Assembly: GCA_947652115.1 (NCBI GenBank)
Contig: OX393568.1
Location: forward strand, 17,411,971-17,475,970
Origin: Blastomussa wellsi
Lineage: Eukaryota; Cnidaria; Anthozoa; Scleractinia; Plerogyridae
Direction: 5' to 3'
Length of the DNA stretch: 64,000 nt
The first letter of the stretch is position 1, and each line of letters begins with the position of its first letter. Below, piece by piece: positions 1 to 64,000 of this stretch. The notes under the pieces are model-generated. The model made no database searches and was not told the DNA's origin. It saw only the letters and a list, made by a program, of their open reading frames with translations. The position numbers and the translations under genes are program-made.

Positions 1-19
1 AAACATTGTTCTCGATAAA

Positions 20-95
20 AATCATTATATTGCCATAATTATCAATATGCCAGGCCAAATGACATCCAGATAACTATCAAATTTAACAATACTCA
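20..95. repeat. Interspersed repeat fragment, second copy at 5412-5475
   Basis: This stretch and 5412-5475 share an alignable core (ATTATCAAT, CATCCAGATA, AACAAATTTAA). The copies differ at many positions and neither encodes anything. It is probably part of a non-coding repeat family. I see no gene in bases 1-640. Confidence 0.45.
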
Positions 96-756
96 CAAAC
101 CGATCACTACGCTACGACATTTTACTAACCAACGTTTAAGACAAGGGCGACCCTAACCAAATCTAATATATAGATTAAGCCAAGCCTAAAAGCGCAGCTA
201 ATAATTTGTGAAATCGCGTTCATTAAAAGTGCTAGCGTGCTCAACTACTCAAGAAAGATTCCACAGCCGAAATAAATAAGAATAATTAAAAACGTCAACT
301 CCAATTGCAGAATTTCCGCTTAGAATAATTATGAAAAAATACAAAATCCTGCCAGAAGCCAAGAAAAAAATAGGACCTGAGCCCGCGATAAATGAAAAGA
401 CCAGTACCTGATCAGCGGTCAGCTTCAAAACACATGTGACCTCAATGAGCTCTAAATCTGAGCCCACGATCTGGTCATGTGATACTGGTCAGTGGATACC
501 TTCTTTCAACAGCTGTCAATTGCTAATAAGAGTTGGCATTTTCTTACCTCGTCGGGTTAAATGTGACTTCCCCTCCCCTGTTCCTAGGCCTCGATTTGTC
601 GTCGCGGAACGAGTACTGACGTCATACTATATCGTGAAGGCCTGGGGAAAATCCGTACTGGAACTTGGCAAAGACGGACGCTCGTAGATTCACATGAAAA
701 CCAAATTTTCTGAGCTGCTCCGCTGGCAAGCTTCGCGCATCGAAGCTCGATATCAA

Positions 757-925
757 CAGGCAATGCAATTGCAAGGAGCAGTTTACAAGATCAAGTGCTT
801 CGACTGCCAAGCCTCTTACATTGAAGAGACTGGAAGGAACCTCAAAACAAGACTGACTGATCTGAACACAAATAACGAGAAACGGTGACGTCAGCAATCA
901 CATCGCTGAACACCGTCTACTTACG
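757..925 (+). pseudogene. Penelope-type GIY-YIG endonuclease fragment
   Basis: The translation contains VYKIKCFDCQASYIEETGR followed by NLKTRLTD. This is the start of a GIY-YIG nuclease fold as found at the C-terminus of Penelope-like retroelements: VYKIKC, then SYIGETGRNL-type with the usual Gly replaced by Glu here, then the region leading to the catalytic Arg. A frameshift near 880 moves the continuation (GDVSNHIAEHR-like) to another frame, and homology then stops. It is a fragment of a retroelement nuclease and is not functional. The identification rests on motif recall. Confidence 0.6.
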
Positions 926-989
926 AGTCACTCTGTGCGGAGATATTACAAAAAATTACGGAGCCAATATTGTAGTGGAAAAGTCCAGG

Positions 990-1800
990 GATGGAAGGGA
1001 GTATCGAGTTGCTGGCCGAAATTGCAAAGAGTCAGACCGGGCAACCCCGTCTACATTTCCTTCAAAAAGGGCTATAAATCGAAATTTGCATATTTTATGC
1101 GAGCAATCGACTCGTTTGAGGTTTATGTGGAACCGATTGTTGAGGCGATCAACGATAATTTCCTCCCAGTTCTCTTTGGCCAGACGGAACCGCTCCCTGG
1201 TGAGCTACGAGAACTATTCACCCTACCTCCAGCTCAAGGGGGCCTGGGTATACCACACCTGAAAGCTGAAGCCACATAGCAATACCCTACCTCTGCGTAT
1301 TGCTATGCAACTGGAGAATTTGCCGAGCCATATGTTTACGGTCAATCATGACCTGTCATGTAAGAAGGGGGCTTTTGTTGTACAAAGACACGATGGCATG
1401 CGAAACCTTCTTACGTCTCTGCTCAACAAAGTCTGCAATAATGTCAAGGTAGCTGTAGCCCCATCTCTTACCGATCGGCAATGAGGTATTCGACCTAAGA
1501 TCCACGGTCACTAGCCCTGAGGTTAGGCTTGACATAAAGGCAGGAAGTTTCTGGTCACGTGGAGTTACAACATTCATCGATGTACGTGTTACCCATGTGA
1601 ACTCAACGTGTAACCAGAATAAATCTACAGAATCGTCATTCGAGGAGCAGGAGAAAGAGAAGAAAAGGAAGTACCAACAAAAAGTTATTGATGTGGTAAT
1701 GTGATCGTTTACCCCCCCCCCCCCCCCCCCGGTTTTTGGGGCGAACGGAGGAATGGGGAAGGAATGCAAACTTTTCCTGAGGAAGTACTCGCTCACCAAT
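990..1800 (+). pseudogene. Degenerate retroelement ORF, C-terminal part
   Basis: Several frames together read like the distal part of a reverse-transcriptase polyprotein common in cnidarian genomes: LAEIAKSQ, KGYKSKFAYFMRAIDSFE, PVLFGQTEPLPGELRELF, PAQGGLGIPHL, then after stops KKGAFVVQRHDGMRNLLTS, GVTTFIDVRVTHVNS, EEQEKEKKRKYQQKVIDV and GMGKECKLFLRKYS. There are at least three frameshifts and several stops. A run of about 20 C at 1711-1730 lies where the reading frame would pass from VIDV to the GMGKEC block. The late DIKA...FIDVRV segment could be a nuclease-like domain, but I cannot assign it. Dead copy. Confidence 0.6.
1711..1730. repeat. Poly-C homopolymer
   Basis: About 20 consecutive C between GTTTA and GGTTTTTGG. 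It lies inside the degenerate retroelement ORF and may be partly an assembly or sequencing artefact in length. Confidence 0.85.
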
Positions 1801-1959
1801 CACTTTTACATAAAACGATATGTTTTGTTACTCCTTTTTAAATCATTCATTCTAGGACCAATTTTGAAATTTTTCATTATTTTAATGAACATGCTTGTAG
1901 ATTATATTTTGCTATTCATTTCAATGACTGCATCACCAAAACCGTTAATTGTAAATGAG

Positions 1960-2260
1960 TTTTTCGCCACCGTTAATAATCACATTAATTGCACGAAGAA
2001 GGATTCAACACTTTTTGTTGATCTTCATTTGATTTTCAATAGTTATTGTTATTACAATTACAATCCGTGAGGTATTTTTGAGCCTTCGACGCCACTTTCT
2101 CCAACTCGCAACCAAGCCTTGGAACAAGGCAAATTAATGGCGGCCGTAAATTTTCGGAAATAAAATTTTAAAAATTATGACTTCTCATGTCCAGAATGGA
2201 ATGAAATTTGGCAAGATGATTAAGAAAGTCCCATAGTACACGAAAACTAAAAATGACCAC
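1960..2260 (+). repeat. Interspersed repeat, half of the foldback at 26065-26545
   Basis: The segment containing GCAACCAAGCCTTGGAACAA, AATGGCGGCCGTAAATTTTC and CTTCTCATGTCCAGAATGGA recurs nearly unchanged at about 26280-26540, and inverted at about 26065-26240. Here only one arm is present. Non-coding. Confidence 0.8.
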
Positions 2261-2374
2261 CAATTTCGTCTCAGGGGCACTTTCAGTTCGGACTTCAGTA
2301 TATACCGGGGGAGGGTGTGTGTGTATGTGGGGATTACTGCCTTAAATTTTGGATGTGTGCCTCGAAGGTTCTTT

Positions 2375-2626
2375 AAATTTGCGTACGAGCCTAGTGGCCC
2401 ATCAGGCCGGCGCTTATCCCGGTTTCTGTAGTATGAAGCGACAGAGAGTATTTCAACTCCCCCCTGGTTGTGATGCTAGTCAATCGCAGGGTTACCCCCC
2501 AGCAGTTAATTTGCGGTACCAATTTAAGTGTCTTGCCCAATAGAGTGCCCAGTCCCACGGATCGAACCCGGACAGTCCGATCCGGAGTCCAGCACACTAA
2601 CCATTAGGCCTCCGCGCCTCCCTAAG
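2375..2626 (-). mobile_element. tRNA-derived SINE
   Basis: On the minus strand the head reads like a tRNA: an A-box-like TAATGGTTAGTGTGCTGGA and, about 25 bases on, a B-box GGGTTCGATCC. It is followed by the body with CTTAAATTGGTACCGC and the GGGTAACCCTGCGATTGACT segment. The same body occurs at 26590-26945 (+) and, shorter, at 14770-14945 (-). It is a Pol III-type SINE copy and not a tRNA gene, because no anticodon arm or full cloverleaf can be drawn. Confidence 0.75.
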
Positions 2627-2639
2627 GCTCTTAAAACCT

Positions 2640-4068
2640 GACCCTATTCAAGAAGAAAGAAAACGGAATGTGATACTCTATTTAAGACCCTAAGCCGAAA
2701 AATGACACGCTATTCAAGGAAAAAATTAGAAAAATATGAAAGGACCAACCTTGCTTTGTTCCTGTAACAGACCGTTTCTTTTTCGCTTAGCTTTACGCAC
2801 CAATGCCAAAAGGGGCAAAAATGATACCATATTTAAGGACCGAGAACTCAAAAAACATACCCTATCCCGCGGCTCATACGTATATAGGCCATATATGGGA
2901 GTAGCTTCCCTCCCCCCCTGTTCAGTAACTTGGCTGTCGCCTTGAAGATGTGTCGTGCAATTTCAACTTTGAGGAGTTTTCTTGCGAATGGTGCGAAAGA
3001 CAAAAATAAAATCTTGAAAATATTAGTATTCCATTCATATTGCCATCACGCAAAACATTAATTTTAGATCATTTAAATTGTTGAGGAACACGGTAACGGA
3101 TCAAATAGATCTGTCAAACCGTTATCACCGCCGTTCGCCTAAAAGAAAATTATCCCTGAGCTTAGAGTAGTTTTGTTAGAAACAATTCCATTGAACCTAG
3201 CTACACTCTGGCCAGCTTTTAGCATTTTCGATTTTCTTTATTAAATTTCACACCCCAGGCGATTTTTCTGAGGGCCTTTAATAAGGCTTTAAGGTAAAGA
3301 AGAGTTTTCCGACTGAAAGGAAGTTATTATCACCAATAGTTCTTTCAATAGTCGAGATGTCCGCTTAGTAAATGTTTTATTAAATGTTTTATCAAGTAGT
3401 TTTTGAAACTTGTTTACATAATTAAGTTTTATCTATTTTTCATATAAAGTACCTTTTTGAACCTTTTCGACCTTGACGATTCAGAGATAAAGTTCTTTAC
3501 GATGCATAAAATACTTTTTTATTTTATGATCTAACAGTCAAATTCAGCCATCGGCCATTTTGGTAGCGTACTGAGAATTAGGCGTCACCGGTTGCTTGTC
3601 GGAATTACACACTGTGCGATGCCATTGTTTTGTTGTTGCTTTTATCGAAATTTGCAACGAGGATGTGACGCGTGTCGCGTGTGCTTTCGGTAGTGTCACA
3701 AGTTTTCGGGCGGTGGTCCTGTGTGTCGAGTTTTGGCACGTTGGGATGGACTGGTCTTTTCGACGTTAAAATGAATAACGGGAATTTACAGCGCTTTTAA
3801 CCATTAAAAGAATAGGAATGTTTTATGCCGGAAGGTTTTCAATTTAATGGATCGGCATTTTGAGCTAAAGGCAGAATAATGGTTTACTAGTTCTTAAGGC
3901 CCTTTCCGCCAAAACCGGTTATTAACACTGAATGATGTTATACTATAAACATGGTCGCTTTTTAATGAACCGGTGTTTTGAAATCATTAAGGCAGAATAA
4001 TTAAGGCTCTTCCGCCAAAAACCATTTAAAAACAAAGTTTTACCCGCGATTAAGTTGAAAAAGTTCTT
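2640..4068. other. Gene-free stretch upstream of P1, with a degenerate local duplication
   Basis: I see no coding signal here. At 3840-3930 and 3957-4030 two degenerate copies of one segment follow each other; both contain AAGGCAGAATAAT and CCGCCAAAA. The rest is AT-rich and unremarkable. Confidence 0.5.
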
Positions 4069-4103
4069 AATGGAGTTTTTGTTCCTGAAAAGACATATAA
4101 GGA
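4069..4103 (+). promoter_or_regulatory. Putative P1 core promoter with TATA box
   Basis: TTTTTGTTCCTGAAAAGACA is followed by TATAA at 4096-4100, about 75 bases before the P1 start codon. Nearly the same string (TTTTGTTCCAGAAAAGATA followed by a TATA-rich stretch) lies in front of the P1-like pseudogene at 34691-34730 on the other strand. Conservation between two copies whose coding parts have diverged supports a regulatory role. Confidence 0.55.
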
Positions 4104-4170
4104 GAAAGATCTTTACACCAGCTAGATCAAAGTACTAAGTGTCTTCCGGCAGCTGTGGAGGAGTTAAAGA

Positions 4171-4935
4171 ATGAAGGTCAAAGCTGTTGTTGTTCTTGCC
4201 GCTGTTGTGTTGATCGCAAATTTGTTTACCGAGAGTGATGGCGCAACTAGTCCCTGCCCCGAGTGTAACTTTGGAGAAAGAGAGCTAAGCGATAAAAGAG
4301 AGGTTGGCTTTTTTTACCAGCTAATTTCACTCATAGAGAGTTTAGAGGAAGGTTGGATCGGCTCATTGTACTTGAATCTATTAGGTTTTAACAGCAATCA
4401 TCTTTCTTCACGCATCTTTTGATAGCGAGAGTTCTTTGGAAATTTAGTATCTGTTCGAGAATATTCTCACGAATAAACCTTGCGGTTCAAAAAAGAAAAC
4501 TGAAAGATGTGTTTTACAAGCTTTTAGTGCTACATCAGAAACATTTGCTCAAATCGGTGAGTGTGTTTATTCTCGTCGCTGGTCTCGTAGTATGTGATCA
4601 CGATGTGATGTGATGATATTGATAAACCTTGAGAGCAGTCTTTAAAGTTATAAGGATGAAATTGTCTGCTTCGTTTGCTTCTCTAGGAAAACAAAGAAAA
4701 AACTAAGCTGACTATAAACAAAACCGAAATGGTGTTTTTATGAAATTCCGGTAGTTTTCAATTCCTCTATAATACATCAGCACGCCTTTTAACTGATTCA
4801 GAATTTGGAAGCGACGAAAATGTTTATTGTGTTTTCAACATTGTTTGCCTGCAGATGAAGAGAGACGAAACGTTTACGAGGAGAGGGAATTTTGGGAAGA
4901 GAGCATCTGAAGATAGAAAAGAAGAAAAGAAATAA
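4171..4935 (+). CDS. P1: two-exon secreted peptide precursor (NFG-KR type)
   Basis: Exon 1 is 4171-4302 and exon 2 is 4855-4935. The intron is phase 0, with donor GAG|GTTGGC and acceptor TTTGCCTGCAG. The spliced product is 70 residues. Residues 1-24 form a signal peptide (hydrophobic core VVVLAAVVLIANLF, then ESDG). The secreted part has a CPEC motif, acidic and basic blocks, and dibasic sites at DKR, MKR, TRR and GNFGKR. The Gly before KR in exon 2 is a typical amidation signal, so a short peptide ending -NF-amide is possible. A TATA element lies at 4096-4100. I do not recognise the family. A neuropeptide-like precursor or a host-defence peptide would both fit. The splice model is inferred from consensus sites and frame continuity. 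Confidence 0.75.
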
Positions 4936-5288
4936 GTACTAAACCTCGGCGGAGTGATCATTCATGATGATAAAAAGCTGGTATGAAGATGATTAAAAAA
5001 ATGTTACTTTGAGAATTCTGTAAAGGGCTGATAAGCCAAAAGAAATTAAACATATGATTGAAACTACCTCAAGAGAAATTTTCTATCCGCGTCGGGCGAA
5101 CCACTTTGCGGCCGACAGCGAATGCAAAGTCTCTTAGACTTTTTAACCACAAAACAAATGTAACTACAATTTTTAAACCTCATTTTCAGTTTAAGCGTAA
5201 TTTTAAACATTTTATACGAGTACCGCAAACTGCATAAGAGATAACAAATTGTATGACACGGGTTAGATGTGGAAGTGATATAACAACT
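4936..5288. other. P1 3' flank, no gene seen
   Basis: This AT-rich stretch probably includes the P1 3' UTR. No clear AATAAA was found; the nearest variant is AAATTAAAC near 5042. No other coding signal. Confidence 0.4.
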
Positions 5289-5402
5289 TTTTGAGGGTAT
5301 ATTGTTTATTTGCGCCCGCGTAGTGTCATTTGCGGCCTTGCGCTTCGCGCTCTGGCCGCAAATGACACTACGCGGGCGCAAATAAACAATATACCCTCAA
5401 AA
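5289..5402. repeat. Near-perfect 114-bp hairpin
   Basis: Arms of 49 nt (5289-5337 and 5354-5402) are exact reverse complements, beginning TTTTGAGGGTATATTG and ending CATTTGCGGCC. The 16-nt loop holds a small stem, GCGCTTCGCGC. It is a foldback MITE-like insertion, or the fused ends of a larger element. The perfect arms suggest recent formation or gene conversion. Confidence 0.9.
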
Positions 5403-6039
5403 CGTCATTTTATCATCATTATTATCAATGTACAAGGACAAATAGCATCCAGATATAACTAACAAATTTAATAAGAATTTCTTCGCATTAGAAATTTTAG
5501 AGAAGTTGGATTACGTTTATTGTCGACATATTTTGGGCAAAATGCCAAAACATTATTCATTCCAGGCGATGTTCCATATACGGTCCTGCTCGACCGCCAA
5601 AAGAAAAGTAAGAGAAAATCAATCACACAGCAAAAAACGGGAACATTCCCAAGTAAATAAATTCTGAATTAAAAGGATAGAAAAGAAAAGAAAAAACGGA
5701 TCGTTATTTTTTTGTAAGATTCTAGTGTCGACGTGATACCCACAATCGCTTCCTGTTTTTTTCCTTTTTTTAATTCAAACACAGACACCAATAACAGGAG
5801 AGAAACTTACACAAGCGATACTTACACTGCCTTACAGCACAATCCTCCGTACACTACATTACGATATTAACACTACTTACCATACAAAGATTATGCTACA
5901 AATTTGCACCTTTCGAATGAAACTACATAACTGTTCGACTTTAAATTACACATATACCATATAGTAAAATAGCCCAAGTGTGATAGAAATTCGTTAGAGC
6001 TTTCTTTGCCGTCGCGATCCCTTTAAGAATTTCAAGTTT
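5403..6039. other. Gene-free interval
   Basis: Apart from the repeat copy at 5412-5475 I see no gene, RNA or clear repeat structure here. Confidence 0.4.
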
Positions 6040-7440
6040 TCCGTAAAGCTAGAGAAACAGTAGAAAGCATTGGAAATCTAAGATGTCTCCGGGAAGGCTT
6101 GTGCAGAAAATACAATATTTGGCTATAAGTAGACAATAATTTAGAGCTTGGCAATGCTTTGTTCTATCATGCCAGCCGTAAAGTATATGGGTTGTGACTA
6201 ACATTATTATTTCATTCGTTTTTTGGAGCCAACAATCTTCAAACAGAGTCCAGAAATCGACTAAAAGAGTGCAGTTTATTAGCAGGTGATGCAGAGTTTG
6301 TTGTTCGATGTTGCATAAGTTGCATATGGGGTTTTCTGAGAGGCCGTCTCGATAAAGTGTGACGCGGGTTGGAAGCACATTGTGAATCACTTTATACTGA
6401 AACATTGTTATTTTTACTTCATTTGTGACTGCAAATGGCATACGATAGACTTTCTGGATGGTGTTTTCAGTAAAACCGTGACGAAGTATTTTGGTCTCAG
6501 CAGTGGGAGGAACAAAAGATGGTTTTTAAAAGAGAATAGTAAATAGAACCGGTTTTTAGGGGGGTGACAGAGGTAATCTGTTCGACATTCGGAATTGGGT
6601 TTTTAAAAGCAGCTTTCCAATCTTTTGGAAATGCATTAACCAGATCATGATATTTAGTAAAAGGAACTTTCAGATTGCATTTTAATGCAAACTCATGCCA
6701 TTTTAAAAAGTCGCTGTTTTGGTTTAATTTGTCGCTTATCTTGGTAATGCCAGCGTCATACCAATTGTGGTAAAAGAATTTTCCTGTTGTTCCACAGTAG
6801 CTGATTTTTAGGATGCGTTTCGCAGTCGAGTCCTGTTGAGGTTTTGAATTCGTACCAATAATCTAACTTCTTTTTATAGAAGGTGGGAAGCTTCTCTTCG
6901 TGGTCGAGTATATTTGTTGGAAAGTTGCATTTTGTTAAGAAGGCAAGGCTTCCATGTCTTTGTAAGAGCTGGTTGGGGATTATTTTCCAGGAGGCTTGTG
7001 AATCGTCTTGAATTCTTTTGACTCAAGCTATTTTGAGTGCTTTTTCCATGATTTTAAAATCGCACATTTTCAGACCGCCATCTTTTTTTTCCAATTAAGG
7101 TATTTCTTTTGATTTTAGGGGCCTTCCCGCCCATATAAAGTCGAAAATTAGTTTATATATTTCTTGGACGTACTGATCTGGGACAGGTAGTACGGAGGCT
7201 GAATAAATCAATTTAGATACCCCAAGTGTTTTGACTATGTTGACCTTTCCATAAAGAGTTAAGTTTCTCCGTTTCCAAGTTTCGAAGCTTCCTGTTTTTA
7301 AAGATGTCTGTATCCCGTATACTTTGTCAAGCTTCGAAATTGTTGCAGAATTTTTGTTTTGCTTTAGAAATGAATATTTTATTTCTTTCCTTAAACAACT
7401 TGGGTAGGGTTTTGGTTTATATTTTTTTTGGCTTTATGTT
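6040..7440 (-). pseudogene. L1/Tx1-like LINE ORF2, 3' remnant
   Basis: Read on the minus strand, the stretch gives the distal part of an L1-type reverse transcriptase: GKVNIVKTLGVSKLIYSASV, FDFIWAGRPLKSK and KDGGLKMCDFKIM, with stops. At 6441-6049 the zinc-binding zf-RVT tail follows: TMFQYKVIHNVLPTRVTLY, then CNLC and HHLLINCTLLVDFW. Frameshifts and stops break it repeatedly. No RT catalytic YxDD is visible in the retained part. It is a 5'-truncated, inactive insertion in the P1-P2 interval. Confidence 0.8.
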
Positions 7441-7778
7441 GAATATATTTTCCAAAATTTAATTTAATCATTCATTTCCTCTGTATCAACAAATTCTCCA
7501 CAATCTAACCCTTCAATAACGGTACAATTTCGTACGGAAATGATGTGTCACTTACCTCTTGAGTTAATTCTGTGGAGACAGGTTTTAATCAAAAAGACTC
7601 CGGGAATATTAACTACAGCAATGAAACCGGATGTCTCTGGCGGAAGCATCAACAGAAATTAAGAAACGTATTAACTTACGACATTTTTAAGTTTTCCATT
7701 GCAATATATTGAATAGCATGCTAATTCAACTCGTTTTTAGCAAAAAGGTAGAAAAGAAAACATTTTCTCTCCAGAAAG

Positions 7779-8529
7779 ATGCTCATAAAGAAGGCTGTAA
7801 TATTTCTAGTTCTGTTCGTTCTATTATCACTTGTTGATGAAAACGAAAGTTACATCGGCGTGGTCGACCTTTCTACCTACAAGACGGTGACCAACTTTGC
7901 AGACGAGTGTGTGAAATGGAAAGACTTGCGAGGTCCTCTTAACTTCGGGCGCTGGAGAAAATTCAAAAAGTTAAAAAAAAGGGTAAATCAATGTTTCTCA
8001 ATTTTTAAAGCCTGAGTTTAATAGAAAAATTAACGAGGGAAATATGTTTTAGGGTGGGCATCTGTTTCCGACTTTCGGAATATGTATATATTTATAAGGC
8101 AAAATGACTACCTGTTTCCACCAAAATAGCTCGGAAGCGAAATTTTAAATTTATTTTTGAAATTTGCCAAATAATTTAATTTATAAAAATATTCAGCATA
8201 ACGGAACCTTTGGGCATGTTAGAAAAAAAGCTATTTGTTGAAACAGTGCTTCCTATCACTCAAAGTTCAGCGGCTTGCATACAGGAGTCTCGTTGGATTA
8301 ACTTTTTTGGAAAAATTTCATTAGGTGTTAAATGTCTTGTTTCTCAATTGAGATTATCGGGATATTTCCATGCCGTTTGCTTGTTTTTAGTGTTGTGGCA
8401 CCATAGCTTGGAATATATTCTTCAGTATACATTATTATTGAATTCTTAAACCCTTCTTCCTTGTTATGTTAGGTCAAATTCGAGGATGAAGTTTGCATTC
8501 AAGTTAAACAGAAGTATTGCTCAAAATGA
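7779..8529 (+). CDS. P2: two-exon secreted cationic peptide precursor with C-x7-C tail
   Basis: Exon 1 is 7779-7982 (68 codons) and exon 2 is 8473-8529. The intron is phase 0 (AGG|GTAAAT; TTGTTATGTTAG). The product is 86 residues. The signal peptide covers about residues 1-24 (IFLVLFVLLSLVDENES), and the secreted part begins near SYIGVV. The middle contains one Cys (DECVKW), then GPLNFGRWRKFKKLKKR, a strongly cationic block whose NFG-R could give an -NF-amide. After the KKR the second exon supplies VKFEDEVCIQVKQKYCSK, with C76 and C84 seven residues apart. AATAAA lies near 8663. Family not recognised; the acidic-then-cationic layout resembles antimicrobial precursors, and the dibasic/Gly sites resemble neuropeptide precursors. 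Confidence 0.78.
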
Positions 8530-9136
8530 CCACAGCAGGAAAAATTGGAAATAATTGGAAGCAATGAAGATGGTACTCTCTGATTCTAGTCAAAAGTATT
8601 GTATGGCAGCTTGTCACTGGACTTAAATGTTGATGTAACCACCGTTGCAAAATTGACCTAACTTAATAAATGTCCTCAAAATGTAAATGATTGTAGACAT
8701 TAAATGTGTGAGTGAAACAAACAAACAAACAAAAAATAACTTATCTTTGAATTTCTGTTCAAGCCCTTTTCTTCGAGGTACCTCCCTCTAATAATCCCCA
8801 CATTTGGACTTTTTAACACATAAAACCATTAAAAAATAAAGATTGCTGCACTTGTTTCAATCACTGCCTTCATCACCACCACCAATGCCAACACAGCAAC
8901 AATAACCTTATATACATACCTTGCTGAGTATGATATTTTGCGACTCATACTAAAAGTTCTTATACGAGAGATAAAAACGCAAACGTTACAATAGAATCAT
9001 TTCTATCATTAGAGTGACTTACTATACCACAAACAATGCATTAACAATGCTTTTTATTTGGGATCGTTAATCTAGTTAACAAACTCCAGTCATGATTCTT
9101 TCTTGGAAGAATATCATCCATGGAGCAGTCTGGAAT
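8530..9136. other. P2-P3 intergenic (convergent 3' ends)
   Basis: P2 (+) and P3 (-) converge here. Poly(A) signals are seen for both: AATAAA near 8663 on the plus strand, and AAATAAAAAGC near 9050-9062 on the minus strand. A CAAA repeat lies near 8719-8735. No gene is seen between them. Confidence 0.5.
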
Positions 9137-9683
9137 TCAGTTGTATAAAGCATCGAACGCCTGCTTGAAAAAAAAAAAAAAGAAAATGGTTTACAGTTCG
9201 CGGCTTGGTCTCGCTTACTAGTAGGTTTCTCAGTATTAAAAGAGAATCGTAGGGTGAGGAATGGACATGATGAAAATTCTAAGGGAAATGAAAAAAAGGA
9301 ACTGGTTTAAAAGCCGTGAGTAAAAATATCATTGCATCGGGAACAAAGCCCTAATTAACTTCAAATTGACTAGTAAGGTGGAGAGGTGCTGTTACAAATC
9401 CTCTACTTTTCCACAAGTGTACGCTTAATTAAAGGCCGTAAGAATATATGTTTATCAGCAAAGGGCGTTTTACCTTTTTCTTGGTAAGTTTGAGTCCTCT
9501 CTGCTTCTTTGGAAACGTTTCAAAGTAGCGGCGCAATGGTACTTTTCTTTCAATTTTCCGCAGGCTGTTATCTGTTTCGTCATCAGGGACAGTACTAACA
9601 TAAGATTCAGCGTTGTCCATGACTACTGCCAAAAGGATTGTTAAAGAAACGACGAAAATCAGGCACCAGTTCTTGCTATGCAT
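9137..9683 (-). CDS. P3: two-exon secreted cationic peptide precursor, cysteine-free
   Basis: Exon 1 is 9683-9474 (70 codons). The donor AAG|GTAAAA is phase 0. The acceptor is a long T tract ending TTTTCAAGCAG, and exon 2 is 9160-9137, only seven codons (AFDALYN) plus stop. The product is 77 residues. The signal peptide is about residues 1-27 (WCLIFVVSLTILLAVVMDNAES), and the secreted part starts YVSTV, as in P2 (YIGVV) and P4 (YVTTI). The proregion is acidic (PDDETD), and the C-terminal half is strongly cationic (KVPLRRYFETFPKKQRGLKL, then TKKK). No cysteine is present after the signal peptide. I start at ATG 9683; the upstream in-frame codons begin with TTG. An arminin-like organisation (acidic pro-part, cationic end) is a structural analogy only. 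Confidence 0.7.
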
Positions 9684-12017
9684 CTTCTTGATTACCAAGC
9701 TCCTGAACTCCAACTCTGGCTCAAAATATAATCAACTTATCATGTTCTGTTCAAAGAAAACGACTCAGAAATATTTACAAAGGAAATTAGACATTTCCGT
9801 GTAGCTTGTGACACCGGAAAACAGAGAAAATTGGTTATGTTGTCAAAAGCCAAAAGTAAACGGTTTCATATATGTACACGACTAATTTTTCCTTGTCATT
9901 AATCTTGCAGTCAATGTAATGTAGCACGGGCCGAAAACCTCAATTAACCTTTCAAGTATCACAAAAATAATTCTTTTCAATCGAAGAAAAAAAAGGTTTC
10001 TATTTGCATGCTAACCAAATGTTTCGCTTAATAATTTTAAGGGCCCTGACCAGTATCTCGTTGCCATGTTACGCGGTTGCTATGCAAGTGCAATTTCAAT
10101 TCCGGTGTTTCGGCGCCTTTCTGCGTAGCAACAAATTTACTTCATACTTCTTTCTTTTTCGGCGAGAAACTTCTTACAATCACAGCAGAAACCTGTTAAC
10201 CATAGAATGTAATATCTGTAAACGTACAGTGTAGATAGATTCAGATGGTTGTCACACAAAATGTTTGCAAAACAAACGAAAATAACACGTACCGTCGATG
10301 CGATATATATTTTTACAGAAGTGATGTACTTGTGAGTATATGTAAAAAAAGGTGAACATACGGAACTACATGTTTTGAAAGTTTCCCCTTCAGCTCAGTA
10401 CAGAAGCCTGTGTAAACCATGGTCAAAAGAAAAGGCATTTATCACTAGAGCTGAACAAAGCACAAACAATTAAACTGAAGTACTATTTATTTCGATTTGT
10501 TTGTCGGTGAGAGAAGGCAAGAAAAAAACTGTTAGTGTCAATTGAAAAACTGATTCGTAGTGAACCAGACTTAGCTGCCGAACATTGCTCACCGAAACAG
10601 CTGAAATAATTCGTTCTGTATATAACAACATTATATAAAGGAATAAAGCTATTCAACTGTTCAATTATTAATTCAACCGATCGAGCTTTCAAGCTCAAAA
10701 AATTGACTGCGTCGTTTACGCCTTTTTCGCAAAATTACAACTGATTATGATGAAACTCAAACTGAAACTCCTTTTAATAATTACATCCAATTTCGTTCAC
10801 ATTTGTAGTAGCCTGTAGATGTTAACCGACGGCAGAAACGATTGTTAACGTTACGAGAAATCATGCAAGATTAAAGTAAAAGTTTGCTAAATGACGCTTT
10901 GCTGAATGAAGAAATTTTGTTTTTGAAGCGTACGCGAGCAGTGAGGTAGCCAACTCATTGCGACAATGTCAATTACGATGATTTCAGCCAATCAAACATC
11001 ATAACGTTTTACTTCCGGTGCAGTCGAAATTTCGTAGTTTTTCTCGCGAGGAAAAAAGCGCAGCTTCTGTTTTTTTTGCAGTAAATCGAAAGAAAATGCC
11101 TTTTTCTAGAAACGTAAGCATGCATTTTTGGAAAATCAAAATAACAAAAAATGGTACGCAAAAATGTGGTTATCAAACCACAATTTTTCTTATTATTTTT
11201 AAAGTTTTCGTGCTAACGAAAAACGCATGCTTACAATTCTTAAGATTGATGCATAGTTTGACCTGATACTGTAAACTGGGAATAAGACCGTATGTGTCTT
11301 CCGGAAAACTCAATTTTTTGTTCTGGGTCACGTGTCATTGGGCGTGTGCCGATGACGTCATCGACTTGTTTGCACCCACACTCAAAGTCTACTCTCTAAA
11401 TTTAGTTTCATAAAAGTAATGCTAAGTGAAGTTAGAGCCGACTGAATTTTCCCTAGCAACGGCCCAAAAAGATATTGTTCAGGGCCCTCAACGGCACCAA
11501 AACCAATTATAAAACACAAAAATTATGACAAATACTTAAAAAAATCTCTAGCATTCCAACCAGCTGAAAGCTGAAAGTGATGACGTCGATGACGATGACG
11601 ACGATTGTTTCATTGTTTTCACGCAGGGTAGCGAGCCATTCATGTGAGGTCTTACGAGAGCTGCTATATCGGGCTCACGTTCGGTGTGAAACGAACAATA
11701 ACATCCTATTGTATCACTCTATTGTACAAGATGCAAATGACTACTTTGTTTGTCGTTTTTCTTTTATCCTATGCATTATGACGTCAGCTGTGCCGTTTTA
11801 CATGGATCATAAACCCTATATGGCCCCAATCACACGATTAAACCAACAGTAACAGGTTGAAAATCATAACAGCGATGACCGTCTTTCCTACTATTCTCTC
11901 TTTATCTCATCAAACTACACTATAGAGTTCTCAATTTGCACATATTGCAAATGACAGAACACCACGTTGAAGGCCATTCGGATAAGTAATAATTCATATA
12001 TAAATTATTTATATAGA
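9684..12017. other. Gene-free interval
   Basis: I find no convincing coding exon. Short ORFs here have no domain or splice support. Notable content is limited to AT-rich sequence and a GATGACG-type run near 11577-11605. Confidence 0.4.
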
Positions 12018-12100
12018 GTGTTTTCATATTGAACTCTATCATTAAACTCTATCTTTATTATATTCAAACATCGTCTTTTGTTTCAGCAATCCAATATGGA
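12018..12100 (+). repeat. Interspersed repeat, second copy near 32650-32800
   Basis: GAGTGTTTTCA, TTGAACTCTAT, and CTTTTGTTTCAGCAATCCAA followed by TATGG recur in the same order at about 32652-32800. It is a non-coding repeat family. Confidence 0.6.
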
Positions 12101-12304
12101 TTTGAAAGAAGTAATTCTCAAGGGTAAATCACGTAGTCTGAAATGGGACAACAAACAAACGAATCTGTATAGGTCCATTACTATATTAATTAAGTCAAAC
12201 ATTAAAGATCTTTTAAGTGCTCCCTTGATTAAAAACATGCCCTTCAAAAGATTTATTTGTCACAATATTTGTGAGACTCTCGATGGGTATTTCCGATGAA
12301 ATCG

Positions 12305-13060
12305 AAGACGCGACGATCGCTATAGCTCACTTTCAAAATCACGTGGTTTTTTATTTTATCACGTCCAATTGTATCGCGGGCCCATATTGGAAGGACAATT
12401 CTTTCCTTGTAGGTAGTTTTCTAGCTTTATAATATAATTTGGTTTTATCAACTGGGTTGATAATGTCAATTGGCACGGCGTAAAGAGATTCAAGAGCTGA
12501 CGTTTCGAGCGTTACGGGTAAGGGCTAACGCTCGAAACGTCAGCTCTTGAATCTCTTTACGGTGGCCAGTTGACATTATAAACCCAGTTGATAAAACCAA
12601 ATTATATTGTTATACTTCCCACCGACGCAGCACCACAGTTTGTTTAGAAACTTACCCCCTCTATTCTAGCTTTATAATCTGGTTTACTCCACGGAAATAT
12701 TGTCGGCAATTCCCTGAGATGCTTTTTCTTTCCTCCTTTAAATTGGTGTATGAGACGATTGCAGTCTCAATGTTTTGTTGCGGATTAATCTTATTTATCC
12801 CTTTTGAAGAGATTTATCTTTAGGAATGCGATAAAACGATAGGTTCGAATTTTTCCTGGAATAGCTATTGCGCAACGGAACACAGCAGTTATAATGAGAA
12901 GGTATACCTGCTACGCAAGGTAAAATTCATTCATCACGAAAGTCGCAATTTTGAATTGTGTCCTTCCAATGCGAGCCTTCACTACTTTTAGTCCGCGGCA
13001 ACCAAAAATGGCACTTGATTTTGAAAGTGAGCTATTGATGAAACGACGATCTTAGAGATT
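12305..13060. mobile_element. TIR/foldback element, about 0.75 kb
   Basis: The left end (TAGCTCACTTTCAAAATCA near 12322) and right end (TGATTTTGAAAGTGAGCTA near 13015) are inverted repeats. Similarity continues inward: ATTGGAAGGACA on the left, and its complement TGTCCTTCCAAT near 12959-12970. No transposase is encoded. A second palindrome is nested at 12431-12608. Confidence 0.65.
12431..12608. repeat. Foldback insertion with long inverted arms
   Basis: AATATAATTTGGTTTTATCA at the left end returns as its complement at the right end. The arms of about 80 nt also share GAGATTCAAGAGCTGACG and TTTCGAGCGTTA. The centre is GGGTAAGGG. It is a MITE-like foldback nested in the 12305-13060 element. 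Confidence 0.85.
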
Positions 13061-13602
13061 GAAGCGACGATTTACAAATTATTGCATTCAGACAAAATAT
13101 TGGCCAGTCAGACCTAATAGATTTGAATATGAAAATTATAAGTCATCTGATCCACAATCAAACCTGAAATGTCGAAATTAGTCGATTTGATAAAAAGAAA
13201 AACGTTAGAAAAGGATCTTAAAGGCCCGTGTGCGCAAAACAAGTCGTGACATAAAAGCAACGATTTCTTTGAAAATCGACGATTTGATGAAAAAAAGCGA
13301 GACGAAATCGACGTACGCACGTAGCCATAGAGAGGGTCATTTGTGACAAACATGAGAACGGAAGTGATCGATGAAGTAAAATTTATTCACAATAAATTGC
13401 AGGCAAACTTCAAACTTCAGTCAGCACGAAAATAATCTATGCCGAGATTCACCATATGATGATCTAAATAATTTTCTTGGAATTCATTAGTTATTCATTT
13501 GGTGTGTACCACAAGAGAAGTTTCTTAGTTTTCCCAATTTTTCTTCTCTTCAGTTCACCTGGATATTCAGGTGGATATCGTGAGAAGAAATCAGTTTGCA
13601 GG
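13061..13602. other. Gene-free interval
   Basis: Repetitive CGACGATTT-like phrases occur at 13050-13290, probably more decayed MITE material. No gene seen. Confidence 0.4.
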
Positions 13603-13953
13603 CCCAGTTCAAACGTTGTATATTTCTGCCGTGCCGAACTTTATTTTTGAATTAAGTTCGAAAAATGAATGCAAGAAGAAACTTTGAATTTTCGTAAGTC
13701 CGGCACGGCAGTGAGATCGACAAGCTCTGCCGTGCTCGTACAGCAGCCGTGCTTCCAGCTGCCGTTCCAAAACAAAATTGATGAATTATATTAAGCAAGT
13801 TAATATAATTGGTACGTGGATTCAGTAAATCTTGACTTTGCGACGACTCTGCCACGACGCCTGAATCAGAGTCGCATTTCTGCCGTGCTACAATCGAACA
13901 TAATTGCAATTGAGCTCGGAACGGCAGAAGCACGACGACTGAACTGATCCTTA
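13603..13953. mobile_element. Foldback MITE with TTCTGCCGTGCC termini
   Basis: The left end CAGTTCAAACGTTGTATATT then TCTGCCGTGCCGAACT is matched, inverted, by the right end AGCTCGGAACGGCAGAAGCA then CGACGACTGAACTG. The GCCGTGC motif or its complement recurs several times inside. No coding capacity. Confidence 0.65.
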
Positions 13954-14374
13954 GCCGGTTTTAGAAATGTTATTTTTCCGTTAATTCGAGAACGAGAGGA
14001 GGTATGATTTGTAAAATGTAATAACCAATATTTACAAGAAACAAAAAAGCGCTATAAGTTCGACCTCATAGTTTTGACAGATTCAAGAAGCTGATTGAGA
14101 CTAAGAAAACTTCATTAAGTTTAAACGGAAAAAGTTTTCACCCACGTTGTGCAAAAAAATTAAACGAGACCTTCACCATGAGTTCAGTGTTAATACAAGC
14201 AGAGTGGACTAATCAAACAAAGGAATACGGATTTTGCTAATAATATTCTCTAAAGGCGTGACAATACTAAATCTGGCCATTTGTTACCTCAACTAACAGT
14301 CCTGTGGCTAGACAACGATTAAGTCAAATTGGCCTATTTTCATTTTAGATATACACAGACACCGTCCTAGGAGA

Positions 14375-16015
14375 ATGACTAGAAAGCTTGCTGCAGTTGC
14401 CACACTTCTTTTGTTTATCTCATCTCTAGTCGCTCAGAATTCAGCGTACGTAACAACAATAGAGAGACAACTGAAACTTTGTAGGAGCAACTCAAACGAA
14501 GATGACACCAGAGTTCGAAGATGGGGCTGGTGGGGCATGTCAAAGCCAACTCAGGTGCGTATAAATTACATTTGTCTGTATTTGAAAAAGTCCAAATGGC
14601 TCATGACTACTGCGTTAAAGGAGTTCTGTCACGGATGACACATAATGAAAAGTTCAGCCTATAAATGTTTCAATCGTCTTCATTCAAACCATCCTTGTTG
14701 CATCTTTGGTGTTTTTCTTCCTTGGTAAACAATTATTTCAAAATTTCCTTTGACTTGAGGCAATTTGAACATCTCGAAAGCCCTTTTAACTGCTGCCTCT
14801 CATGCTAGTCCATTGCAAGTTCCTCCCATATATACACCCCCGGTCGGAAAGAGGCGCTGTGTGTCTTGCCCAAGAACAAAATACAGTGTACCCGGACCTT
14901 TCGATCCGGAGTTTCTGCACACCAACCAATGATGCCACCGCACCTCCCTCTCTTTTTCCACCTAATTAATTATTTTTTGTACTGGACTTAATTTTCGCAA
15001 TTTTCATACTTCCAAAAAATGTCGCTAAATTGAAAACGCGCGAAAAGTAGTTATTTCTGAAACTGATGACGCAAAAATGCTAAAACGGTACCCCGCTGCA
15101 AAATTCTTTTATCAGCCTTAATGCAAGGTTGCATGTTCACGTTTTTTATCCTGAATTACACGGCCGTAATGTTTAGGATAAGGTTCTGTTCAATATCATG
15201 GTAAAACTGTTGAAGTTTTTAAAGACAATAACACGTACCCCAGGAAACGCTACATATCTCAACGGGAATTTTCATGACTTTACTAAATAACTTTGCCATG
15301 CAACATCTGGCGAAGACAATTGCTTTTAAATAAGGGAGCCTTAAGCTTCGGTGATATAGAATCTCGGTCCGTCTACAGAATCACAAGTTTTGTTATGGTC
15401 AAATTTTGATGTTATCACATCTTTTTCGTTAAATTTGATATTTCTTTTCGCTGAACATTTTCAGTGTTCTTTCAACTTCAAGATAATGAAGCAAGCAGAT
15501 GGGACAATATTAGCCACACTAACCTCGTTTGAAAGTAAAAATTCTTTCGAGTTACTAGCTCAAAAACGAAGTTATTGGGGCTAATTTAAATAAATAAAAA
15601 AGAATTGTTAGCCTTTTTTTGCCAGGATTTTGCAAATCGTTCTTCGGTTCGCGCCGCCGAGAGACTTTGTATTATCATAATCGGACATTTTGAACAGTAC
15701 AAGGTCGCAGTTAAGAAATGGTCGTTTCTAGTTAATAGTTGTTTATAGCAGAGAGAAATCGGTCGAAGTGTAAAGGGAATAAAATGTTCATCTCGTAGAC
15801 ACCTAACACTTTCAGTCCCTTATGTCCTTTTTTCGCAGCGACAGTGTAGCAGCTTCCGGTCTATACTTTGCGACAGCAAAATAGCTCCAGGTCTTCAGGG
15901 CAAAGCTCCTACGATCCCTCCATCCCTCCCAGCACTTCCTCCCTCGCTACCTCCACCAGACGCTCTACTAAAGAAGAGGACGAGACGATCAAGTTCTACA
16001 GTCAGGAAGGACTAG
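14375..16015 (+). CDS. P4: two-exon secreted precursor with C-x7-C and proline-rich tail
   Basis: Exon 1 is 14375-14554 (60 codons) and exon 2 is 15839-16015. The intron is phase 0 (CAG|GTGCGT; TCCTTTTTTCGCAG). The product is 118 residues. The signal peptide is residues 1-24 (LAAVATLLLFISSLVAQNSA), and the secreted part begins YVTTI as in P2 and P3. Exon 1 has one Cys (C36), an acidic NEDD and RVRRWGWWGMSK. Exon 2 begins RQCSSFRSILCDSK, with C63 and C71 seven apart as in P2 and P6. It continues with a proline-rich stretch (PTIPPSLPALPPSLPPP) and ends with basic KKRTRRSSSTVRKD. A possible 5' UTR acceptor (TTTTCATTTTAG) precedes the start. The intron holds a SINE copy. Function unknown. Confidence 0.72.
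14770..14945 (-). mobile_element. Truncated tRNA-derived SINE in the P4 intron
   Basis: It shares CATGCTAGTCCATTGCAAGT, GTGTCTTGCCCAAGAACA and the degraded B-box/A-box region (CTTTCGATCCGGAG, CACACCAACCAATG) with the SINE at 2375-2626. It is decayed and lies on the minus strand. Confidence 0.65.
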
Positions 16016-18944
16016 GAGACAGCTAATAACATCATTAAAAAGTAAACAATTCTTTCCTTTTGAAAGCAGACAAGCTGAATGTGTGAACGCTGTTATATGG
16101 TGGAGCTAAAAAAAAATGATTTAGATAATGTTACTGACATACGCTGTTCAGTTTAGAAAATGTAAGAGAATCTATTAAAATGTATAAATATTGAAACTGA
16201 GTGTGGTTGTCGTCTATTAGAGTACCGAAAGTAAAATAAACCGATTCCAGAGGATTGTGCGTTTTAATCAGGTTATTTATTTGGAGGAAATAAAAGTGCA
16301 CACAAGAATACACACACACACAAAAAAAATCGTGAACATAACAATATGAAGTACAAAGTAGTCTGATATAGCTGCGAGGAGAGGAGTTACAACTGGAAAG
16401 TTGTAAGAAGTATTTAAACACAAGCCCCTTGCCTTATATTCGAAAGGACTTATTCAGAAGGAATTTTTTCTTTGGGAGGTAGGTGTATTTTTGATTGGGA
16501 CGAGGGGGACTCGTTTGCGAAATGTTAAGAAAAAAATGGCTATTTTAGACCAGTTCATTCAGTTTGAATTTGCTTAAGTCCTCTGATGCATAAAAGACGT
16601 AAATTCAACTTTAAGACGGTTAATAAGAGCTAATACATTTACAGTAACCAATTTGCAATCAACTTATCAGAGGCTTATCCATCATTTCCGCTACGATATT
16701 ATATCCCTGACCTGAAGCGTAAAACACACGGCCCCTTATCGCTGCATTTTTCCCAAACAATGAAAAAATTGTGAAATTACAGCTAAATTCACAACAGCAC
16801 AAACAAAAAATGTCAAAGAAGAGATTGATTTGTCTGAAACTTGCGAAGAAATGAGAACTGCGATTTTTTTGCGCCAAGAAAGCGTTGGTGCAAAACTCGT
16901 ATGCACAACAACAACAACAACAACAGATATTTTATTAATGATGATCCATTTTGTAAGTCTTAGTATGCGCGTATGCGCGTCATTGCATTAAAAGATGAAA
17001 GAATAGTTAGTGCTTTCAAAAGCACATTAACTCGTACAGGGATGTCCGACACATTTTGACTCGAGAAAAAGTTACCGTTAACAAAAAGAAAATCATTTTA
17101 ACAAGATCTGGGTACAGTACTAATAGCGAAAGTTTGGGTGACATTGGTCACAGGTGACATATAAATCTCTCGATTCTCATTTCAATTAAGCCAGAAGTAG
17201 TTTCGGATAGAATAAGTTCAGCTATCGAATAAATTATGTCCGGCTCGACCCAACTCACCTTTGTTTCAGAACTAAATTATTGTGTGCTGCATTTGGCTTA
17301 TGAACAGTTGTGTAAAAACGAGTCTTAATGTAATTATATGAAAATAAATTCATTTGTTTGACCTCGACATTTAATTTCCGTGCACATCGAACTCGTTTTC
17401 TTATGGAAGGTTTTGCACGAGGACTCGTTTTGAAGCGGAGGGAACTCGGAAATGGTCTATTTTATTCAAGTCTACTGACAAAATTTCGTTCAAACGAACA
17501 TAAGGTTAGCCATCAGGTACAAGTGTTCATCTCTAAGTGTGTTATAGGCGAGAACACAGAAAACACAAGTACGTCGTATAGCGGCTGAAGTTATGTTTCC
17601 ATTAAGTCAGAAAAAAAGGAATAATTCTTCAACAAGCATTACACTAAGTGTATCTACGTGCATCCGGGGACAAATGTTCTATAATCTATTCAAATAAGAA
17701 GGAAATAGACGCCAGCTGTCAACTGATTTAACGTTAAAAAGTGTAGAAATATTTCACATTCTAAATCGAGGCCTTCGCATTAAAAACTTTCTAAATTTAA
17801 TTGAAGACAATTTGCAGTGAATATTTGATAGAATAAATATTCTTCGAAACCCTATTGCTTCCTCTTTATGTTCTCTTTTCGTTGGTCAATGAAATGTCTA
17901 AGAATACTATTTCTGATTCTAAATTAAATTACTTAATATGTTTCTAGTAGCACTTAAAGGACGCAAATTAATTTAACTTACTTGTGAAATTATAATTGCC
18001 TCTTAGCTGAAGTACTCTGAAAGCGAAGGGTGTTTCACTGCCGAAAAAAATGCGTTGCATTTTATGATGTTTGTTCGATGACAAGTTGTTTACTTTACCA
18101 CGTTATACGCATGCATATGCTTACATTACCAAACAGCTATTTAATTCTCCAAGGCTTATTTTAACGCATCCTTTATTAGAAAACTAATCCTGAGTTTCTA
18201 TGTATATTTTGATTTCCTAGGATGTCTGAACAAGTTTACTATGATGAAGAAACTCAATTCTAACTAACCGTTCTTTGCCCACATTTGAAGTCCACATTTC
18301 TCAGTTTTGACTAGCATCCATTAGGACGATTGTTCTCCCAGTCTACGTCAAAACAACTATTTTTCAATAACTATTTTACATCGCATCATTTTTTGAATTT
18401 CTACTAGAAGCCACTTTCAACCTTGACTTTTCTTTGTTGTATGTTTCTCTCTGTGAAAAACAGCAAAAATATTTTCAGATCAGAAACATCTGTAAAGAGA
18501 TACAAAAACTATAAATAGCCCCCACCTTTCTTCCTGCAGCACTTTACGAACGTTACCCAAGGGACCTTCACCTGGTTTGACGTACTCATTGTTTTCTGTC
18601 AATAAAAAATAGATTAATGGAAATGAAATTTTAAATCAGGAAGATTTTTGTCAGCACTACCAAAAGTTGCTTTCTAAGTACGCTTCTTCTTCATGGCACC
18701 CTCGATATGAATTTTTGGCAAGTAATCAGATTTAAACGTCACGACTAGCAGCAAAACAGCTAAAAACGTTTTACGACGATAACTGAATCCGACAAGTTCG
18801 TCCGGATCTGAACAAATATTTGTCATTAGTAACAGTTTCGAAAAGTATTTCGTTACATTACGTATTGTCAGTGGGCGTCAAGTGAGGCAATAAAATAAAA
18901 CTGATGCACTGTATTTTACTATTTGTTCTGGGACAAGAAGCAGC
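16016..18944. other. Gene-free interval between P4 and P5
   Basis: No coding exon is supported. A CAA microsatellite lies at 16904-16925, and a short TATGCGCG duplication near 16964-16982. Otherwise it is AT-rich unique-looking sequence. Confidence 0.4.
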
Positions 18945-19442
18945 ATGCAAAGTAGATTCACAACCACATTGCTAGTACTTGTTTTAATTCTGTACGTACA
19001 GTGCATAACTAGCACCGATGCCGTGCATAGCATATGGCCTGGCCCCAAAAGACGACGACGTGGAAAGAGGACTTTAAAAAACTTAGAGGTAATAACTGTT
19101 TACCCAGTGTTTTTTTCAATCTTGGTTCACTTACAGTAAAAAAGGGTGATTTCGATTGATTCGGCTGATTAAATAGAAAACCCAATGAGACAGGTTTCGA
19201 TTTCCCAATTTTAGAAAGTTCTGCTGAATAAATCATACATTTATAAACTAAAGCAGGACGTATCAATTTTTTCACTGAAAGTCCCATGGACGGCTTTTGG
19301 TTACTCACACAACACTTTATATACTAAGGTACTCCTTAAGAGGGTTTCATCGAAGATGTCCCCCAGACAAATCAGCCCATTCATTTCTATGACCTTCAAG
19401 TATCTTCTGCAATGTGCTGTCAGACGGCTAAAAGAAATTTGA
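18945..19442 (+). CDS. P5: probable two-exon secreted basic peptide precursor
   Basis: Exon 1 is 18945-19088 (48 codons), with signal peptide residues 1-26 (TTLLVLVLILYVQCITSTDA) and secreted part VHSIWPGPKRRRRGKRTLKN then LE. It contains a run of four Arg and a G-KR site. The donor GAG|GTAATA is phase 0. Exon 2 is uncertain. The best in-phase choice is 19401-19442 (acceptor GACCTTCAAG), adding YLLQCAVRRLKEI and a stop, with AATAAA near 19500. A second acceptor 20 bases on (GCTGTCAG) also opens a short frame. WPGP-KRRRR here and WTPG-RKK in P8 are loosely alike. The first exon is convincing; the second is a guess. Confidence 0.55.
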
Positions 19443-20419
19443 GACTGGTCGATATGCATTTGAATACATCAGCGAAAGTGACGTATCGAGTAAGTTCCGA
19501 ATAAAACGGAAAATGGAACATATTGATAATTGATCGCCACGATGAATCTGCGGCTGTGAAATAGAAAGATAGCTCTTTTCGTCATTCTGGTTTCATCCAT
19601 TTGTTAACAGTACCAATTTATTATTAAAAACTGATGGTTTTCAGTCCTTCTTAATTAACACCATTCCATTAAAGTGGTACCTCGATGAAAAGAATTTGTT
19701 CTTGTTCTCTTTCGATTCCGATTTTATATTTGGCAAGAATGCACCATGCCAATTATTGAGCCTTATTGAGCCAATTATTGTCTCAAGTCCGTTTTTTGAA
19801 CGACGAATTCTAGATTAAACTGTCCACCATTACCAGATTCGACTTCAGTCAAGTTGCATTGAGAGAGCTGGATCGAGAGAGAAAACAACGTCATATACTC
19901 ACTAGTTTAATTTTTTACTGTGTGAGCCCAGATAATTTGGTATGCAGAACATTATACTATTCTCACCGATCTCACCTGCACCCCTATAATGAGAAATGGG
20001 GAGCCCTGGCATCCTGGGCTTATAGCATCGGTGATATGAGGAGCGCTTCAGGAATCCGAACCACCCATACTAAAACCAAACCACCCAAACTCAAGACCGA
20101 ACCCCGCGCTCCAAAATAAGGATCGGCCAAACCGCGCCCCAAACTAAAAGGGAGAGGAGAGAAAGATGTAAAATTACAGGCAGCAAACCCCCTCCAGAGA
20201 GATCCTGAGATTATTTACTGTCATCCCCTGAGCCATATAAAGAGAGAGTTACAACAACAACAACTTTATTAATTTAATACCTAAGTAATACAAAATGTTT
20301 GAGCCCGCGAGTTATTAAACCTGACGCAACTTCCTCAAGGTCTGGATACACTTTCTGGGTTGAAATCAGGAGAAACTTCCATTACGGAACGGTAAAGGCG
20401 AGTAAAAACGCTTAAAACA

Positions 20420-21405
20420 TCGCGCGCCGGATACACATCGTCCATGAGGAAACAAATAACAAAATATCTCATGCCGGAAAATATGCCAAATATACATCGG
20501 CCAAGAGTAAACAAATAACAAAACATCTCACGCCGGAAAATATGCCAAATACACATCGGCCATGAGGAAACAAATAACAAAACATCTCATGCCGGAAAAT
20601 ATGCCAATTACACATCGGCTTTAAGTAAACAAATAACAAAACATCTCATGCCGGAAAATATGCCAATTACACATCGTCCATGAGGAAACAAATAACAAAA
20701 TATCTCATGCCGGAAAATATGCCAAATACACATCGGCCAAGAGTAAACAAATAACAAAACATCTCACGCCGGAAAATATGCCAAATACACATCGGCCATG
20801 AGGAAACAAATAACAAAACATCTCATGCCGGAAAATATGCCAATTACACATCGGCTTTAAGTAAACAAATAACAAAACATCTCATGCCGGAAAATATGCC
20901 AATTACACATCGTCCATGAGGAAACAAATAACAAAATATCTCATGCCGGAAAATATGCCAAATACACATCGGCCATGAGTAAAGAAATAACAAAACATCT
21001 CATGCCGGAAAATATGCCAATTACACATCGTCCATGAGGAAACAAATAACAAAATATCTCATGCCGGAAAATATACCAAATACACATCGGCCATGAGTAA
21101 ACAAATAACAAAACATCTCATACCGGAAAATATGCCAAATACACATCGGCCATGAGGAAACAAATAACAAAAGATCTCATGCCGGAAAATATGCCAATTA
21201 CACATCGGCTTTGAGTAAACAAATAACAAAACATCTCATACCGGAAAATATGTCAATTACACATCGGCCATGAGGAAACAAATAACAAAACATCTCATGC
21301 CGAAAAATATGCCAATTAAACGTCGGCCATGACGAAACAAATAAAATATCTCATGCCGGAAAATATGCCAAATACATATCGGCCATGAGGAAACAAATAA
21401 AACAA
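20420..21405. repeat. 59-bp minisatellite, about 16-17 copies, with 4-unit higher-order repeat
   Basis: The unit is AAACAAATAACAAAACATCT followed by CATGCCGGAAAATATGCCAA and a variable end ending CATCGGCCATGAGG or similar. The variable end cycles through TCCATGAGG, GCCAAGAGT, GCCATGAGG, GCTTTAAGT, and this order repeats exactly twice (about 20441-20677 and 20678-20915), a higher-order period near 237 bp. The cycle then decays. 59 is not a multiple of 3, so the array is not coding. Confidence 0.95.
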
Positions 21406-21853
21406 AATACATACATACATACATACATACATAAATACACACTTTATTGTAACTCCCTACAAGCGTTTTTCGGATACAAGGCTACATGACTAAAATACTA
21501 TTATAATTACATAAATAGACACATAACTAAGGTAATAAATATGAATAAAAATTAGTAAAATCTAATAAGGAAGAAAAAAAAACATAAATTAATCAGAAAA
21601 AAGTAGTCGAACAATAGTTGATCTAAAAGTTTTCACTGAGCCTATAGATTTAATATCATCACTTAGGTCGTTCCAAAGCCTAGCACCACGGTAGGCGAAA
21701 GAACGCTGACCAGTGGCTCGGCGGCATCTTGGAATGTTCAGTTGACTGCATTGTCAGTATTCCTGGTATGAATTTGAGAACGCAGAGTAAATTTCCTAAC
21801 TAAGTAGTCAGGAACAAGTTTATTAACACATTTAAACATCATTACAGCGTCGT

Positions 21854-24800
21854 TCAAGTAAAGTCTGTCATTAACTTTTTGAGGCCGAGTACAATACGGG
21901 CAGCGAAGTTCTGTACTAACTGGAGTTTCTTGATGTTATATAGTTTACTGAAGACAAAGGAACTCATAAGGAGAAGTATTGTTTTCTTATCTAGCAAGTG
22001 TTTAATTCTATTTATTTGTATAAGTTTATGTAGGCAGGTAGAGACAGTTTTAGTAATGTGATCATTATAAGTTAGTGACTGGTCAATGTAAATGCCAAGA
22101 TCCTTAGCAGCAGTAACAGGTATAATTTCTTTTCCGAGCATCCGAACAGATACTGTGGTCAGCTTATGAAGGAGTTGAGGCACACCAATCATTAGGACTT
22201 TGGTCTTATCAGGATTTATCAATAAAGAATTTTGACAACACCATCTGGAGACACTTTCCAGGTCGGCATTTATATTGTCAATTGCAGTGGATATGTCAGA
22301 CGAGGGAAAGGACAAGTACAGTTTAGAATCATCAACATAACAGGCCGATTTGCAGTGTGTGGGGACAGACAACAGGTCATTTACATAAATAGTAAACAGG
22401 ACTGGGCCCAATATTGATCCTGAGGGACTCCATATTTCAGTGGAAGTGCCTCAGAGATAGCATCTTGGATGCGTACTCTTTGACTACGGCCAACAAGGTA
22501 GCTATGGAACCAGTTGAGACTTTGAGAGGAGACATCCAGTGCTTGTAATTTCTGCAATAAAATATGCTGTCAAAGGCCTTTGACATGTCAAGTAACACCA
22601 GAGCTGAGATCTTTTTATCATCAATAATAATAGCCTGCAGCAGTTCGTCTGTAACGCCGAGAAGGGCCGTTTCAGTTGAATGAAGCTTGCGATTACCACT
22701 TTGAGTTTTAGCCAACTTCTTGTTTGCTGTTAGATAGTCGGCAAATTGTTCGTGAGCCAGACGTTCAGCCACCTTTGAAAGAATTGGCAAAAGGGAAATT
22801 GGTCGATAGTTGCACGGATCTTCAGAATTACCTGACTTTGGGATAGGAGTCACCTCGGCAATTTTCCATGCCCTCGCAAAGGTTCCGGTATGAAAAGAAT
22901 TGTTCATAATGCTTGTGATTGATGGAAGAATTACTGGTAAGCTGTCCTTGAGCACTCGTGCAGAGACTTTGTCATAACCAGGTGCTTTATTTGAAGGGAA
23001 GCCATTAATTACAAGCTCAACATCCTTATCTAACACCGTATGAAACTGAAAAGCTACTAAGCACGGATCAGGTGTGGGTTCCAAAGCTGATATAATTGGA
23101 TAAGTATCGAAATTATGTTCAATAGCAAGGTCCCGAGCTTTCTGGGGAGTCATACCTAATAATAATAATAATAATAATTTAATTATTATATTGCGCGCTT
23201 TCCATAAAATGATCAAGCGCGCATTACATATAATAATTAAATACAGAATATCTAAATAATACTTATTAAAAATACCATAATAAAAATCGAAATATACAAT
23301 GCATGTCAAGGTAATAAAAATTTTCAATAAAAAAATCGAAAGTTCAATCAATAAAAGTTTCCTTAAAAAGGTGCGTTTTCAGATGGCACTTAAAAGTCCG
23401 TAGATCTGTAACAGAACGAATCTCACGCGGTAATACATTCCAAAGTGCCGGAGCTGCGACTTGGAATGATCTGTCTCCTAATGTAACCCTACTTCTATAA
23501 GTTGGCGTTGCAAGCAACAAACTATCCGTGGAGGATCTTAAATTAAAATTTCCTGGACTTTTAATCGACACAAGTTCTCTTAAATACTTTGGCCCGATTC
23601 CATGGATGGCCTTAAAAACAAACAGTAGAATCTTAAAACTAATGCGTTGCCTAACCGGTAGCCAGTGCAGTACTCCACTGACGTAAAGTATTCGTTGAAT
23701 TTATTTACCAGAGCAGTTGGATTTTCAGCCGCAAAGGGACAATTTCGACTTTTCCTTGGCAAACAGTTGTTAATAATCTTCCAGATTGCATTGGCGTTTC
23801 CTTTGCTATTAAGCAGTTCAGTTCACACATGGTTTTTTCTGAAAATCTTAACTCACGCTTTACTTCCTGTCTGAAGCATCTATATGCATTCCAGTGAAGG
23901 CGGTCATTAGACCTGATTGCTCTTCTATGCCATAGATCACGGGTCTTCATTAGCTGGCGGATTTCTTCTGTAATGAAAGGATTTGGTCTAGCCTTTATCT
24001 TAATTCTCTTAATTGGGGCGTGATCATCTAAAACATTTGTAAATAAGGCGTTATGTGTGTCCACCTGGTCGTCGAAATCATCAAACATGGAAATCATGTG
24101 GAATGGAACAAATGCCAGATCCTCACGAAAGCGCTCAGCATTATAGTTAGAGTAACTCCTGATGGTAATATAGGAGGGCTTGAGTCTGGGGGATTTTATT
24201 GTTAAGACAAGATAAATGAGATGATGATCACTTATAGAGCAAGAAAGTACATCACTGAGGCTGACAATGTTCTTATTTGTAGTCATGATGACATCAATGA
24301 GGGATGTAGTCGTCTCGGTGATCCTTGTTGGTTTCGCAACCAGCTGGTTTAAGTTGAAAGTTGAAACAAAGTCCCGCAATGATTTAGACACAGGGTTAGA
24401 GGCCAACAGGTTGCAATTTAGATCTCCAAGTATAATAATATCCAAGTCCAAGAGTAACGCATCAACGAAGCTTTTAACAAGAGTTTCAAAGCAGCTGGTT
24501 GGTGTGTCGGGAGGTCGATGGTGTTACAGACTAAAAATGATTTATGACTTCTACACTGCACTCTCAGCCAAAGCTGTTGAAAACCATCTCCGCAAACTAG
24601 TGACAGATCATCAAGGACAGTGATTTTTAGGTTTGATTTGGCATAGATGCATAAACCACCTCCATTTTTGTATGATCCACGATCTTGTCTGAAAAGTTGA
24701 TAACCAGGGATCTGAAGACTTGCATCACTCACAGTTAAGTCAGCCCACGTTTCAGATTTGGTGAAAATATCAAAGTTATTTTGTAGAATCGCATCTTTAA

Positions 24801-24924
24801 CAAGGCAGAAATGCACTCTAGATTTTAAAGAGCGAACGTTCAGATGAGCGAGTTTGACATTTGACTTTAGATCCTTCGGTATATCAAGCTTGGCCAAATT
24901 AGTTTGCTTTTTAGGTCCTGGCAA
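21854..24924 (-). pseudogene. LINE ORF2: endonuclease plus reverse transcriptase, broken
   Basis: From 24924 downward: LAHLNVRSLKSRVHF, TKSETWADLTVSD and NGGGLCIYAKSNL (AP-endonuclease start), then after a frameshift LDIIILGDLNCNLLASNP, TSLIDVIMTTN and SDHHLIYLVL (the GDLN, DVI and SDH endonuclease blocks). The RT part has FPSNKAPGYDKVSARVLKD, ITPIPKSG-type EVTPIPKSGN, NYRPISLLPILSK, LLDMSKAFDS (motif A), YGVPQ followed by a one-base loss before ILGPVLF, and YVDDSKLYLSF (motif C). The catalytic Asp residues are therefore retained in pieces. Just upstream of the endonuclease, SGDAHPC runs out of frame into PGPKKQ, a decayed 2A-like SGDVxxNPGP sequence. Confidence 0.85.
23158..23680 (-). mobile_element. 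Second LINE 3' fragment nested in the first
   Basis: On the minus strand it starts with HWLPVRQRISFK-like and continues SIKSPGNFNLRSSTDSLLLA, LGDRSFQVAAPALWNVLPRE, LRTFKCHLKTHLFKETF, then stop. The 3' UTR has a short GC stem (GCGCGCTTGATCATTTTATG with AAAGCGCGC) and a TAA-repeat tail at 23158-23178. It interrupts the outer LINE between FNEYFTSV and MTPQKARDLAIEH. It is 5' truncated, as is usual for target-primed insertion. Confidence 0.85.
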
Positions 24925-26064
24925 GGGTGAGCATCACCGCTTCGGACAATAGCAACGTCTGCTGGGTTGAAAGAGGCTGTACAGTTCGCAGAGTACGCCA
25001 CTCTTGACTTCAGAAATTTCTTCCGAAGCCAAGAAAAACAGAAGCGAAAAACTTAATAAAATTGGGGACGAAGTCAAAACACGTCCTGCCGCCATGATGA
25101 CCGCTGATGCGTGGTTTTAAAATGTTCAGTCCAAAAAATGAAGACTGAAATAATAAGGGCCCACGCTGAAATAAGTTGAGAATACAGAGGGAAGCCAAGA
25201 CAATAAGACAAGGGGAAACAAAATACCTCAAGTTGCTCGTGTTATACCCGTAAGGTGGTTCGGAACAGACAGCTTCTCTCCTGGCACCGTTGGCTGCACA
25301 ACTTGCTCGGGCTTGAGCGATATAAAAAGGTATGCGAGTTAACTGTTGCCATAAGCGGTGAGTTGTAGAGCGAAAGCCACAGTGCGAAGTACGGCATAGC
25401 GAAATAGTGAGTCTTGAAGAAAGGACAACAAGACGTGTACAGCGCACGGGTGTGCGAGAAAAGAGGGCGAGTCTATGGTTGATTCTCCTTATACGCTTAG
25501 GTGAGACAGCTGAGAATAGCAACTTGCTTCTAAAAGCTCGTGCTGCGTACTAATCAGCTGGGTTCACACATTGCAAAAATAAACTAGTGAGTATATGACG
25601 TCATTTTCTCTCTCGATCCAGCTATTTTAATGCAACTCAACTGTGGTCGAATCTGGTAATGGCGGACAGTTTAAACAAGAATTCGTCGTTCAAAAAACGG
25701 ACGTATTTCGAAAATTGAGGCGCAATAATTGGCATGGTGCATTCATGTCAAACGTAAAATCGTAATCGAAAGAGAACAAGAACAACATTTTATCGTAGTA
25801 CCACTTTAAAACATCGCCTGGCTTGGCTAAATGGCAACGAACGTAAAGCAAAACAAAGTATGATCTATCAGCCAGGTGATTTCAATGTATACTTTTTCTA
25901 AGGGCTCCGGTCCCTACCAAGTAACCAAGAAGGTAAACGTCCTACCGTTCTGCTCTCTTAAAAATTTGAAAGCGTGTCGCTTAGTTGATTGTGTTTTAAT
26001 TTCAAAAGCTCTCAGGTAATTTGGATATTGTATTTAAAGTGCCCCTGGGAAGAAATTGGTGGTA

Positions 26065-26545
26065 TTTTTTTTATTTTCGTGTACAATGCGACTTTCTTAA
26101 TAATCTCAAATGGCTTGCCAAATTTCAATCCATTCTGGACATGAGAGGTCTTAATTTTTAAACTTTTATCTCCAAAAATTTACGGCCGCCATTAATTTGC
26201 TGTGTTGCAAGGCTTGGTTTCGATTTGGAGAAAGTGACGTCTGAGGCTCCAAAATTTCTTCCAGGTTGTAATTATAATAACAATCAGCACAGGAAATTGC
26301 ACGAAGAACGATTAAAAAGTTTCTTTTGATCTTCATTTGATTTTCAATAGTTATTGTTACAACCCGAGAGGTATTTTTGAGCCTTTGACGTCACCAAATC
26401 GCCTTTGACGTTTTCCAAATCGCAACCAAGCCTTGGAACAAGGCAAAGTAATGGCGGCCGTAAATTTTCGGAAATAAAAGCTTAAAAATTATTACTTCTC
26501 ATGTCCAGAATGGATTGAAATTTGGCAAGATGATTAATTGTACAC
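26065..26545. repeat. Foldback repeat, two arms of about 160 nt
   Basis: TTCAATCCATTCTGGACATG and TTTACGGCCGCCATTA on the left return as complements on the right (CATGTCCAGAATGGATTGAA, TAATGGCGGCCGTAAA). A single arm of the same family is at 1960-2260. Non-coding. Confidence 0.85.
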
Positions 26546-26589
26546 GAAAATAAAAAAAAAAGCAATAAATAAATAAATAACACCAATCA

Positions 26590-26945
26590 ATAACATAGCC
26601 TAAAGGTGACAGCATCTGCACAGTAGCGAGAGAACTTGTCTTCCACTAGCCTGGCCTGAGTTCGATCGCCGGACCGGGCGTCATATTTGGATTGAGTTTG
26701 ATCCCTTGTTCTGAGGGTCTGAGGGTCTGTGGATCCCTTGTTCTCGAGGTTCGAGCCCGGGCCGGGGCACTGCGTTGTGTTCTTGGGCAAGACACTTTAC
26801 TCTCACAGTGCCTCTCTCCACCCAAATGTATAAGTGGGTACCGGCGAAATAATGCTAGGAGGTAACCCCCAATGGACTAGCATCCCATCCAGGGGGGAGT
26901 AGAATATTCCGAAAGCGGAATACGCTCTTGATGCATGGGTCGCTT
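26590..26945 (+). mobile_element. tRNA-derived SINE
   Basis: B-box-like GAGGTTCGAGCCCGGG (and an upstream GAGTTCGATCGCCGG) is followed by GTTCTTGGGCAAGACACTTT, GGGTACCGGCGAAATAATGC and GGACTAGCATCCCATCCAGG. This is the same body as at 2375-2626, in the opposite orientation. A partial duplication of the head (GATCCCTTGTTCT twice) is visible. Confidence 0.75.
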
Positions 26946-27411
26946 GGCACGAGGCTTTACACTTTATAAAAAGCCTCTATTCATCCACGATCAAATAATG
27001 ACTAATCAATTTATTTTTATCTGCATCTAGGAAACTCAAGTTCATGTCGAGCCCGCGGTCGAAACTTTCACGCGAGGACGCGTTTGCCAGGATCCTGATA
27101 TTTTCGGTTGTGAATCCCGAGGCTAGCACAAGCGGACCTGCTTAAACATTTTATTGTGGATGAATTATGACTATTCTTGTACGCTCTTTCAAAAACGTTG
27201 AACTGATAATGTAATCATAGTTTGAACGTCAAACGTATCAATGCAAATATATGTGTATTATGTCCAGTTTGTCATAGAAACAGATTCTATCTTCGTTAAT
27301 GGGTGTCAAAAGAAACTTCCCTTCACTGCAATAAACGTTCTCTTTGCGAAGCACTAATGTATGGTGCCATCCCAAAATTCACCCATTACAGATTTTGTCG
27401 GTGGTATTCTT
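26946..27411. other. Gene-free interval
   Basis: No coding exon, RNA gene or repeat structure is supported here. Confidence 0.4.
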
Positions 27412-27638
27412 TTTATGCCTTTCTCCCCTCCTCAGGTTAGGGAATTGCAAAATAGTGGGCTGCATACCCGCGCTCGTTTACTGGGTGCTAGAATAAAGAC
27501 AGACAATCCCAGATGGAGTAAAATGGCTAAGGGCAAAGACCCAAAGCCGATTTAATCATTACTTTCTTGAATAAATTATAAAAACAATTAGCTCTATAAA
27601 ATGTGTTAGCCCAGTAAAGGTGAGGGCACAAAAACGCC
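27412..27638 (-). repeat. Split direct repeat B2 (right end)
   Basis: 227-bp copy of 27976-28202, with a single C/T difference (GGGCTGCATACC against GGGCTGTATACC). It forms the outer 3' end of the element in minus orientation. Confidence 0.93.
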
Positions 27639-27700
27639 CAAAAAACTAAACTAAAATACCACAAGGAAACAAAGAGGACAGGACAAGGGGAGGAGGAGGG

Positions 27701-27979
27701 ATGTGAGAACGAAGTGTGAACCAGCGAGAAGAAGCGAGAATGAATGAATGGACTAATGCTTTGTAGCCTGGCCACAAGTCAAAACATATAGGGGGGGCTC
27801 AATATATTGAGGCAACCAAACCCCTTGTCCAGGCCCTGTACAGTGTCCTATGCTATTACAAAACAAAACTATTGCAAAACAAGCATATGCACGTGCCTTC
27901 ATGTTACACAATAAAATCAACTGAATTCCTCAGGAAGAAAGACATAAAAATTCTATTCGCATCGCAAATAATCTCTTTA
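27701..27979 (-). repeat. Split direct repeat A2
   Basis: 279-bp copy of A1 (31451-31729); the differences seen are GTGTGAACC/GTGTCAACC and CTATTCGCATC/CTATTCCCATC. It abuts B1 with a 4-bp overlap, TTTA. Confidence 0.93.
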
Positions 27980-28202
27980 TGCCTTTCTCCCCTCCTCAGG
28001 TTAGGGAATTGCAAAATAGTGGGCTGTATACCCGCGCTCGTTTACTGGGTGCTAGAATAAAGACAGACAATCCCAGATGGAGTAAAATGGCTAAGGGCAA
28101 AGACCCAAAGCCGATTTAATCATTACTTTCTTGAATAAATTATAAAAACAATTAGCTCTATAAAATGTGTTAGCCCAGTAAAGGTGAGGGCACAAAAACG
28201 CC
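27976..28202 (-). repeat. Split direct repeat B1
   Basis: Inner copy of B, joined directly to A2. The B1-A2 joint is what a circular form made by joining the outer ends of the element would contain. Confidence 0.93.
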
Positions 28203-28813
28203 AAAGCAGAATGATACCATCATGCTGCCGCCCCACCCAAGGGAAATGCAGCCCACAAATAATAGAAAGGCGATACTGAAAAATACGAATTACAAGGCAA
28301 GTATGATATGAACAGTCAGTTCAAGAGTCTATGGCACAGAGGGGATTCCCCCATCGTTCCTAGATGTCAAACAAACAAAATGAGAAAGCTATGACCTGGA
28401 ACAATTATACAAAGTAGGGCGAACAGCTGCCTTTGCTAATCTGTTCACCCAACCCTGACTACTTAAATACAAATTACTACCAGATAAAATGAACATGGAA
28501 TTAAACCCTGACAAGAAATGTATGTCTGTACATGGTATGGAGAACAGCTGCCCCTGCTAATCTGTTCTGCCAACCTTGCCTACTTACTTGATAAGCAAAC
28601 TACACAAAGGTAAATTTAAGTTAAAAGTACAGGATACTTGCAAACTGTTACAAGGAGCATGGGGGACTGCTGCCCTTGCTAATCAGAACCCCCAACTCCC
28701 CGACACGGTCAGCACCCAAAAAGTGACGAGACTGCTGCCCTTGCTAATCAGTCCCATCACCCTTTAGTTACCTGCACATGGCTTCCCCCGCAAGCCATGC
28801 ATGTTCAAACAAG
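28203..28813. other. Element 3' non-coding region with short repeats
   Basis: Between the recombinase stop and B1 there are repeated phrases such as AACAGCTGCC(T/C)(T/C)TGCTAATC and CTGCTGCCCTTGCTAATCAG at about 28420-28750 (at least four copies). They probably have a structural or binding role in the element. No further ORF. Confidence 0.6.
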
Positions 28814-30304
28814 CTAAGATGGTAGTGAAGGTATCCTAATATACTTAAGGAAGGCATTGGACTTCCAACGACCCAAAGCTCTGATCTGAGCATCAGACAT
28901 TCCCCGTTCTGCAGCAAAAGAAGCAGCGCCGATGCGAAAACTATGACCCTTGTAGCGGGTGGAGTCAAGCCCACAAGCCTTCAAGGAAAGAGAAAGTAGT
29001 TCTGCAAAATTGGTCCGTGAAACTGGACTATTATCCAAATTAAGGAAAAGTGGACCTGGCCGGTTTCCCCGCAGTAATAAGTAATCGAGTAGCAGTTGTA
29101 CTGGACAACAAGAATTTTGGCGATGCAAAATTATAGAGAATGGATGCTGATTATAGCTATGTTTAAAATTTCCGAAAGTGAGTTTGAGAGCCACCACACG
29201 CTTTGAGGAATCTTCTAATTTAGCCAACTGATGAACCTGTAAGGGGACACCCGCATCTTTAGATGAGTTGTAGGTTATCTCCCCAATGCGAAGAAAGGCA
29301 AAAAAGGCGGTCGAGCACATGGTCTGAAATTGACAACGTTGATACTGGGTAAAAGCTAGCTGTGTGGAAGACTCAATGATTCTGTTGAGTACTGGAAGTG
29401 TGATAGGTAAGCGACTGTCTAAGCGTGAACCTATCTTACCATAACCTTTTAAGATCTGGATAATAAAAAAGGCTTTAGTAGGATCAGGAAGGCCCAAAAA
29501 TTTGTGAGAATAGCCCAATGCAGAAACATATGAACTTACAGTAGACGGAGCGTACTTTTTGTCGTACATATAAGCAATAAAAAGAGCCAAGGTATGGGTC
29601 ACGATGGGAAATGCCTTGCTAACAGAATGGAAAATCGCATCAAGAAATTGGTAAAATAATCTCCAAGCCCGCCGATAGGTTGGAATAGATGAAGGCTGCA
29701 GGCTGGACTTAGCAAGCATGGCTACTATAGCACCCAATTCTGAGGCTGCAGATTCTGGGGAATCTCTGTGGGCAAGGAGTCCATGTGAGGTGGTGCAAGG
29801 TGCCTGAAAGTCTGGACCTGGTACCGGTTGTGGTCCTTCCGGGGGTGAGGGAACCAAGCCTGTCATGGCAGCTGAGACATCCGCCAAATTTCCTTGTACC
29901 ACCGTAGATGCAATTCGATCAGTGGAAGAAGACTGACTGCCAGTTGTATTCACTGGGACTTCATTCAGGCCTGACGGTAACAAGGGAACCATACTAGCCG
30001 AGTTTTCAGCTGGAGACAAACGACGCGACACCTCATCAGCTACTTTATTGACCAGCGTCTCAATGAACTGAGGGGACAGCAGGGCCTCCTGTTGAGGTGA
30101 TTGCACTGTCGATGATGTGCTGGGGGACTCCTGTGAAGTTACAGCAAGATTCTCTCCTGTTCGTGCACGGGAGCCTCTCCCCCTGCTTGTCAGGGCAGGA
30201 AGGCCTTGTGTAGCAATGCTGCTCGCGCGAACGCTCTCCCGAGGGCTTGCACGTTTCGGAGCCCTGACTGATGAAGCACGACCGCGAGACTTAACTTTAG
30301 GCAT
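28814..30304 (-). CDS. Tyrosine recombinase of the mobile element
   Basis: 496 residues from ATG 30304 (KVKSRGRASSVRAPK...); an upstream in-frame extension lacks family character. Residues 1-60 are basic and Ser/Arg-rich, 60-185 are low complexity and Pro/Ser-rich, 195-290 form the helical core-binding domain (PTYRRAWRLFYQFLDA), and 295-490 the catalytic domain. Catalytic residues seen: R339 (FLRIGE), K381 (GNFKHS), H454 and R457 (GHSFRIGAA), W480 in the second His position (LGRWKS, common in eukaryotic YR elements) and the nucleophile Y488 (FLKYIR). The set is complete, so the enzyme may be active. It would cut and rejoin the element ends through a covalent 3'-phosphotyrosine. It lies downstream of the SGNH gene on the same strand. 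Confidence 0.9.
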   Translation of the reverse strand: MPKVKSRGRASSVRAPKRASPRESVRASSIATQGLPALTSRGRGSRARTGENLAVTSQESPSTSSTVQSPQQEALLSPQFIETLVNKVADEVSRRLSPAENSASMVPLLPSGLNEVPVNTTGSQSSSTDRIASTVVQGNLADVSAAMTGLVPSPPEGPQPVPGPDFQAPCTTSHGLLAHRDSPESAASELGAIVAMLAKSSLQPSSIPTYRRAWRLFYQFLDAIFHSVSKAFPIVTHTLALFIAYMYDKKYAPSTVSSYVSALGYSHKFLGLPDPTKAFFIIQILKGYGKIGSRLDSRLPITLPVLNRIIESSTQLAFTQYQRCQFQTMCSTAFFAFLRIGEITYNSSKDAGVPLQVHQLAKLEDSSKRVVALKLTFGNFKHSYNQHPFSIILHRQNSCCPVQLLLDYLLLRGNRPGPLFLNLDNSPVSRTNFAELLSLSLKACGLDSTRYKGHSFRIGAASFAAERGMSDAQIRALGRWKSNAFLKYIRIPSLPS

Positions 30305-30489
30305 GATAAAAACCTGCAACTCAAGAAGAGAAACTTGGCAGGAACAGAAAACATTAGAATTAACTAGAGGTGACACATGGTCAAACACAATATAGATAAA
30401 TATAACCTGGCAGGCCTAAACATTTCAAGGCATCAAGTCGACGAGTTGACAGGCCCATCAACGCCAGAAAGTAAACGATCAATGGGGGT

Positions 30490-30780
30490 GCTAGCATAAC
30501 TACATATGACTAGCATCCAAATTATAAACAAAAGAGGGTGTAACCCCCAACACTAGGATAACTACATATCACCAGCAAAAATTGTGGCAAGGTAGCATAA
30601 CTACATATGACTACTGCCAATTAAACTAGTCATAACTACATATGACTAGAAAATGGAAACTGGGCCAGATAGCTGGCCAAATGAGAGGCTTGCATAACTA
30701 CATGACAAGCAAAAAATATGTGAGCACAACATAAATTACTGCCTACAATAAGGGCTAGCATAACTACAAACGGCTAGCCA
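30490..30780. repeat. Six irregular copies of a CATAACTACATATGAC motif inside the element
   Basis: Copies of (TAG)CATAACTACATATGAC(TAG) start near 30495, 30550, 30596, 30631, 30691 and 30760, separated by 20-50 unrelated bases. Several are flanked by CTAGC/GCTAGC. The irregular spacing rules out an ordinary tandem repeat. They sit between the SGNH and recombinase frames, where they could bind an element protein. Confidence 0.75.
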
Positions 30781-30831
30781 AAATAACTTAACATTAAAAC
30801 AACACAGGAATTGGCCGATACGATGCCAAAA

Positions 30832-31422
30832 TCAAACATCCCCCAGCAGACCCACAGCCTTTAGAATGGCCCCACGATAACTCCGGTAAAGGAAATACTG
30901 CCCCTTTGGATTAAGGTGAACGCCATCCCTCAAGTATAAAGCCTTGTAGGGGCTGTTGAACTCCGCATGGGACCAACAGAAACAATTAGGAAATTCGTGT
31001 AGAACAACGCTAACATATTGATTTAAAACTGACGCATTATGGAAAAAAGACATGACATGTGGTACGGAAATGCCACGTGGGATGACACCGCAAATGCCGA
31101 TGGCACGAACTGAAAATTCTTGAAGCAAACGCACAAAGTCCTTAATATAAGAGCCCACAATCTCGGGCGGGGTATGAGTAAGATCGTTAGTACCTATTTC
31201 CAAGATAACGATATCTGGGGCAAGATCTCTGACAATGTGAAGGTCATTTGCCTGAAGCGTTTGCATGGTGCGGCCGCCGACGCCGTGTAAGTGAACCGAC
31301 GCCGTACCACGAAGGTTAAAATCGCGAGCCGCGCGGGGATCAAAACCTAAATCCAAATCGCGCTTAAGGCGCCTTACAAAAGAATGGCCTAAAATAAGAG
31401 CTTTAGGGGCAACCTCTGCCAT
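30832..31422 (-). CDS. SGNH/GDSL-type hydrolase of the mobile element
   Basis: 196 residues, intact. Block I is LILGHSFVRRL with nucleophile S14, where GHS stands for the usual GDS. A Gly block follows near 47-51 (GVGGRT), then block III IGTND with N79, and block V RDGVHLNPKG with D166 and H169. The Ser/Asp/His triad and the Gly and Asn oxyanion-hole residues are all present, so esterase or lipase-like activity is likely. There is no signal peptide. The start lies just inside repeat A1 (31451-31729), so the gene is the first of the element. SGNH frames are known to me from some LINEs and some YR retroelements; their role in transposition is unclear. Confidence 0.9.
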   Translation of the reverse strand: MAEVAPKALILGHSFVRRLKRDLDLGFDPRAARDFNLRGTASVHLHGVGGRTMQTLQANDLHIVRDLAPDIVILEIGTNDLTHTPPEIVGSYIKDFVRLLQEFSVRAIGICGVIPRGISVPHVMSFFHNASVLNQYVSVVLHEFPNCFCWSHAEFNSPYKALYLRDGVHLNPKGQYFLYRSYRGAILKAVGLLGDV

Positions 31423-31450
31423 AAATAAAGCTTACCTCTAGGCTCAAGCA

Positions 31451-31729
31451 ATGTGAGAACGAAGTGTCAACCAGCGAGAAGAAGCGAGAATGAATGAATG
31501 GACTAATGCTTTGTAGCCTGGCCACAAGTCAAAACATATAGGGGGGGCTCAATATATTGAGGCAACCAAACCCCTTGTCCAGGCCCTGTACAGTGTCCTA
31601 TGCTATTACAAAACAAAACTATTGCAAAACAAGCATATGCACGTGCCTTCATGTTACACAATAAAATCAACTGAATTCCTCAGGAAGAAAGACATAAAAA
31701 TTCTATTCCCATCGCAAATAATCTCTTTA
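31451..31729 (-). repeat. Split direct repeat A1 (left end)
   Basis: The 5' end of the element in minus orientation, 279 bp, matching A2 with about two differences. It probably carries the promoter for the SGNH frame that starts 29 bases downstream. Confidence 0.93.
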
Positions 31730-32069
31730 ATACCGTGGTAATTTTTATCTCGTGATAATTTTTTATCCCGGGATCCCGCGATAATATATTAACCGGCAAT
31801 GATTTTTTAACCCGGGAAAATTTATTACCCGTGCGAAAGTCTGAGAATATTTTATCCCGTGACAATGCAGCAAAATGTGTTGGCATGTACTGAAACGAGG
31901 AACAGGGGAACACCACAAAACACGGAACACCGGAACACCCAGGAACAACCCGGAACACCAGAAATGTTCCGGTGTTCTTGGTATTAGTATGCCCAAAGGG
32001 CTTTTGTGTTTCGCATGATCAAGATAGAAAATACCTTTTGAGGTAGTTTCAGTCATGTTTTTGTCATGA
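31730..32069. repeat. Degenerate short-motif repeats
   Basis: Two simple-pattern blocks: TTATCCCG/TTAACCCGGG-type phrases at 31735-31865, and GGAACACC/CGGAACACCGGAACACC phrases at 31905-31980. No gene. Confidence 0.6.
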
Positions 32070-32099
32070 TTAACCCTTTACTGCCCAAGGGGTCTCCCT

Positions 32100-32146
<47 letters not shown>

Positions 32147-32170
32147 CACGCTTGGGCAGGAAAGGGTTAA
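32070..32170. mobile_element. piggyBac-like MITE, copy 1
   Basis: TTAA then CCCTTTACTGCCCAAG ... CTTGGGCAGGAAAGGG then TTAA. The whole copy is 101 bp with short inverted ends and TTAA at both sides. Confidence 0.85.
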
Positions 32171-32183
32171 GGGAGATAGTTTT

Positions 32184-32213
32184 TTAACCCTTTACTGCCC
32201 AAGGGGTCTCCCT

Positions 32214-32260
<47 letters not shown>

Positions 32261-32284
32261 CACGCTTGGGCAGGAAAGGGTTAA
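32184..32284. mobile_element. piggyBac-like MITE, copy 2
   Basis: Identical in sequence, as far as I can see, to 32070-32170, and 13 bp away in the same orientation. Either two insertions of one source or a local duplication. Confidence 0.85.
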
Positions 32285-32649
32285 ACAATGCACCGTCTGA
32301 TGTGAAATGTTTACAGTGCAACCGGTCTCATTTGTAAACAAGCATGTTCCGGCCTAGCTAGTTTGATCGCATTTATATTACAAAAAAAAAAAGAAACGTC
32401 GTCGACTCTATGAGGCAATCAGGAGGTTTATTATTATTTTAGCACTCCATTTCTTATATATACGTTTTTTAAATCATGTTCATGTCATGCAGTTTGTTAT
32501 ATTCAATCACTCCTCCGAGGTACTTATTTCTTTTCTTCGTTTCTATCTTCAAATGCTCTCTTCGGAATATTCCCGCTCCTTGTAAACTTTTCGGGTCTCT
32601 TAACCTACAGGAAAACAATGTTAGAAACAATAAACATTTTCAACGCTAT

Positions 32650-32892
32650 AGAGTGTTTTCACATGACGGCACGGCGGCCATATTGGTGTCCCAAAACAAA
32701 GAAACGGCGGCCATATTGGCGTCCCAAAACAATCCTGCGGGAATTGAACTCTATTGTTATGAAAATATCATCTTTTGTTTCAGCAATCCAATATGGCCGC
32801 TTAACTTGTCACCTTCACCTTCATTTATAACTTTATTTATAACTTTATAACTTTATTTATAACTTTATAACTTTTTTTATAACTTTATTTAT
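32650..32892. repeat. Interspersed repeat plus TTTATAAC simple repeat
   Basis: GGCGGCCATATTGG occurs twice (32685-32725), followed by the repeat shared with 12018-12100. A simple array of AACTTTATTTAT/AACTTTAT follows at 32826-32892. Confidence 0.7.
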
Positions 32893-34554
32893 GTGTCAAA
32901 ATACTTTAGCATACCTGCTAATTGGTTGTTTTCATGCCACGCAAGTATCACGCACGTAAGAAATAAGAAGAGTAAGTAGAGTAAATAGAACAGTAATAAA
33001 TAAACAACGTGCCAAAGTTTCGGGGATGTACGATATTCCGAACTCGAGTTATTCGGCAAAGTGTATCACTGAAAATTATAGTGTTTAGTATGGAGACGCC
33101 ATGTTGGAGCCCCTCTGAGGGACTCCAACATGGCGGCCGGAAACCAGTGGAAACATCTGGAGTTTACTTTGGCTCTCTCAAAACGTTTCTTCTCGTTGTT
33201 AAACTTGAAAACATTCGCATAGACACTTCCCTCAACATATCGGTTACTCAGAATTCGAAAACATAAGGCGAACTGATATTTTCGCGCACGTAACATGTTA
33301 CCCACAGACAAAAATATCTGAAATTCAAACTGCTCTATTTTCAAAACAAAGCCGTCTACCGAGCTGAAAACAGGCAAGCAGATATATGTCTCATAAAAAT
33401 GACTTTTACCTGATGAAGTTGAAAACCAAGAATTGGAGACACAATAACCAGTAAATACTAAATAAATATAAAATATAATGAAATTCTAGGATACTTATAC
33501 AAAAAAATACCAAATGCTAAGAAAAAAATTAATAAAGATAAGAAATTAATATAAATCAGGCCGCATTTATATGGTCACGTACTGTTCGAATTTCAGGTTT
33601 TAAGCGAAAAATTGCACTAAAGAACTAGAATTTAACCCAGCAAGGCCTCCAGTGATCGAATAAACGAAAGAAATTCAAAGGAAGAAGGATAACTGGTGAT
33701 TTGAATATTAAAATACTTCATGAATAATCAAACAGGGTCAACTGCAGCTCAGCTGACGGAGACAATTTTTTGTCATATAAACGCTCGATGAATGGACGAG
33801 GGTTGTCCCGGGTACCCGATACCTTACCCGAGACCATATAACATCGTAACGACGAAGTAGGATTTCTAGAACTATCAGATCACAAAACATTAAGTCATCT
33901 TATGTTTAGTAAATAGCTGCATTTCAGACGTCCCCCCCAAACAAAAAAAAAAAAAGATAAAAAAGGGCGATGTAGCAGCTTTCCTAACATATAATGTGAT
34001 TGGTTTGATACCCTAGCCCTAAACAAAAGACCCAACAATTGAAACAATGAATTTGTCTTGAAAACAATAGAAGCTGCTTACAATAACAAACAAAAGTAGT
34101 TTTGGATAGCTGCTGCACTAGAAAAAACGGTAGTTAATATGAATAATATGTAAACTCAATCATTACGAAAGGGAAAATGGTAATAAATTATAAAAAAACC
34201 TACTTGATAAAGACTTTTGATTACTAAGCTGTTTGCTCAATTGGTCTCCGTGGGACCAAAAGTATCTGTTTACGGATTTGATCTTTCCTGATCTTCCTGT
34301 CGCGCGTGGAAATCTCAACTGTTCACAGAACTATTTCATTCGTTATAACAACTTTCTTTCAATCGAAAAACTCATCTCTACCTAAAGATTTCACCTCCTG
34401 CTATTAGAGCTAGGCCTGAGCAAATATCCCACAAGATCGTGCAATTTGAAAAAAAAAAAAAAAAAAAAAAAATAGAAAAATCCAAAAATTGGCAAGAGTG
34501 TAGGTTTAATGGCACTATTTGTAAAAAAAAAAAGAAAAACCCTAAGGTCAGCTC
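32893..34554. other. Gene-free interval with one short palindrome
   Basis: 33098-33134 is a palindrome with GCCATGTTGGAG and CTCCAACATGGC arms. Poly-A runs lie near 33945 and 34449. I see no coding exon. Confidence 0.45.
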
Positions 34555-34663
34555 GATAATAACGGTTTGACAGCTTTCTTTGACATCTCTCTCTTAAGTA
34601 TATGTTCCTAAAAGTTGTGATCAAAAGAACTGCCTCAAGAACAACAACAGTTTTGGCCTTCAT
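34555..34663 (-). pseudogene. P1-like signal-peptide exon, degenerate
   Basis: From ATG 34663 the minus strand reads MKAKTVVVLEAVLLITT, against P1 MKVKAVVVLAAVVLIAN. DNA identity is high for about 50 bases, and the sequence before the ATG (AGTTGAAGAATGAAGG against AGTTAAAGAATGAAGG) also matches. After residue 17 the copy loses the signal-peptide end and the CPEC region, continuing as RNIYLRERCQRK, and no P1-like second exon was found. The Glu inside the hydrophobic core and the lost proregion suggest a dead paralogue, although a diverged functional gene cannot be excluded. Confidence 0.6.
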
Positions 34664-34690
34664 TCTTCAACTCCCTATACACGTTTGTTC

Positions 34691-34730
34691 CCTTATAATA
34701 TATATCTTTTCTGGAACAAAAGCGCCATTG
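34691..34730 (-). promoter_or_regulatory. P1-type promoter in front of the P1-like pseudogene
   Basis: On the minus strand: GGCGCTTTTGTTCCAGAAAA then GATATATATTATAAGG. It corresponds to the P1 promoter at 4069-4103 and lies at a comparable distance from the ATG. Confidence 0.5.
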
Positions 34731-35319
34731 ATAACTATTGCAACTTAATAGACCTTTTTTTATCGGTACGACAGCCATTTTGATTTCTATCGTTTTCAAA
34801 GATATTATAAGATGCCCAGGGGGCAGATTAATATTACTTGCCCCTCTGGGCGTCCCGTATCTGTAAAAAGGTGTATTGTTCAAAATGCCGGCTTTCTTAT
34901 GAAGTTGTAACGACAAGTTTATCGATATATCCCTACATGGAAAAACTCGGCACAAACGGCACGACCTGAGAACTTGTGGCACTACTGAAAGCGCTACACT
35001 GGCTTCGCGACGCGTTACATCCTTGTTGCCAGTTTAGGAAAAAGCAACAACAAAACGCACAGTATGTAATTTCAATTTGCTGTAGGACGGCTTTTCTTGC
35101 TTTGCTTGTGGCGGTTTCGCAGGACAATATAAGGAAGATTGCTGGGCATCTGGCATCCTCGGAGACCCAGGGGCGGTTACTCGAACAACACGTTATCAAC
35201 TGAGCAGCAAAACGGTGCGAATGAAATCGTGAGAGAGGATGCGACTCTCTATTGACCAGTTCCAACACTCATTCGAATGCTTACCTCTATTTTTGTGGCC
35301 AATGCAATGTGAAATGTAA
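34731..35319. other. Gene-free interval
   Basis: No supported coding exon. A GCCCAGGGGGCAGATTAATA then TTACTTGCCCCTCTGGGC palindrome-like pair is seen near 34815-34850. Confidence 0.4.
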
Positions 35320-35700
35320 TGAAAAACTTTATTTAAACACGGAGAATCATCAGTTAAGCTAAAAGTTAAAAACTAAAAGTCATTACAACTGTTTTACATG
35401 ATTTAAGTGTGGGAATCCGATAACTCAGATACCTTCTTAATACCCCTTTTAAATCCTGGGGCAAGTTATTCCACAAACAAGCCCCGCTATAAGAGCCCTG
35501 CATCTATCTTCCTCTACACAGTAGTTGACCGGCAAACGCGACTCTTGGTCATAGTTCCACGGCTTCTGTATGCGATTGCAAGATTGCTTTTTTCTTTTGA
35601 AGTGTTTCAGTGAAAATGCCTGGCTTCTTAGTCCTACGTTGAATTCTACAGACCATTTGCTCGTCATCTTGGCTGATGTTCCTGATAGGCTAAACTACAG
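35320..35700 (-). pseudogene. LINE C-terminal and 3' remnant
   Basis: The minus strand gives SGACLWNNLPQDLKGVLRRY, then LSYRIPTLKSC, when one frameshift is allowed. This is the C-terminal LWNxLP block typical of CR1/RTE-type ORF2 proteins. A short piece (GTAGTTGACCGGCAAACGCG) returns inverted near 36380-36400, so the surrounding sequence was rearranged. Dead. Confidence 0.5.
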
Positions 35701-37196
35701 ATTACAGGGCCACTTATTTGTGTGTAATTGAATAAGAATAGCATCTATTGTGTTGTTCCTCGCTCGGCAAAAGATTCGGAAATTTACACGTCCCGCAAAC
35801 CGCACAAGGTAAAGCATCATTGTCTTTTATATTACATACATTCGCAAAAATGTTGGCAAATTCACTGGAAATGCTTCTTTCTTCTTTATTGGTAAACAAA
35901 AGAAAATCCACACTGACAGCAACCCGAAATAGCACTTTTTTTCAAGAGGTTTTGGCAGGTGACTTTCGAGATTGGACTTCAGGGGTCTTTCTGCGCGTTC
36001 CGTATAATCTTTGTTCGTGATTCTTTGTAGTATGGAGAAGCATTGTTTCTCATCATTTGCTTCTTTTGTTTTAAGTCAACTGTGACCGGTACCCACAGAA
36101 GGAGCCGGGCTCAGCACCACGCGCTGTTTGGTATTCTTGTTAGCCGGCCCGTGCAAGAATTCCCTCGCCCTTTTAAGTTTGAGTGTACACGATATAAATT
36201 GAAAGAAAATAATCGTGCGGCTTGAAATCGAAAAATTATTATGTGCCATTTACCTTCGATCAGCCCACCTTTGTTTTGTTCAAATTTGGTTTGTCATGCA
36301 GCATGCGCGCTAGATTTCTGAATTCTATTTGGATTTTCAATGAAGTACTTCTAGAAGAAAGTATGGCGAACAGTCGCGTTTGCCGGTCAACTACCTGGTA
36401 TATTAAAGTAGATCTCTTAACCAGCGCAATAGATGCGGGGCTCTGATTGGCCACAAAAATTAATTTATCTTTTGTGGCCAATCAGAGGCAAGCATTTGAA
36501 TGGGTCATGGAACTTATCGGTTAAGAGTCGCGAATTCTTGTAAACTTTCGTTCGCACCGATTTTGCTGCTCGGGTTACTTCGGGTTCTGCTCGGGTTCTC
36601 CGAGGATGGGTATCTGGTAAATCTGTGTAAGATGAAATATGGCATTGTGTATTTACAGTAGTTGTGTTTGAACAAAAATGACTTTATCCTAAATTAAGCT
36701 TTTAATAGTTTGCGAATACCTATTATTTATCCTTTGAGCCTCTTATCCTGCGTCAAAAGAAAACTTGGGCAAATTTAAGACTATATCGTTTTATTGCTTA
36801 AACATTTTCATTTTTCAGTTTTATTTTGATTAATTGTTTCAGTTTTGTTAATTTGCCTATTTTGAAACTTTGGTCAATTTGAGAGCCATTTCAGCTACAA
36901 TTATAATGTTAGAACTGTTTATTGTGTTTCCGTTTTCGTTATTTATATCAGTTATTTTCTATTTAACACTTAGACTACGAGCCCGAGTTTTCTTTGAGCG
37001 AATAGTCGAATGTCATTTGCCTGCCTCACAACTCATGTACAAAGTATATTCGAAAAATGCTTATACCAAAAACGGTCTGAGTGGTCAATGAGTTTCTACA
37101 TGCACACTTGCAAAAGGGCTGGAAGGGTGAACCCAGGGTGGGAAAGTCGTTGCTTCTTATAGCAAGAACAAGAAACTGGATCACATGAACGAATTA
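35701..37196. other. Gene-free interval
   Basis: Holds a local inverted pair (TTGGCCACAAAAATTAATTT against TTATCTTTTGTGGCCAATCA near 36447-36485) and the inverted scrap at 36380-36400. No host gene is supported. Confidence 0.45.
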
Positions 37197-37464
37197 TTCT
37201 CGTCCCCGGAGCCGCTTGTCCCTCTTAGCCGGCTGGACCTGTGCACGAGGAACAAGTGGCTCTGGGGACACACGATTTGATTCGCTGAAATCAAACAAAG
37301 GGAGTCCAATCACATCAGCCGTTTTAAAATTCTTTATCGTGATAAAGTGATTGGACTTCCTTTGTTTGATTTCAGCGAATCAAACCGTGTATCCCCAGAG
37401 CCACTTGTTCCTGGTGTACAGGCCCAGCCGGCTAAGAGGGACAAGCGGGTCTGGGGACGAGAAT
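37197..37464. mobile_element. Foldback MITE, arms about 110 nt
   Basis: ATTCTCGTCCCCGGAGCCGC...TTAGCCGGCTGG on the left is mirrored by CCAGCCGGCTAAGAGGGACA...TGGGGACGAGAAT on the right. The arms also share GATTTGATTCGCTGAAATCA and AGTCCAATCAC. No coding capacity. Confidence 0.88.
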
Positions 37465-38592
37465 GATGACCGAATGTGACATCTGTTTCGAGAAGAACAT
37501 TGCTCGCGTGACATTTGCGTTACGTTAAAAAGTTATTTAGTTTAATATTTCACTTTTTCTTTTCACTTATTGATTACATTGATTGACATTGAAATCTGAG
37601 TAACTAGATGGTTTTTTAGTCAGTTTTTACACGTGTTGTGTCGGCGGTATGAATCAGGATAGCTTTCCCGTTTTTGAAGGTTTACACAGTTTAGTTTAAC
37701 TCTGGAATCTCGTCACGAAGTAAGTCAGTTGTTTAAGTCGTTTTGGTTTTCTAAGCCTTTGTTACGTTCAATTATTCGCGTTGATTTCTGTTAGTGTAAT
37801 TTCTGTAATACCGCATGTGATTAGCAATTGTGTAACACCGCGTGGTTTTCTCAGTTAAATCTGTTCGTGTTTTTAAGGTTATATGATGTACTTAGGCCTC
37901 TTATTTTTTGGTTAGGTTCTATTGTTTAGGAATGTTATTCATTTTATGATTTCAGATCGAATAAAACTTTTGTAAAATTTATACGATTCGGGATTGTTCA
38001 GAGTCACGCGTAATTTGGTTTTCATCCGACGGACCAATATCTGATATCCTTATTCGAGCATAGCCTCCCCTTAAGTGTGCGAGAATAGCCTCCCCCCCTT
38101 AAGTGTGCGAGAACTTTGTGTCTTGCCTCTTTCGCAAGCTCAGCCGGCAGGAAAACCATGTTGATGAAAGTTTTTACTTTTTAAACAATTTATTTCAGTT
38201 ATAGTGCGCATACCTGCAGTGAATCAACAGTATCGCAAAAATTAGTTGACTTTGGCAGGTGCTAGAAACCTGAGATGTTGACAAAATGTATCTTGAGATT
38301 TAGCGCTCGGGAATTCAGACAATAAGTTAAATTTTTACCTTCACTCGGACTTTGTACGTTACATCAAAAGGCCTGTAGTTTGTCATTTCAACAAACAGAC
38401 ATTTGAGCTATTATTTGAATCTGTCGGGAAAGCTATATAATTCAAATGGAGACTCAGAACAAAACTACAACAATAAACTTTCGGTTTGAAAATTTCAACT
38501 TTTAATTGCTACATAATGACAGTTTCTTTATATTCCCTATCATCACAAGACGCCCGGTTATTTACGTTTATTCTCTTTGTTTTAAGCGTCAT
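37465..38592. other. Gene-free interval downstream of P6
   Basis: A direct duplication (TAGCCTCCCC then TTAAGTGTGCGAGAA, twice) lies at 38052-38112. AATAAA for P6 is on the minus strand near 38568. No other gene. Confidence 0.5.
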
Positions 38593-39806
38593 TCAGCGTT
38601 CGATTCTACAGCCCATGCGTACAGCAGCATCACACAACTGACGTTTGGCTAGAAAACGCTTGTAATCTTCATCCTGCAAAGAAACAATAGAAAAAAAGAA
38701 AGTGGGTATTGATAGTCAGAATGGCATTTCTTTTTCACTTATGTCCCGTAGATCTGGAAAGAAGCAGACTAACAACAATTTTCATAAAGAGAACAACACA
38801 TTTGAATCTGAATTTACAAGACATGTTTCAGTCGTTCAACTACCATCTTCAGTTGAATGTATAATTATTTTGAAGTTACATTTGAATTTATAATATATAA
38901 CTGCTAAACAATGATAAATAACAAGCGTGAAATAAATTAGGAATCTAACAAAATAGCCAAAGGGAACAAAAGAGTGTACAATAGTAACGTGCTGATTAGA
39001 ACGAGAGAATTAAACTAACATGATATAATTGTTTGTTTAGAGAAGGTTGCTCCCAGGAAATATGAATACAATTACGAAAATTACTAAAATAGCGTTTTTA
39101 GTCATTTTCGTAACATTCGCAATTTTAGTTGGATTCGCAGTTTCGTCAAGGGCCTCCTTGAACTGTCTTAAAATTTCTCTTGCGAATTCAGGAAAATTTC
39201 GCAATTTTCGTAAAATTCGCAATTTTAGTTAAATCTGCAGTTTCGCTTTTTGTGGATTCTGCAAAAGTTTGACATTTTCGTAATTTCCGTAAAATTCAAA
39301 ATTTCAGTTAACTTTGCAGTTCCGTCGAGGATCCTCCTTGAACTGGCTTGACATCTCTTCTCGAGAATTCTGGATTGAACGCAATTGCAAAATTTACAGA
39401 TTTTAGTAATTGTAGTAATTTTCGTAAAATTCGCAATTTTAGTTAAATTTGCATTTTCCTCTAAACTCTTTTCGCGAATTCTGTGAAATTTCGTAATTGC
39501 GTTCAAGGGACATATCTCTTCTTTTTCAGCTTACTCGCTGTCGACCAATCAAGTTGAAAAGGGATAAACGATGCGAAATTATTAAAGTCGTCCGGCTGTT
39601 TCAGTTTCCTGGGGCCACAATTGCGGGAAAATATTATTTGTAAGATACAACAATAACTGACTCACCATAAAGACCTTCTTCTTGCCACACCATTCTGACC
39701 CCTTCGGACAACTTTTTGTAGGTCCGTTGAAAGCATCAGATTTGATGAAAAACGAAACCAGGGCGAGAACTATGCAGACTAAGTAAAGAAACATCTTGGG
39801 TGTCAT
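38593..39806 (-). CDS. P6: two-exon secreted four-cysteine peptide precursor
   Basis: Exon 1 is 39806-39666 (47 codons from ATG 39806) and exon 2 is 38673-38593. The intron is phase 0 (ATG|GTGAGT; TTGTTTCTTTGCAG). The product is 73 residues. The signal peptide is about residues 1-24 (MFLYLVCIVLALVSFFIKSD), and the secreted part begins AFNGPTKSCPKGSEWCGKKK. C33 and C40 form a C-x6-C pair ending in Gly-Lys-Lys, so a cyclic Cys-amide peptide is possible. Exon 2 gives DEDYKRFLAKR, then QLCDAAVRMGCRIER with C61 and C69 seven apart. A TATA box is at 39885-39878 and AATAAA near 38568. The best-supported gene model of the set; family unknown. An upstream in-frame TTG extension is rejected. Confidence 0.83.
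39047..39500. repeat. Degenerate AT-rich repeats in the P6 intron
   Basis: Three to four decayed units share CGTAAAATTCGCAATTTTAG, TTAAATTTGCAGTTTCG and CTCCTTGAACTG, with a spacing of roughly 110-130 bp. They look like an old local tandem array. Confidence 0.65.
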
Positions 39807-39877
39807 TTTACAAGCAGTTTCTTGCTTTCTTTCTTCTTTGCAAATCAAGCCTCACCACAGTCGTTGCTCCATCTCAG

Positions 39878-39885
39878 ATTATATA
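39878..39885 (-). promoter_or_regulatory. TATA box of P6
   Basis: TATATAAT on the minus strand, about 75 bases before the P6 ATG. Distance and sequence fit a core promoter. Confidence 0.6.
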
Positions 39886-42769
39886 GGCAACTACCATTAG
39901 CGACTGGATAACTCCGTTGACAGTTTGACTCAAAAAAGCTGTGAAACATAATTAAACGCACCGAGGTAACAACTTTGTTAAAACATGATTATTGTAAAAT
40001 GCGAGAAATTAAAGAAATCTAACGAAACCACGTCAGTTCAGGATCATGCCTAATTTGTTAATTTGTTAATGTCAGCAATGAAAATCGCTTAAACTTAATG
40101 CTTGCTTTTAGTTCGTTTCTATTGAGACGGCAAAGCATTTCATTTTCCATACGCGTTTACTCATCTCGACTACATTTTGAAGACATTCATATTAAATGTT
40201 TAGCCTCATAACGTTGCTGATTTCCAAGAATTGTATTAAACTAAAGTTAAATTTAGAAAGCTTAGAACAATTTACAAAAGTATTGTTAGGGATTTAAGCT
40301 TGCAGATAGATGGCGAAAAGCCGAAGAGATATAGTGTTTTAATAATACTGACTGCTAAAATGTTGTTGGGATAAACTAACTGGGCATGTCCGCATGGAGG
40401 CAAAAATAAACTGTCGACATTAATTCATTTCATTTGTGCTCTCAGAACATTGTTCTAGAAAGCTTTTAGACGGGAATGCGCCTAAGATTAAACAAGTAGC
40501 TTAAGTTGACGAGTGGCTGACTGACATTTTGTTTAAAATTTTTTTCTGTTATGAAAGTTAAATCCAGCTGGTCCGCGTAAAGTAAGTATGGGTATTAATA
40601 AATAACTTTAAAGAAAATAAAATGCTTTTAGTTAGTTTTTTTACACCGGAAACGGGAAATGAACTATTGTCAACAATACATGCTAATCTAACATTTATAA
40701 TGAAACGTTTTATTACTTTTTCTGTGTAGACAAAATGAAGGCTGGTTCATTCCTAACTTCAAAGTAAAGACGTATCGGGATGAAAGTTTGATGTTACAGA
40801 AGCTGTTGCACAACATTGAATTGTTTTACGACGGTTTTGGCATAATATTTTTCTTTTTCGCCGGTTTCTTCAGTCTAATCAATTATTGAACGCAAACCAG
40901 CGTTAGGGAAGTCAACTTCATAAAGGCAAACTTAAAAGTATTGCAAACTGAGAAGCAAGTGAGCAAGAACTTGAGTGAATAAGGAATCAGCACACATTAT
41001 GATAATGGGCTGTTTTAACAATTTTTTGTTCCTATTGGTGAAACCAATAGGAACAAAAAATTGTTTAAACACGCGTTCATGAGCACCCGTTAACACACGC
41101 GTCAATGAGGATCTCTTCCGGGACAAAAATTCTCACATTTTTAAAGATCTCAGTGCTTCTAAAAGTTTTAGGGATAAGTGTGATATTTCTTGTTTTAAGA
41201 TTCTCGATCATGTCAGCACTTATTCTCAACTTAAAATAAAGGAGACCTTTTATATTGAACAGGTGAAACCTGAACTCAACAAACAAGTTGAGCATGTTAG
41301 TTTGTCGTGGCATTTCTAAATTTATCTTTTGTTGTTTACAGGGAGCTTTAGTCTATCTATTTGTTATTTGTTGTCTGTGTCTTTCATTTTATTGGTTAGT
41401 TTCAATAAGTTCAACAGTGAACGAATATTTGAATTTATAAAGTTTCATTGTATATGAGTAGTTATATATACCGATCATTTTGTAAATTTTTAATATACAT
41501 TCATAATGGATGATGATGATGTTTGAAGCATCGAAACATGTTCCGAAAACTGAAAAGCGTTGTTGTCTTTTTAAAGATAATTGAAAGAAAACAATAATAA
41601 TTACTGCTAAAAGGTTGTGATGCAAAGAAAATTGAACGGCTTAACTTATTCACGTGCAATAAATATTGCCATCTAGTGTTTTAACAGTGGATAAAAAATA
41701 TATCATAACTTCTTTGAAATATGCCATTTTATTGAATGATTAAAAATACCCGCCTTGTGATAGTAAGAATTGCTGCTGCAGGGAATATTGATTGTGTTTA
41801 ACCAAGGGCTGAATCTACTTCAGTCACCTGTTGCAATAAGCGCATTACTCCCTCCCATTAAAGTTTACGAAATAGCGGTATTGCAACACGTACTTTGACG
41901 TAATTTATAGCCAGGGATGGATATCTAAAATTAGATTCCAGGTCTATGATATATTTCAAATGATATAGAAAAAGAAAAAGACCTTGCCGATTATTTTCTA
42001 CACGTACCACGTAGGAGATGGTTAGTTCGATACAAGTCTGACATGTGCGAATAAAACATGATTTAAAATGAATAAATTAACACCAAGCTAAAAGCCTAAG
42101 TATTTAAGACTATTATAAAATGCTTAGTTACAAATTATGGAAAAAACTCTAAAACCGTTTATGATTAATTAATGCCTTACCTGGAATCGAGCAGTTGTAT
42201 TAGTAAGCCACTGTTACAGTTTGCAGACTCTATTGGGAAAAAGTCTTCCATTTAAAGTTAACACAGGGGCGTCACCAGGATTTTTCAAAGGGGTGGGCGC
42301 AAATATTGCAAAAATATTCCAAATATATTGCTCTTTCGTTGACCTATCGCATTCCAAAATTTCATACCGATTTACGTAGTACATGACACTATCCTGCTCA
42401 GTGGGCTTGAGTTCAGGGTTGGATGGTAGTAAGTTGGCCCTGTTTAGTAGTGTTTTCACCACAGCTTCTTTGTGCTGCACCGCGGGTTGTGAGAAGCGAA
42501 ATCGAGATATTTGTTGGTGTTTCATGGATGATCTAAAAGTAAATGACTATCCAGCCGGTTTGTTCAAAAAATCCCCCAGAGAAAACAACAAAGAAAGGCG
42601 AACGAAAGAAAGGCCATTGGGGTTGGCGGTCCTTCCTTGCGTGAGAGGGGCGTCAGGCTGAGTGGGCCGTGTCTTCCAAACATTCCACATTCAGACTGCT
42701 TTCAAACCTCTCAAAACAATAGGCTATACATTCAATAAGCCGAAGGGCTGTCCAGTGGTTAGTCGAGTT
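39886..42769. other. Gene-free interval with a 28-nt-arm hairpin
   Basis: The hairpin at 41012-41070 has arms AACAATTTTTTGTTCCTATT then GGT with a 3-nt loop and one mismatch. No coding exon is supported in the rest. Confidence 0.5.
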
Positions 42770-42779
42770 GCTGGGATTG

Positions 42780-42990
42780 TGTAGAAAGTGAAGTGCCTCG
42801 ACTGCTCTTTTACACGCACCGGGGAGAGCAAGCGTCCAAGGACCTCCCGCGGAGCCGAGTATAATCCAGCGCGCACGAGTAACAACGAATCAGCAATAAA
42901 GAACCATGTTGAGACAACGGATCACAACATCCACCCGAGGGACGCCCAGATCCTCGAGCGGGTGATCAACAGTTATAGCAGATCGACCAT
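42780..42990 (+). pseudogene. Penelope-like GIY-YIG fragment
   Basis: TSNNESAIKNHVETTDHNIH then PRDAQILERVINSY resembles the region after the catalytic Arg of the GIY-YIG domain in Penelope-like elements (AIxxHVxxxDHxIxW...ILxR). The N-terminal VYxIxC part is absent. Fragment only. Confidence 0.5.
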
Positions 42991-42999
42991 TTTCTTATG

Positions 43000-43135
43000 A
43001 TTATGTCGATCATTAGGGCGCTTATGATTATGTTTCTGAACGTTTTCACTAAGACATAAGCGACATAACAGCGTCATGTTCGCGCTTATGATTGTGATTA
43101 TGATCCTTATGTCGCTAGTGGAAACTAAGCTTAAG
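43000..43135. repeat. Imperfect inverted repeat (CTTATGATTATG family)
   Basis: GCTTATGATTATG and CATAAGCGACATAA recur in both orientations, and the outer TTATGTCGCTAGTGGAAAC pairs with GTTTTCACTAAGACATAA inside. It is a decayed MITE. Confidence 0.55.
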
Positions 43136-45437
43136 GCAGGTAGCAACTTTGACACTAGTCGGAATAACCCTGAATGATTTCTTTAAACAAAATCTACAGG
43201 CCAAAAATAAGAACCGACACACGTACAGTTAAATAAGTTTTCTCCTTCGCTTTTTTTGGCGTCATATAATATACAAAATGCATTTAGGAGATCATGACTA
43301 ATCAATAGTGGGTTTATTTAAAACCGACTCCAAGTACAAAACAAGACAATACGTACAGTATGCCTTATGAAACAACTTAGGTAATATGGCGCGCTCTTCC
43401 TTCGAAGAAGACGGAACGTTTTCACTCTAGCAGGAATAACCATTGCTAAATTGATGGTTCATTAATTGGTAATGTATTTGATGGAAGTTTTTTTAATGAA
43501 ACAATTTCGTAAATCAGGAGGTGTATTCTGGGTAATATACAAATGTGAATGATGTTTGGCTTAAAAATTTAAAGGTAGAGAGATTTACACAAAAATAAAC
43601 TTAAAATTAAGCGCGAATACTGCTTCGAATTTATAATCTCTTGCTTTTGAAAACTTTAGAAAAGTTGTAAAACATTTAATATCTCTTATTTCACTATTTA
43701 AAGCCCTCAAGAAAACTAAATGCTACTTTACCACACACGTTATTGTTCCACGTGGCTTTGAAAAGTAAATACTAAATATAATTGTAATAATGGACGTTGT
43801 TTTATACTATTTTTTCCAGATCTGGAGCTAATCAACGATATTGTTTTAATCTCCGTCTTGTATATGCATTGACAAAGAGAGAGGACGCGAAAATATTTTA
43901 AGTACGAAATCACGTCAATTTAGTATTCACGAGTTTCAACAATTTTTATTCCCAGATATCACATTACGTTATCGTTTATATATAGCGGATGTAATGTAAT
44001 TCATCAATGGTAGCTACCAAGATTGTACCTTTACTGACCTGAAGAACAATTTAAATAGTGGAAACAGGCTAAGGCAGCAAATGAATCACTGCAATGTTTT
44101 TGCAGTTATCCGAGTCTGACTTTCTCTATAATTATTATTTCGATTGTATCTCTTTTGAGCAATCAATCGAGGTGAACACGTAGTTGCATACGAATTTCGC
44201 GTCTAGTCACTGTCTGTATTTAACGAAGGCTCAAACCAGGTGACTTTAATTCTTTAATTCAAAACCGATCAAGTTGAAAAGAACAAGTTTATCACTGCAC
44301 AAAGCTAAACTGATACTTTTTCCAATTTGAACAATTTTAATTGTCTTCAACAAAGGAAATTTGAAATAACTCTGAAAGATCCCGCTTGACAACGAGTAGA
44401 GAAATGTAATTTCCTTTCTTGTGCATTTGACACATGCATCATAAAGGGAATAAAAATGAAATACGGATGTGGTTTATTCTTGTCGAAAGAATGGAAATTG
44501 CTGTTTTGGTTCAATTAGTAATACGACGAGTACGTGCTTTCTTTAAATCAATATAACTTGCTTGAATGATGATATGGATTAAACCATTTGGTCATATTTT
44601 CTTTATTTGACAGGTTAGGCATTAAAGGGCTGTTCAAAGCAGACTAGGCGATTATTTCGCGAAAAAAAAAACTATTGCAGTGGTGACAAACTACGTCATT
44701 TGGAGAGTGATTTGCTGTTTAAATTTTGGAATTGTTGATTGATTTTAGCTTATAAGCATATTCTCTCCTCCAATAAACAAAGGCACTAGGGAGCTCTCCA
44801 GCCCACACGCAGCTGCGAATCACGAAAATGTCCGAAATAAATCAAGTATTCCCTCAAGAAAACATCATAAAGTTTCTAAACTCTTGAAGAAAATTTGAAT
44901 ACCTTAGACAAATTTAATGGTTTGATATGTCCCCTTTTGTGAACTGTTTCGAAAAGGAGAAACTTGTAACAGTCTAAAATGCTAATTTGTTCTAATTTTT
45001 TAATGAGTTACAGAGCATTGAATTTATTTACTTTGCTCTTATTTCCTTGACATGCTGGCACACCGTGCTTTTTTTAAGTTCTTTGTTAAAAAATAGTATT
45101 TTCGTTTATTTTGACAACTCCTTCCTCGGCTGTCATTCCCATTTCATTTAGCATTTGCCGAAATCTCTCACTTTCTTACATTTGAAGTTAAATTGATACC
45201 AAGCTCACAACAAATAGGCTATTGTTAAATGTTTTCTTTGTGATAAAACCGAAAGTAACCTTACAACCGCTCTGTTTCAGCTAGATTCATTGAACTATCA
45301 CGTAACAAAAGGTTCTCTGGAACAGCGGTGAATAGGCAAATAATCATTCTTCAAGGAAACCGGATACGTGATGCTACATAAATGGATGATCTAAAGATTC
45401 AGATACTTCGCACAAACATTTTCTCGCTGCCACCTCA
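43136..45437. other. Gene-free interval upstream of P7
   Basis: AT-rich; no domain-bearing frame, RNA gene or clear repeat. A weak TATA-like ACATAAATGG lies near 45375, about 60 bases before the P7 ATG. Confidence 0.4.
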
Positions 45438-46865
45438 ATGGCGTCTATCTGGCCGTTAATTCTATTCGTCACCTATCTTTTACTCTTCAGCATCTTTTCA
45501 AATGGATTAGCTTTTATGGATGACGAAACCAATCCAGACACTTACAAAGGAGAAGACATGGACTTAGTTGGGAATTCGAATACAGACATGTCCGCAGGTG
45601 GGACACTTAATGTGCTTACCATTGGGCACACCTGAATATTTAAAAATGAATAACTCATTATTTTGAGAATTTTACCTAATTTCCACAAACGTTCATCAGA
45701 AGGGCTAATGCAATTTAGGATTTTATTTATATGGTCACATCATTCTGATTAATAACAGAATTCTCTTTATGAGTGGACTAGTCTGACCGGCCAGTTCTCA
45801 CAGTTGATGGTAAGCGTCCCCAAGTAATATTTATGTGTAAAACTAAATATTGGAAACCATAAAAAATACGTGTATCATTCATATCAAACTTGGCTGAGAA
45901 TAACTGAAAAAGATAGATAAAATTGCTTGATCTTGACCCAACGTTGAAGTTACAGTTTACTTTGTTCGTTAAATTTTACAAGTCTTTGGGAACAAAGGGA
46001 TGAATTAAAGCCTGTTTTCTCTAAATTAAGCCGACAGATCACTTTCTTCTTATACCTGTTTTGAAACGAGCATTTATATTTTTAAAAAAAACTTGACCAA
46101 TGAATGTATAGTTGTAATGTTTTTTTTCGCTTCAGATAATATGATTTAATAGTGATGATATGCTAACCTGGGTTTTCATCGTCATCCTTTGTTGGTTATA
46201 TAGACGTAATAACTGAATTACATTTTCTTTTTCATTGGAGACTCAGGGGTCGTATTAACGATATACGCCCGAGTAGAAATAGGCCGTGTGGGACAGATTT
46301 GGTTGAATTAATGGGAAGAAGATATGATATTAATTACGATACATATCCACAGCCAATCAGAAAAGCTGAAAAGCAAAAATTAAAGATAATTTGGATTCAT
46401 TAGAAAACAAAAAAATTAAAATAGGTTTTGTCACCGGTTTTATATGAAATCTTGACTTACAGATGTTTGGTTTGAGTTTGAAAAAAGGCAGCTTTATTTC
46501 TTGTTCAGCATAAGTGTGGTCCACTTTGCGTTTAAAACATCTCTCTATTTTTATGAAAGCTTTTTGCGAAATTAATTTAGGACAAGAAAAGAAGTGAATT
46601 GAGTTTTAAATCTTCTATTTATATTGCAGGTGAACTAATCCAGCAAGTCCATGCTCCTTCACTGCCAAAACCACAGACACGGAGAATCGGAAATCGGTAT
46701 CCCCCTTGTTCGAGCTACGGCTGCGGTAAAAGAGAAATGTATACTCGCAAACACGCTATGCCGTATGGTTTTCTGGCATCTAAGAATCGTCAATTACAAC
46801 GTAAAAGAGCAAAGAAATTAGCCGAGCCTCCATGCGGCAGATATGGTTGTGGAAAACGCAAATAA
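45438..46865 (+). CDS. P7: neuropeptide-like precursor with two PPCxxYGCG-KR copies
   Basis: Exon 1 is 45438-45597 and exon 2 is 46630-46865. The intron is phase 1 (GCAG|GTGGGA; TTTATATTGCAG). The product is 131 residues. The signal peptide is residues 1-25 (ILFVTYLLLFSIFSNGLA), followed by an acidic spacer FMDDETNPDTYKGEDMDL. Exon 2 holds TRRIGNRYPPCSSYGCGKR (Cys 80 and 85) and near the end AEPPCGRYGCGKRK (Cys 122 and 127), separated by a basic linker with several K/R pairs. Each copy would be released at basic sites, the Gly turned into an amide, and the two Cys joined in a small C-x4-C ring with the second Cys C-terminal. This is the pattern of a preprohormone. I do not recognise a named family. 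The nearest following gene is a GPCR. Confidence 0.85.
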
Positions 46866-48492
46866 ATCCTTCCAGCGGAAAGAAGTCTAAAAGTTATTGA
46901 AAAGGTCTGTATGTGAAAATTACTTTCAGCGAAACAGATTAATCATGCAGTGTGCGTCACGAAACAAAATAGCAGAGTAATTTTTAGTAAATAATTAGAC
47001 GATGACCTCAAGGTTTGATAGTTAGAGTCGGGAAAATCCTCGAGCTCTACGTCTAACAATTAATGACTGGGTTATTGAAAATAGCTTCTACTGATAGACA
47101 CCATATAGGTGGCGGAGTGTCACGTTTGCAAATATTCAGCCACCTGGTTATTCAGTAAACCATCACTCTTCTCCCACCAATGTGGCTCGGGCGCGATTCC
47201 TGAACCCAGTTTCATATGTGAGTTACTTTTGCTTATTTTGCTGTTGTTGAATTTTCCTTGCTCCAAGGGTTTTTCTGCGGGTTCTCCAATTGAGTGGGTA
47301 ATCAGAGAGTCACAGGTTTGTCAGTCGCAAGACTATAATTATATGTAACCCTCGCAAAGCAAAGTCGATTTATTTTATTTTCTTATTTGAATCACGGTGC
47401 CACTAAATTTGATTGTTGCATGAATTCAAAATCAAGTTATAAGAAAGCAGCCCATCCTTCAGATCCCTGTTTGAAAACAAACAGCAGATAAACAAGTTAA
47501 CTTATTTACAGCAGTTCTATATTATAATTATTTCTGTTTTACTTCTAGGTACCAGGAAGTAAAATGTGAACGAGCAATATTGAGAAAATTGCCAGTGAAA
47601 AGAAAAACTTTCAAATGAAAAACGAGAAAAAAGAAGCGAATAAATACTGTATTAAAATAGGTAATAAAAATGATGCATTAAACGTGTGCCGTTTTAACAT
47701 TGTTTTAAAAGTGCCATGACTTCTCGGTTGACGAGATTTACAAACGGTGGGCTACGTAGCCGGCGGGACTAAGTGGGCACAAGCAAACTAAAGCGCTCCC
47801 TTCCGTCAAAAGGACACGGTCGCGGAACCAGCCAGCCACACATGCCATGCAAACGGTTACTTCGTTGAACTCAAGCCCTGCATCTCAACCGATTTTTTTT
47901 GTCATTTTTCAGTTGATCTTCACATGGAAAAGAACTAGGGCGATTATATCTCATCGACTATTTTGACTTATATGCAGGAAACAGTCAACGATTTCACTGA
48001 AAAGTAATAATTACAAACAAAGGAGCAAACGAGCTAATATAAATAATAGGGTGCATTCGATAAGGAAATCCGTTATTAACTGTATTAAAAAATAGAATTC
48101 TCGATTTTCATTGGTTCAGCGGGCGCCTAGTTGTCGCGTGATCACGTTGATGCCCAATTCACTACATGTTGTTCAATATTAATACGTTGTTGCATACCTA
48201 CGCCATTTACGCGTAAATCACATGCAATTGGATAGCTCTTAATGCTACTTGTCTACGGTTTATAAAACAGGTTGAGTATAATTTTAATAATTTTTGAGTA
48301 TAATTCTAAAAGACTCAATACCCAAAATTAGCATTTTTATAAAAAATGATTAGAATTTAACAAATTGACGCTACAGTCAACTTCTTCATCGTCCGTCTTC
48401 AATACAATTCCAGTTGGTTCCCTGCCATTTACCGAGGGCTCTCGAAAAAAATTAACCACCGCGATAATTTTTCTTTGGATGTGCTAACACCG
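46866..48492. other. P7 3' flank and interval to the GPCR
   Basis: AATAAA motifs occur at the P7 stop (46859-46865 region) and near 47639. A lone splice-acceptor-like TTTACTTCTAG at 47547-47557 could belong to a P7 3' exon, but nothing in frame follows. P7 and the GPCR are convergent. Confidence 0.45.
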
Positions 48493-49557
48493 TCATTGGA
48501 TGCTTTGTGCCCGATCAAAAGCAGAAAGGCTTACGTCATCAGTTTTTCGGCGAGTGGAACGCAGATTACTACGAATGGAACCGCGATCACTGCGACGAAG
48601 GAAGACTTTTCTAAAGCCTTGGCGAAAATTTTCATTGAAAATAAAATACAGGCAGGGGCTGATGCAACCGTTGGAAAAGGCAATAAACGTAACCCAGAAA
48701 AATAATGAGCCTATATAGCACGGGACGTTGGAGCCCCATTGAAAGAGAACGATATAGACTGACACGTTTACTGGTAACCAACAGCATATAAAAACAACTA
48801 CGACAGCGATGACCATCCGAAGGACGCTCCGGTTGCGTTTGGCTACCCTTTTCTTGTCTTTTAGAGACTGGTTGCCTGGAAATTTCTGCCGCTTAAGAGT
48901 AAGGATGATAATGCCATAGACGATTGTCAGAATGGCTGCTGGGAAGAAAAAGAAGGTGATGGATAATATTACAAAGTAGACTGTTTGCACCTTGCTGTGA
49001 TCGAGGAATGGACTCCAGTTGTACTTGCAGAAAGAGTCGTTCTGCAGCTTGTAAGCGTAGAAATAAGGCAAGTGCAAAAGCGCGGCCACTAACCATGTAG
49101 CCGCCAAAACAACACGGCGGAATCCGCCACCACTCGTAAGGCCAGCCTTCATCGGGAAAACCACGCCGTAAAATCTATCAGTCGCAATTGCCACCAAGCT
49201 AAGGATGGAAACGGCGGTTGAGACATCTTGGATGAAGTAATCAAACTTGCAAAGCACCGATCCAAACACTCCGCCAACAAACCACCGCTTAGGCTCCGAG
49301 TGTAGTTCCGATATTATGCGCGGAATGACAAACACAGTGAAGAGGATGTCAGAAGCGGCCATATTTACTATGAAGTAATTTATGGTGGACCTCATGCCAC
49401 GGTTCTTAAAAATGATGAGTATAACAAGAGAATTTCCAAGTAAAGAACCGAAGGCAATGACGCAGTATGCGAACGTCTTCCATGATGTTTCCGTTGACGG
49501 GTCTTCGGGAAAACCACATGGATTTGACACATTAGTCACCGTGTCATTGGCAGACAT
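48493..49557 (-). CDS. Class A (rhodopsin-like) G-protein-coupled receptor, single exon
   Basis: 354 residues, intact. The N-terminus has two glycosylation sites (N4, N9). Seven membrane segments are near 29-51, 60-82, 100-125, 147-168, 191-216, 247-271 and 281-306. Landmarks: N42 (GNSLVI), D70 (MAASDILF), C103 with C177 in loop 2 (disulfide), D127-R128-F129 in place of DRY, W155, P206, CCWLP at 258-262, and SPCLY (300-304) where NPxxY is usual, so the TM7 Asn is replaced by Ser. Helix 8 is FNENFRQGFRKVF, followed by a basic Ser-rich tail. The overall look is that of peptide or amine receptors of the many intronless cnidarian class A receptors; no ligand can be read from the sequence. Confidence 0.95.
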   Translation of the reverse strand: MSANDTVTNVSNPCGFPEDPSTETSWKTFAYCVIAFGSLLGNSLVILIIFKNRGMRSTINYFIVNMAASDILFTVFVIPRIISELHSEPKRWFVGGVFGSVLCKFDYFIQDVSTAVSILSLVAIATDRFYGVVFPMKAGLTSGGGFRRVVLAATWLVAALLHLPYFYAYKLQNDSFCKYNWSPFLDHSKVQTVYFVILSITFFFFPAAILTIVYGIIILTLKRQKFPGNQSLKDKKRVAKRNRSVLRMVIAVVVVFICCWLPVNVSVYIVLFQWGSNVPCYIGSLFFWVTFIAFSNGCISPCLYFIFNENFRQGFRKVFLRRSDRGSIRSNLRSTRRKTDDVSLSAFDRAQSIQ

Positions 49558-51764
49558 CTTTGAAGACTCTCAGCTTTGACAGACTTCTTTGTCCGTAAAA
49601 TGACCTGCAGAAGTGAATCCACAACCGATAAAAATCGGGTACGAATCCTTAAAGGATTAAATTTCCTACACAGGAGATAAAAATATAAGAATATTGGCTT
49701 CATTAGAAAGCTGGCACAAATGTAAAATTTACAATCCAGCCTAAGGCAATTCGCAATCTAATGCTATTGAAAACAGTTACAGAAAGACAGAACCTACTAA
49801 AAGGCACAAAAGCGATAACAAACGATTTGCCTGCGGTTTGTCCCTTGCATGCGGTTTGTCCCTTTCGCAAGCAAACTGCAGTTTCGATTTCTTTGGCACG
49901 AAATATGAAACTGGCAAAATTAACATCTCATGAATGTATTAAACAATGGTTAGTTAAACTTTATATATATATATCCATGGGGTACAATGTGACATAAATT
50001 TTTAGTAGTTTAAACAGAAGACCTGAAAAATTCAAATAATAAACAGACAACGAGCCGGTTATGACGAATTAGAATAATTTTGCACGCCCATTTACGCAGC
50101 ATCAGTATTCACTGGTAGGTCTTGAGATATTTAAATATCGCAATTTAATTTTTTTTAAAAAACTAATCTTTCTTTTTTCCCCAAAATCGTTTTTTATCCG
50201 GAACTTTTCGTGCGGTAATTGGTTTAAATTATTAATTCCATAGCAATAAAAATATAGTTGCATTAGTAAAATAAACTAAACAGTGGCAATAACCGTCTAA
50301 TCTGCAAAGGTAATTTTTCAATTTTTATAGACATTTCCTCTTTGAAATAGGAAACGAAGATATTACTTCCTTACTTCACGTTTTACTGATTGACGGTCAT
50401 CACTGTTTTGCCACTCAGTACTGACTATTTTCATGCCCCAACATATTTTTGTCTTTCGTGCGGAAGATAGCGTCAGAGGTTTTAAATTAAAATTACCCCC
50501 GTTTGTACGATGGTTGTTAAAGATAACCCTTGCTTTGCCAACTCTGCAAAATTTAGTAAATCTGTTTTAAATAAAGAATTGCGTGAAGGATAAAGCTCAT
50601 TTGTGGCTTGAATAAAGGAAAGACCCTACAAACTCGATGGCAAATGACAAGAAAAGACAAATGAACGAGTTTACCGAATATTGGCATTATTTTCGTTTAA
50701 ATCATTTCCTATCCAAACAGTCCATTTATTAATAAAAAATAATAAAATATGCTAAGCAACCAACAAAGAAAATCAATATTTCTCAAAACAAGGTAAATTG
50801 AAAGGGTACCTTTGTACTAGTTTGACTACACGAATAAATTAGAAATTTTAAAAACATTTTTCTGATATTTTCTTCATATTTTGTCTTTTGATTCCCAATG
50901 GCAATCCGAATTTCAGTCTTTATTATGCTCTAGCCAAACGAAATACGCGAAGTCGCAAGTAGTCATGTGAACAGGTTTTGAGACATAAAAAGTTGCCATA
51001 AAAATACACAAAACACGATCGAGGAACAGACCGGTTCTTGGATTGGGCTACAGCTTGGTCTAGCTGGGAACCAACGAGGTAACCAATACACAACCCTCGA
51101 TTGCAAAAACATTTATCAAAAAACAATTATCGAACTAGCGCTTCTACAGAAAATGATTTGAGATCATAATTTTCGTGCGATTTACGTTAAGGTGGCCAGA
51201 AAACAAATAGCTTCCGTCGACTTTAGCGCAAATTTCACCTAGATCAAAGTGTAAGCAAGCCATCGCGCGCTAGTAAATTGACCCTGGGAACTTGCGTCTA
51301 GCTACTGGCGAACCCACTGGCCAGCTTGCATTGGCAACTTTTTTTTTTTTTAAAAAATGTCGGGCCGTTGGAAAGGCTTTTATTTTAACATTCAATTTTG
51401 TATTGCAATTCCTTTCATCTTCCTAATGTATTGGAAAGAATAAATCTAACAGGTATTAGCAGAAACTCAGTTGTGTTCTAGTGGGAATCCGCGAATCTGA
51501 TTGGTTATCCCACGGTTTTCAATCTAATTAACAATTAGAATACGAGCCCAAGTTTTCTTTGAGCGATTGGTCAACAGACGTGCAGCAGAGTTGACTATCA
51601 CTCATTGAAAACGAGGGCAAGAAGTCTAATTGTTTTAAAAAAAATTCATAAAACGTTCATCGAAAAGTTTCTTTTCTATGTACTTTGCAGTAGCATCAGT
51701 TTTCTTTACATAAGACATGAAGATAAAGGGGCGCGCAAGAATTTATGGGACTAATTAAGTAATA
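49558..51764. other. Gene-free interval
   Basis: Contains a TA microsatellite at 49963-49975 and nothing else I can name. The GPCR 5' UTR and promoter must lie here; no clear TATA box is seen. Confidence 0.4.
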
Positions 51765-51893
51765 GATCAAAAACTCGTGCTTCGTTTTTCATCACGGGTT
51801 CCAAACACAGAGAAACAGATGAAAAAACGACGCCAAATGCGCAGTGCTTTGCATTTGGAATCCGTGATGAAAAAGGAAGCACGAGTTTTGATA
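51765..51893. repeat. Foldback repeat, CTCGTGCTTC arms
   Basis: ATCAAAAACTCGTGCTTC...TTTTTCATCACGGGTTCCAAA on the left pairs with TTTGGAATCCGTGATGAAAAA...GAAGCACGAGTTTTGAT on the right. MITE-like. Confidence 0.8.
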
Positions 51894-54800
51894 TGGCTTC
51901 TCGAACTAGTGTGGGAATTTATGACAGTACCTCTTTAATGAACTTTTTCAATTGAAGTTCGTCAGAGGATGTATAGCGATGTTTCTCGTGACGTCACACA
52001 CTGTTATTAATATGCCAACCAGAACCTAATTGGCTGTTGAAACGGTGACTTCTTTTGTTCCGTGGTTGGCAAATTTGAATATCAAAAGAAATGTGACGTC
52101 AATGTTTGTGAACAAGAAATATCGCTATACAGCAAAATATAATAATAACTTGTTCATCACCTGAAAATTGCCATATCGTTTGAACAACATTCACTTATTC
52201 AATCGAGTTCTCCGAAGTCGTAGTTATGACCGAATATCGCAATTTAGTCATATTGTCCAATTATTCCAAGAGCACGCGTTGGATGTGAAAAAGTAGATAG
52301 CGAACGAGGCGCGTAGGTCATTTTCAAGATGCGCGAGTTGAATACTTACTCATGGCGGGCTCAAAATTGATCTAATAAAGCTTCCCTCCGAACGCCTTCC
52401 TTTCCATGTTATGGAATTAAAATGCCAAAAACCTTTAAGCCACTTTTTGTACCTTCAATAAAATTGTGTAATATTGCTGCAAGATGGCTAAAATGTTTGC
52501 ATCATACAGGATTAAAGTCTTAATGTCGACGAATTCTTATGAGATTGGATGAAATTTGTATATGTAATAGGACTACACGCTGTCCAATTTGGAAATAATT
52601 GGATGAGACAAATTTTGAGGACTGCAAAATTGGCCGTAGGCCGAGTCTAATTTGGCAGTCCGAGCAACCAAAAATATAAGAACATGGCAAATGTTTCGTC
52701 CTCCAAAAATAGCATCCAAAAATATATGAACATGGCAAATGTTTCGCCCTCCAGCTAGTTTTTGTTTGTAATTCATTGGTTTATGGAAGGTATCCAGATT
52801 GTTCTTAAATTGGACAGTTTGAGCAAAACACTTTTATTATTTACTTAACTATATTCTTTTCTAAGCCTTTTTCAAATATACTAATCTTAAAAGTCCTATA
52901 AAAATTCGTAAATTTCCTTGCGACCTTTTACCTTCTTTTTAGATTTAGTAAAAATAGATAAGGAGAAAATAGTGCTAAAACCTTCTTAACGAGCATTCAA
53001 CTGTGTCAGAAAACAAATGAGAGTGGGGAGAGAATCGTACTTCACGCAGATGGCGAAAAACTAAACTAGACAATAATTAATACATGTAAATTTTTGAATC
53101 AACATTGAAATGGCATCAACGGAAACTCGGAAAAAAGGTATGAAATGTTCACTGATACTCTCTTTGCGTTTTAAAATATTCCAAATACCTATTTGTTTTT
53201 ATCATGTTTTTAACACATGCCCACGCACTCAAACAGTGATTCATGTGTGGACAATCAGATAAGCCATGTACCATTCCGCATCATCTCCTTTGAAGGCAGG
53301 AATGAGGTAAATGAACTCTAAGATAGCAACAGTTCTAATGTACTACAGCCATATGTTTCGATATCAAAACGCAAACCTATCCGCATCTTGTATAGACCCA
53401 GTATACCGTTGTCTTGAATAAATGGATACTTAGGACTTGGAAAACACGGGGTGTTTTATGTATGGCATTGTCCTGCTAACGTCAGCGGAAGAAAGACTCA
53501 CCTTGACAAATCCCTTACAATAATTATTGCAATGTCTTACGTTCTTGGTCATCAACTACTAACTGACACTAAATCCTCATGTATGGAATGTAAATTGCAC
53601 CAGACAATGTGAAAATACTCATTCTTCGCCACAAATTTATTATATCATTTGGACCCGACGTTTCGAGATAAAATATGCTACATGCGTTAAAAACATTCGT
53701 GAATTAGGTTAAATGATCTTCTTGCATTCTTGTGAACAATGCGACATCTTCAGATCCACTTTAATTTTCTTGGATTTGATTGTCTGCGAAATGTCTGTGC
53801 GTGGATAAGATATACTTGTGGCATGTAATGTTCTTTATTACACAATAATGCATTTCTTTAAAGACTTATTGTACGTAAAAAGGCAAATTCTTAAATCCTA
53901 TCTGCTTCACCTATTCTGTTATCATGAAAAAGGATGTGACTAAAAGTGTGTCCCGCCATGCGGCATTCGACATAACAATTTACTAAAGTTAATTAGCGAC
54001 CTTTTTAAAATCGAATCGCTTCGCAAATTAAATACACCACTGATTTGTTTTCAATTCCGGTAATTTATTGAAGACCATGGTTGAAAACCACATTATAGTG
54101 TTAAATTCACCGTTTCATAAAAACACATCACCTTACTAATGCATTCGGCAAACGGTGAACGCACTCGCTCTAGACATCTATAGATACAACCGCACCTTCT
54201 ATGTGTTGTTTTATCCGCAAGGACGAACTTAAAAAGTGCAAGAACCTTAAGACATATTTACAACAGTGGAAACCTAAATGTGGTGGCCCGGTTAAAAATT
54301 GCCATGCCAGTGTACTCAAGTTGCGAGAGGAGTAATATCATTTTGGAACCATCAGAAAATTTTCATCGCAACTTGAAAATGTCGGGCTGACTTTTTAAAG
54401 CTTGGTTCGAATCCTGTCGAGGACTCAGAAGTTGTCTTTGTACCACGCTCGTGTCATAACTGATCATTTCATCTTTATCATTTATTCACCGAGCTGAAAA
54501 TTTACCAGCTATCATATTTATCACACAAAGCATTTTAGAGCCAAACCTTTTATCGAGGGATCGAAAACACATATAATAAAAAAAATTGTTGTTGCTGGCC
54601 GTTGCAATTTAGTAAGCCTCCCAAAGAAAAGCCCCATAAACGAATGAGAAAGATTGAATACAATACGTCTCGCATTTCATGTATTGCTGTTGATTTATTG
54701 TAAACATTTCAAAATGCATGTAATATGTGCAACCTTAAATACCAATATTATAATATTTAGTTCTTATAATATCTCACAAATTTGGGCATAGTAGATTAGC

Positions 54801-56575
54801 TAGTTCAGTTACAAGTAAACAGCAAATAATGGACTGAAAGCAATCTCTCTTTTCTTTGGAATCCATTGGTACGAGCGAGCGTGTTGTGGTTTTAATTTGT
54901 TGCCGGCTCAAGCACCACTCAGAAAGGGTCAAGCTTCGTTTAGACTTTACCATGTATGTTGACCCTGACAAAACGATTTTGTGTCGAAAGAAAATAAACT
55001 AATGATCTCGGCGCGTTATGCTAAATAATCAGATTGAAAACAGATTGGATTTAATGAAAAGCGCCCGATCTTTCATAAAAGGCTTCTCATTAAGTCCATT
55101 AACGACCAAAAGGATCAACATGGAAGCCCGAAAGAAGATTAGAATTCAAGAACGACACATTTTTATTGCATGTGTAATTCGTTTCTTTGGTGACAATGAA
55201 ATACTTCAATTATAGCTACTCAACTATTCAGTTAATTAGAATACTACAGCTGCATTTTTTCGGTAAGGAAGCTTGCCTTTAACTCAAGTTCAAATTTTTG
55301 CGAGCTATCAAAAAGCCCCTGCATTCTTCTAAACAATATTACAGCACCTCACTGCACCTGTTTTTCAAAGACAATAACACCATAAACACTTTACAGTGGG
55401 TGTAATCCCATATCTTTTTAACTTGAACGATGTCGCAGCAGTTGAAACTAAGCGCGACCCCACATTTTGTTTTGTCGCACTGAATTAGCCGAGTCTCAGA
55501 TATGACAAGTGAAATAATTGGGGAAAAATAAAGTGTTTTTACATAAACATGACTAAGCCAGGTTACTCTGCGCTAAAGTGCTACTTTAAAACACAACTAC
55601 GCCATATCTTCTATAGCACAGCGTAAATTGTACGACCCTGTAACATTTCTGTCACAAAGATGAAACTGCTACTGCTACTTTCTTTACATTAAAATCAATC
55701 CCTAGAAATAGTCACCATGTAACACACCTTCAAATACGAGCAGAGGAAATTCGACAGGCGATCAGCTGCCGCTTTCTGTGGCCCGCGCGGTAGACAAAAG
55801 CAGGAATAATCCTGTTTGCTTCAACGCGTTGTTATTGCTCGGGTTTGGTGTACATTCGTCTATCGTGTTTATACATGGATTTAGAAATCGATTAGGAGGC
55901 GTTTGCATATTGCTCGACTAAAAAGCGTTTTACTGTAAAAACAATGCATTTAGATATCGAAATCGCTATTTTAGACCATTTTTATACACCACTTTCTTTT
56001 TGCCACCCTTACGACGAATTGATGTATTGATCTTATGGAAAACATGTGGTCATCATTCTTGTCTGTCTTCCTCTCAGATTATGTCTCAATCTAAGACACG
56101 GACTGTTTAAGGCTCGGCTGAATATTTACCCAAGTGACTACCAGGCAATGTCCGATAATCGTTTTATAATGTACTTTTATCTGTGTTGACACATAAATTG
56201 GCTTGAATTCGACGTCCGCCCTAAGAAATCTCTAGGTTGCATTGTCGATAAACCTCAATTAAAGCCTAAACAAAACTAAATTAAAACAGAATAGTTAAAT
56301 TTCTTACAGAGGAAGCTATACCTAACTATACCTAACTATTTTGAGAGGAACGTGTACCGTTTACTTAACAGACGAGTATCCATTTACCAAGATCATGTAC
56401 GAAAAAAAGGATTGCGTCTTGTTGACAAAACGTTTTAGAATACAAGGTTTTCAAGTCACATTGATTTCCTCAGCAAGTGCCTCCGACGTGGTCTCATACC
56501 CAAAATTTTGCTTGTGAGTTTTCGCGCATCTAATCTTGAACAGTCCAACTCGTCAAGATACAAACGACAGCTAAT
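51894..56575. other. Long gene-free stretch
   Basis: 4.7 kb with no supported gene. The only local structure is a short tandem duplication at 52670-52755 (AAAATATA(A/T)GAACATGGCAAA, ATGTTTCG(T/C)CCTCC). If host exons are present they are too short to be seen by eye. Confidence 0.4.
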
Positions 56576-57020
56576 AGAGACCTTTAGATTCTACTAAGAG
56601 AACGACTACGACTACGAGATTTGAATTTAAATTTTCTCGCCAGTACTAACAAAATAGCCTCACCATAAAACTTCATTTTCCTGTTTATTAGCAGCAAAGT
56701 TAGCTCGGTCATTTTTATTGAAGGAGGTTTGGCTTCTCCTTATCGCAAGATGATAAAACTACTAATATATTGATAACTTGTTTTCGCCACAACGAGTTTC
56801 AGTGAGAATGTCGTAGTGGCGAAAACAAGTTATCAAACTGTTAGCAATTTTATCATTTCGCGATTACGAGAGGTCTAACTGCCTTCAATTAAAAGGACCA
56901 TGCTAACTTTGCTGTCGATAAAATGTAAAACGAAGTTTTCTGGTGAGGCTATTTGTAAAACTTAAAAAAAAAACTTCAAGTCAAATCTCGTACTCGTAGT
57001 CGCAGTCGTATAGTCTAAAT
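56576..57020. mobile_element. MITE, family A copy 1
   Basis: Left end ACCTTTAGATTCTACTAAGA then GAACGACTACGACTACGAGA; right end CTCGTACTCGTAGTCGCAGT then CGTATAGTCTAAA, inverted. The inner CACCATAAAACTTC / CACCAGAAAACTTC and GCAAAGTTAGC segments are also inverted. A palindrome with GATAACTTGTTTTCGCCAC arms is nested at 56770-56842. Copy 2 is in the P8 intron. Confidence 0.8.
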
Positions 57021-57259
57021 CATCTCGTCGTCTTATGGTTACCATTATTTCGTCCATGGTACGCCGCTGTCACACCCTCACTACGCAAATTGTTGCTCTT
57101 CATAATGAACTGAAAGACCTTTACAGCGTGGAGGACTAGCGCAACATAAGTGCGACAATCCATCAACTTAATACTGACGTTTACGACTCTTTTGTGGCTC
57201 TAAAACGAGTCTCACATTCCATGTATGATTAACTAAAAATTGGAATGACAAGAAACTTA

Positions 57260-57618
57260 AGGCCCTGTTTACAAGGAGAGAGGGTTACCCTATAAAGTGG
57301 GTTACTCTAGCACTCACATATTTCCTCTTTTTTTCTCCGTCGTGTTTACAAGGCAGCTAGGGTTACCCGGCTAGGCGGGCTACCCTATCTGCGCGCTAGG
57401 GTTACCCTGGCAGGCGGGTTAGCCTTTTCCCTTGCAAGCACTCCAGGTAGGGTTAACTCGCCTACCCTGGTTAACTTTCTAATTTTTTCCAGACCCTGTG
57501 AGTGCAACCACGCATTAAGTTGTCCCGGGTTGTTGCTTGTAAACCCGGTCTATCTTTAACCCTCTTGCTAGGATAACGCTGGCACTAGGGTTACCCTACT
57601 TCCTTGTAAACAGGGCCT
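57260..57618. mobile_element. MITE with AGGCCCTGTTTACAAGGA termini
   Basis: 359 bp with perfect 18-nt inverted ends (AGGCCCTGTTTACAAGGA / TCCTTGTAAACAGGGCCT). The interior is full of GGGTTACCC/TAGGGTTA motifs that resemble telomere repeats but are not in tandem. No coding capacity. Confidence 0.88.
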
Positions 57619-58003
57619 AACTCTTCGTTAATCGATGTAATAGGCTATGATTTAATTCAGTCAGATCAACTAAGGCTAAATGACGAAATATCTGATTGCA
57701 GTTTCCTGTTTTTAAAAACATAAATGAAATTATTATATGTCTTTGCTGTTGTTAAATGGTATATCGATTATATTATTTACGTTTTGTCTGTGTGGAATAA
57801 AAGTCTCAGTTATTTTAGCCTGCAAAGCAGGCGGTTTTTATGGGGGAATGCTTCGAAAACAGCGATTACGAAAGACCGGCCGCCATTTTCAGCGCGTGAA
57901 CACCGGGGAGAGGAAAAAGAGAGGGGTAGGGGGTAGGGTGGAGGGTCTAGTGAATTGTCCGTCCACAGAGGGACGGAAAATTCTGATTGGTTGTTACTGA
58001 AAT

Positions 58004-58970
58004 TTGTCAATCAATCTGTCAGCATTGGATACCATTTCTGACTCTTTCTTGAAAGATGGACCTGTGAACGATTGTATCGAAGCAGCACTTGATATCTTTC
58101 TTGATAGCATCAATGAATTGAAAGAAAGTAATCGAAGGATCATCCTCAAAGAAGAACAGCTATTAGCAGTGAAAGATTTGATGAATGGGAAGGATGTTCT
58201 AGCCATTCGTCCGACTGGTTTCGGAAAGAGTATGATATTCACTGTGTTCTGGTTTACAAGACACGAGTGTTTGAATCGAGCGGGAAAAAATGGCATAACC
58301 AGCGTTTTAGTCATAATTTTCGCCGTTGAAAAGCCTGATTGATCAGATTATGGAATTGCGTTCAATGAATTGCACTGCTGAGGAGCTAAGCACACAGGGG
58401 CGCCCATACAAGCGGTGTGTCTGGTTGTATGTTCGAATTATAAAGAAATGTATGGGAATACTGAAGAGTCTTAATATCGTAGACTTATATAGAGTAATGG
58501 CTATAAAATAAACGCAAACTTACCTCAGGTGTTGTATTTTGTCGTTTCTGCTGCTCAAAATGGCGAATCTGAGCGATTTGGAAGGTTTTGCGTTCAAGCA
58601 ACAGCCAACGCAAAACCTTCCAAATCGCTCAAGTTCGCCATATTGAGCCGCAGAAACGACAAAATACAACACCTGAGGTAAATTTGACTCTTCAATAAGA
58701 CTCTTCAATATTCCCGTACACTTCTTTATAATTCGAACATACAAACAGACACACCGCTTGTATGGGCTCCCTGTGCTAAACAGCGGTAACATTTCCAAAA
58801 TCGTAGTGACACCCGCAGTTCATCTACTGCACTGCCGAACAGGTACTCACGATAATAAATTTCTTGCAGTCCTAAAAGACAACAATAGCAAATTACATCA
58901 AAGCCTAGCAGCAGTGGTAGTGGACGAGCCTCACACTGTAGAAACGTGTACGGGAAGAAGGTGAGTTTCA
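58004..58970 (+). pseudogene. RecQ-like helicase fragment (motifs I to II)
   Basis: The translation gives LKEEQLLAVKDLMNGKDVLA then IRPTGFGKSMIFTVF, i.e. the Q motif and Walker A (TGFGKS). After a frameshift come LKSLIDQIMELRSMNCTAEE (motif Ia region) and, beyond a 383-bp insertion, FLAVLKDNNSKLHQSLAAVV then VDEPHTVETCTG, a DExH box with DEPH. It ends at a donor-like GGAGAAGGTGAGT-type site (near 58970). Motifs III-VI are absent, and no ATG starts the frame. RecQ-type helicase genes of this kind are abundant in cnidarian genomes. It is not functional here. Confidence 0.8.
58393..58775. mobile_element. Near-perfect foldback inserted in the helicase fragment
   Basis: The outer arms CACAGGGGCGCCCATACAAG...CGGTGTGTCTG and CAGACACACCGCTTGTATGG...GCTCCCTGTG match, and the central arms (CTCAGGTGTTGTATTTTGTC ... 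GACAAAATACAACACCTGAG) pair again. CTAAGCA precedes and CTAAACA follows, a probable 7-bp target duplication with one change. It splits helicase motifs Ia and II. Confidence 0.82.
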
Positions 58971-59271
58971 AACTCTCCACTGTTTATTCGCTTGTTAAAT
59001 CTGAGAAAAATCCTTCCAGCTTTTAAAATCGGTAGCTTCATTTCTTGATAACACTTGCTGCCTTGCCGCATGAGCGTTTCCCACTTTTCCGCCGCATGGG
59101 TTTACAAACACGATCGGATAAACGGTCGGATTTAAAAAAAAATAGCACTGACGTTACGTGAGTTTGTTTTAAATTCACGCTTGTTAGCGCGTGCCAACCG
59201 ACCTTTGATAGCTCGCTGACAGATCGCTGATTGGAGGTGGCGTCTTCAGAAACAAGTTCACGGACATGGAA

Positions 59272-59354
59272 GCCTGCAAAGCAGGCGGTTTAAAATTTAG
59301 TGATCGCTGTTTTCGAAGCATTCCACCCACAAAAACCGCCTGCTCTGCAGGCGA
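59272..59354. repeat. Solo palindromic end of the helicase element
   Basis: GCCTGCAAAGCAGGCGGTTT and AAACCGCCTGCTCTGCAGGC enclose about 43 bp. Same termini as the 57817-59435 element. Confidence 0.75.
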
Positions 59355-59445
59355 ACGGGCAGGCGGTTATTAGTTCTTTCGAGATCGCTGTTTGCGATGC
59401 ATTCCCCCCACAAAAGCCGCCTGCTTTGCAGGCAACAGTTATTTT

Positions 59446-61485
59446 GGCCATTATTTTCTTCTGAAAGATCAGAGGAAATCCTGCGCTTTACTTTACTGTT
59501 AATTTTGTAGTCCAATCTGAAATTGTGCGGCTATAAAAATAACAAGACTTGTTTACACAAGTCATCCCTAATGGCGGTTTTTGGATTCGCCCAGCTCTAT
59601 GAATAGCAAGACGAATCAGATGCTATAACATTCCGGATTCGTGACGAATCCGGAAAATTTCTTCTACTGTGCTGTAAACTTAGCCTTAGTTTCTTGAAAA
59701 GGAGTCAGTCTTTGCAAGTTCGCTCGCCTGCTGACCTGCCACTTGTCGAAACGTGTCAAACGCGCGATGCCATGGAACTCGTAACTTTGCAACAACAAGC
59801 AAGATGGCAAAAACTGATGTACTCAATTGTCAAATATGATAGTAGGCAATTGTTATGGTTATTTTAATTCTGGTGATATCAATTTACGGTACATGTATGA
59901 GAATACAACAGGAAGAGCATGATTTCTATGATACATCTTCCCTGCCTGCCACCCGCTCGTACCATAAACACCTCGAAAAAACATACATTTACAAAGCAAA
60001 CCGCGCTCTTTCGGTCATAAACTGTGTGCGATGGATGGAAGAGCCAACGATTTTCTTGAGATTGTGGAAGTCTATCTTTTCGCGAAACAGAGACCGAACA
60101 GTCGCGTGCTTTATAACTGGACACACTAGGGGTTGTGTTACTGCGCTTAATCTTATTGTGTTCTAGTTCAGTATTTCTTATGAAACATCTGGTAACATTG
60201 TTTGTGTGTAAATTACTTATTTAATTTTCCACTCAGTCAAATGAAAACAAAGTACTATTCCCCAAAATGTTGTATTGAACTAAAGCCTTAAATGCAATAG
60301 CGTAAGTTTACAGAAAACAATTCCAGGCAAGTAAACCCACCGAAACTTTCTTTTTTTTATAAATTCCGAAGACTACAGATGTGACTGCATTTGAAAACTT
60401 GCGGCCTATCTCCATTTTTCTTAGAATTGTCCTCAGTTTTCAGTTTGCAGATATCACTTTTTGCATTATATTTTTGGCATTTTTAAACCAAAAAATATTA
60501 ATAAAAAGAAGCGTTCTCTTGTATCTGCCTATTGTAGGGGTTCGTTTTAGGAATTCAATTTGTACAAGATTTTTGTTTAAGCTGTTATAATAGGACATAT
60601 CCTTTACATTAAAGGAGAAAGATATTTTTACATGCTTTAATGAATCCAACGTCCAGGTCAAAGTGAAAAGAAACAATTTTCCGTTATGCTTCAACAACAC
60701 CTTGCCTTCGATAATTCAAATAATGCACTTGATTAGTCGAAATAAAAGAGATAAAACCCTCGAGTAATGTATGTTTTAATTATATTTCAGACATACAATT
60801 AACTTTCCGGATATGACAGTTCCTGTATTTCAGGCATATGGAATATTTGATTATGTCGCTTTGGCAGAGCCACTTAAGTAGCCGTCCGCGATACCAAAAT
60901 AAGACGTTAAATCTGAAAGCTGCAAGAATTAAATACTCTTTCGTCTGTGTTTTTGAAAGTTCGAAATGACTAATGCGGGGCGGCATGGTTCAATTTTGCA
61001 TTCATTTATGTACGTTGTCTTTTCAAGGGCTCACTTCAATTTATTGATCAAACATACAAGACGGACACTTAATTCCGCCAACACAGCCAACGTTAATCTA
61101 AGGCAAACACTAATAACCGCCATTGAGTGGGTAAAACATATGAAAACGATTGATGTCATCACCCTTCCTCTAATTTATTAAACGGAACACAGTAGACGAT
61201 GAAGATTGCGATCCTTGTAGTGGTCTATTCAAAAATGCCTATGGCATTCCATGCCGTAAAGTATTCACCTAGGCATTTTAAAATCCTAACTATAAAAACA
61301 AGTTAAACAATGAAGTGAATTAGCAAACTTTATAAAACCAATACGTAATTAAATAAACAGAAAAGTAAACATAAAGCACATAGCCGGTGCATGTTACGAT
61401 CAGTCGAGCTATTCTATTTATTTGTAAGTGGTGCGTAGGGTAAGTGACAACTACAGACAATTTCCCGTCGTGTGAAGGCACTCCT
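59446..61485. other. Gene-free interval upstream of P8
   Basis: A small palindrome, ATTCCGGATTCGTGACGAAT then CCGG, lies at 59630-59655. A frame from 59855 starts with a short hydrophobic run (VILILVISIYG), but it is overlapped by an equally long antisense frame and has no splice or domain support. Nothing else is seen. Confidence 0.4.
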
Positions 61486-61494
61486 TATAAAAAG
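61486..61494 (+). promoter_or_regulatory. TATA box of P8
   Basis: TATAAAAAG, 48-56 bases before the P8 ATG (61542). A short upstream frame (ATG 61513 to TGA 61540) lies in the presumed leader. Confidence 0.6.
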
Positions 61495-61541
61495 CATCTA
61501 CTCACGGGAGAAATGAATAATACGCAAATACAGCTGAAGTG

Positions 61542-63983
61542 ATGGAAATCAAGATCTTTCCAATATTGCTGAGTGCCTTACTTCTCCTATGGACTTCACA
61601 GGAACTCGACGGATATGTATCACCGTGGACACCAGGAAGAAAGAAAAACGAAATTTGGCAAAAGGTGAGATTGTTGATGTGTGTTTTCTTTGTCGCCGTC
61701 AATAGAAACCTTTAGATCCTACGACGAGGACGACTACGAGTACGAGATCGTTAAGGCGAGCAAAGACTAATGGGTCTAGTTTCCAGTCGGACGAATCTCT
61801 GTCCACTCTGGATTCCCTGTCTGCCGCATTGTTGTAAATGCCGGGGATGTGATGTGCTTTGAGAGAGATCTCTCTCTGGAGGCACCATTGCCAGATCTCA
61901 TAAAATCAACTTGCGATACTGGTGCCAAAACTGCGTTAAATTTAGAATATTTAAACCACAAAACAGAAACCAAAGCATGGCTATGAAAAAATTATCAGAC
62001 ATGATAAGAAACCAGCTGAAATATCTCGATAGAAGTCTAACTGCTTCAATAAATATGACCGTGCTAACTTTGCTACTGGTGAGGCCATTTTGTTAGTACG
62101 CTCGAAAAAACTTCAAGTCAAATCTCGTACTCGCAGTCGTCCTCGTCGGTCTCTTATGAAGGACATTTTGCTGAAAACCAGTAAGTTAAGGTGGCTCCGT
62201 AGTTATTACGAGCGAATTCGTCATTGCCAAACTTTGCGTCATAACTTTGTCGGCTTTAGCGCGATGGCAATGAAACTTTAACAAAACTTTCTCCTATCAT
62301 CCAGTAATGGTATAGTTATATCTGATTTAACTGATGAAAAATACTTTTAATGTTATTGCCGTTTTCATGGACCTACCCACTAGAAAAAAATTGCATCCAG
62401 CAAAAAATTTTGCTGATAAATTTTTTGCTAAATTTATAGAATCAGCGCGTATTAACTTAATGCATATCATAGCCAAGTTTCAAGAAAATCGTTGGAGCAG
62501 AATTGCGGAAATCTTACGGTCTCTTATATTCAGCTTTATTATTTTTTTTTATATTTTCTGTACTTGATGCTCTTTGACGAAACGAGCCACGAACCTAAAT
62601 TTCTGTGAGAAGCCTCACCAATGCTTGCTAAGTTATAGTGCCAGGCCGATTGTCGATCGTCCAAACTGTTAAAAAATATTCGCTAGTTCTGTAAACATTA
62701 TAAAATGGTCGGTAACCTCCTCACACCTTCAAAGTTGCCTTTTACAACATTTTTCGAAAACTATACCCTAGTTTTATGTCATATTTCCTCCGCATGATTT
62801 TCAAGATATTTTTGCCTCGACTTTTGTTGCTTTGCCACGCTGCGAATTTGAGAATTACAGTTGGTATTGTAACACACTCTGCGACTGATCTCTGGCAAAA
62901 AAGACGAGCAGTTTTGTTTATGTAATTTTGAATATGAAATGAGCACGTGCGGCAAAATTCGCGCCTTTATAAGGGGGCGTCAGTGATATTCAACAATATC
63001 ATAATTTAAGAAGTGTGTTAAAAACATCAAGGCAAACAAAAGAAAATCCTCGTCTTCCCTCTCCTCCTGGGGTGGTCAGCGCGTATATCACTGACGGTGA
63101 GAATTCTTTTGATAACTGCCGCACGTGCTCATTTGGTATTCAAAATTACATAAACAAAACTGCTCGTCTGCTTTGCCAGAGATCAGTCGCAGAGTACGTT
63201 ACAATACCAACTACAATTCTCAAATTCGCATCACGGCACAGCAGCAAAAATCGAGGCAAAATTATTGTAATATCTGGAAATTCATGTGCAGGAAATATGA
63301 CATAAAACTGAGGTATAGTTTTCGAAAAATGTTGTAAAAGACAACTTTGAAGGTGCGAGGAGGTTAAAGACCATTTTATAACGTTTACAGAACTAGCGAA
63401 TTCTTTTTAACCGTTTGAACGATTGGCAATCGGCTTGGCACTCTGACTTAGCAAGCACTGGCGAGAACTCTCACAGAAATTTGGGTTCGTGGCTTGTTTC
63501 GTCAAAGAGCATCAAGTATACAATGATAAAGCTGAAAAAAGAGACCATAAGATAAGGAATATTCTCTTGACGTTTCATGTGTTGATAGCGTGGTGCTCTC
63601 GATATAGTTATTACTTTAATTGCGAAATGTCAAAGTCTTAAGTAACAAGCTAGATATGCTAATTTACTGTAGATTGCAAATGCACGTGCAATAAGCTACG
63701 TATGCTGATTTGCTGTGAGTTACATGTGCACGTGCAACACCCTTCCTTTCATAAAAAAAAAGAAAAAAAAAAAAGAAAGTGAACATTAATAAATAAAATC
63801 ACGAAACGCACGATACAGAGTAACAGTTTGTGCTATAGCGTAATCCATGAAATAAATCAAAGTACTTCATGTCTCGATGCCCCACAGCTGTGCGAGTGTT
63901 CAACTAATGTTCATTACATAATCTTTGAATCTGGAGAGCAACTTCCGATTCCTAGACGACCTCCGCAGCACGATTTCCGGTGA
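61542..63983 (+). CDS. P8: probable two-exon secreted peptide precursor (WTPG-RKK type)
   Basis: Exon 1 is 61542-61664 (41 codons): signal peptide residues 1-24 (IFPILLSALLLLWTSQELDG), then YVSPWTPGRKKNEIWQK. The secreted start YVS matches P3 (YVST) and resembles P2 and P4. G-RKK is an amidation-type site, giving a possible YVSPWTP-amide. The donor AAG|GTGAGA is phase 0. The proposed exon 2 is 63888-63983 (acceptor GATGCCCCACAG): LCECSTNVHYIIFESGEQLP then IPRRPPQHDFR and a stop, 72 residues in all. The 2.2-kb intron contains a MITE (61703-62155) and a 1-kb foldback. Exon 1 is well supported; exon 2 is the only in-phase candidate I found and may be wrong, the real one lying beyond the window. 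Confidence 0.58.
61703..62155. mobile_element. MITE, family A copy 2, in the P8 intron
   Basis: AACCTTTAGATCCTACGACG then AGGACGACTACGAG at the left and CTCGTACTCGCAGTCGTCCT then CGTCGG inverted at the right. The inner GACCGTGCTAACTTTGCTAC and AAACTTCAAGTCAAATCTCG segments match copy 1 at 56576-57020. Confidence 0.8.
62511..63553. mobile_element. 1.04-kb foldback element in the P8 intron
   Basis: Arms of about 470-480 bp (62511-62992 and 63081-63553) are inverted copies: CTTGATGCTCTTTGACGAAA ... on the left, TTTCGTCAAAGAGCATCAAG on the right, down to GCACGTGCGGC / GCCGCACGTGC near the centre. The loop is about 90 bp. The arms differ by scattered changes. No coding capacity. Confidence 0.85.
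63554..63887. other. Remaining P8 intron sequence
   Basis: Short duplication TGCACGTGCAATAAGCTA(C)G..TATGCT / TAGATATGCTAATTTACTGT against CGTATGCTGATTTGCTGT at 63650-63740, then an A-rich run at 63752-63780. No other feature. Confidence 0.5.
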
Positions 63984-64000
63984 TGCATGATGCTCAGGGT

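Follow-up and report, generated by a model that had tools for sequence, protein, structure and literature searches.

Eight small genes, P1 to P8, are dispersed over the 64-kb window (the whole stretch of DNA analysed). The question raised by this locus is what they encode and whether they share one origin. They were originally predicted to be secreted-peptide genes of a common design, each with two exons, a picture taken to fit several rounds of duplication and rapid divergence. The end coordinate of that prediction, 63983, is the stop of the P8 model.

Signal peptide exons and gene models

Signal peptides were called by a rule-based scan. All eight genes passed (8/8), a signal peptide and at least three processing sites being given as criteria for a cnidarian neuropeptide preprohormone in passages of one survey (PMC7523074). 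The window contained 16 signal-peptide-like frames, including the exon 1 frames of all of P1 to P8, compared to a mean of 2.98 and a maximum of 6 in 40 dinucleotide shuffles. The eight predicted signal-peptide exons (Table 1) are real in that they belong to this excess. Flanking DNA had 4.5 and 6.4 such frames per 64 kb. A strict scan, requiring a signal peptide, a basic pair and a good donor, gave 6 frames in the window compared to a mean of 0.4 and a maximum of 3 in 40 shuffles. In the flanks it gave nine frames: five receptor pieces, three frames resembling peptide precursors (-55956, 82353 and 85793) and one at 77143. The strict-scan frame at 49703 begins upstream of the receptor gene and was not taken as a peptide gene. 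A ninth signal-peptide-like frame at 43076 was set aside as DNA repeat-like by eye, and those at 22564 and 24267 as lying on the opposite strand to LINE frames.

Two-exon models were predicted for all eight genes and were reproduced for seven (7/8), P5 being without a supported second exon. A second exon was also sought for the left-flank gene at -55956 and the frame at 77143, and none was supported. The introns of P1, P2, P3, P4, P6 and P8 are in phase 0 and that of P7 in phase 1, as predicted; for the seventh predicted phase 0 intron, that of P5, there is a donor only, which would be phase 0. Outside support for three models comes from the second exons of P4, P6 and P7, which are conserved in relatives. 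For P2, P3 and P8 the support consists of splice signals alone. The P1 donor fits just 3/7 consensus positions, and an NFG(E/K)R repeat is found in both P1 exons (p 0.0016, the lowest among six genes tested). P3 exon 1 was found at a single place in the genome.

Table 1. Coordinates of the predicted exons, peptide units and related features
Feature	Position	Strand	Description
P1 exon 1	4171..4302	+	Signal peptide, then ATSPCPECNFGERELSDKRE; weak donor
P1 exon 2	4855..4935	+	...RRGNF-GKR..., stop included; splice signals and internal repeat
P2 exon 1	7779..7982	+	Mature start YIGVV
P2 exon 2	8473..8529	+	VKFEDEVCIQVKQKYCSK; splice signals only
P3 exon 1	9474..9683	-	Mature start YVSTV
P3 exon 2	9137..9160	-	7 codons; splice signals only, weak
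P4 exon 1	14375..14554	+	Signal peptide, YVTTIERQLKLC...RVRR-WGWW; conserved in corals
P4 exon 2	15839..16015	+	RQC-x7-C and proline-rich tail; junction backed by three annotated relatives
P5 exon 1	18945..19088	+	VHSIWPGPKRRRRGKR after signal peptide
Broken P1 start copy	34611..34674	-	Signal-peptide part; start codon at 34663
Upstream part of broken P1 copy	34699..34749	-	84% like that of P1
P6 exon 1	39666..39806	-	Signal peptide, FNGPTKSCPKGSEWC-GKKK
P6 exon 2	38593..38673	-	...AKR followed by QLCDAAVRMGCRIER, stop included; common to two paralogues
P7 exon 1	45438..45597	+	Signal peptide and acidic spacer
P7 exon 2	46630..46865	+	Phase 1, stop included; conserved in three unnamed proteins
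P7 unit 1	46701..46733	+	PPCSSYGC-GKR
P7 unit 2	46827..46862	+	PPCGRYGC-GKRK
Receptor gene	48493..49557	-	Intronless, rhodopsin-class; 7tm_1 and PDB matches
P8 exon 1	61542..61664	+	Signal peptide, YVSPWTP-GRKK
P8 exon 2	63888..63983	+	LCECSTNVHYIIFESGEQLPIPRRPPQHDFR, stop included; splice signals only

Mature regions

The eight mature parts contain 41 basic pairs compared to 23.3 in shuffles, a number reached by 0/5000, which bears out the predicted K/R pairs. All eight parts are basic (pI 8.8 to 12.7) and contain 0 to 4 Cys. P7 carries eight basic pairs and two GKR sites, against three to six basic pairs and at most one G-basic-basic site in each of the other seven genes. Two peptide-unit copies are present in P7 and at most one in each of the others. 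The predicted Y(V/I) start of the mature parts of P2, P3, P4 and P8 is unlikely to be due to chance (2.5e-6; 5e-4 after correction for 200 dipeptide classes), and the relatives of P4 retain Y(V/I/L)T. No match above cut-off was found in Pfam for P1 to P8, nor in PDB for the peptides, and a literature search with their motif strings turned up no relevant paper. The suggestion that they belong to no described family thus stood in these searches. A tRNA scan and a bacterial promoter scan (200 bases) were uninformative.

Relatives of P7, P6, P4 and P1

A protein collection was searched for relatives of P7, P6 and P4. P7 exon 2 carries two PPC-x-x-Y-G-C-GKR units, and three of six candidates in the protein collection were relatives (E 6.9e-27 to 1.1e-23). 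Identity was 0.89 and 0.94 in the units, 0.54 in the linker before them and 0.76 in the spacer between them. Contig scans gave 15 pattern-matching stretches in a viral collection and 77 in a prokaryote collection, none of them a relative of P7. P7 should give amidated Cys rings, unlike the seven neuropeptide families described for Scleractinia in one survey (PMC7523074). The original prediction mentioned neither the two amidation-ready Cys-loop units of P7 nor the receptor genes around the cluster.

Two intact paralogues of P6 lie 18-22 kb beyond the window, with KR followed by QLCDAA(E/V)R(L/M)GC in common, and one decayed copy is also outside it. When 264 kb were scanned blindly for second exons of C-x7-C shape, four matches emerged, three of them from the P6 family. 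The last P6 unit is kept in the two paralogues and the first is not. Units kept in relatives, a criterion of our own, are therefore found in P6 as well as in P7. No relative of P6 was found in the protein collection, though this holds coral proteins. P6 is a case of true tandem duplication.

P4 is conserved in corals: the protein collection yielded 59 candidates (E <= 10), six of which were relatives. Three annotated but uncharacterised proteins (Oculina ACROYT_G019027, Orbicella LOC110055552 and Pocillopora pdam_00015324) span the same splice junction (E 9.6e-50 to 2.4e-28). The Oculina protein is related to P4 over the whole length of P4, which stops about ten codons short of where that protein ends; its predicted structure is of low confidence (pLDDT 53.8). 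Across the three genera the identity of P4 to its relatives is 60-79%, and therefore P4 itself is not diverging fast. Its signal peptide and its secreted part show about the same degree of conservation. RVRRWGWW is kept in 7/7 P4-family sequences, and the best-kept stretch precedes RVRR rather than lying in WGWW and beyond. P4 has three Cys, an odd number, and zero G-basic-basic sites. A Pfam search of the P4 family gave no match above cut-off.

The broken paralogue predicted for P1 was also real. Around its start codon it is 84% identical to P1 over 64 nt; a stretch of 51 nt upstream is likewise 84% identical, and there are three weaker pieces.

One family or several

A very short second exon was originally taken as part of the common design. 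The median open frame after 392 acceptor-like sites in the window was 12 codons, and the second exons of P3, P4 and P7 have 7, 58 and 78 codons, respectively. Short second exons are thus expected after any acceptor and were dropped as evidence of kinship. In pairwise comparison of the mature parts with shuffles, 3/28 pairs had p < 0.05 (lowest 0.028) and 25/28 had p >= 0.05. The sole clear hint was of P2 with P4, for which the P4-family profile gave a pairwise P of 9.4e-4, the best of seven comparisons. In the profile comparison mature P3 and P5 were matched or beaten by just 14 and 18 of 500 shuffles. A kinship of P4 and P6 through C-x7-C was rejected, as profile comparison gave nothing. Some Cys spacing is common to three second exons, and this is weak alone because 658/20000 shuffles (166/20000 without P7) also show it. 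Duplication held for P6 and P1; repeated duplication and fast divergence of one cluster did not, given the pairwise result and the conservation of P4. The sequences indicate that P1 to P8 are several peptide-precursor families side by side and not one fast-diverging family.

Comparison to known peptide systems

P7 had no Pfam match at E up to 1 and hence no neurophysin domain match. The ring of vasopressin and oxytocin is C-x4-C. The ring of P7 equals it in size, and P7 differs from these precursors in being without neurophysin. The vasopressin/oxytocin bridge joins Cys-1 to Cys-6, as stated in passages of PMC9545775. CCAP, PFCNAFTGC-amide, shares with P7 the P before the first Cys and the G-C-amide end, but its ring is C-x5-C while that of P7 is C-x4-C, so the CCAP ring size is not found in P7 (passages in PMC4422128). 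The cyclic peptides of Scyphozoa and Cubozoa, C-x-x-x-M-C-W-F-R-amide and kin, have a C-x4-C ring and an amidated end, as predicted for P7. In P7, however, the second Cys would be the amidated end and two prolines precede the ring; the two Cys aside, no common residue is evident with the peptides given in passages of PMC6909153.

In cnidarian precursors of the Antho-RWamide type, one neuropeptide directly follows the signal peptide (PMC7523074). P6 and P8 likewise place there a unit that ends in G and basic residues, but this unit has no RWamide and no N-terminal Q; in P6 it contains a Cys loop, and exon 2 of P6 has another. Precursors with one copy, Antho-RWamide among them, are also accepted as preprohormones (PMC7523074). 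According to processing rules measured in Nematostella, precursors are cut at basic pairs and amidated at G, and prolines occur at positions 2-3 next to an acidic residue (PMC11087051).

Receptor neighbours

Nine intact intronless rhodopsin-class receptor genes lie within 264 kb, one of them 1.6 kb beyond P7, and 7tm_1 was above the curated cut-off in 9/9 of these frames. Among the best 60 of 777 PDB matches to the receptor neighbouring P7 there was no vasopressin or oxytocin receptor.

Discussion

The eight genes, as seven two-exon models and one lone exon, are probably precursors of small secreted peptides of several families, which would be processed and whose likeliest role is that of neuropeptides or local hormones signalling through rhodopsin-class receptors. 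Processed signalling peptides are favoured because of the basic-pair excess, the amidation-ready sites and the Cys loops. Among the three options originally offered, peptide hormones fit best. The precursors would enter the secretory path and be cut at basic sites, such as RVRR in P4, AKR in P6 and GKR in P7. Units ending in G followed by basic residues, two in P7 and one each in P1, P5, P6 and P8, would be amidated; the putative amidated units of P6 and P8 sit right after the signal peptide. The P7 product is predicted to be a six-residue disulfide ring, PPC-x-x-Y-G-C-amide. Two loops are predicted from P6: one is amidated, FNGPTKSCPKGSEWC-amide, and the other, QLCDAAVRMGCRIER, begins with a Q that could cyclise. 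P6 would have arisen within a tandem family that altered its first peptide and kept its second constant.

The likeness in layout could instead be largely mechanical, with unrelated small secreted-protein genes, some of them wrong models, that merely happen to lie in a gene-poor, repeat-rich region next to a receptor cluster. The length expected of any second exon, the 25 pairs of mature parts indistinguishable from shuffles, the missing second exon of P5 and the weak donor of P1 all agree with this. It is still somewhat unlikely, given the density of signal-peptide-like frames relative to the flanks, the basic-pair excess, the Y(V/I) starts and the outside backing of the P4, P6 and P7 models.

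Host-defence peptides are an unlikely alternative to signalling: once freed at the basic sites, cationic, Trp-rich or Cys-looped parts would perturb the membranes of microbes, and pressure from microbes would have driven the duplications behind the clustering. Every mature part is basic, P6 and P1 are duplicated, and RRWGWW strings, as in the invariant RVRRWGWW of P4, turn up in two papers on synthetic antimicrobial peptides. Against this, the fixed-sequence amidation-ready units of P7 resemble receptor ligands, and P4 is conserved between genera with its best-kept part before RVRR. Venom-like peptides held in cnidocytes, an option also raised originally, would suit small secreted peptides, partly with Cys, in a cnidarian-like genome. 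With so few Cys, no Pfam match above cut-off and a P4 that is conserved rather than fast-changing, this origin is highly improbable.

The signalling reading has an extended form, in which the window is a linked neighbourhood where new coral peptide precursors, including that of PPC-x-x-Y-G-C-amide, lie amid the receptors they act on, duplicating and staying together with them. We consider this quite improbable as it stands. Taken furthest, this reading would make the P7 ring an anthozoan equivalent of the CCAP/vasopressin line; among orphan anthozoan receptors there is a small group with affinity to receptors of that line (PMC11087051).

P6 and P7 would slip past the automatic search of PMC7523074, which, as described in passages there, requires at least three similar copies. 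Both are conserved, small, easily synthesised and beside receptor genes, so that ligand and receptor are directly testable. It is a guess that neighbouring peptide and receptor genes encode matching ligands and receptors. If they do, the place of a gene in the genome would offer a quick route to ligands for the many orphan cnidarian receptors.

Signal-peptide exons and splice models

The genome assembly comprises 367.8 Mb in 124 contigs. A rule-based scan of the window gave 16 signal-peptide-like frames compared to a mean of 2.98 (maximum 6) in 40 dinucleotide-preserving shuffles, and all eight signal-peptide exons of the original prediction (P1 to P8) were among them. The window is richer in such frames than its surroundings, where the scan gave 7 in the left 100 kb and 10 in the right 100 kb (4.5 and 6.4 per 64 kb). 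In a strict scan a signal-peptide-like frame also had to have a basic pair and a good donor; the window yielded 6 such frames (shuffle mean 0.4, maximum 3, N = 40) and the flanks 9 (shuffle mean 1.5, maximum 4, N = 15).

Eight two-exon models had been proposed and seven were rebuilt from splice signals. No convincing second exon was found for P5. Intron phase was 0 in six of the rebuilt models and 1 in P7, as proposed, but the phase 0 model of P5 was not recovered. The P1 donor matched the consensus at 3 of 7 positions and the remaining six donors at 5 or 6.

A very short second exon had been regarded as part of a shared design. This was not upheld, as open frames after the 392 acceptor-like sites of the window have a median of 12 codons anyway (at least 18 codons in 35%, at least 58 in 3.8% and at least 78 in 1.3%) and the second exons of P4 and P7 are longer (58 and 78 codons). 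Chance is an unlikely explanation for the Y(V/I) start common to mature P2, P3, P4 and P8 (5e-4 after correction). Processed precursors show an excess of basic pairs. The proposed K/R pairs were borne out, with 41 basic pairs in the eight mature parts compared to 23.3 in same-residue shuffles, 0 of 5000 of which reached 41. Processing sites are in excess.

Putative precursors P4, P6 and P7

P4, P6 and the second exon of P7 are shown to be coding and conserved, and their splice structure is established. P4 proved to be a gene conserved among corals, its spliced protein matching six proteins at E values up to 10, among 59 candidates. The three annotated relatives are all from stony corals, namely Oculina patagonica ACROYT_G019027 (E 9.6e-50, query coverage 100%), Orbicella faveolata LOC110055552 (E 1.1e-37) and Pocillopora damicornis pdam_00015324 (E 2.4e-28). 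A stony coral is accordingly the probable source of the window. All three relatives read through the predicted junction with R-x-C-x7-C, which confirms it; the other three matches extend into the would-be intron. NSAY, IER, one cysteine and RVRRWGWW are among the residues invariant in all seven P4-family sequences. The four spliced members share a mean identity of 0.65 over the signal peptide and of 0.76 between Y and RVRR, compared to 0.57-0.67 elsewhere. Conservation of the secreted part thus roughly equals that of the signal peptide, which is at odds with an arms-race peptide. P4 ends about ten codons earlier than the Oculina relative, whose predicted structure is of low confidence (pLDDT 53.8).

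P6 is assigned to a tandem family. The second exons of both intact paralogues read E(K/E)MD(N/S)SAIKR followed by QLCDAAERLGC and a stop, and that of P6 reads DEDYKRFLAKR followed by QLCDAAVRMGCRIER and a stop. A blind scan of 264 kb (the window and 100 kb on either side) for C-x7-C frames that are shaped like a second exon and follow a basic pair gave four hits, three of which belong to this family. The first peptide is not shared, being FNGPTKSCPKGSEWC-GKKK in P6 and VMNGAGQGRPG-GKR and FGNGPMQG-GKR in the paralogues. The precursor thus seems to combine an amidated peptide that varies with a loop that does not. No relatives of P6 were found in the protein collection and a literature text search gave no match to the loop strings.

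P7 exon 2 carries NRYPPCSSYGC-GKR and LAEPPCGRYGC-GKRK. The same exon was found in three proteins of six candidates (E 6.9e-27 to 1.1e-23). The two units showed identities of 0.89 and 0.94, the intervening spacer 0.76 and the preceding linker 0.54. Amidation and cleavage classically take place at GKR. P7 has the appearance of a precursor that gives rise to two peptides with Cys rings. In unit 2 a proline pair follows an acidic residue, an arrangement similar to a cleavage motif measured in Nematostella (PMC11087051). In one survey seven neuropeptide families are described for Scleractinia and none in sections 8-9 of its text is P7-like; the automatic search of that survey required at least three similar copies (PMC7523074). 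In the literature text searched, the unit strings matched one paper, which deals with copper binding in E. coli. In working, P7 would be closest to cyclic amidated peptides known from Scyphozoa and Cubozoa (PMC6909153) and, in outline, to CCAP (PMC4422128). Ring size argues against membership of the CCAP line.

Relationship among the peptide genes

Repeated duplication and fast divergence of a single family had been proposed. Duplication was supported for P6 and P1, but the mature parts are mostly unalike (three of 28 pairs below p 0.05 against shuffles, lowest 0.028) and P4 is conserved. The broken P1 paralogue of the original prediction was recovered, with 84% likeness over 51 nt upstream and 84% over 64 nt of the signal-peptide part. 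Local duplication is therefore evident in the sequences of P6 and P1. Several P1-P8 pairs are alike in the signal peptide, as expected from the common make-up of signal peptides. In a separate test mature P3 and P5 were exceeded by only 14 and 18 of 500 shuffles, respectively.

The P4-family profile matched P2 over the signal peptide and Y start (pairwise P 9.4e-4), with nothing notable for P1, P3, P7, P8 or the P6 family. In a P4 profile scan of the window only the two P4 exons were above threshold, the next being the P2 exon (E 0.22). Profile comparison of P2 with the P6 family gave no kinship signal. P2 and P4 may be kin. In P8, YVSPWTP-GRKK directly after the signal peptide forms an amidation-ready unit. 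P5 and a further left-flank exon, which continue after the signal peptide as VHSIWPGPKRRRRGKR and AVSVIWKSGVKPGRLTRK, respectively, resemble P8 by eye; no second exon was found for the latter. We conclude from these comparisons that several putative precursor families lie side by side in the window.

Other features of the window

A minus-strand element carries a tyrosine-recombinase-like frame (Phage_integrase below cut-off) and an SGNH/GDSL hydrolase frame between split direct repeats 98-99% alike. It was not seen to contain a reverse-transcriptase frame, and it resembles an Ngaro-type element with genes lost.

Features of the window and flanks (window numbering; negative positions and those above 64000 lie in the flanks; L006-L021 are flank pieces with local coordinates)
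Feature	Position	Strand	Remark
P4	14375-16015		
Broken P1 copy	34663	minus	
Signal-peptide exon	-55956 (L006)		left flank
P6 paralogue, intact	82353 (L013)		start codon; right of window
P6 paralogue, intact	85793 (L014)		start codon; right of window
P6 family, decayed third copy	near 87.4-87.6 kb		
Receptor, intronless	49557-48493	minus	
Receptor, intact single frame	L008 3621-4811		flank
Receptors, intact single frame	L009 1728-2861, 6291-7475		flank
Receptor, intact single frame	L010 331-1485		flank
Receptors, intact single frame	L016 80-1204, 5558-6655		flank
Receptor, intact single frame	L017 1344-2399		flank
Receptor, intact single frame	L021 363-1685		flank
Ngaro-like element	27405-31729	minus	
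Tyrosine-recombinase-like frame	30415-28814		in element
SGNH/GDSL hydrolase frame	31431-30832		in element
Split direct repeat	27405-27641 with 27969-28205		in element
Split direct repeat	27701-27979 with 31451-31729		in element
LINE-type remains	21854-24933	minus	endonuclease and reverse-transcriptase pieces, several frames
Frames resembling end of another LINE-type element	6049-7433	minus	by eye
Tandem array	20431-21400		59-base unit, 16.5 copies, 90% matches
DEAD/DEAH-box helicase-like frame piece	58001-58342	plus	24.7 vs cut-off 26 bits

Receptor genes and proposed function

The intronless gene in the window encodes a rhodopsin-class receptor (7tm_1, E 1.8e-48), with neuropeptide FF, tachykinin and somatostatin receptors the closest structures in the best 60 of 777 matches. 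Searching the 264 kb with this gene gave eight further intact single-frame receptors, all with a 7tm_1 match, and five broken pieces. Three right receptors were 56-60% alike, two left ones 61% and other pairs 19-41%. P1-P8 and both P6 paralogues occupy the span between a left and a right group of receptors, and a single receptor lies among these peptide genes; the left-flank exon is outside this span. The nearness of receptors to peptide genes may be chance, as the count covers 264 kb. A keyword search of the main text of PMC11087051 gave nothing on peptide-receptor gene linkage.

The precursors would be secreted and cleaved, disulfide rings would form and the peptides would be amidated. The products would most likely serve as neuropeptides or local hormones, with rhodopsin-class receptors as their targets.
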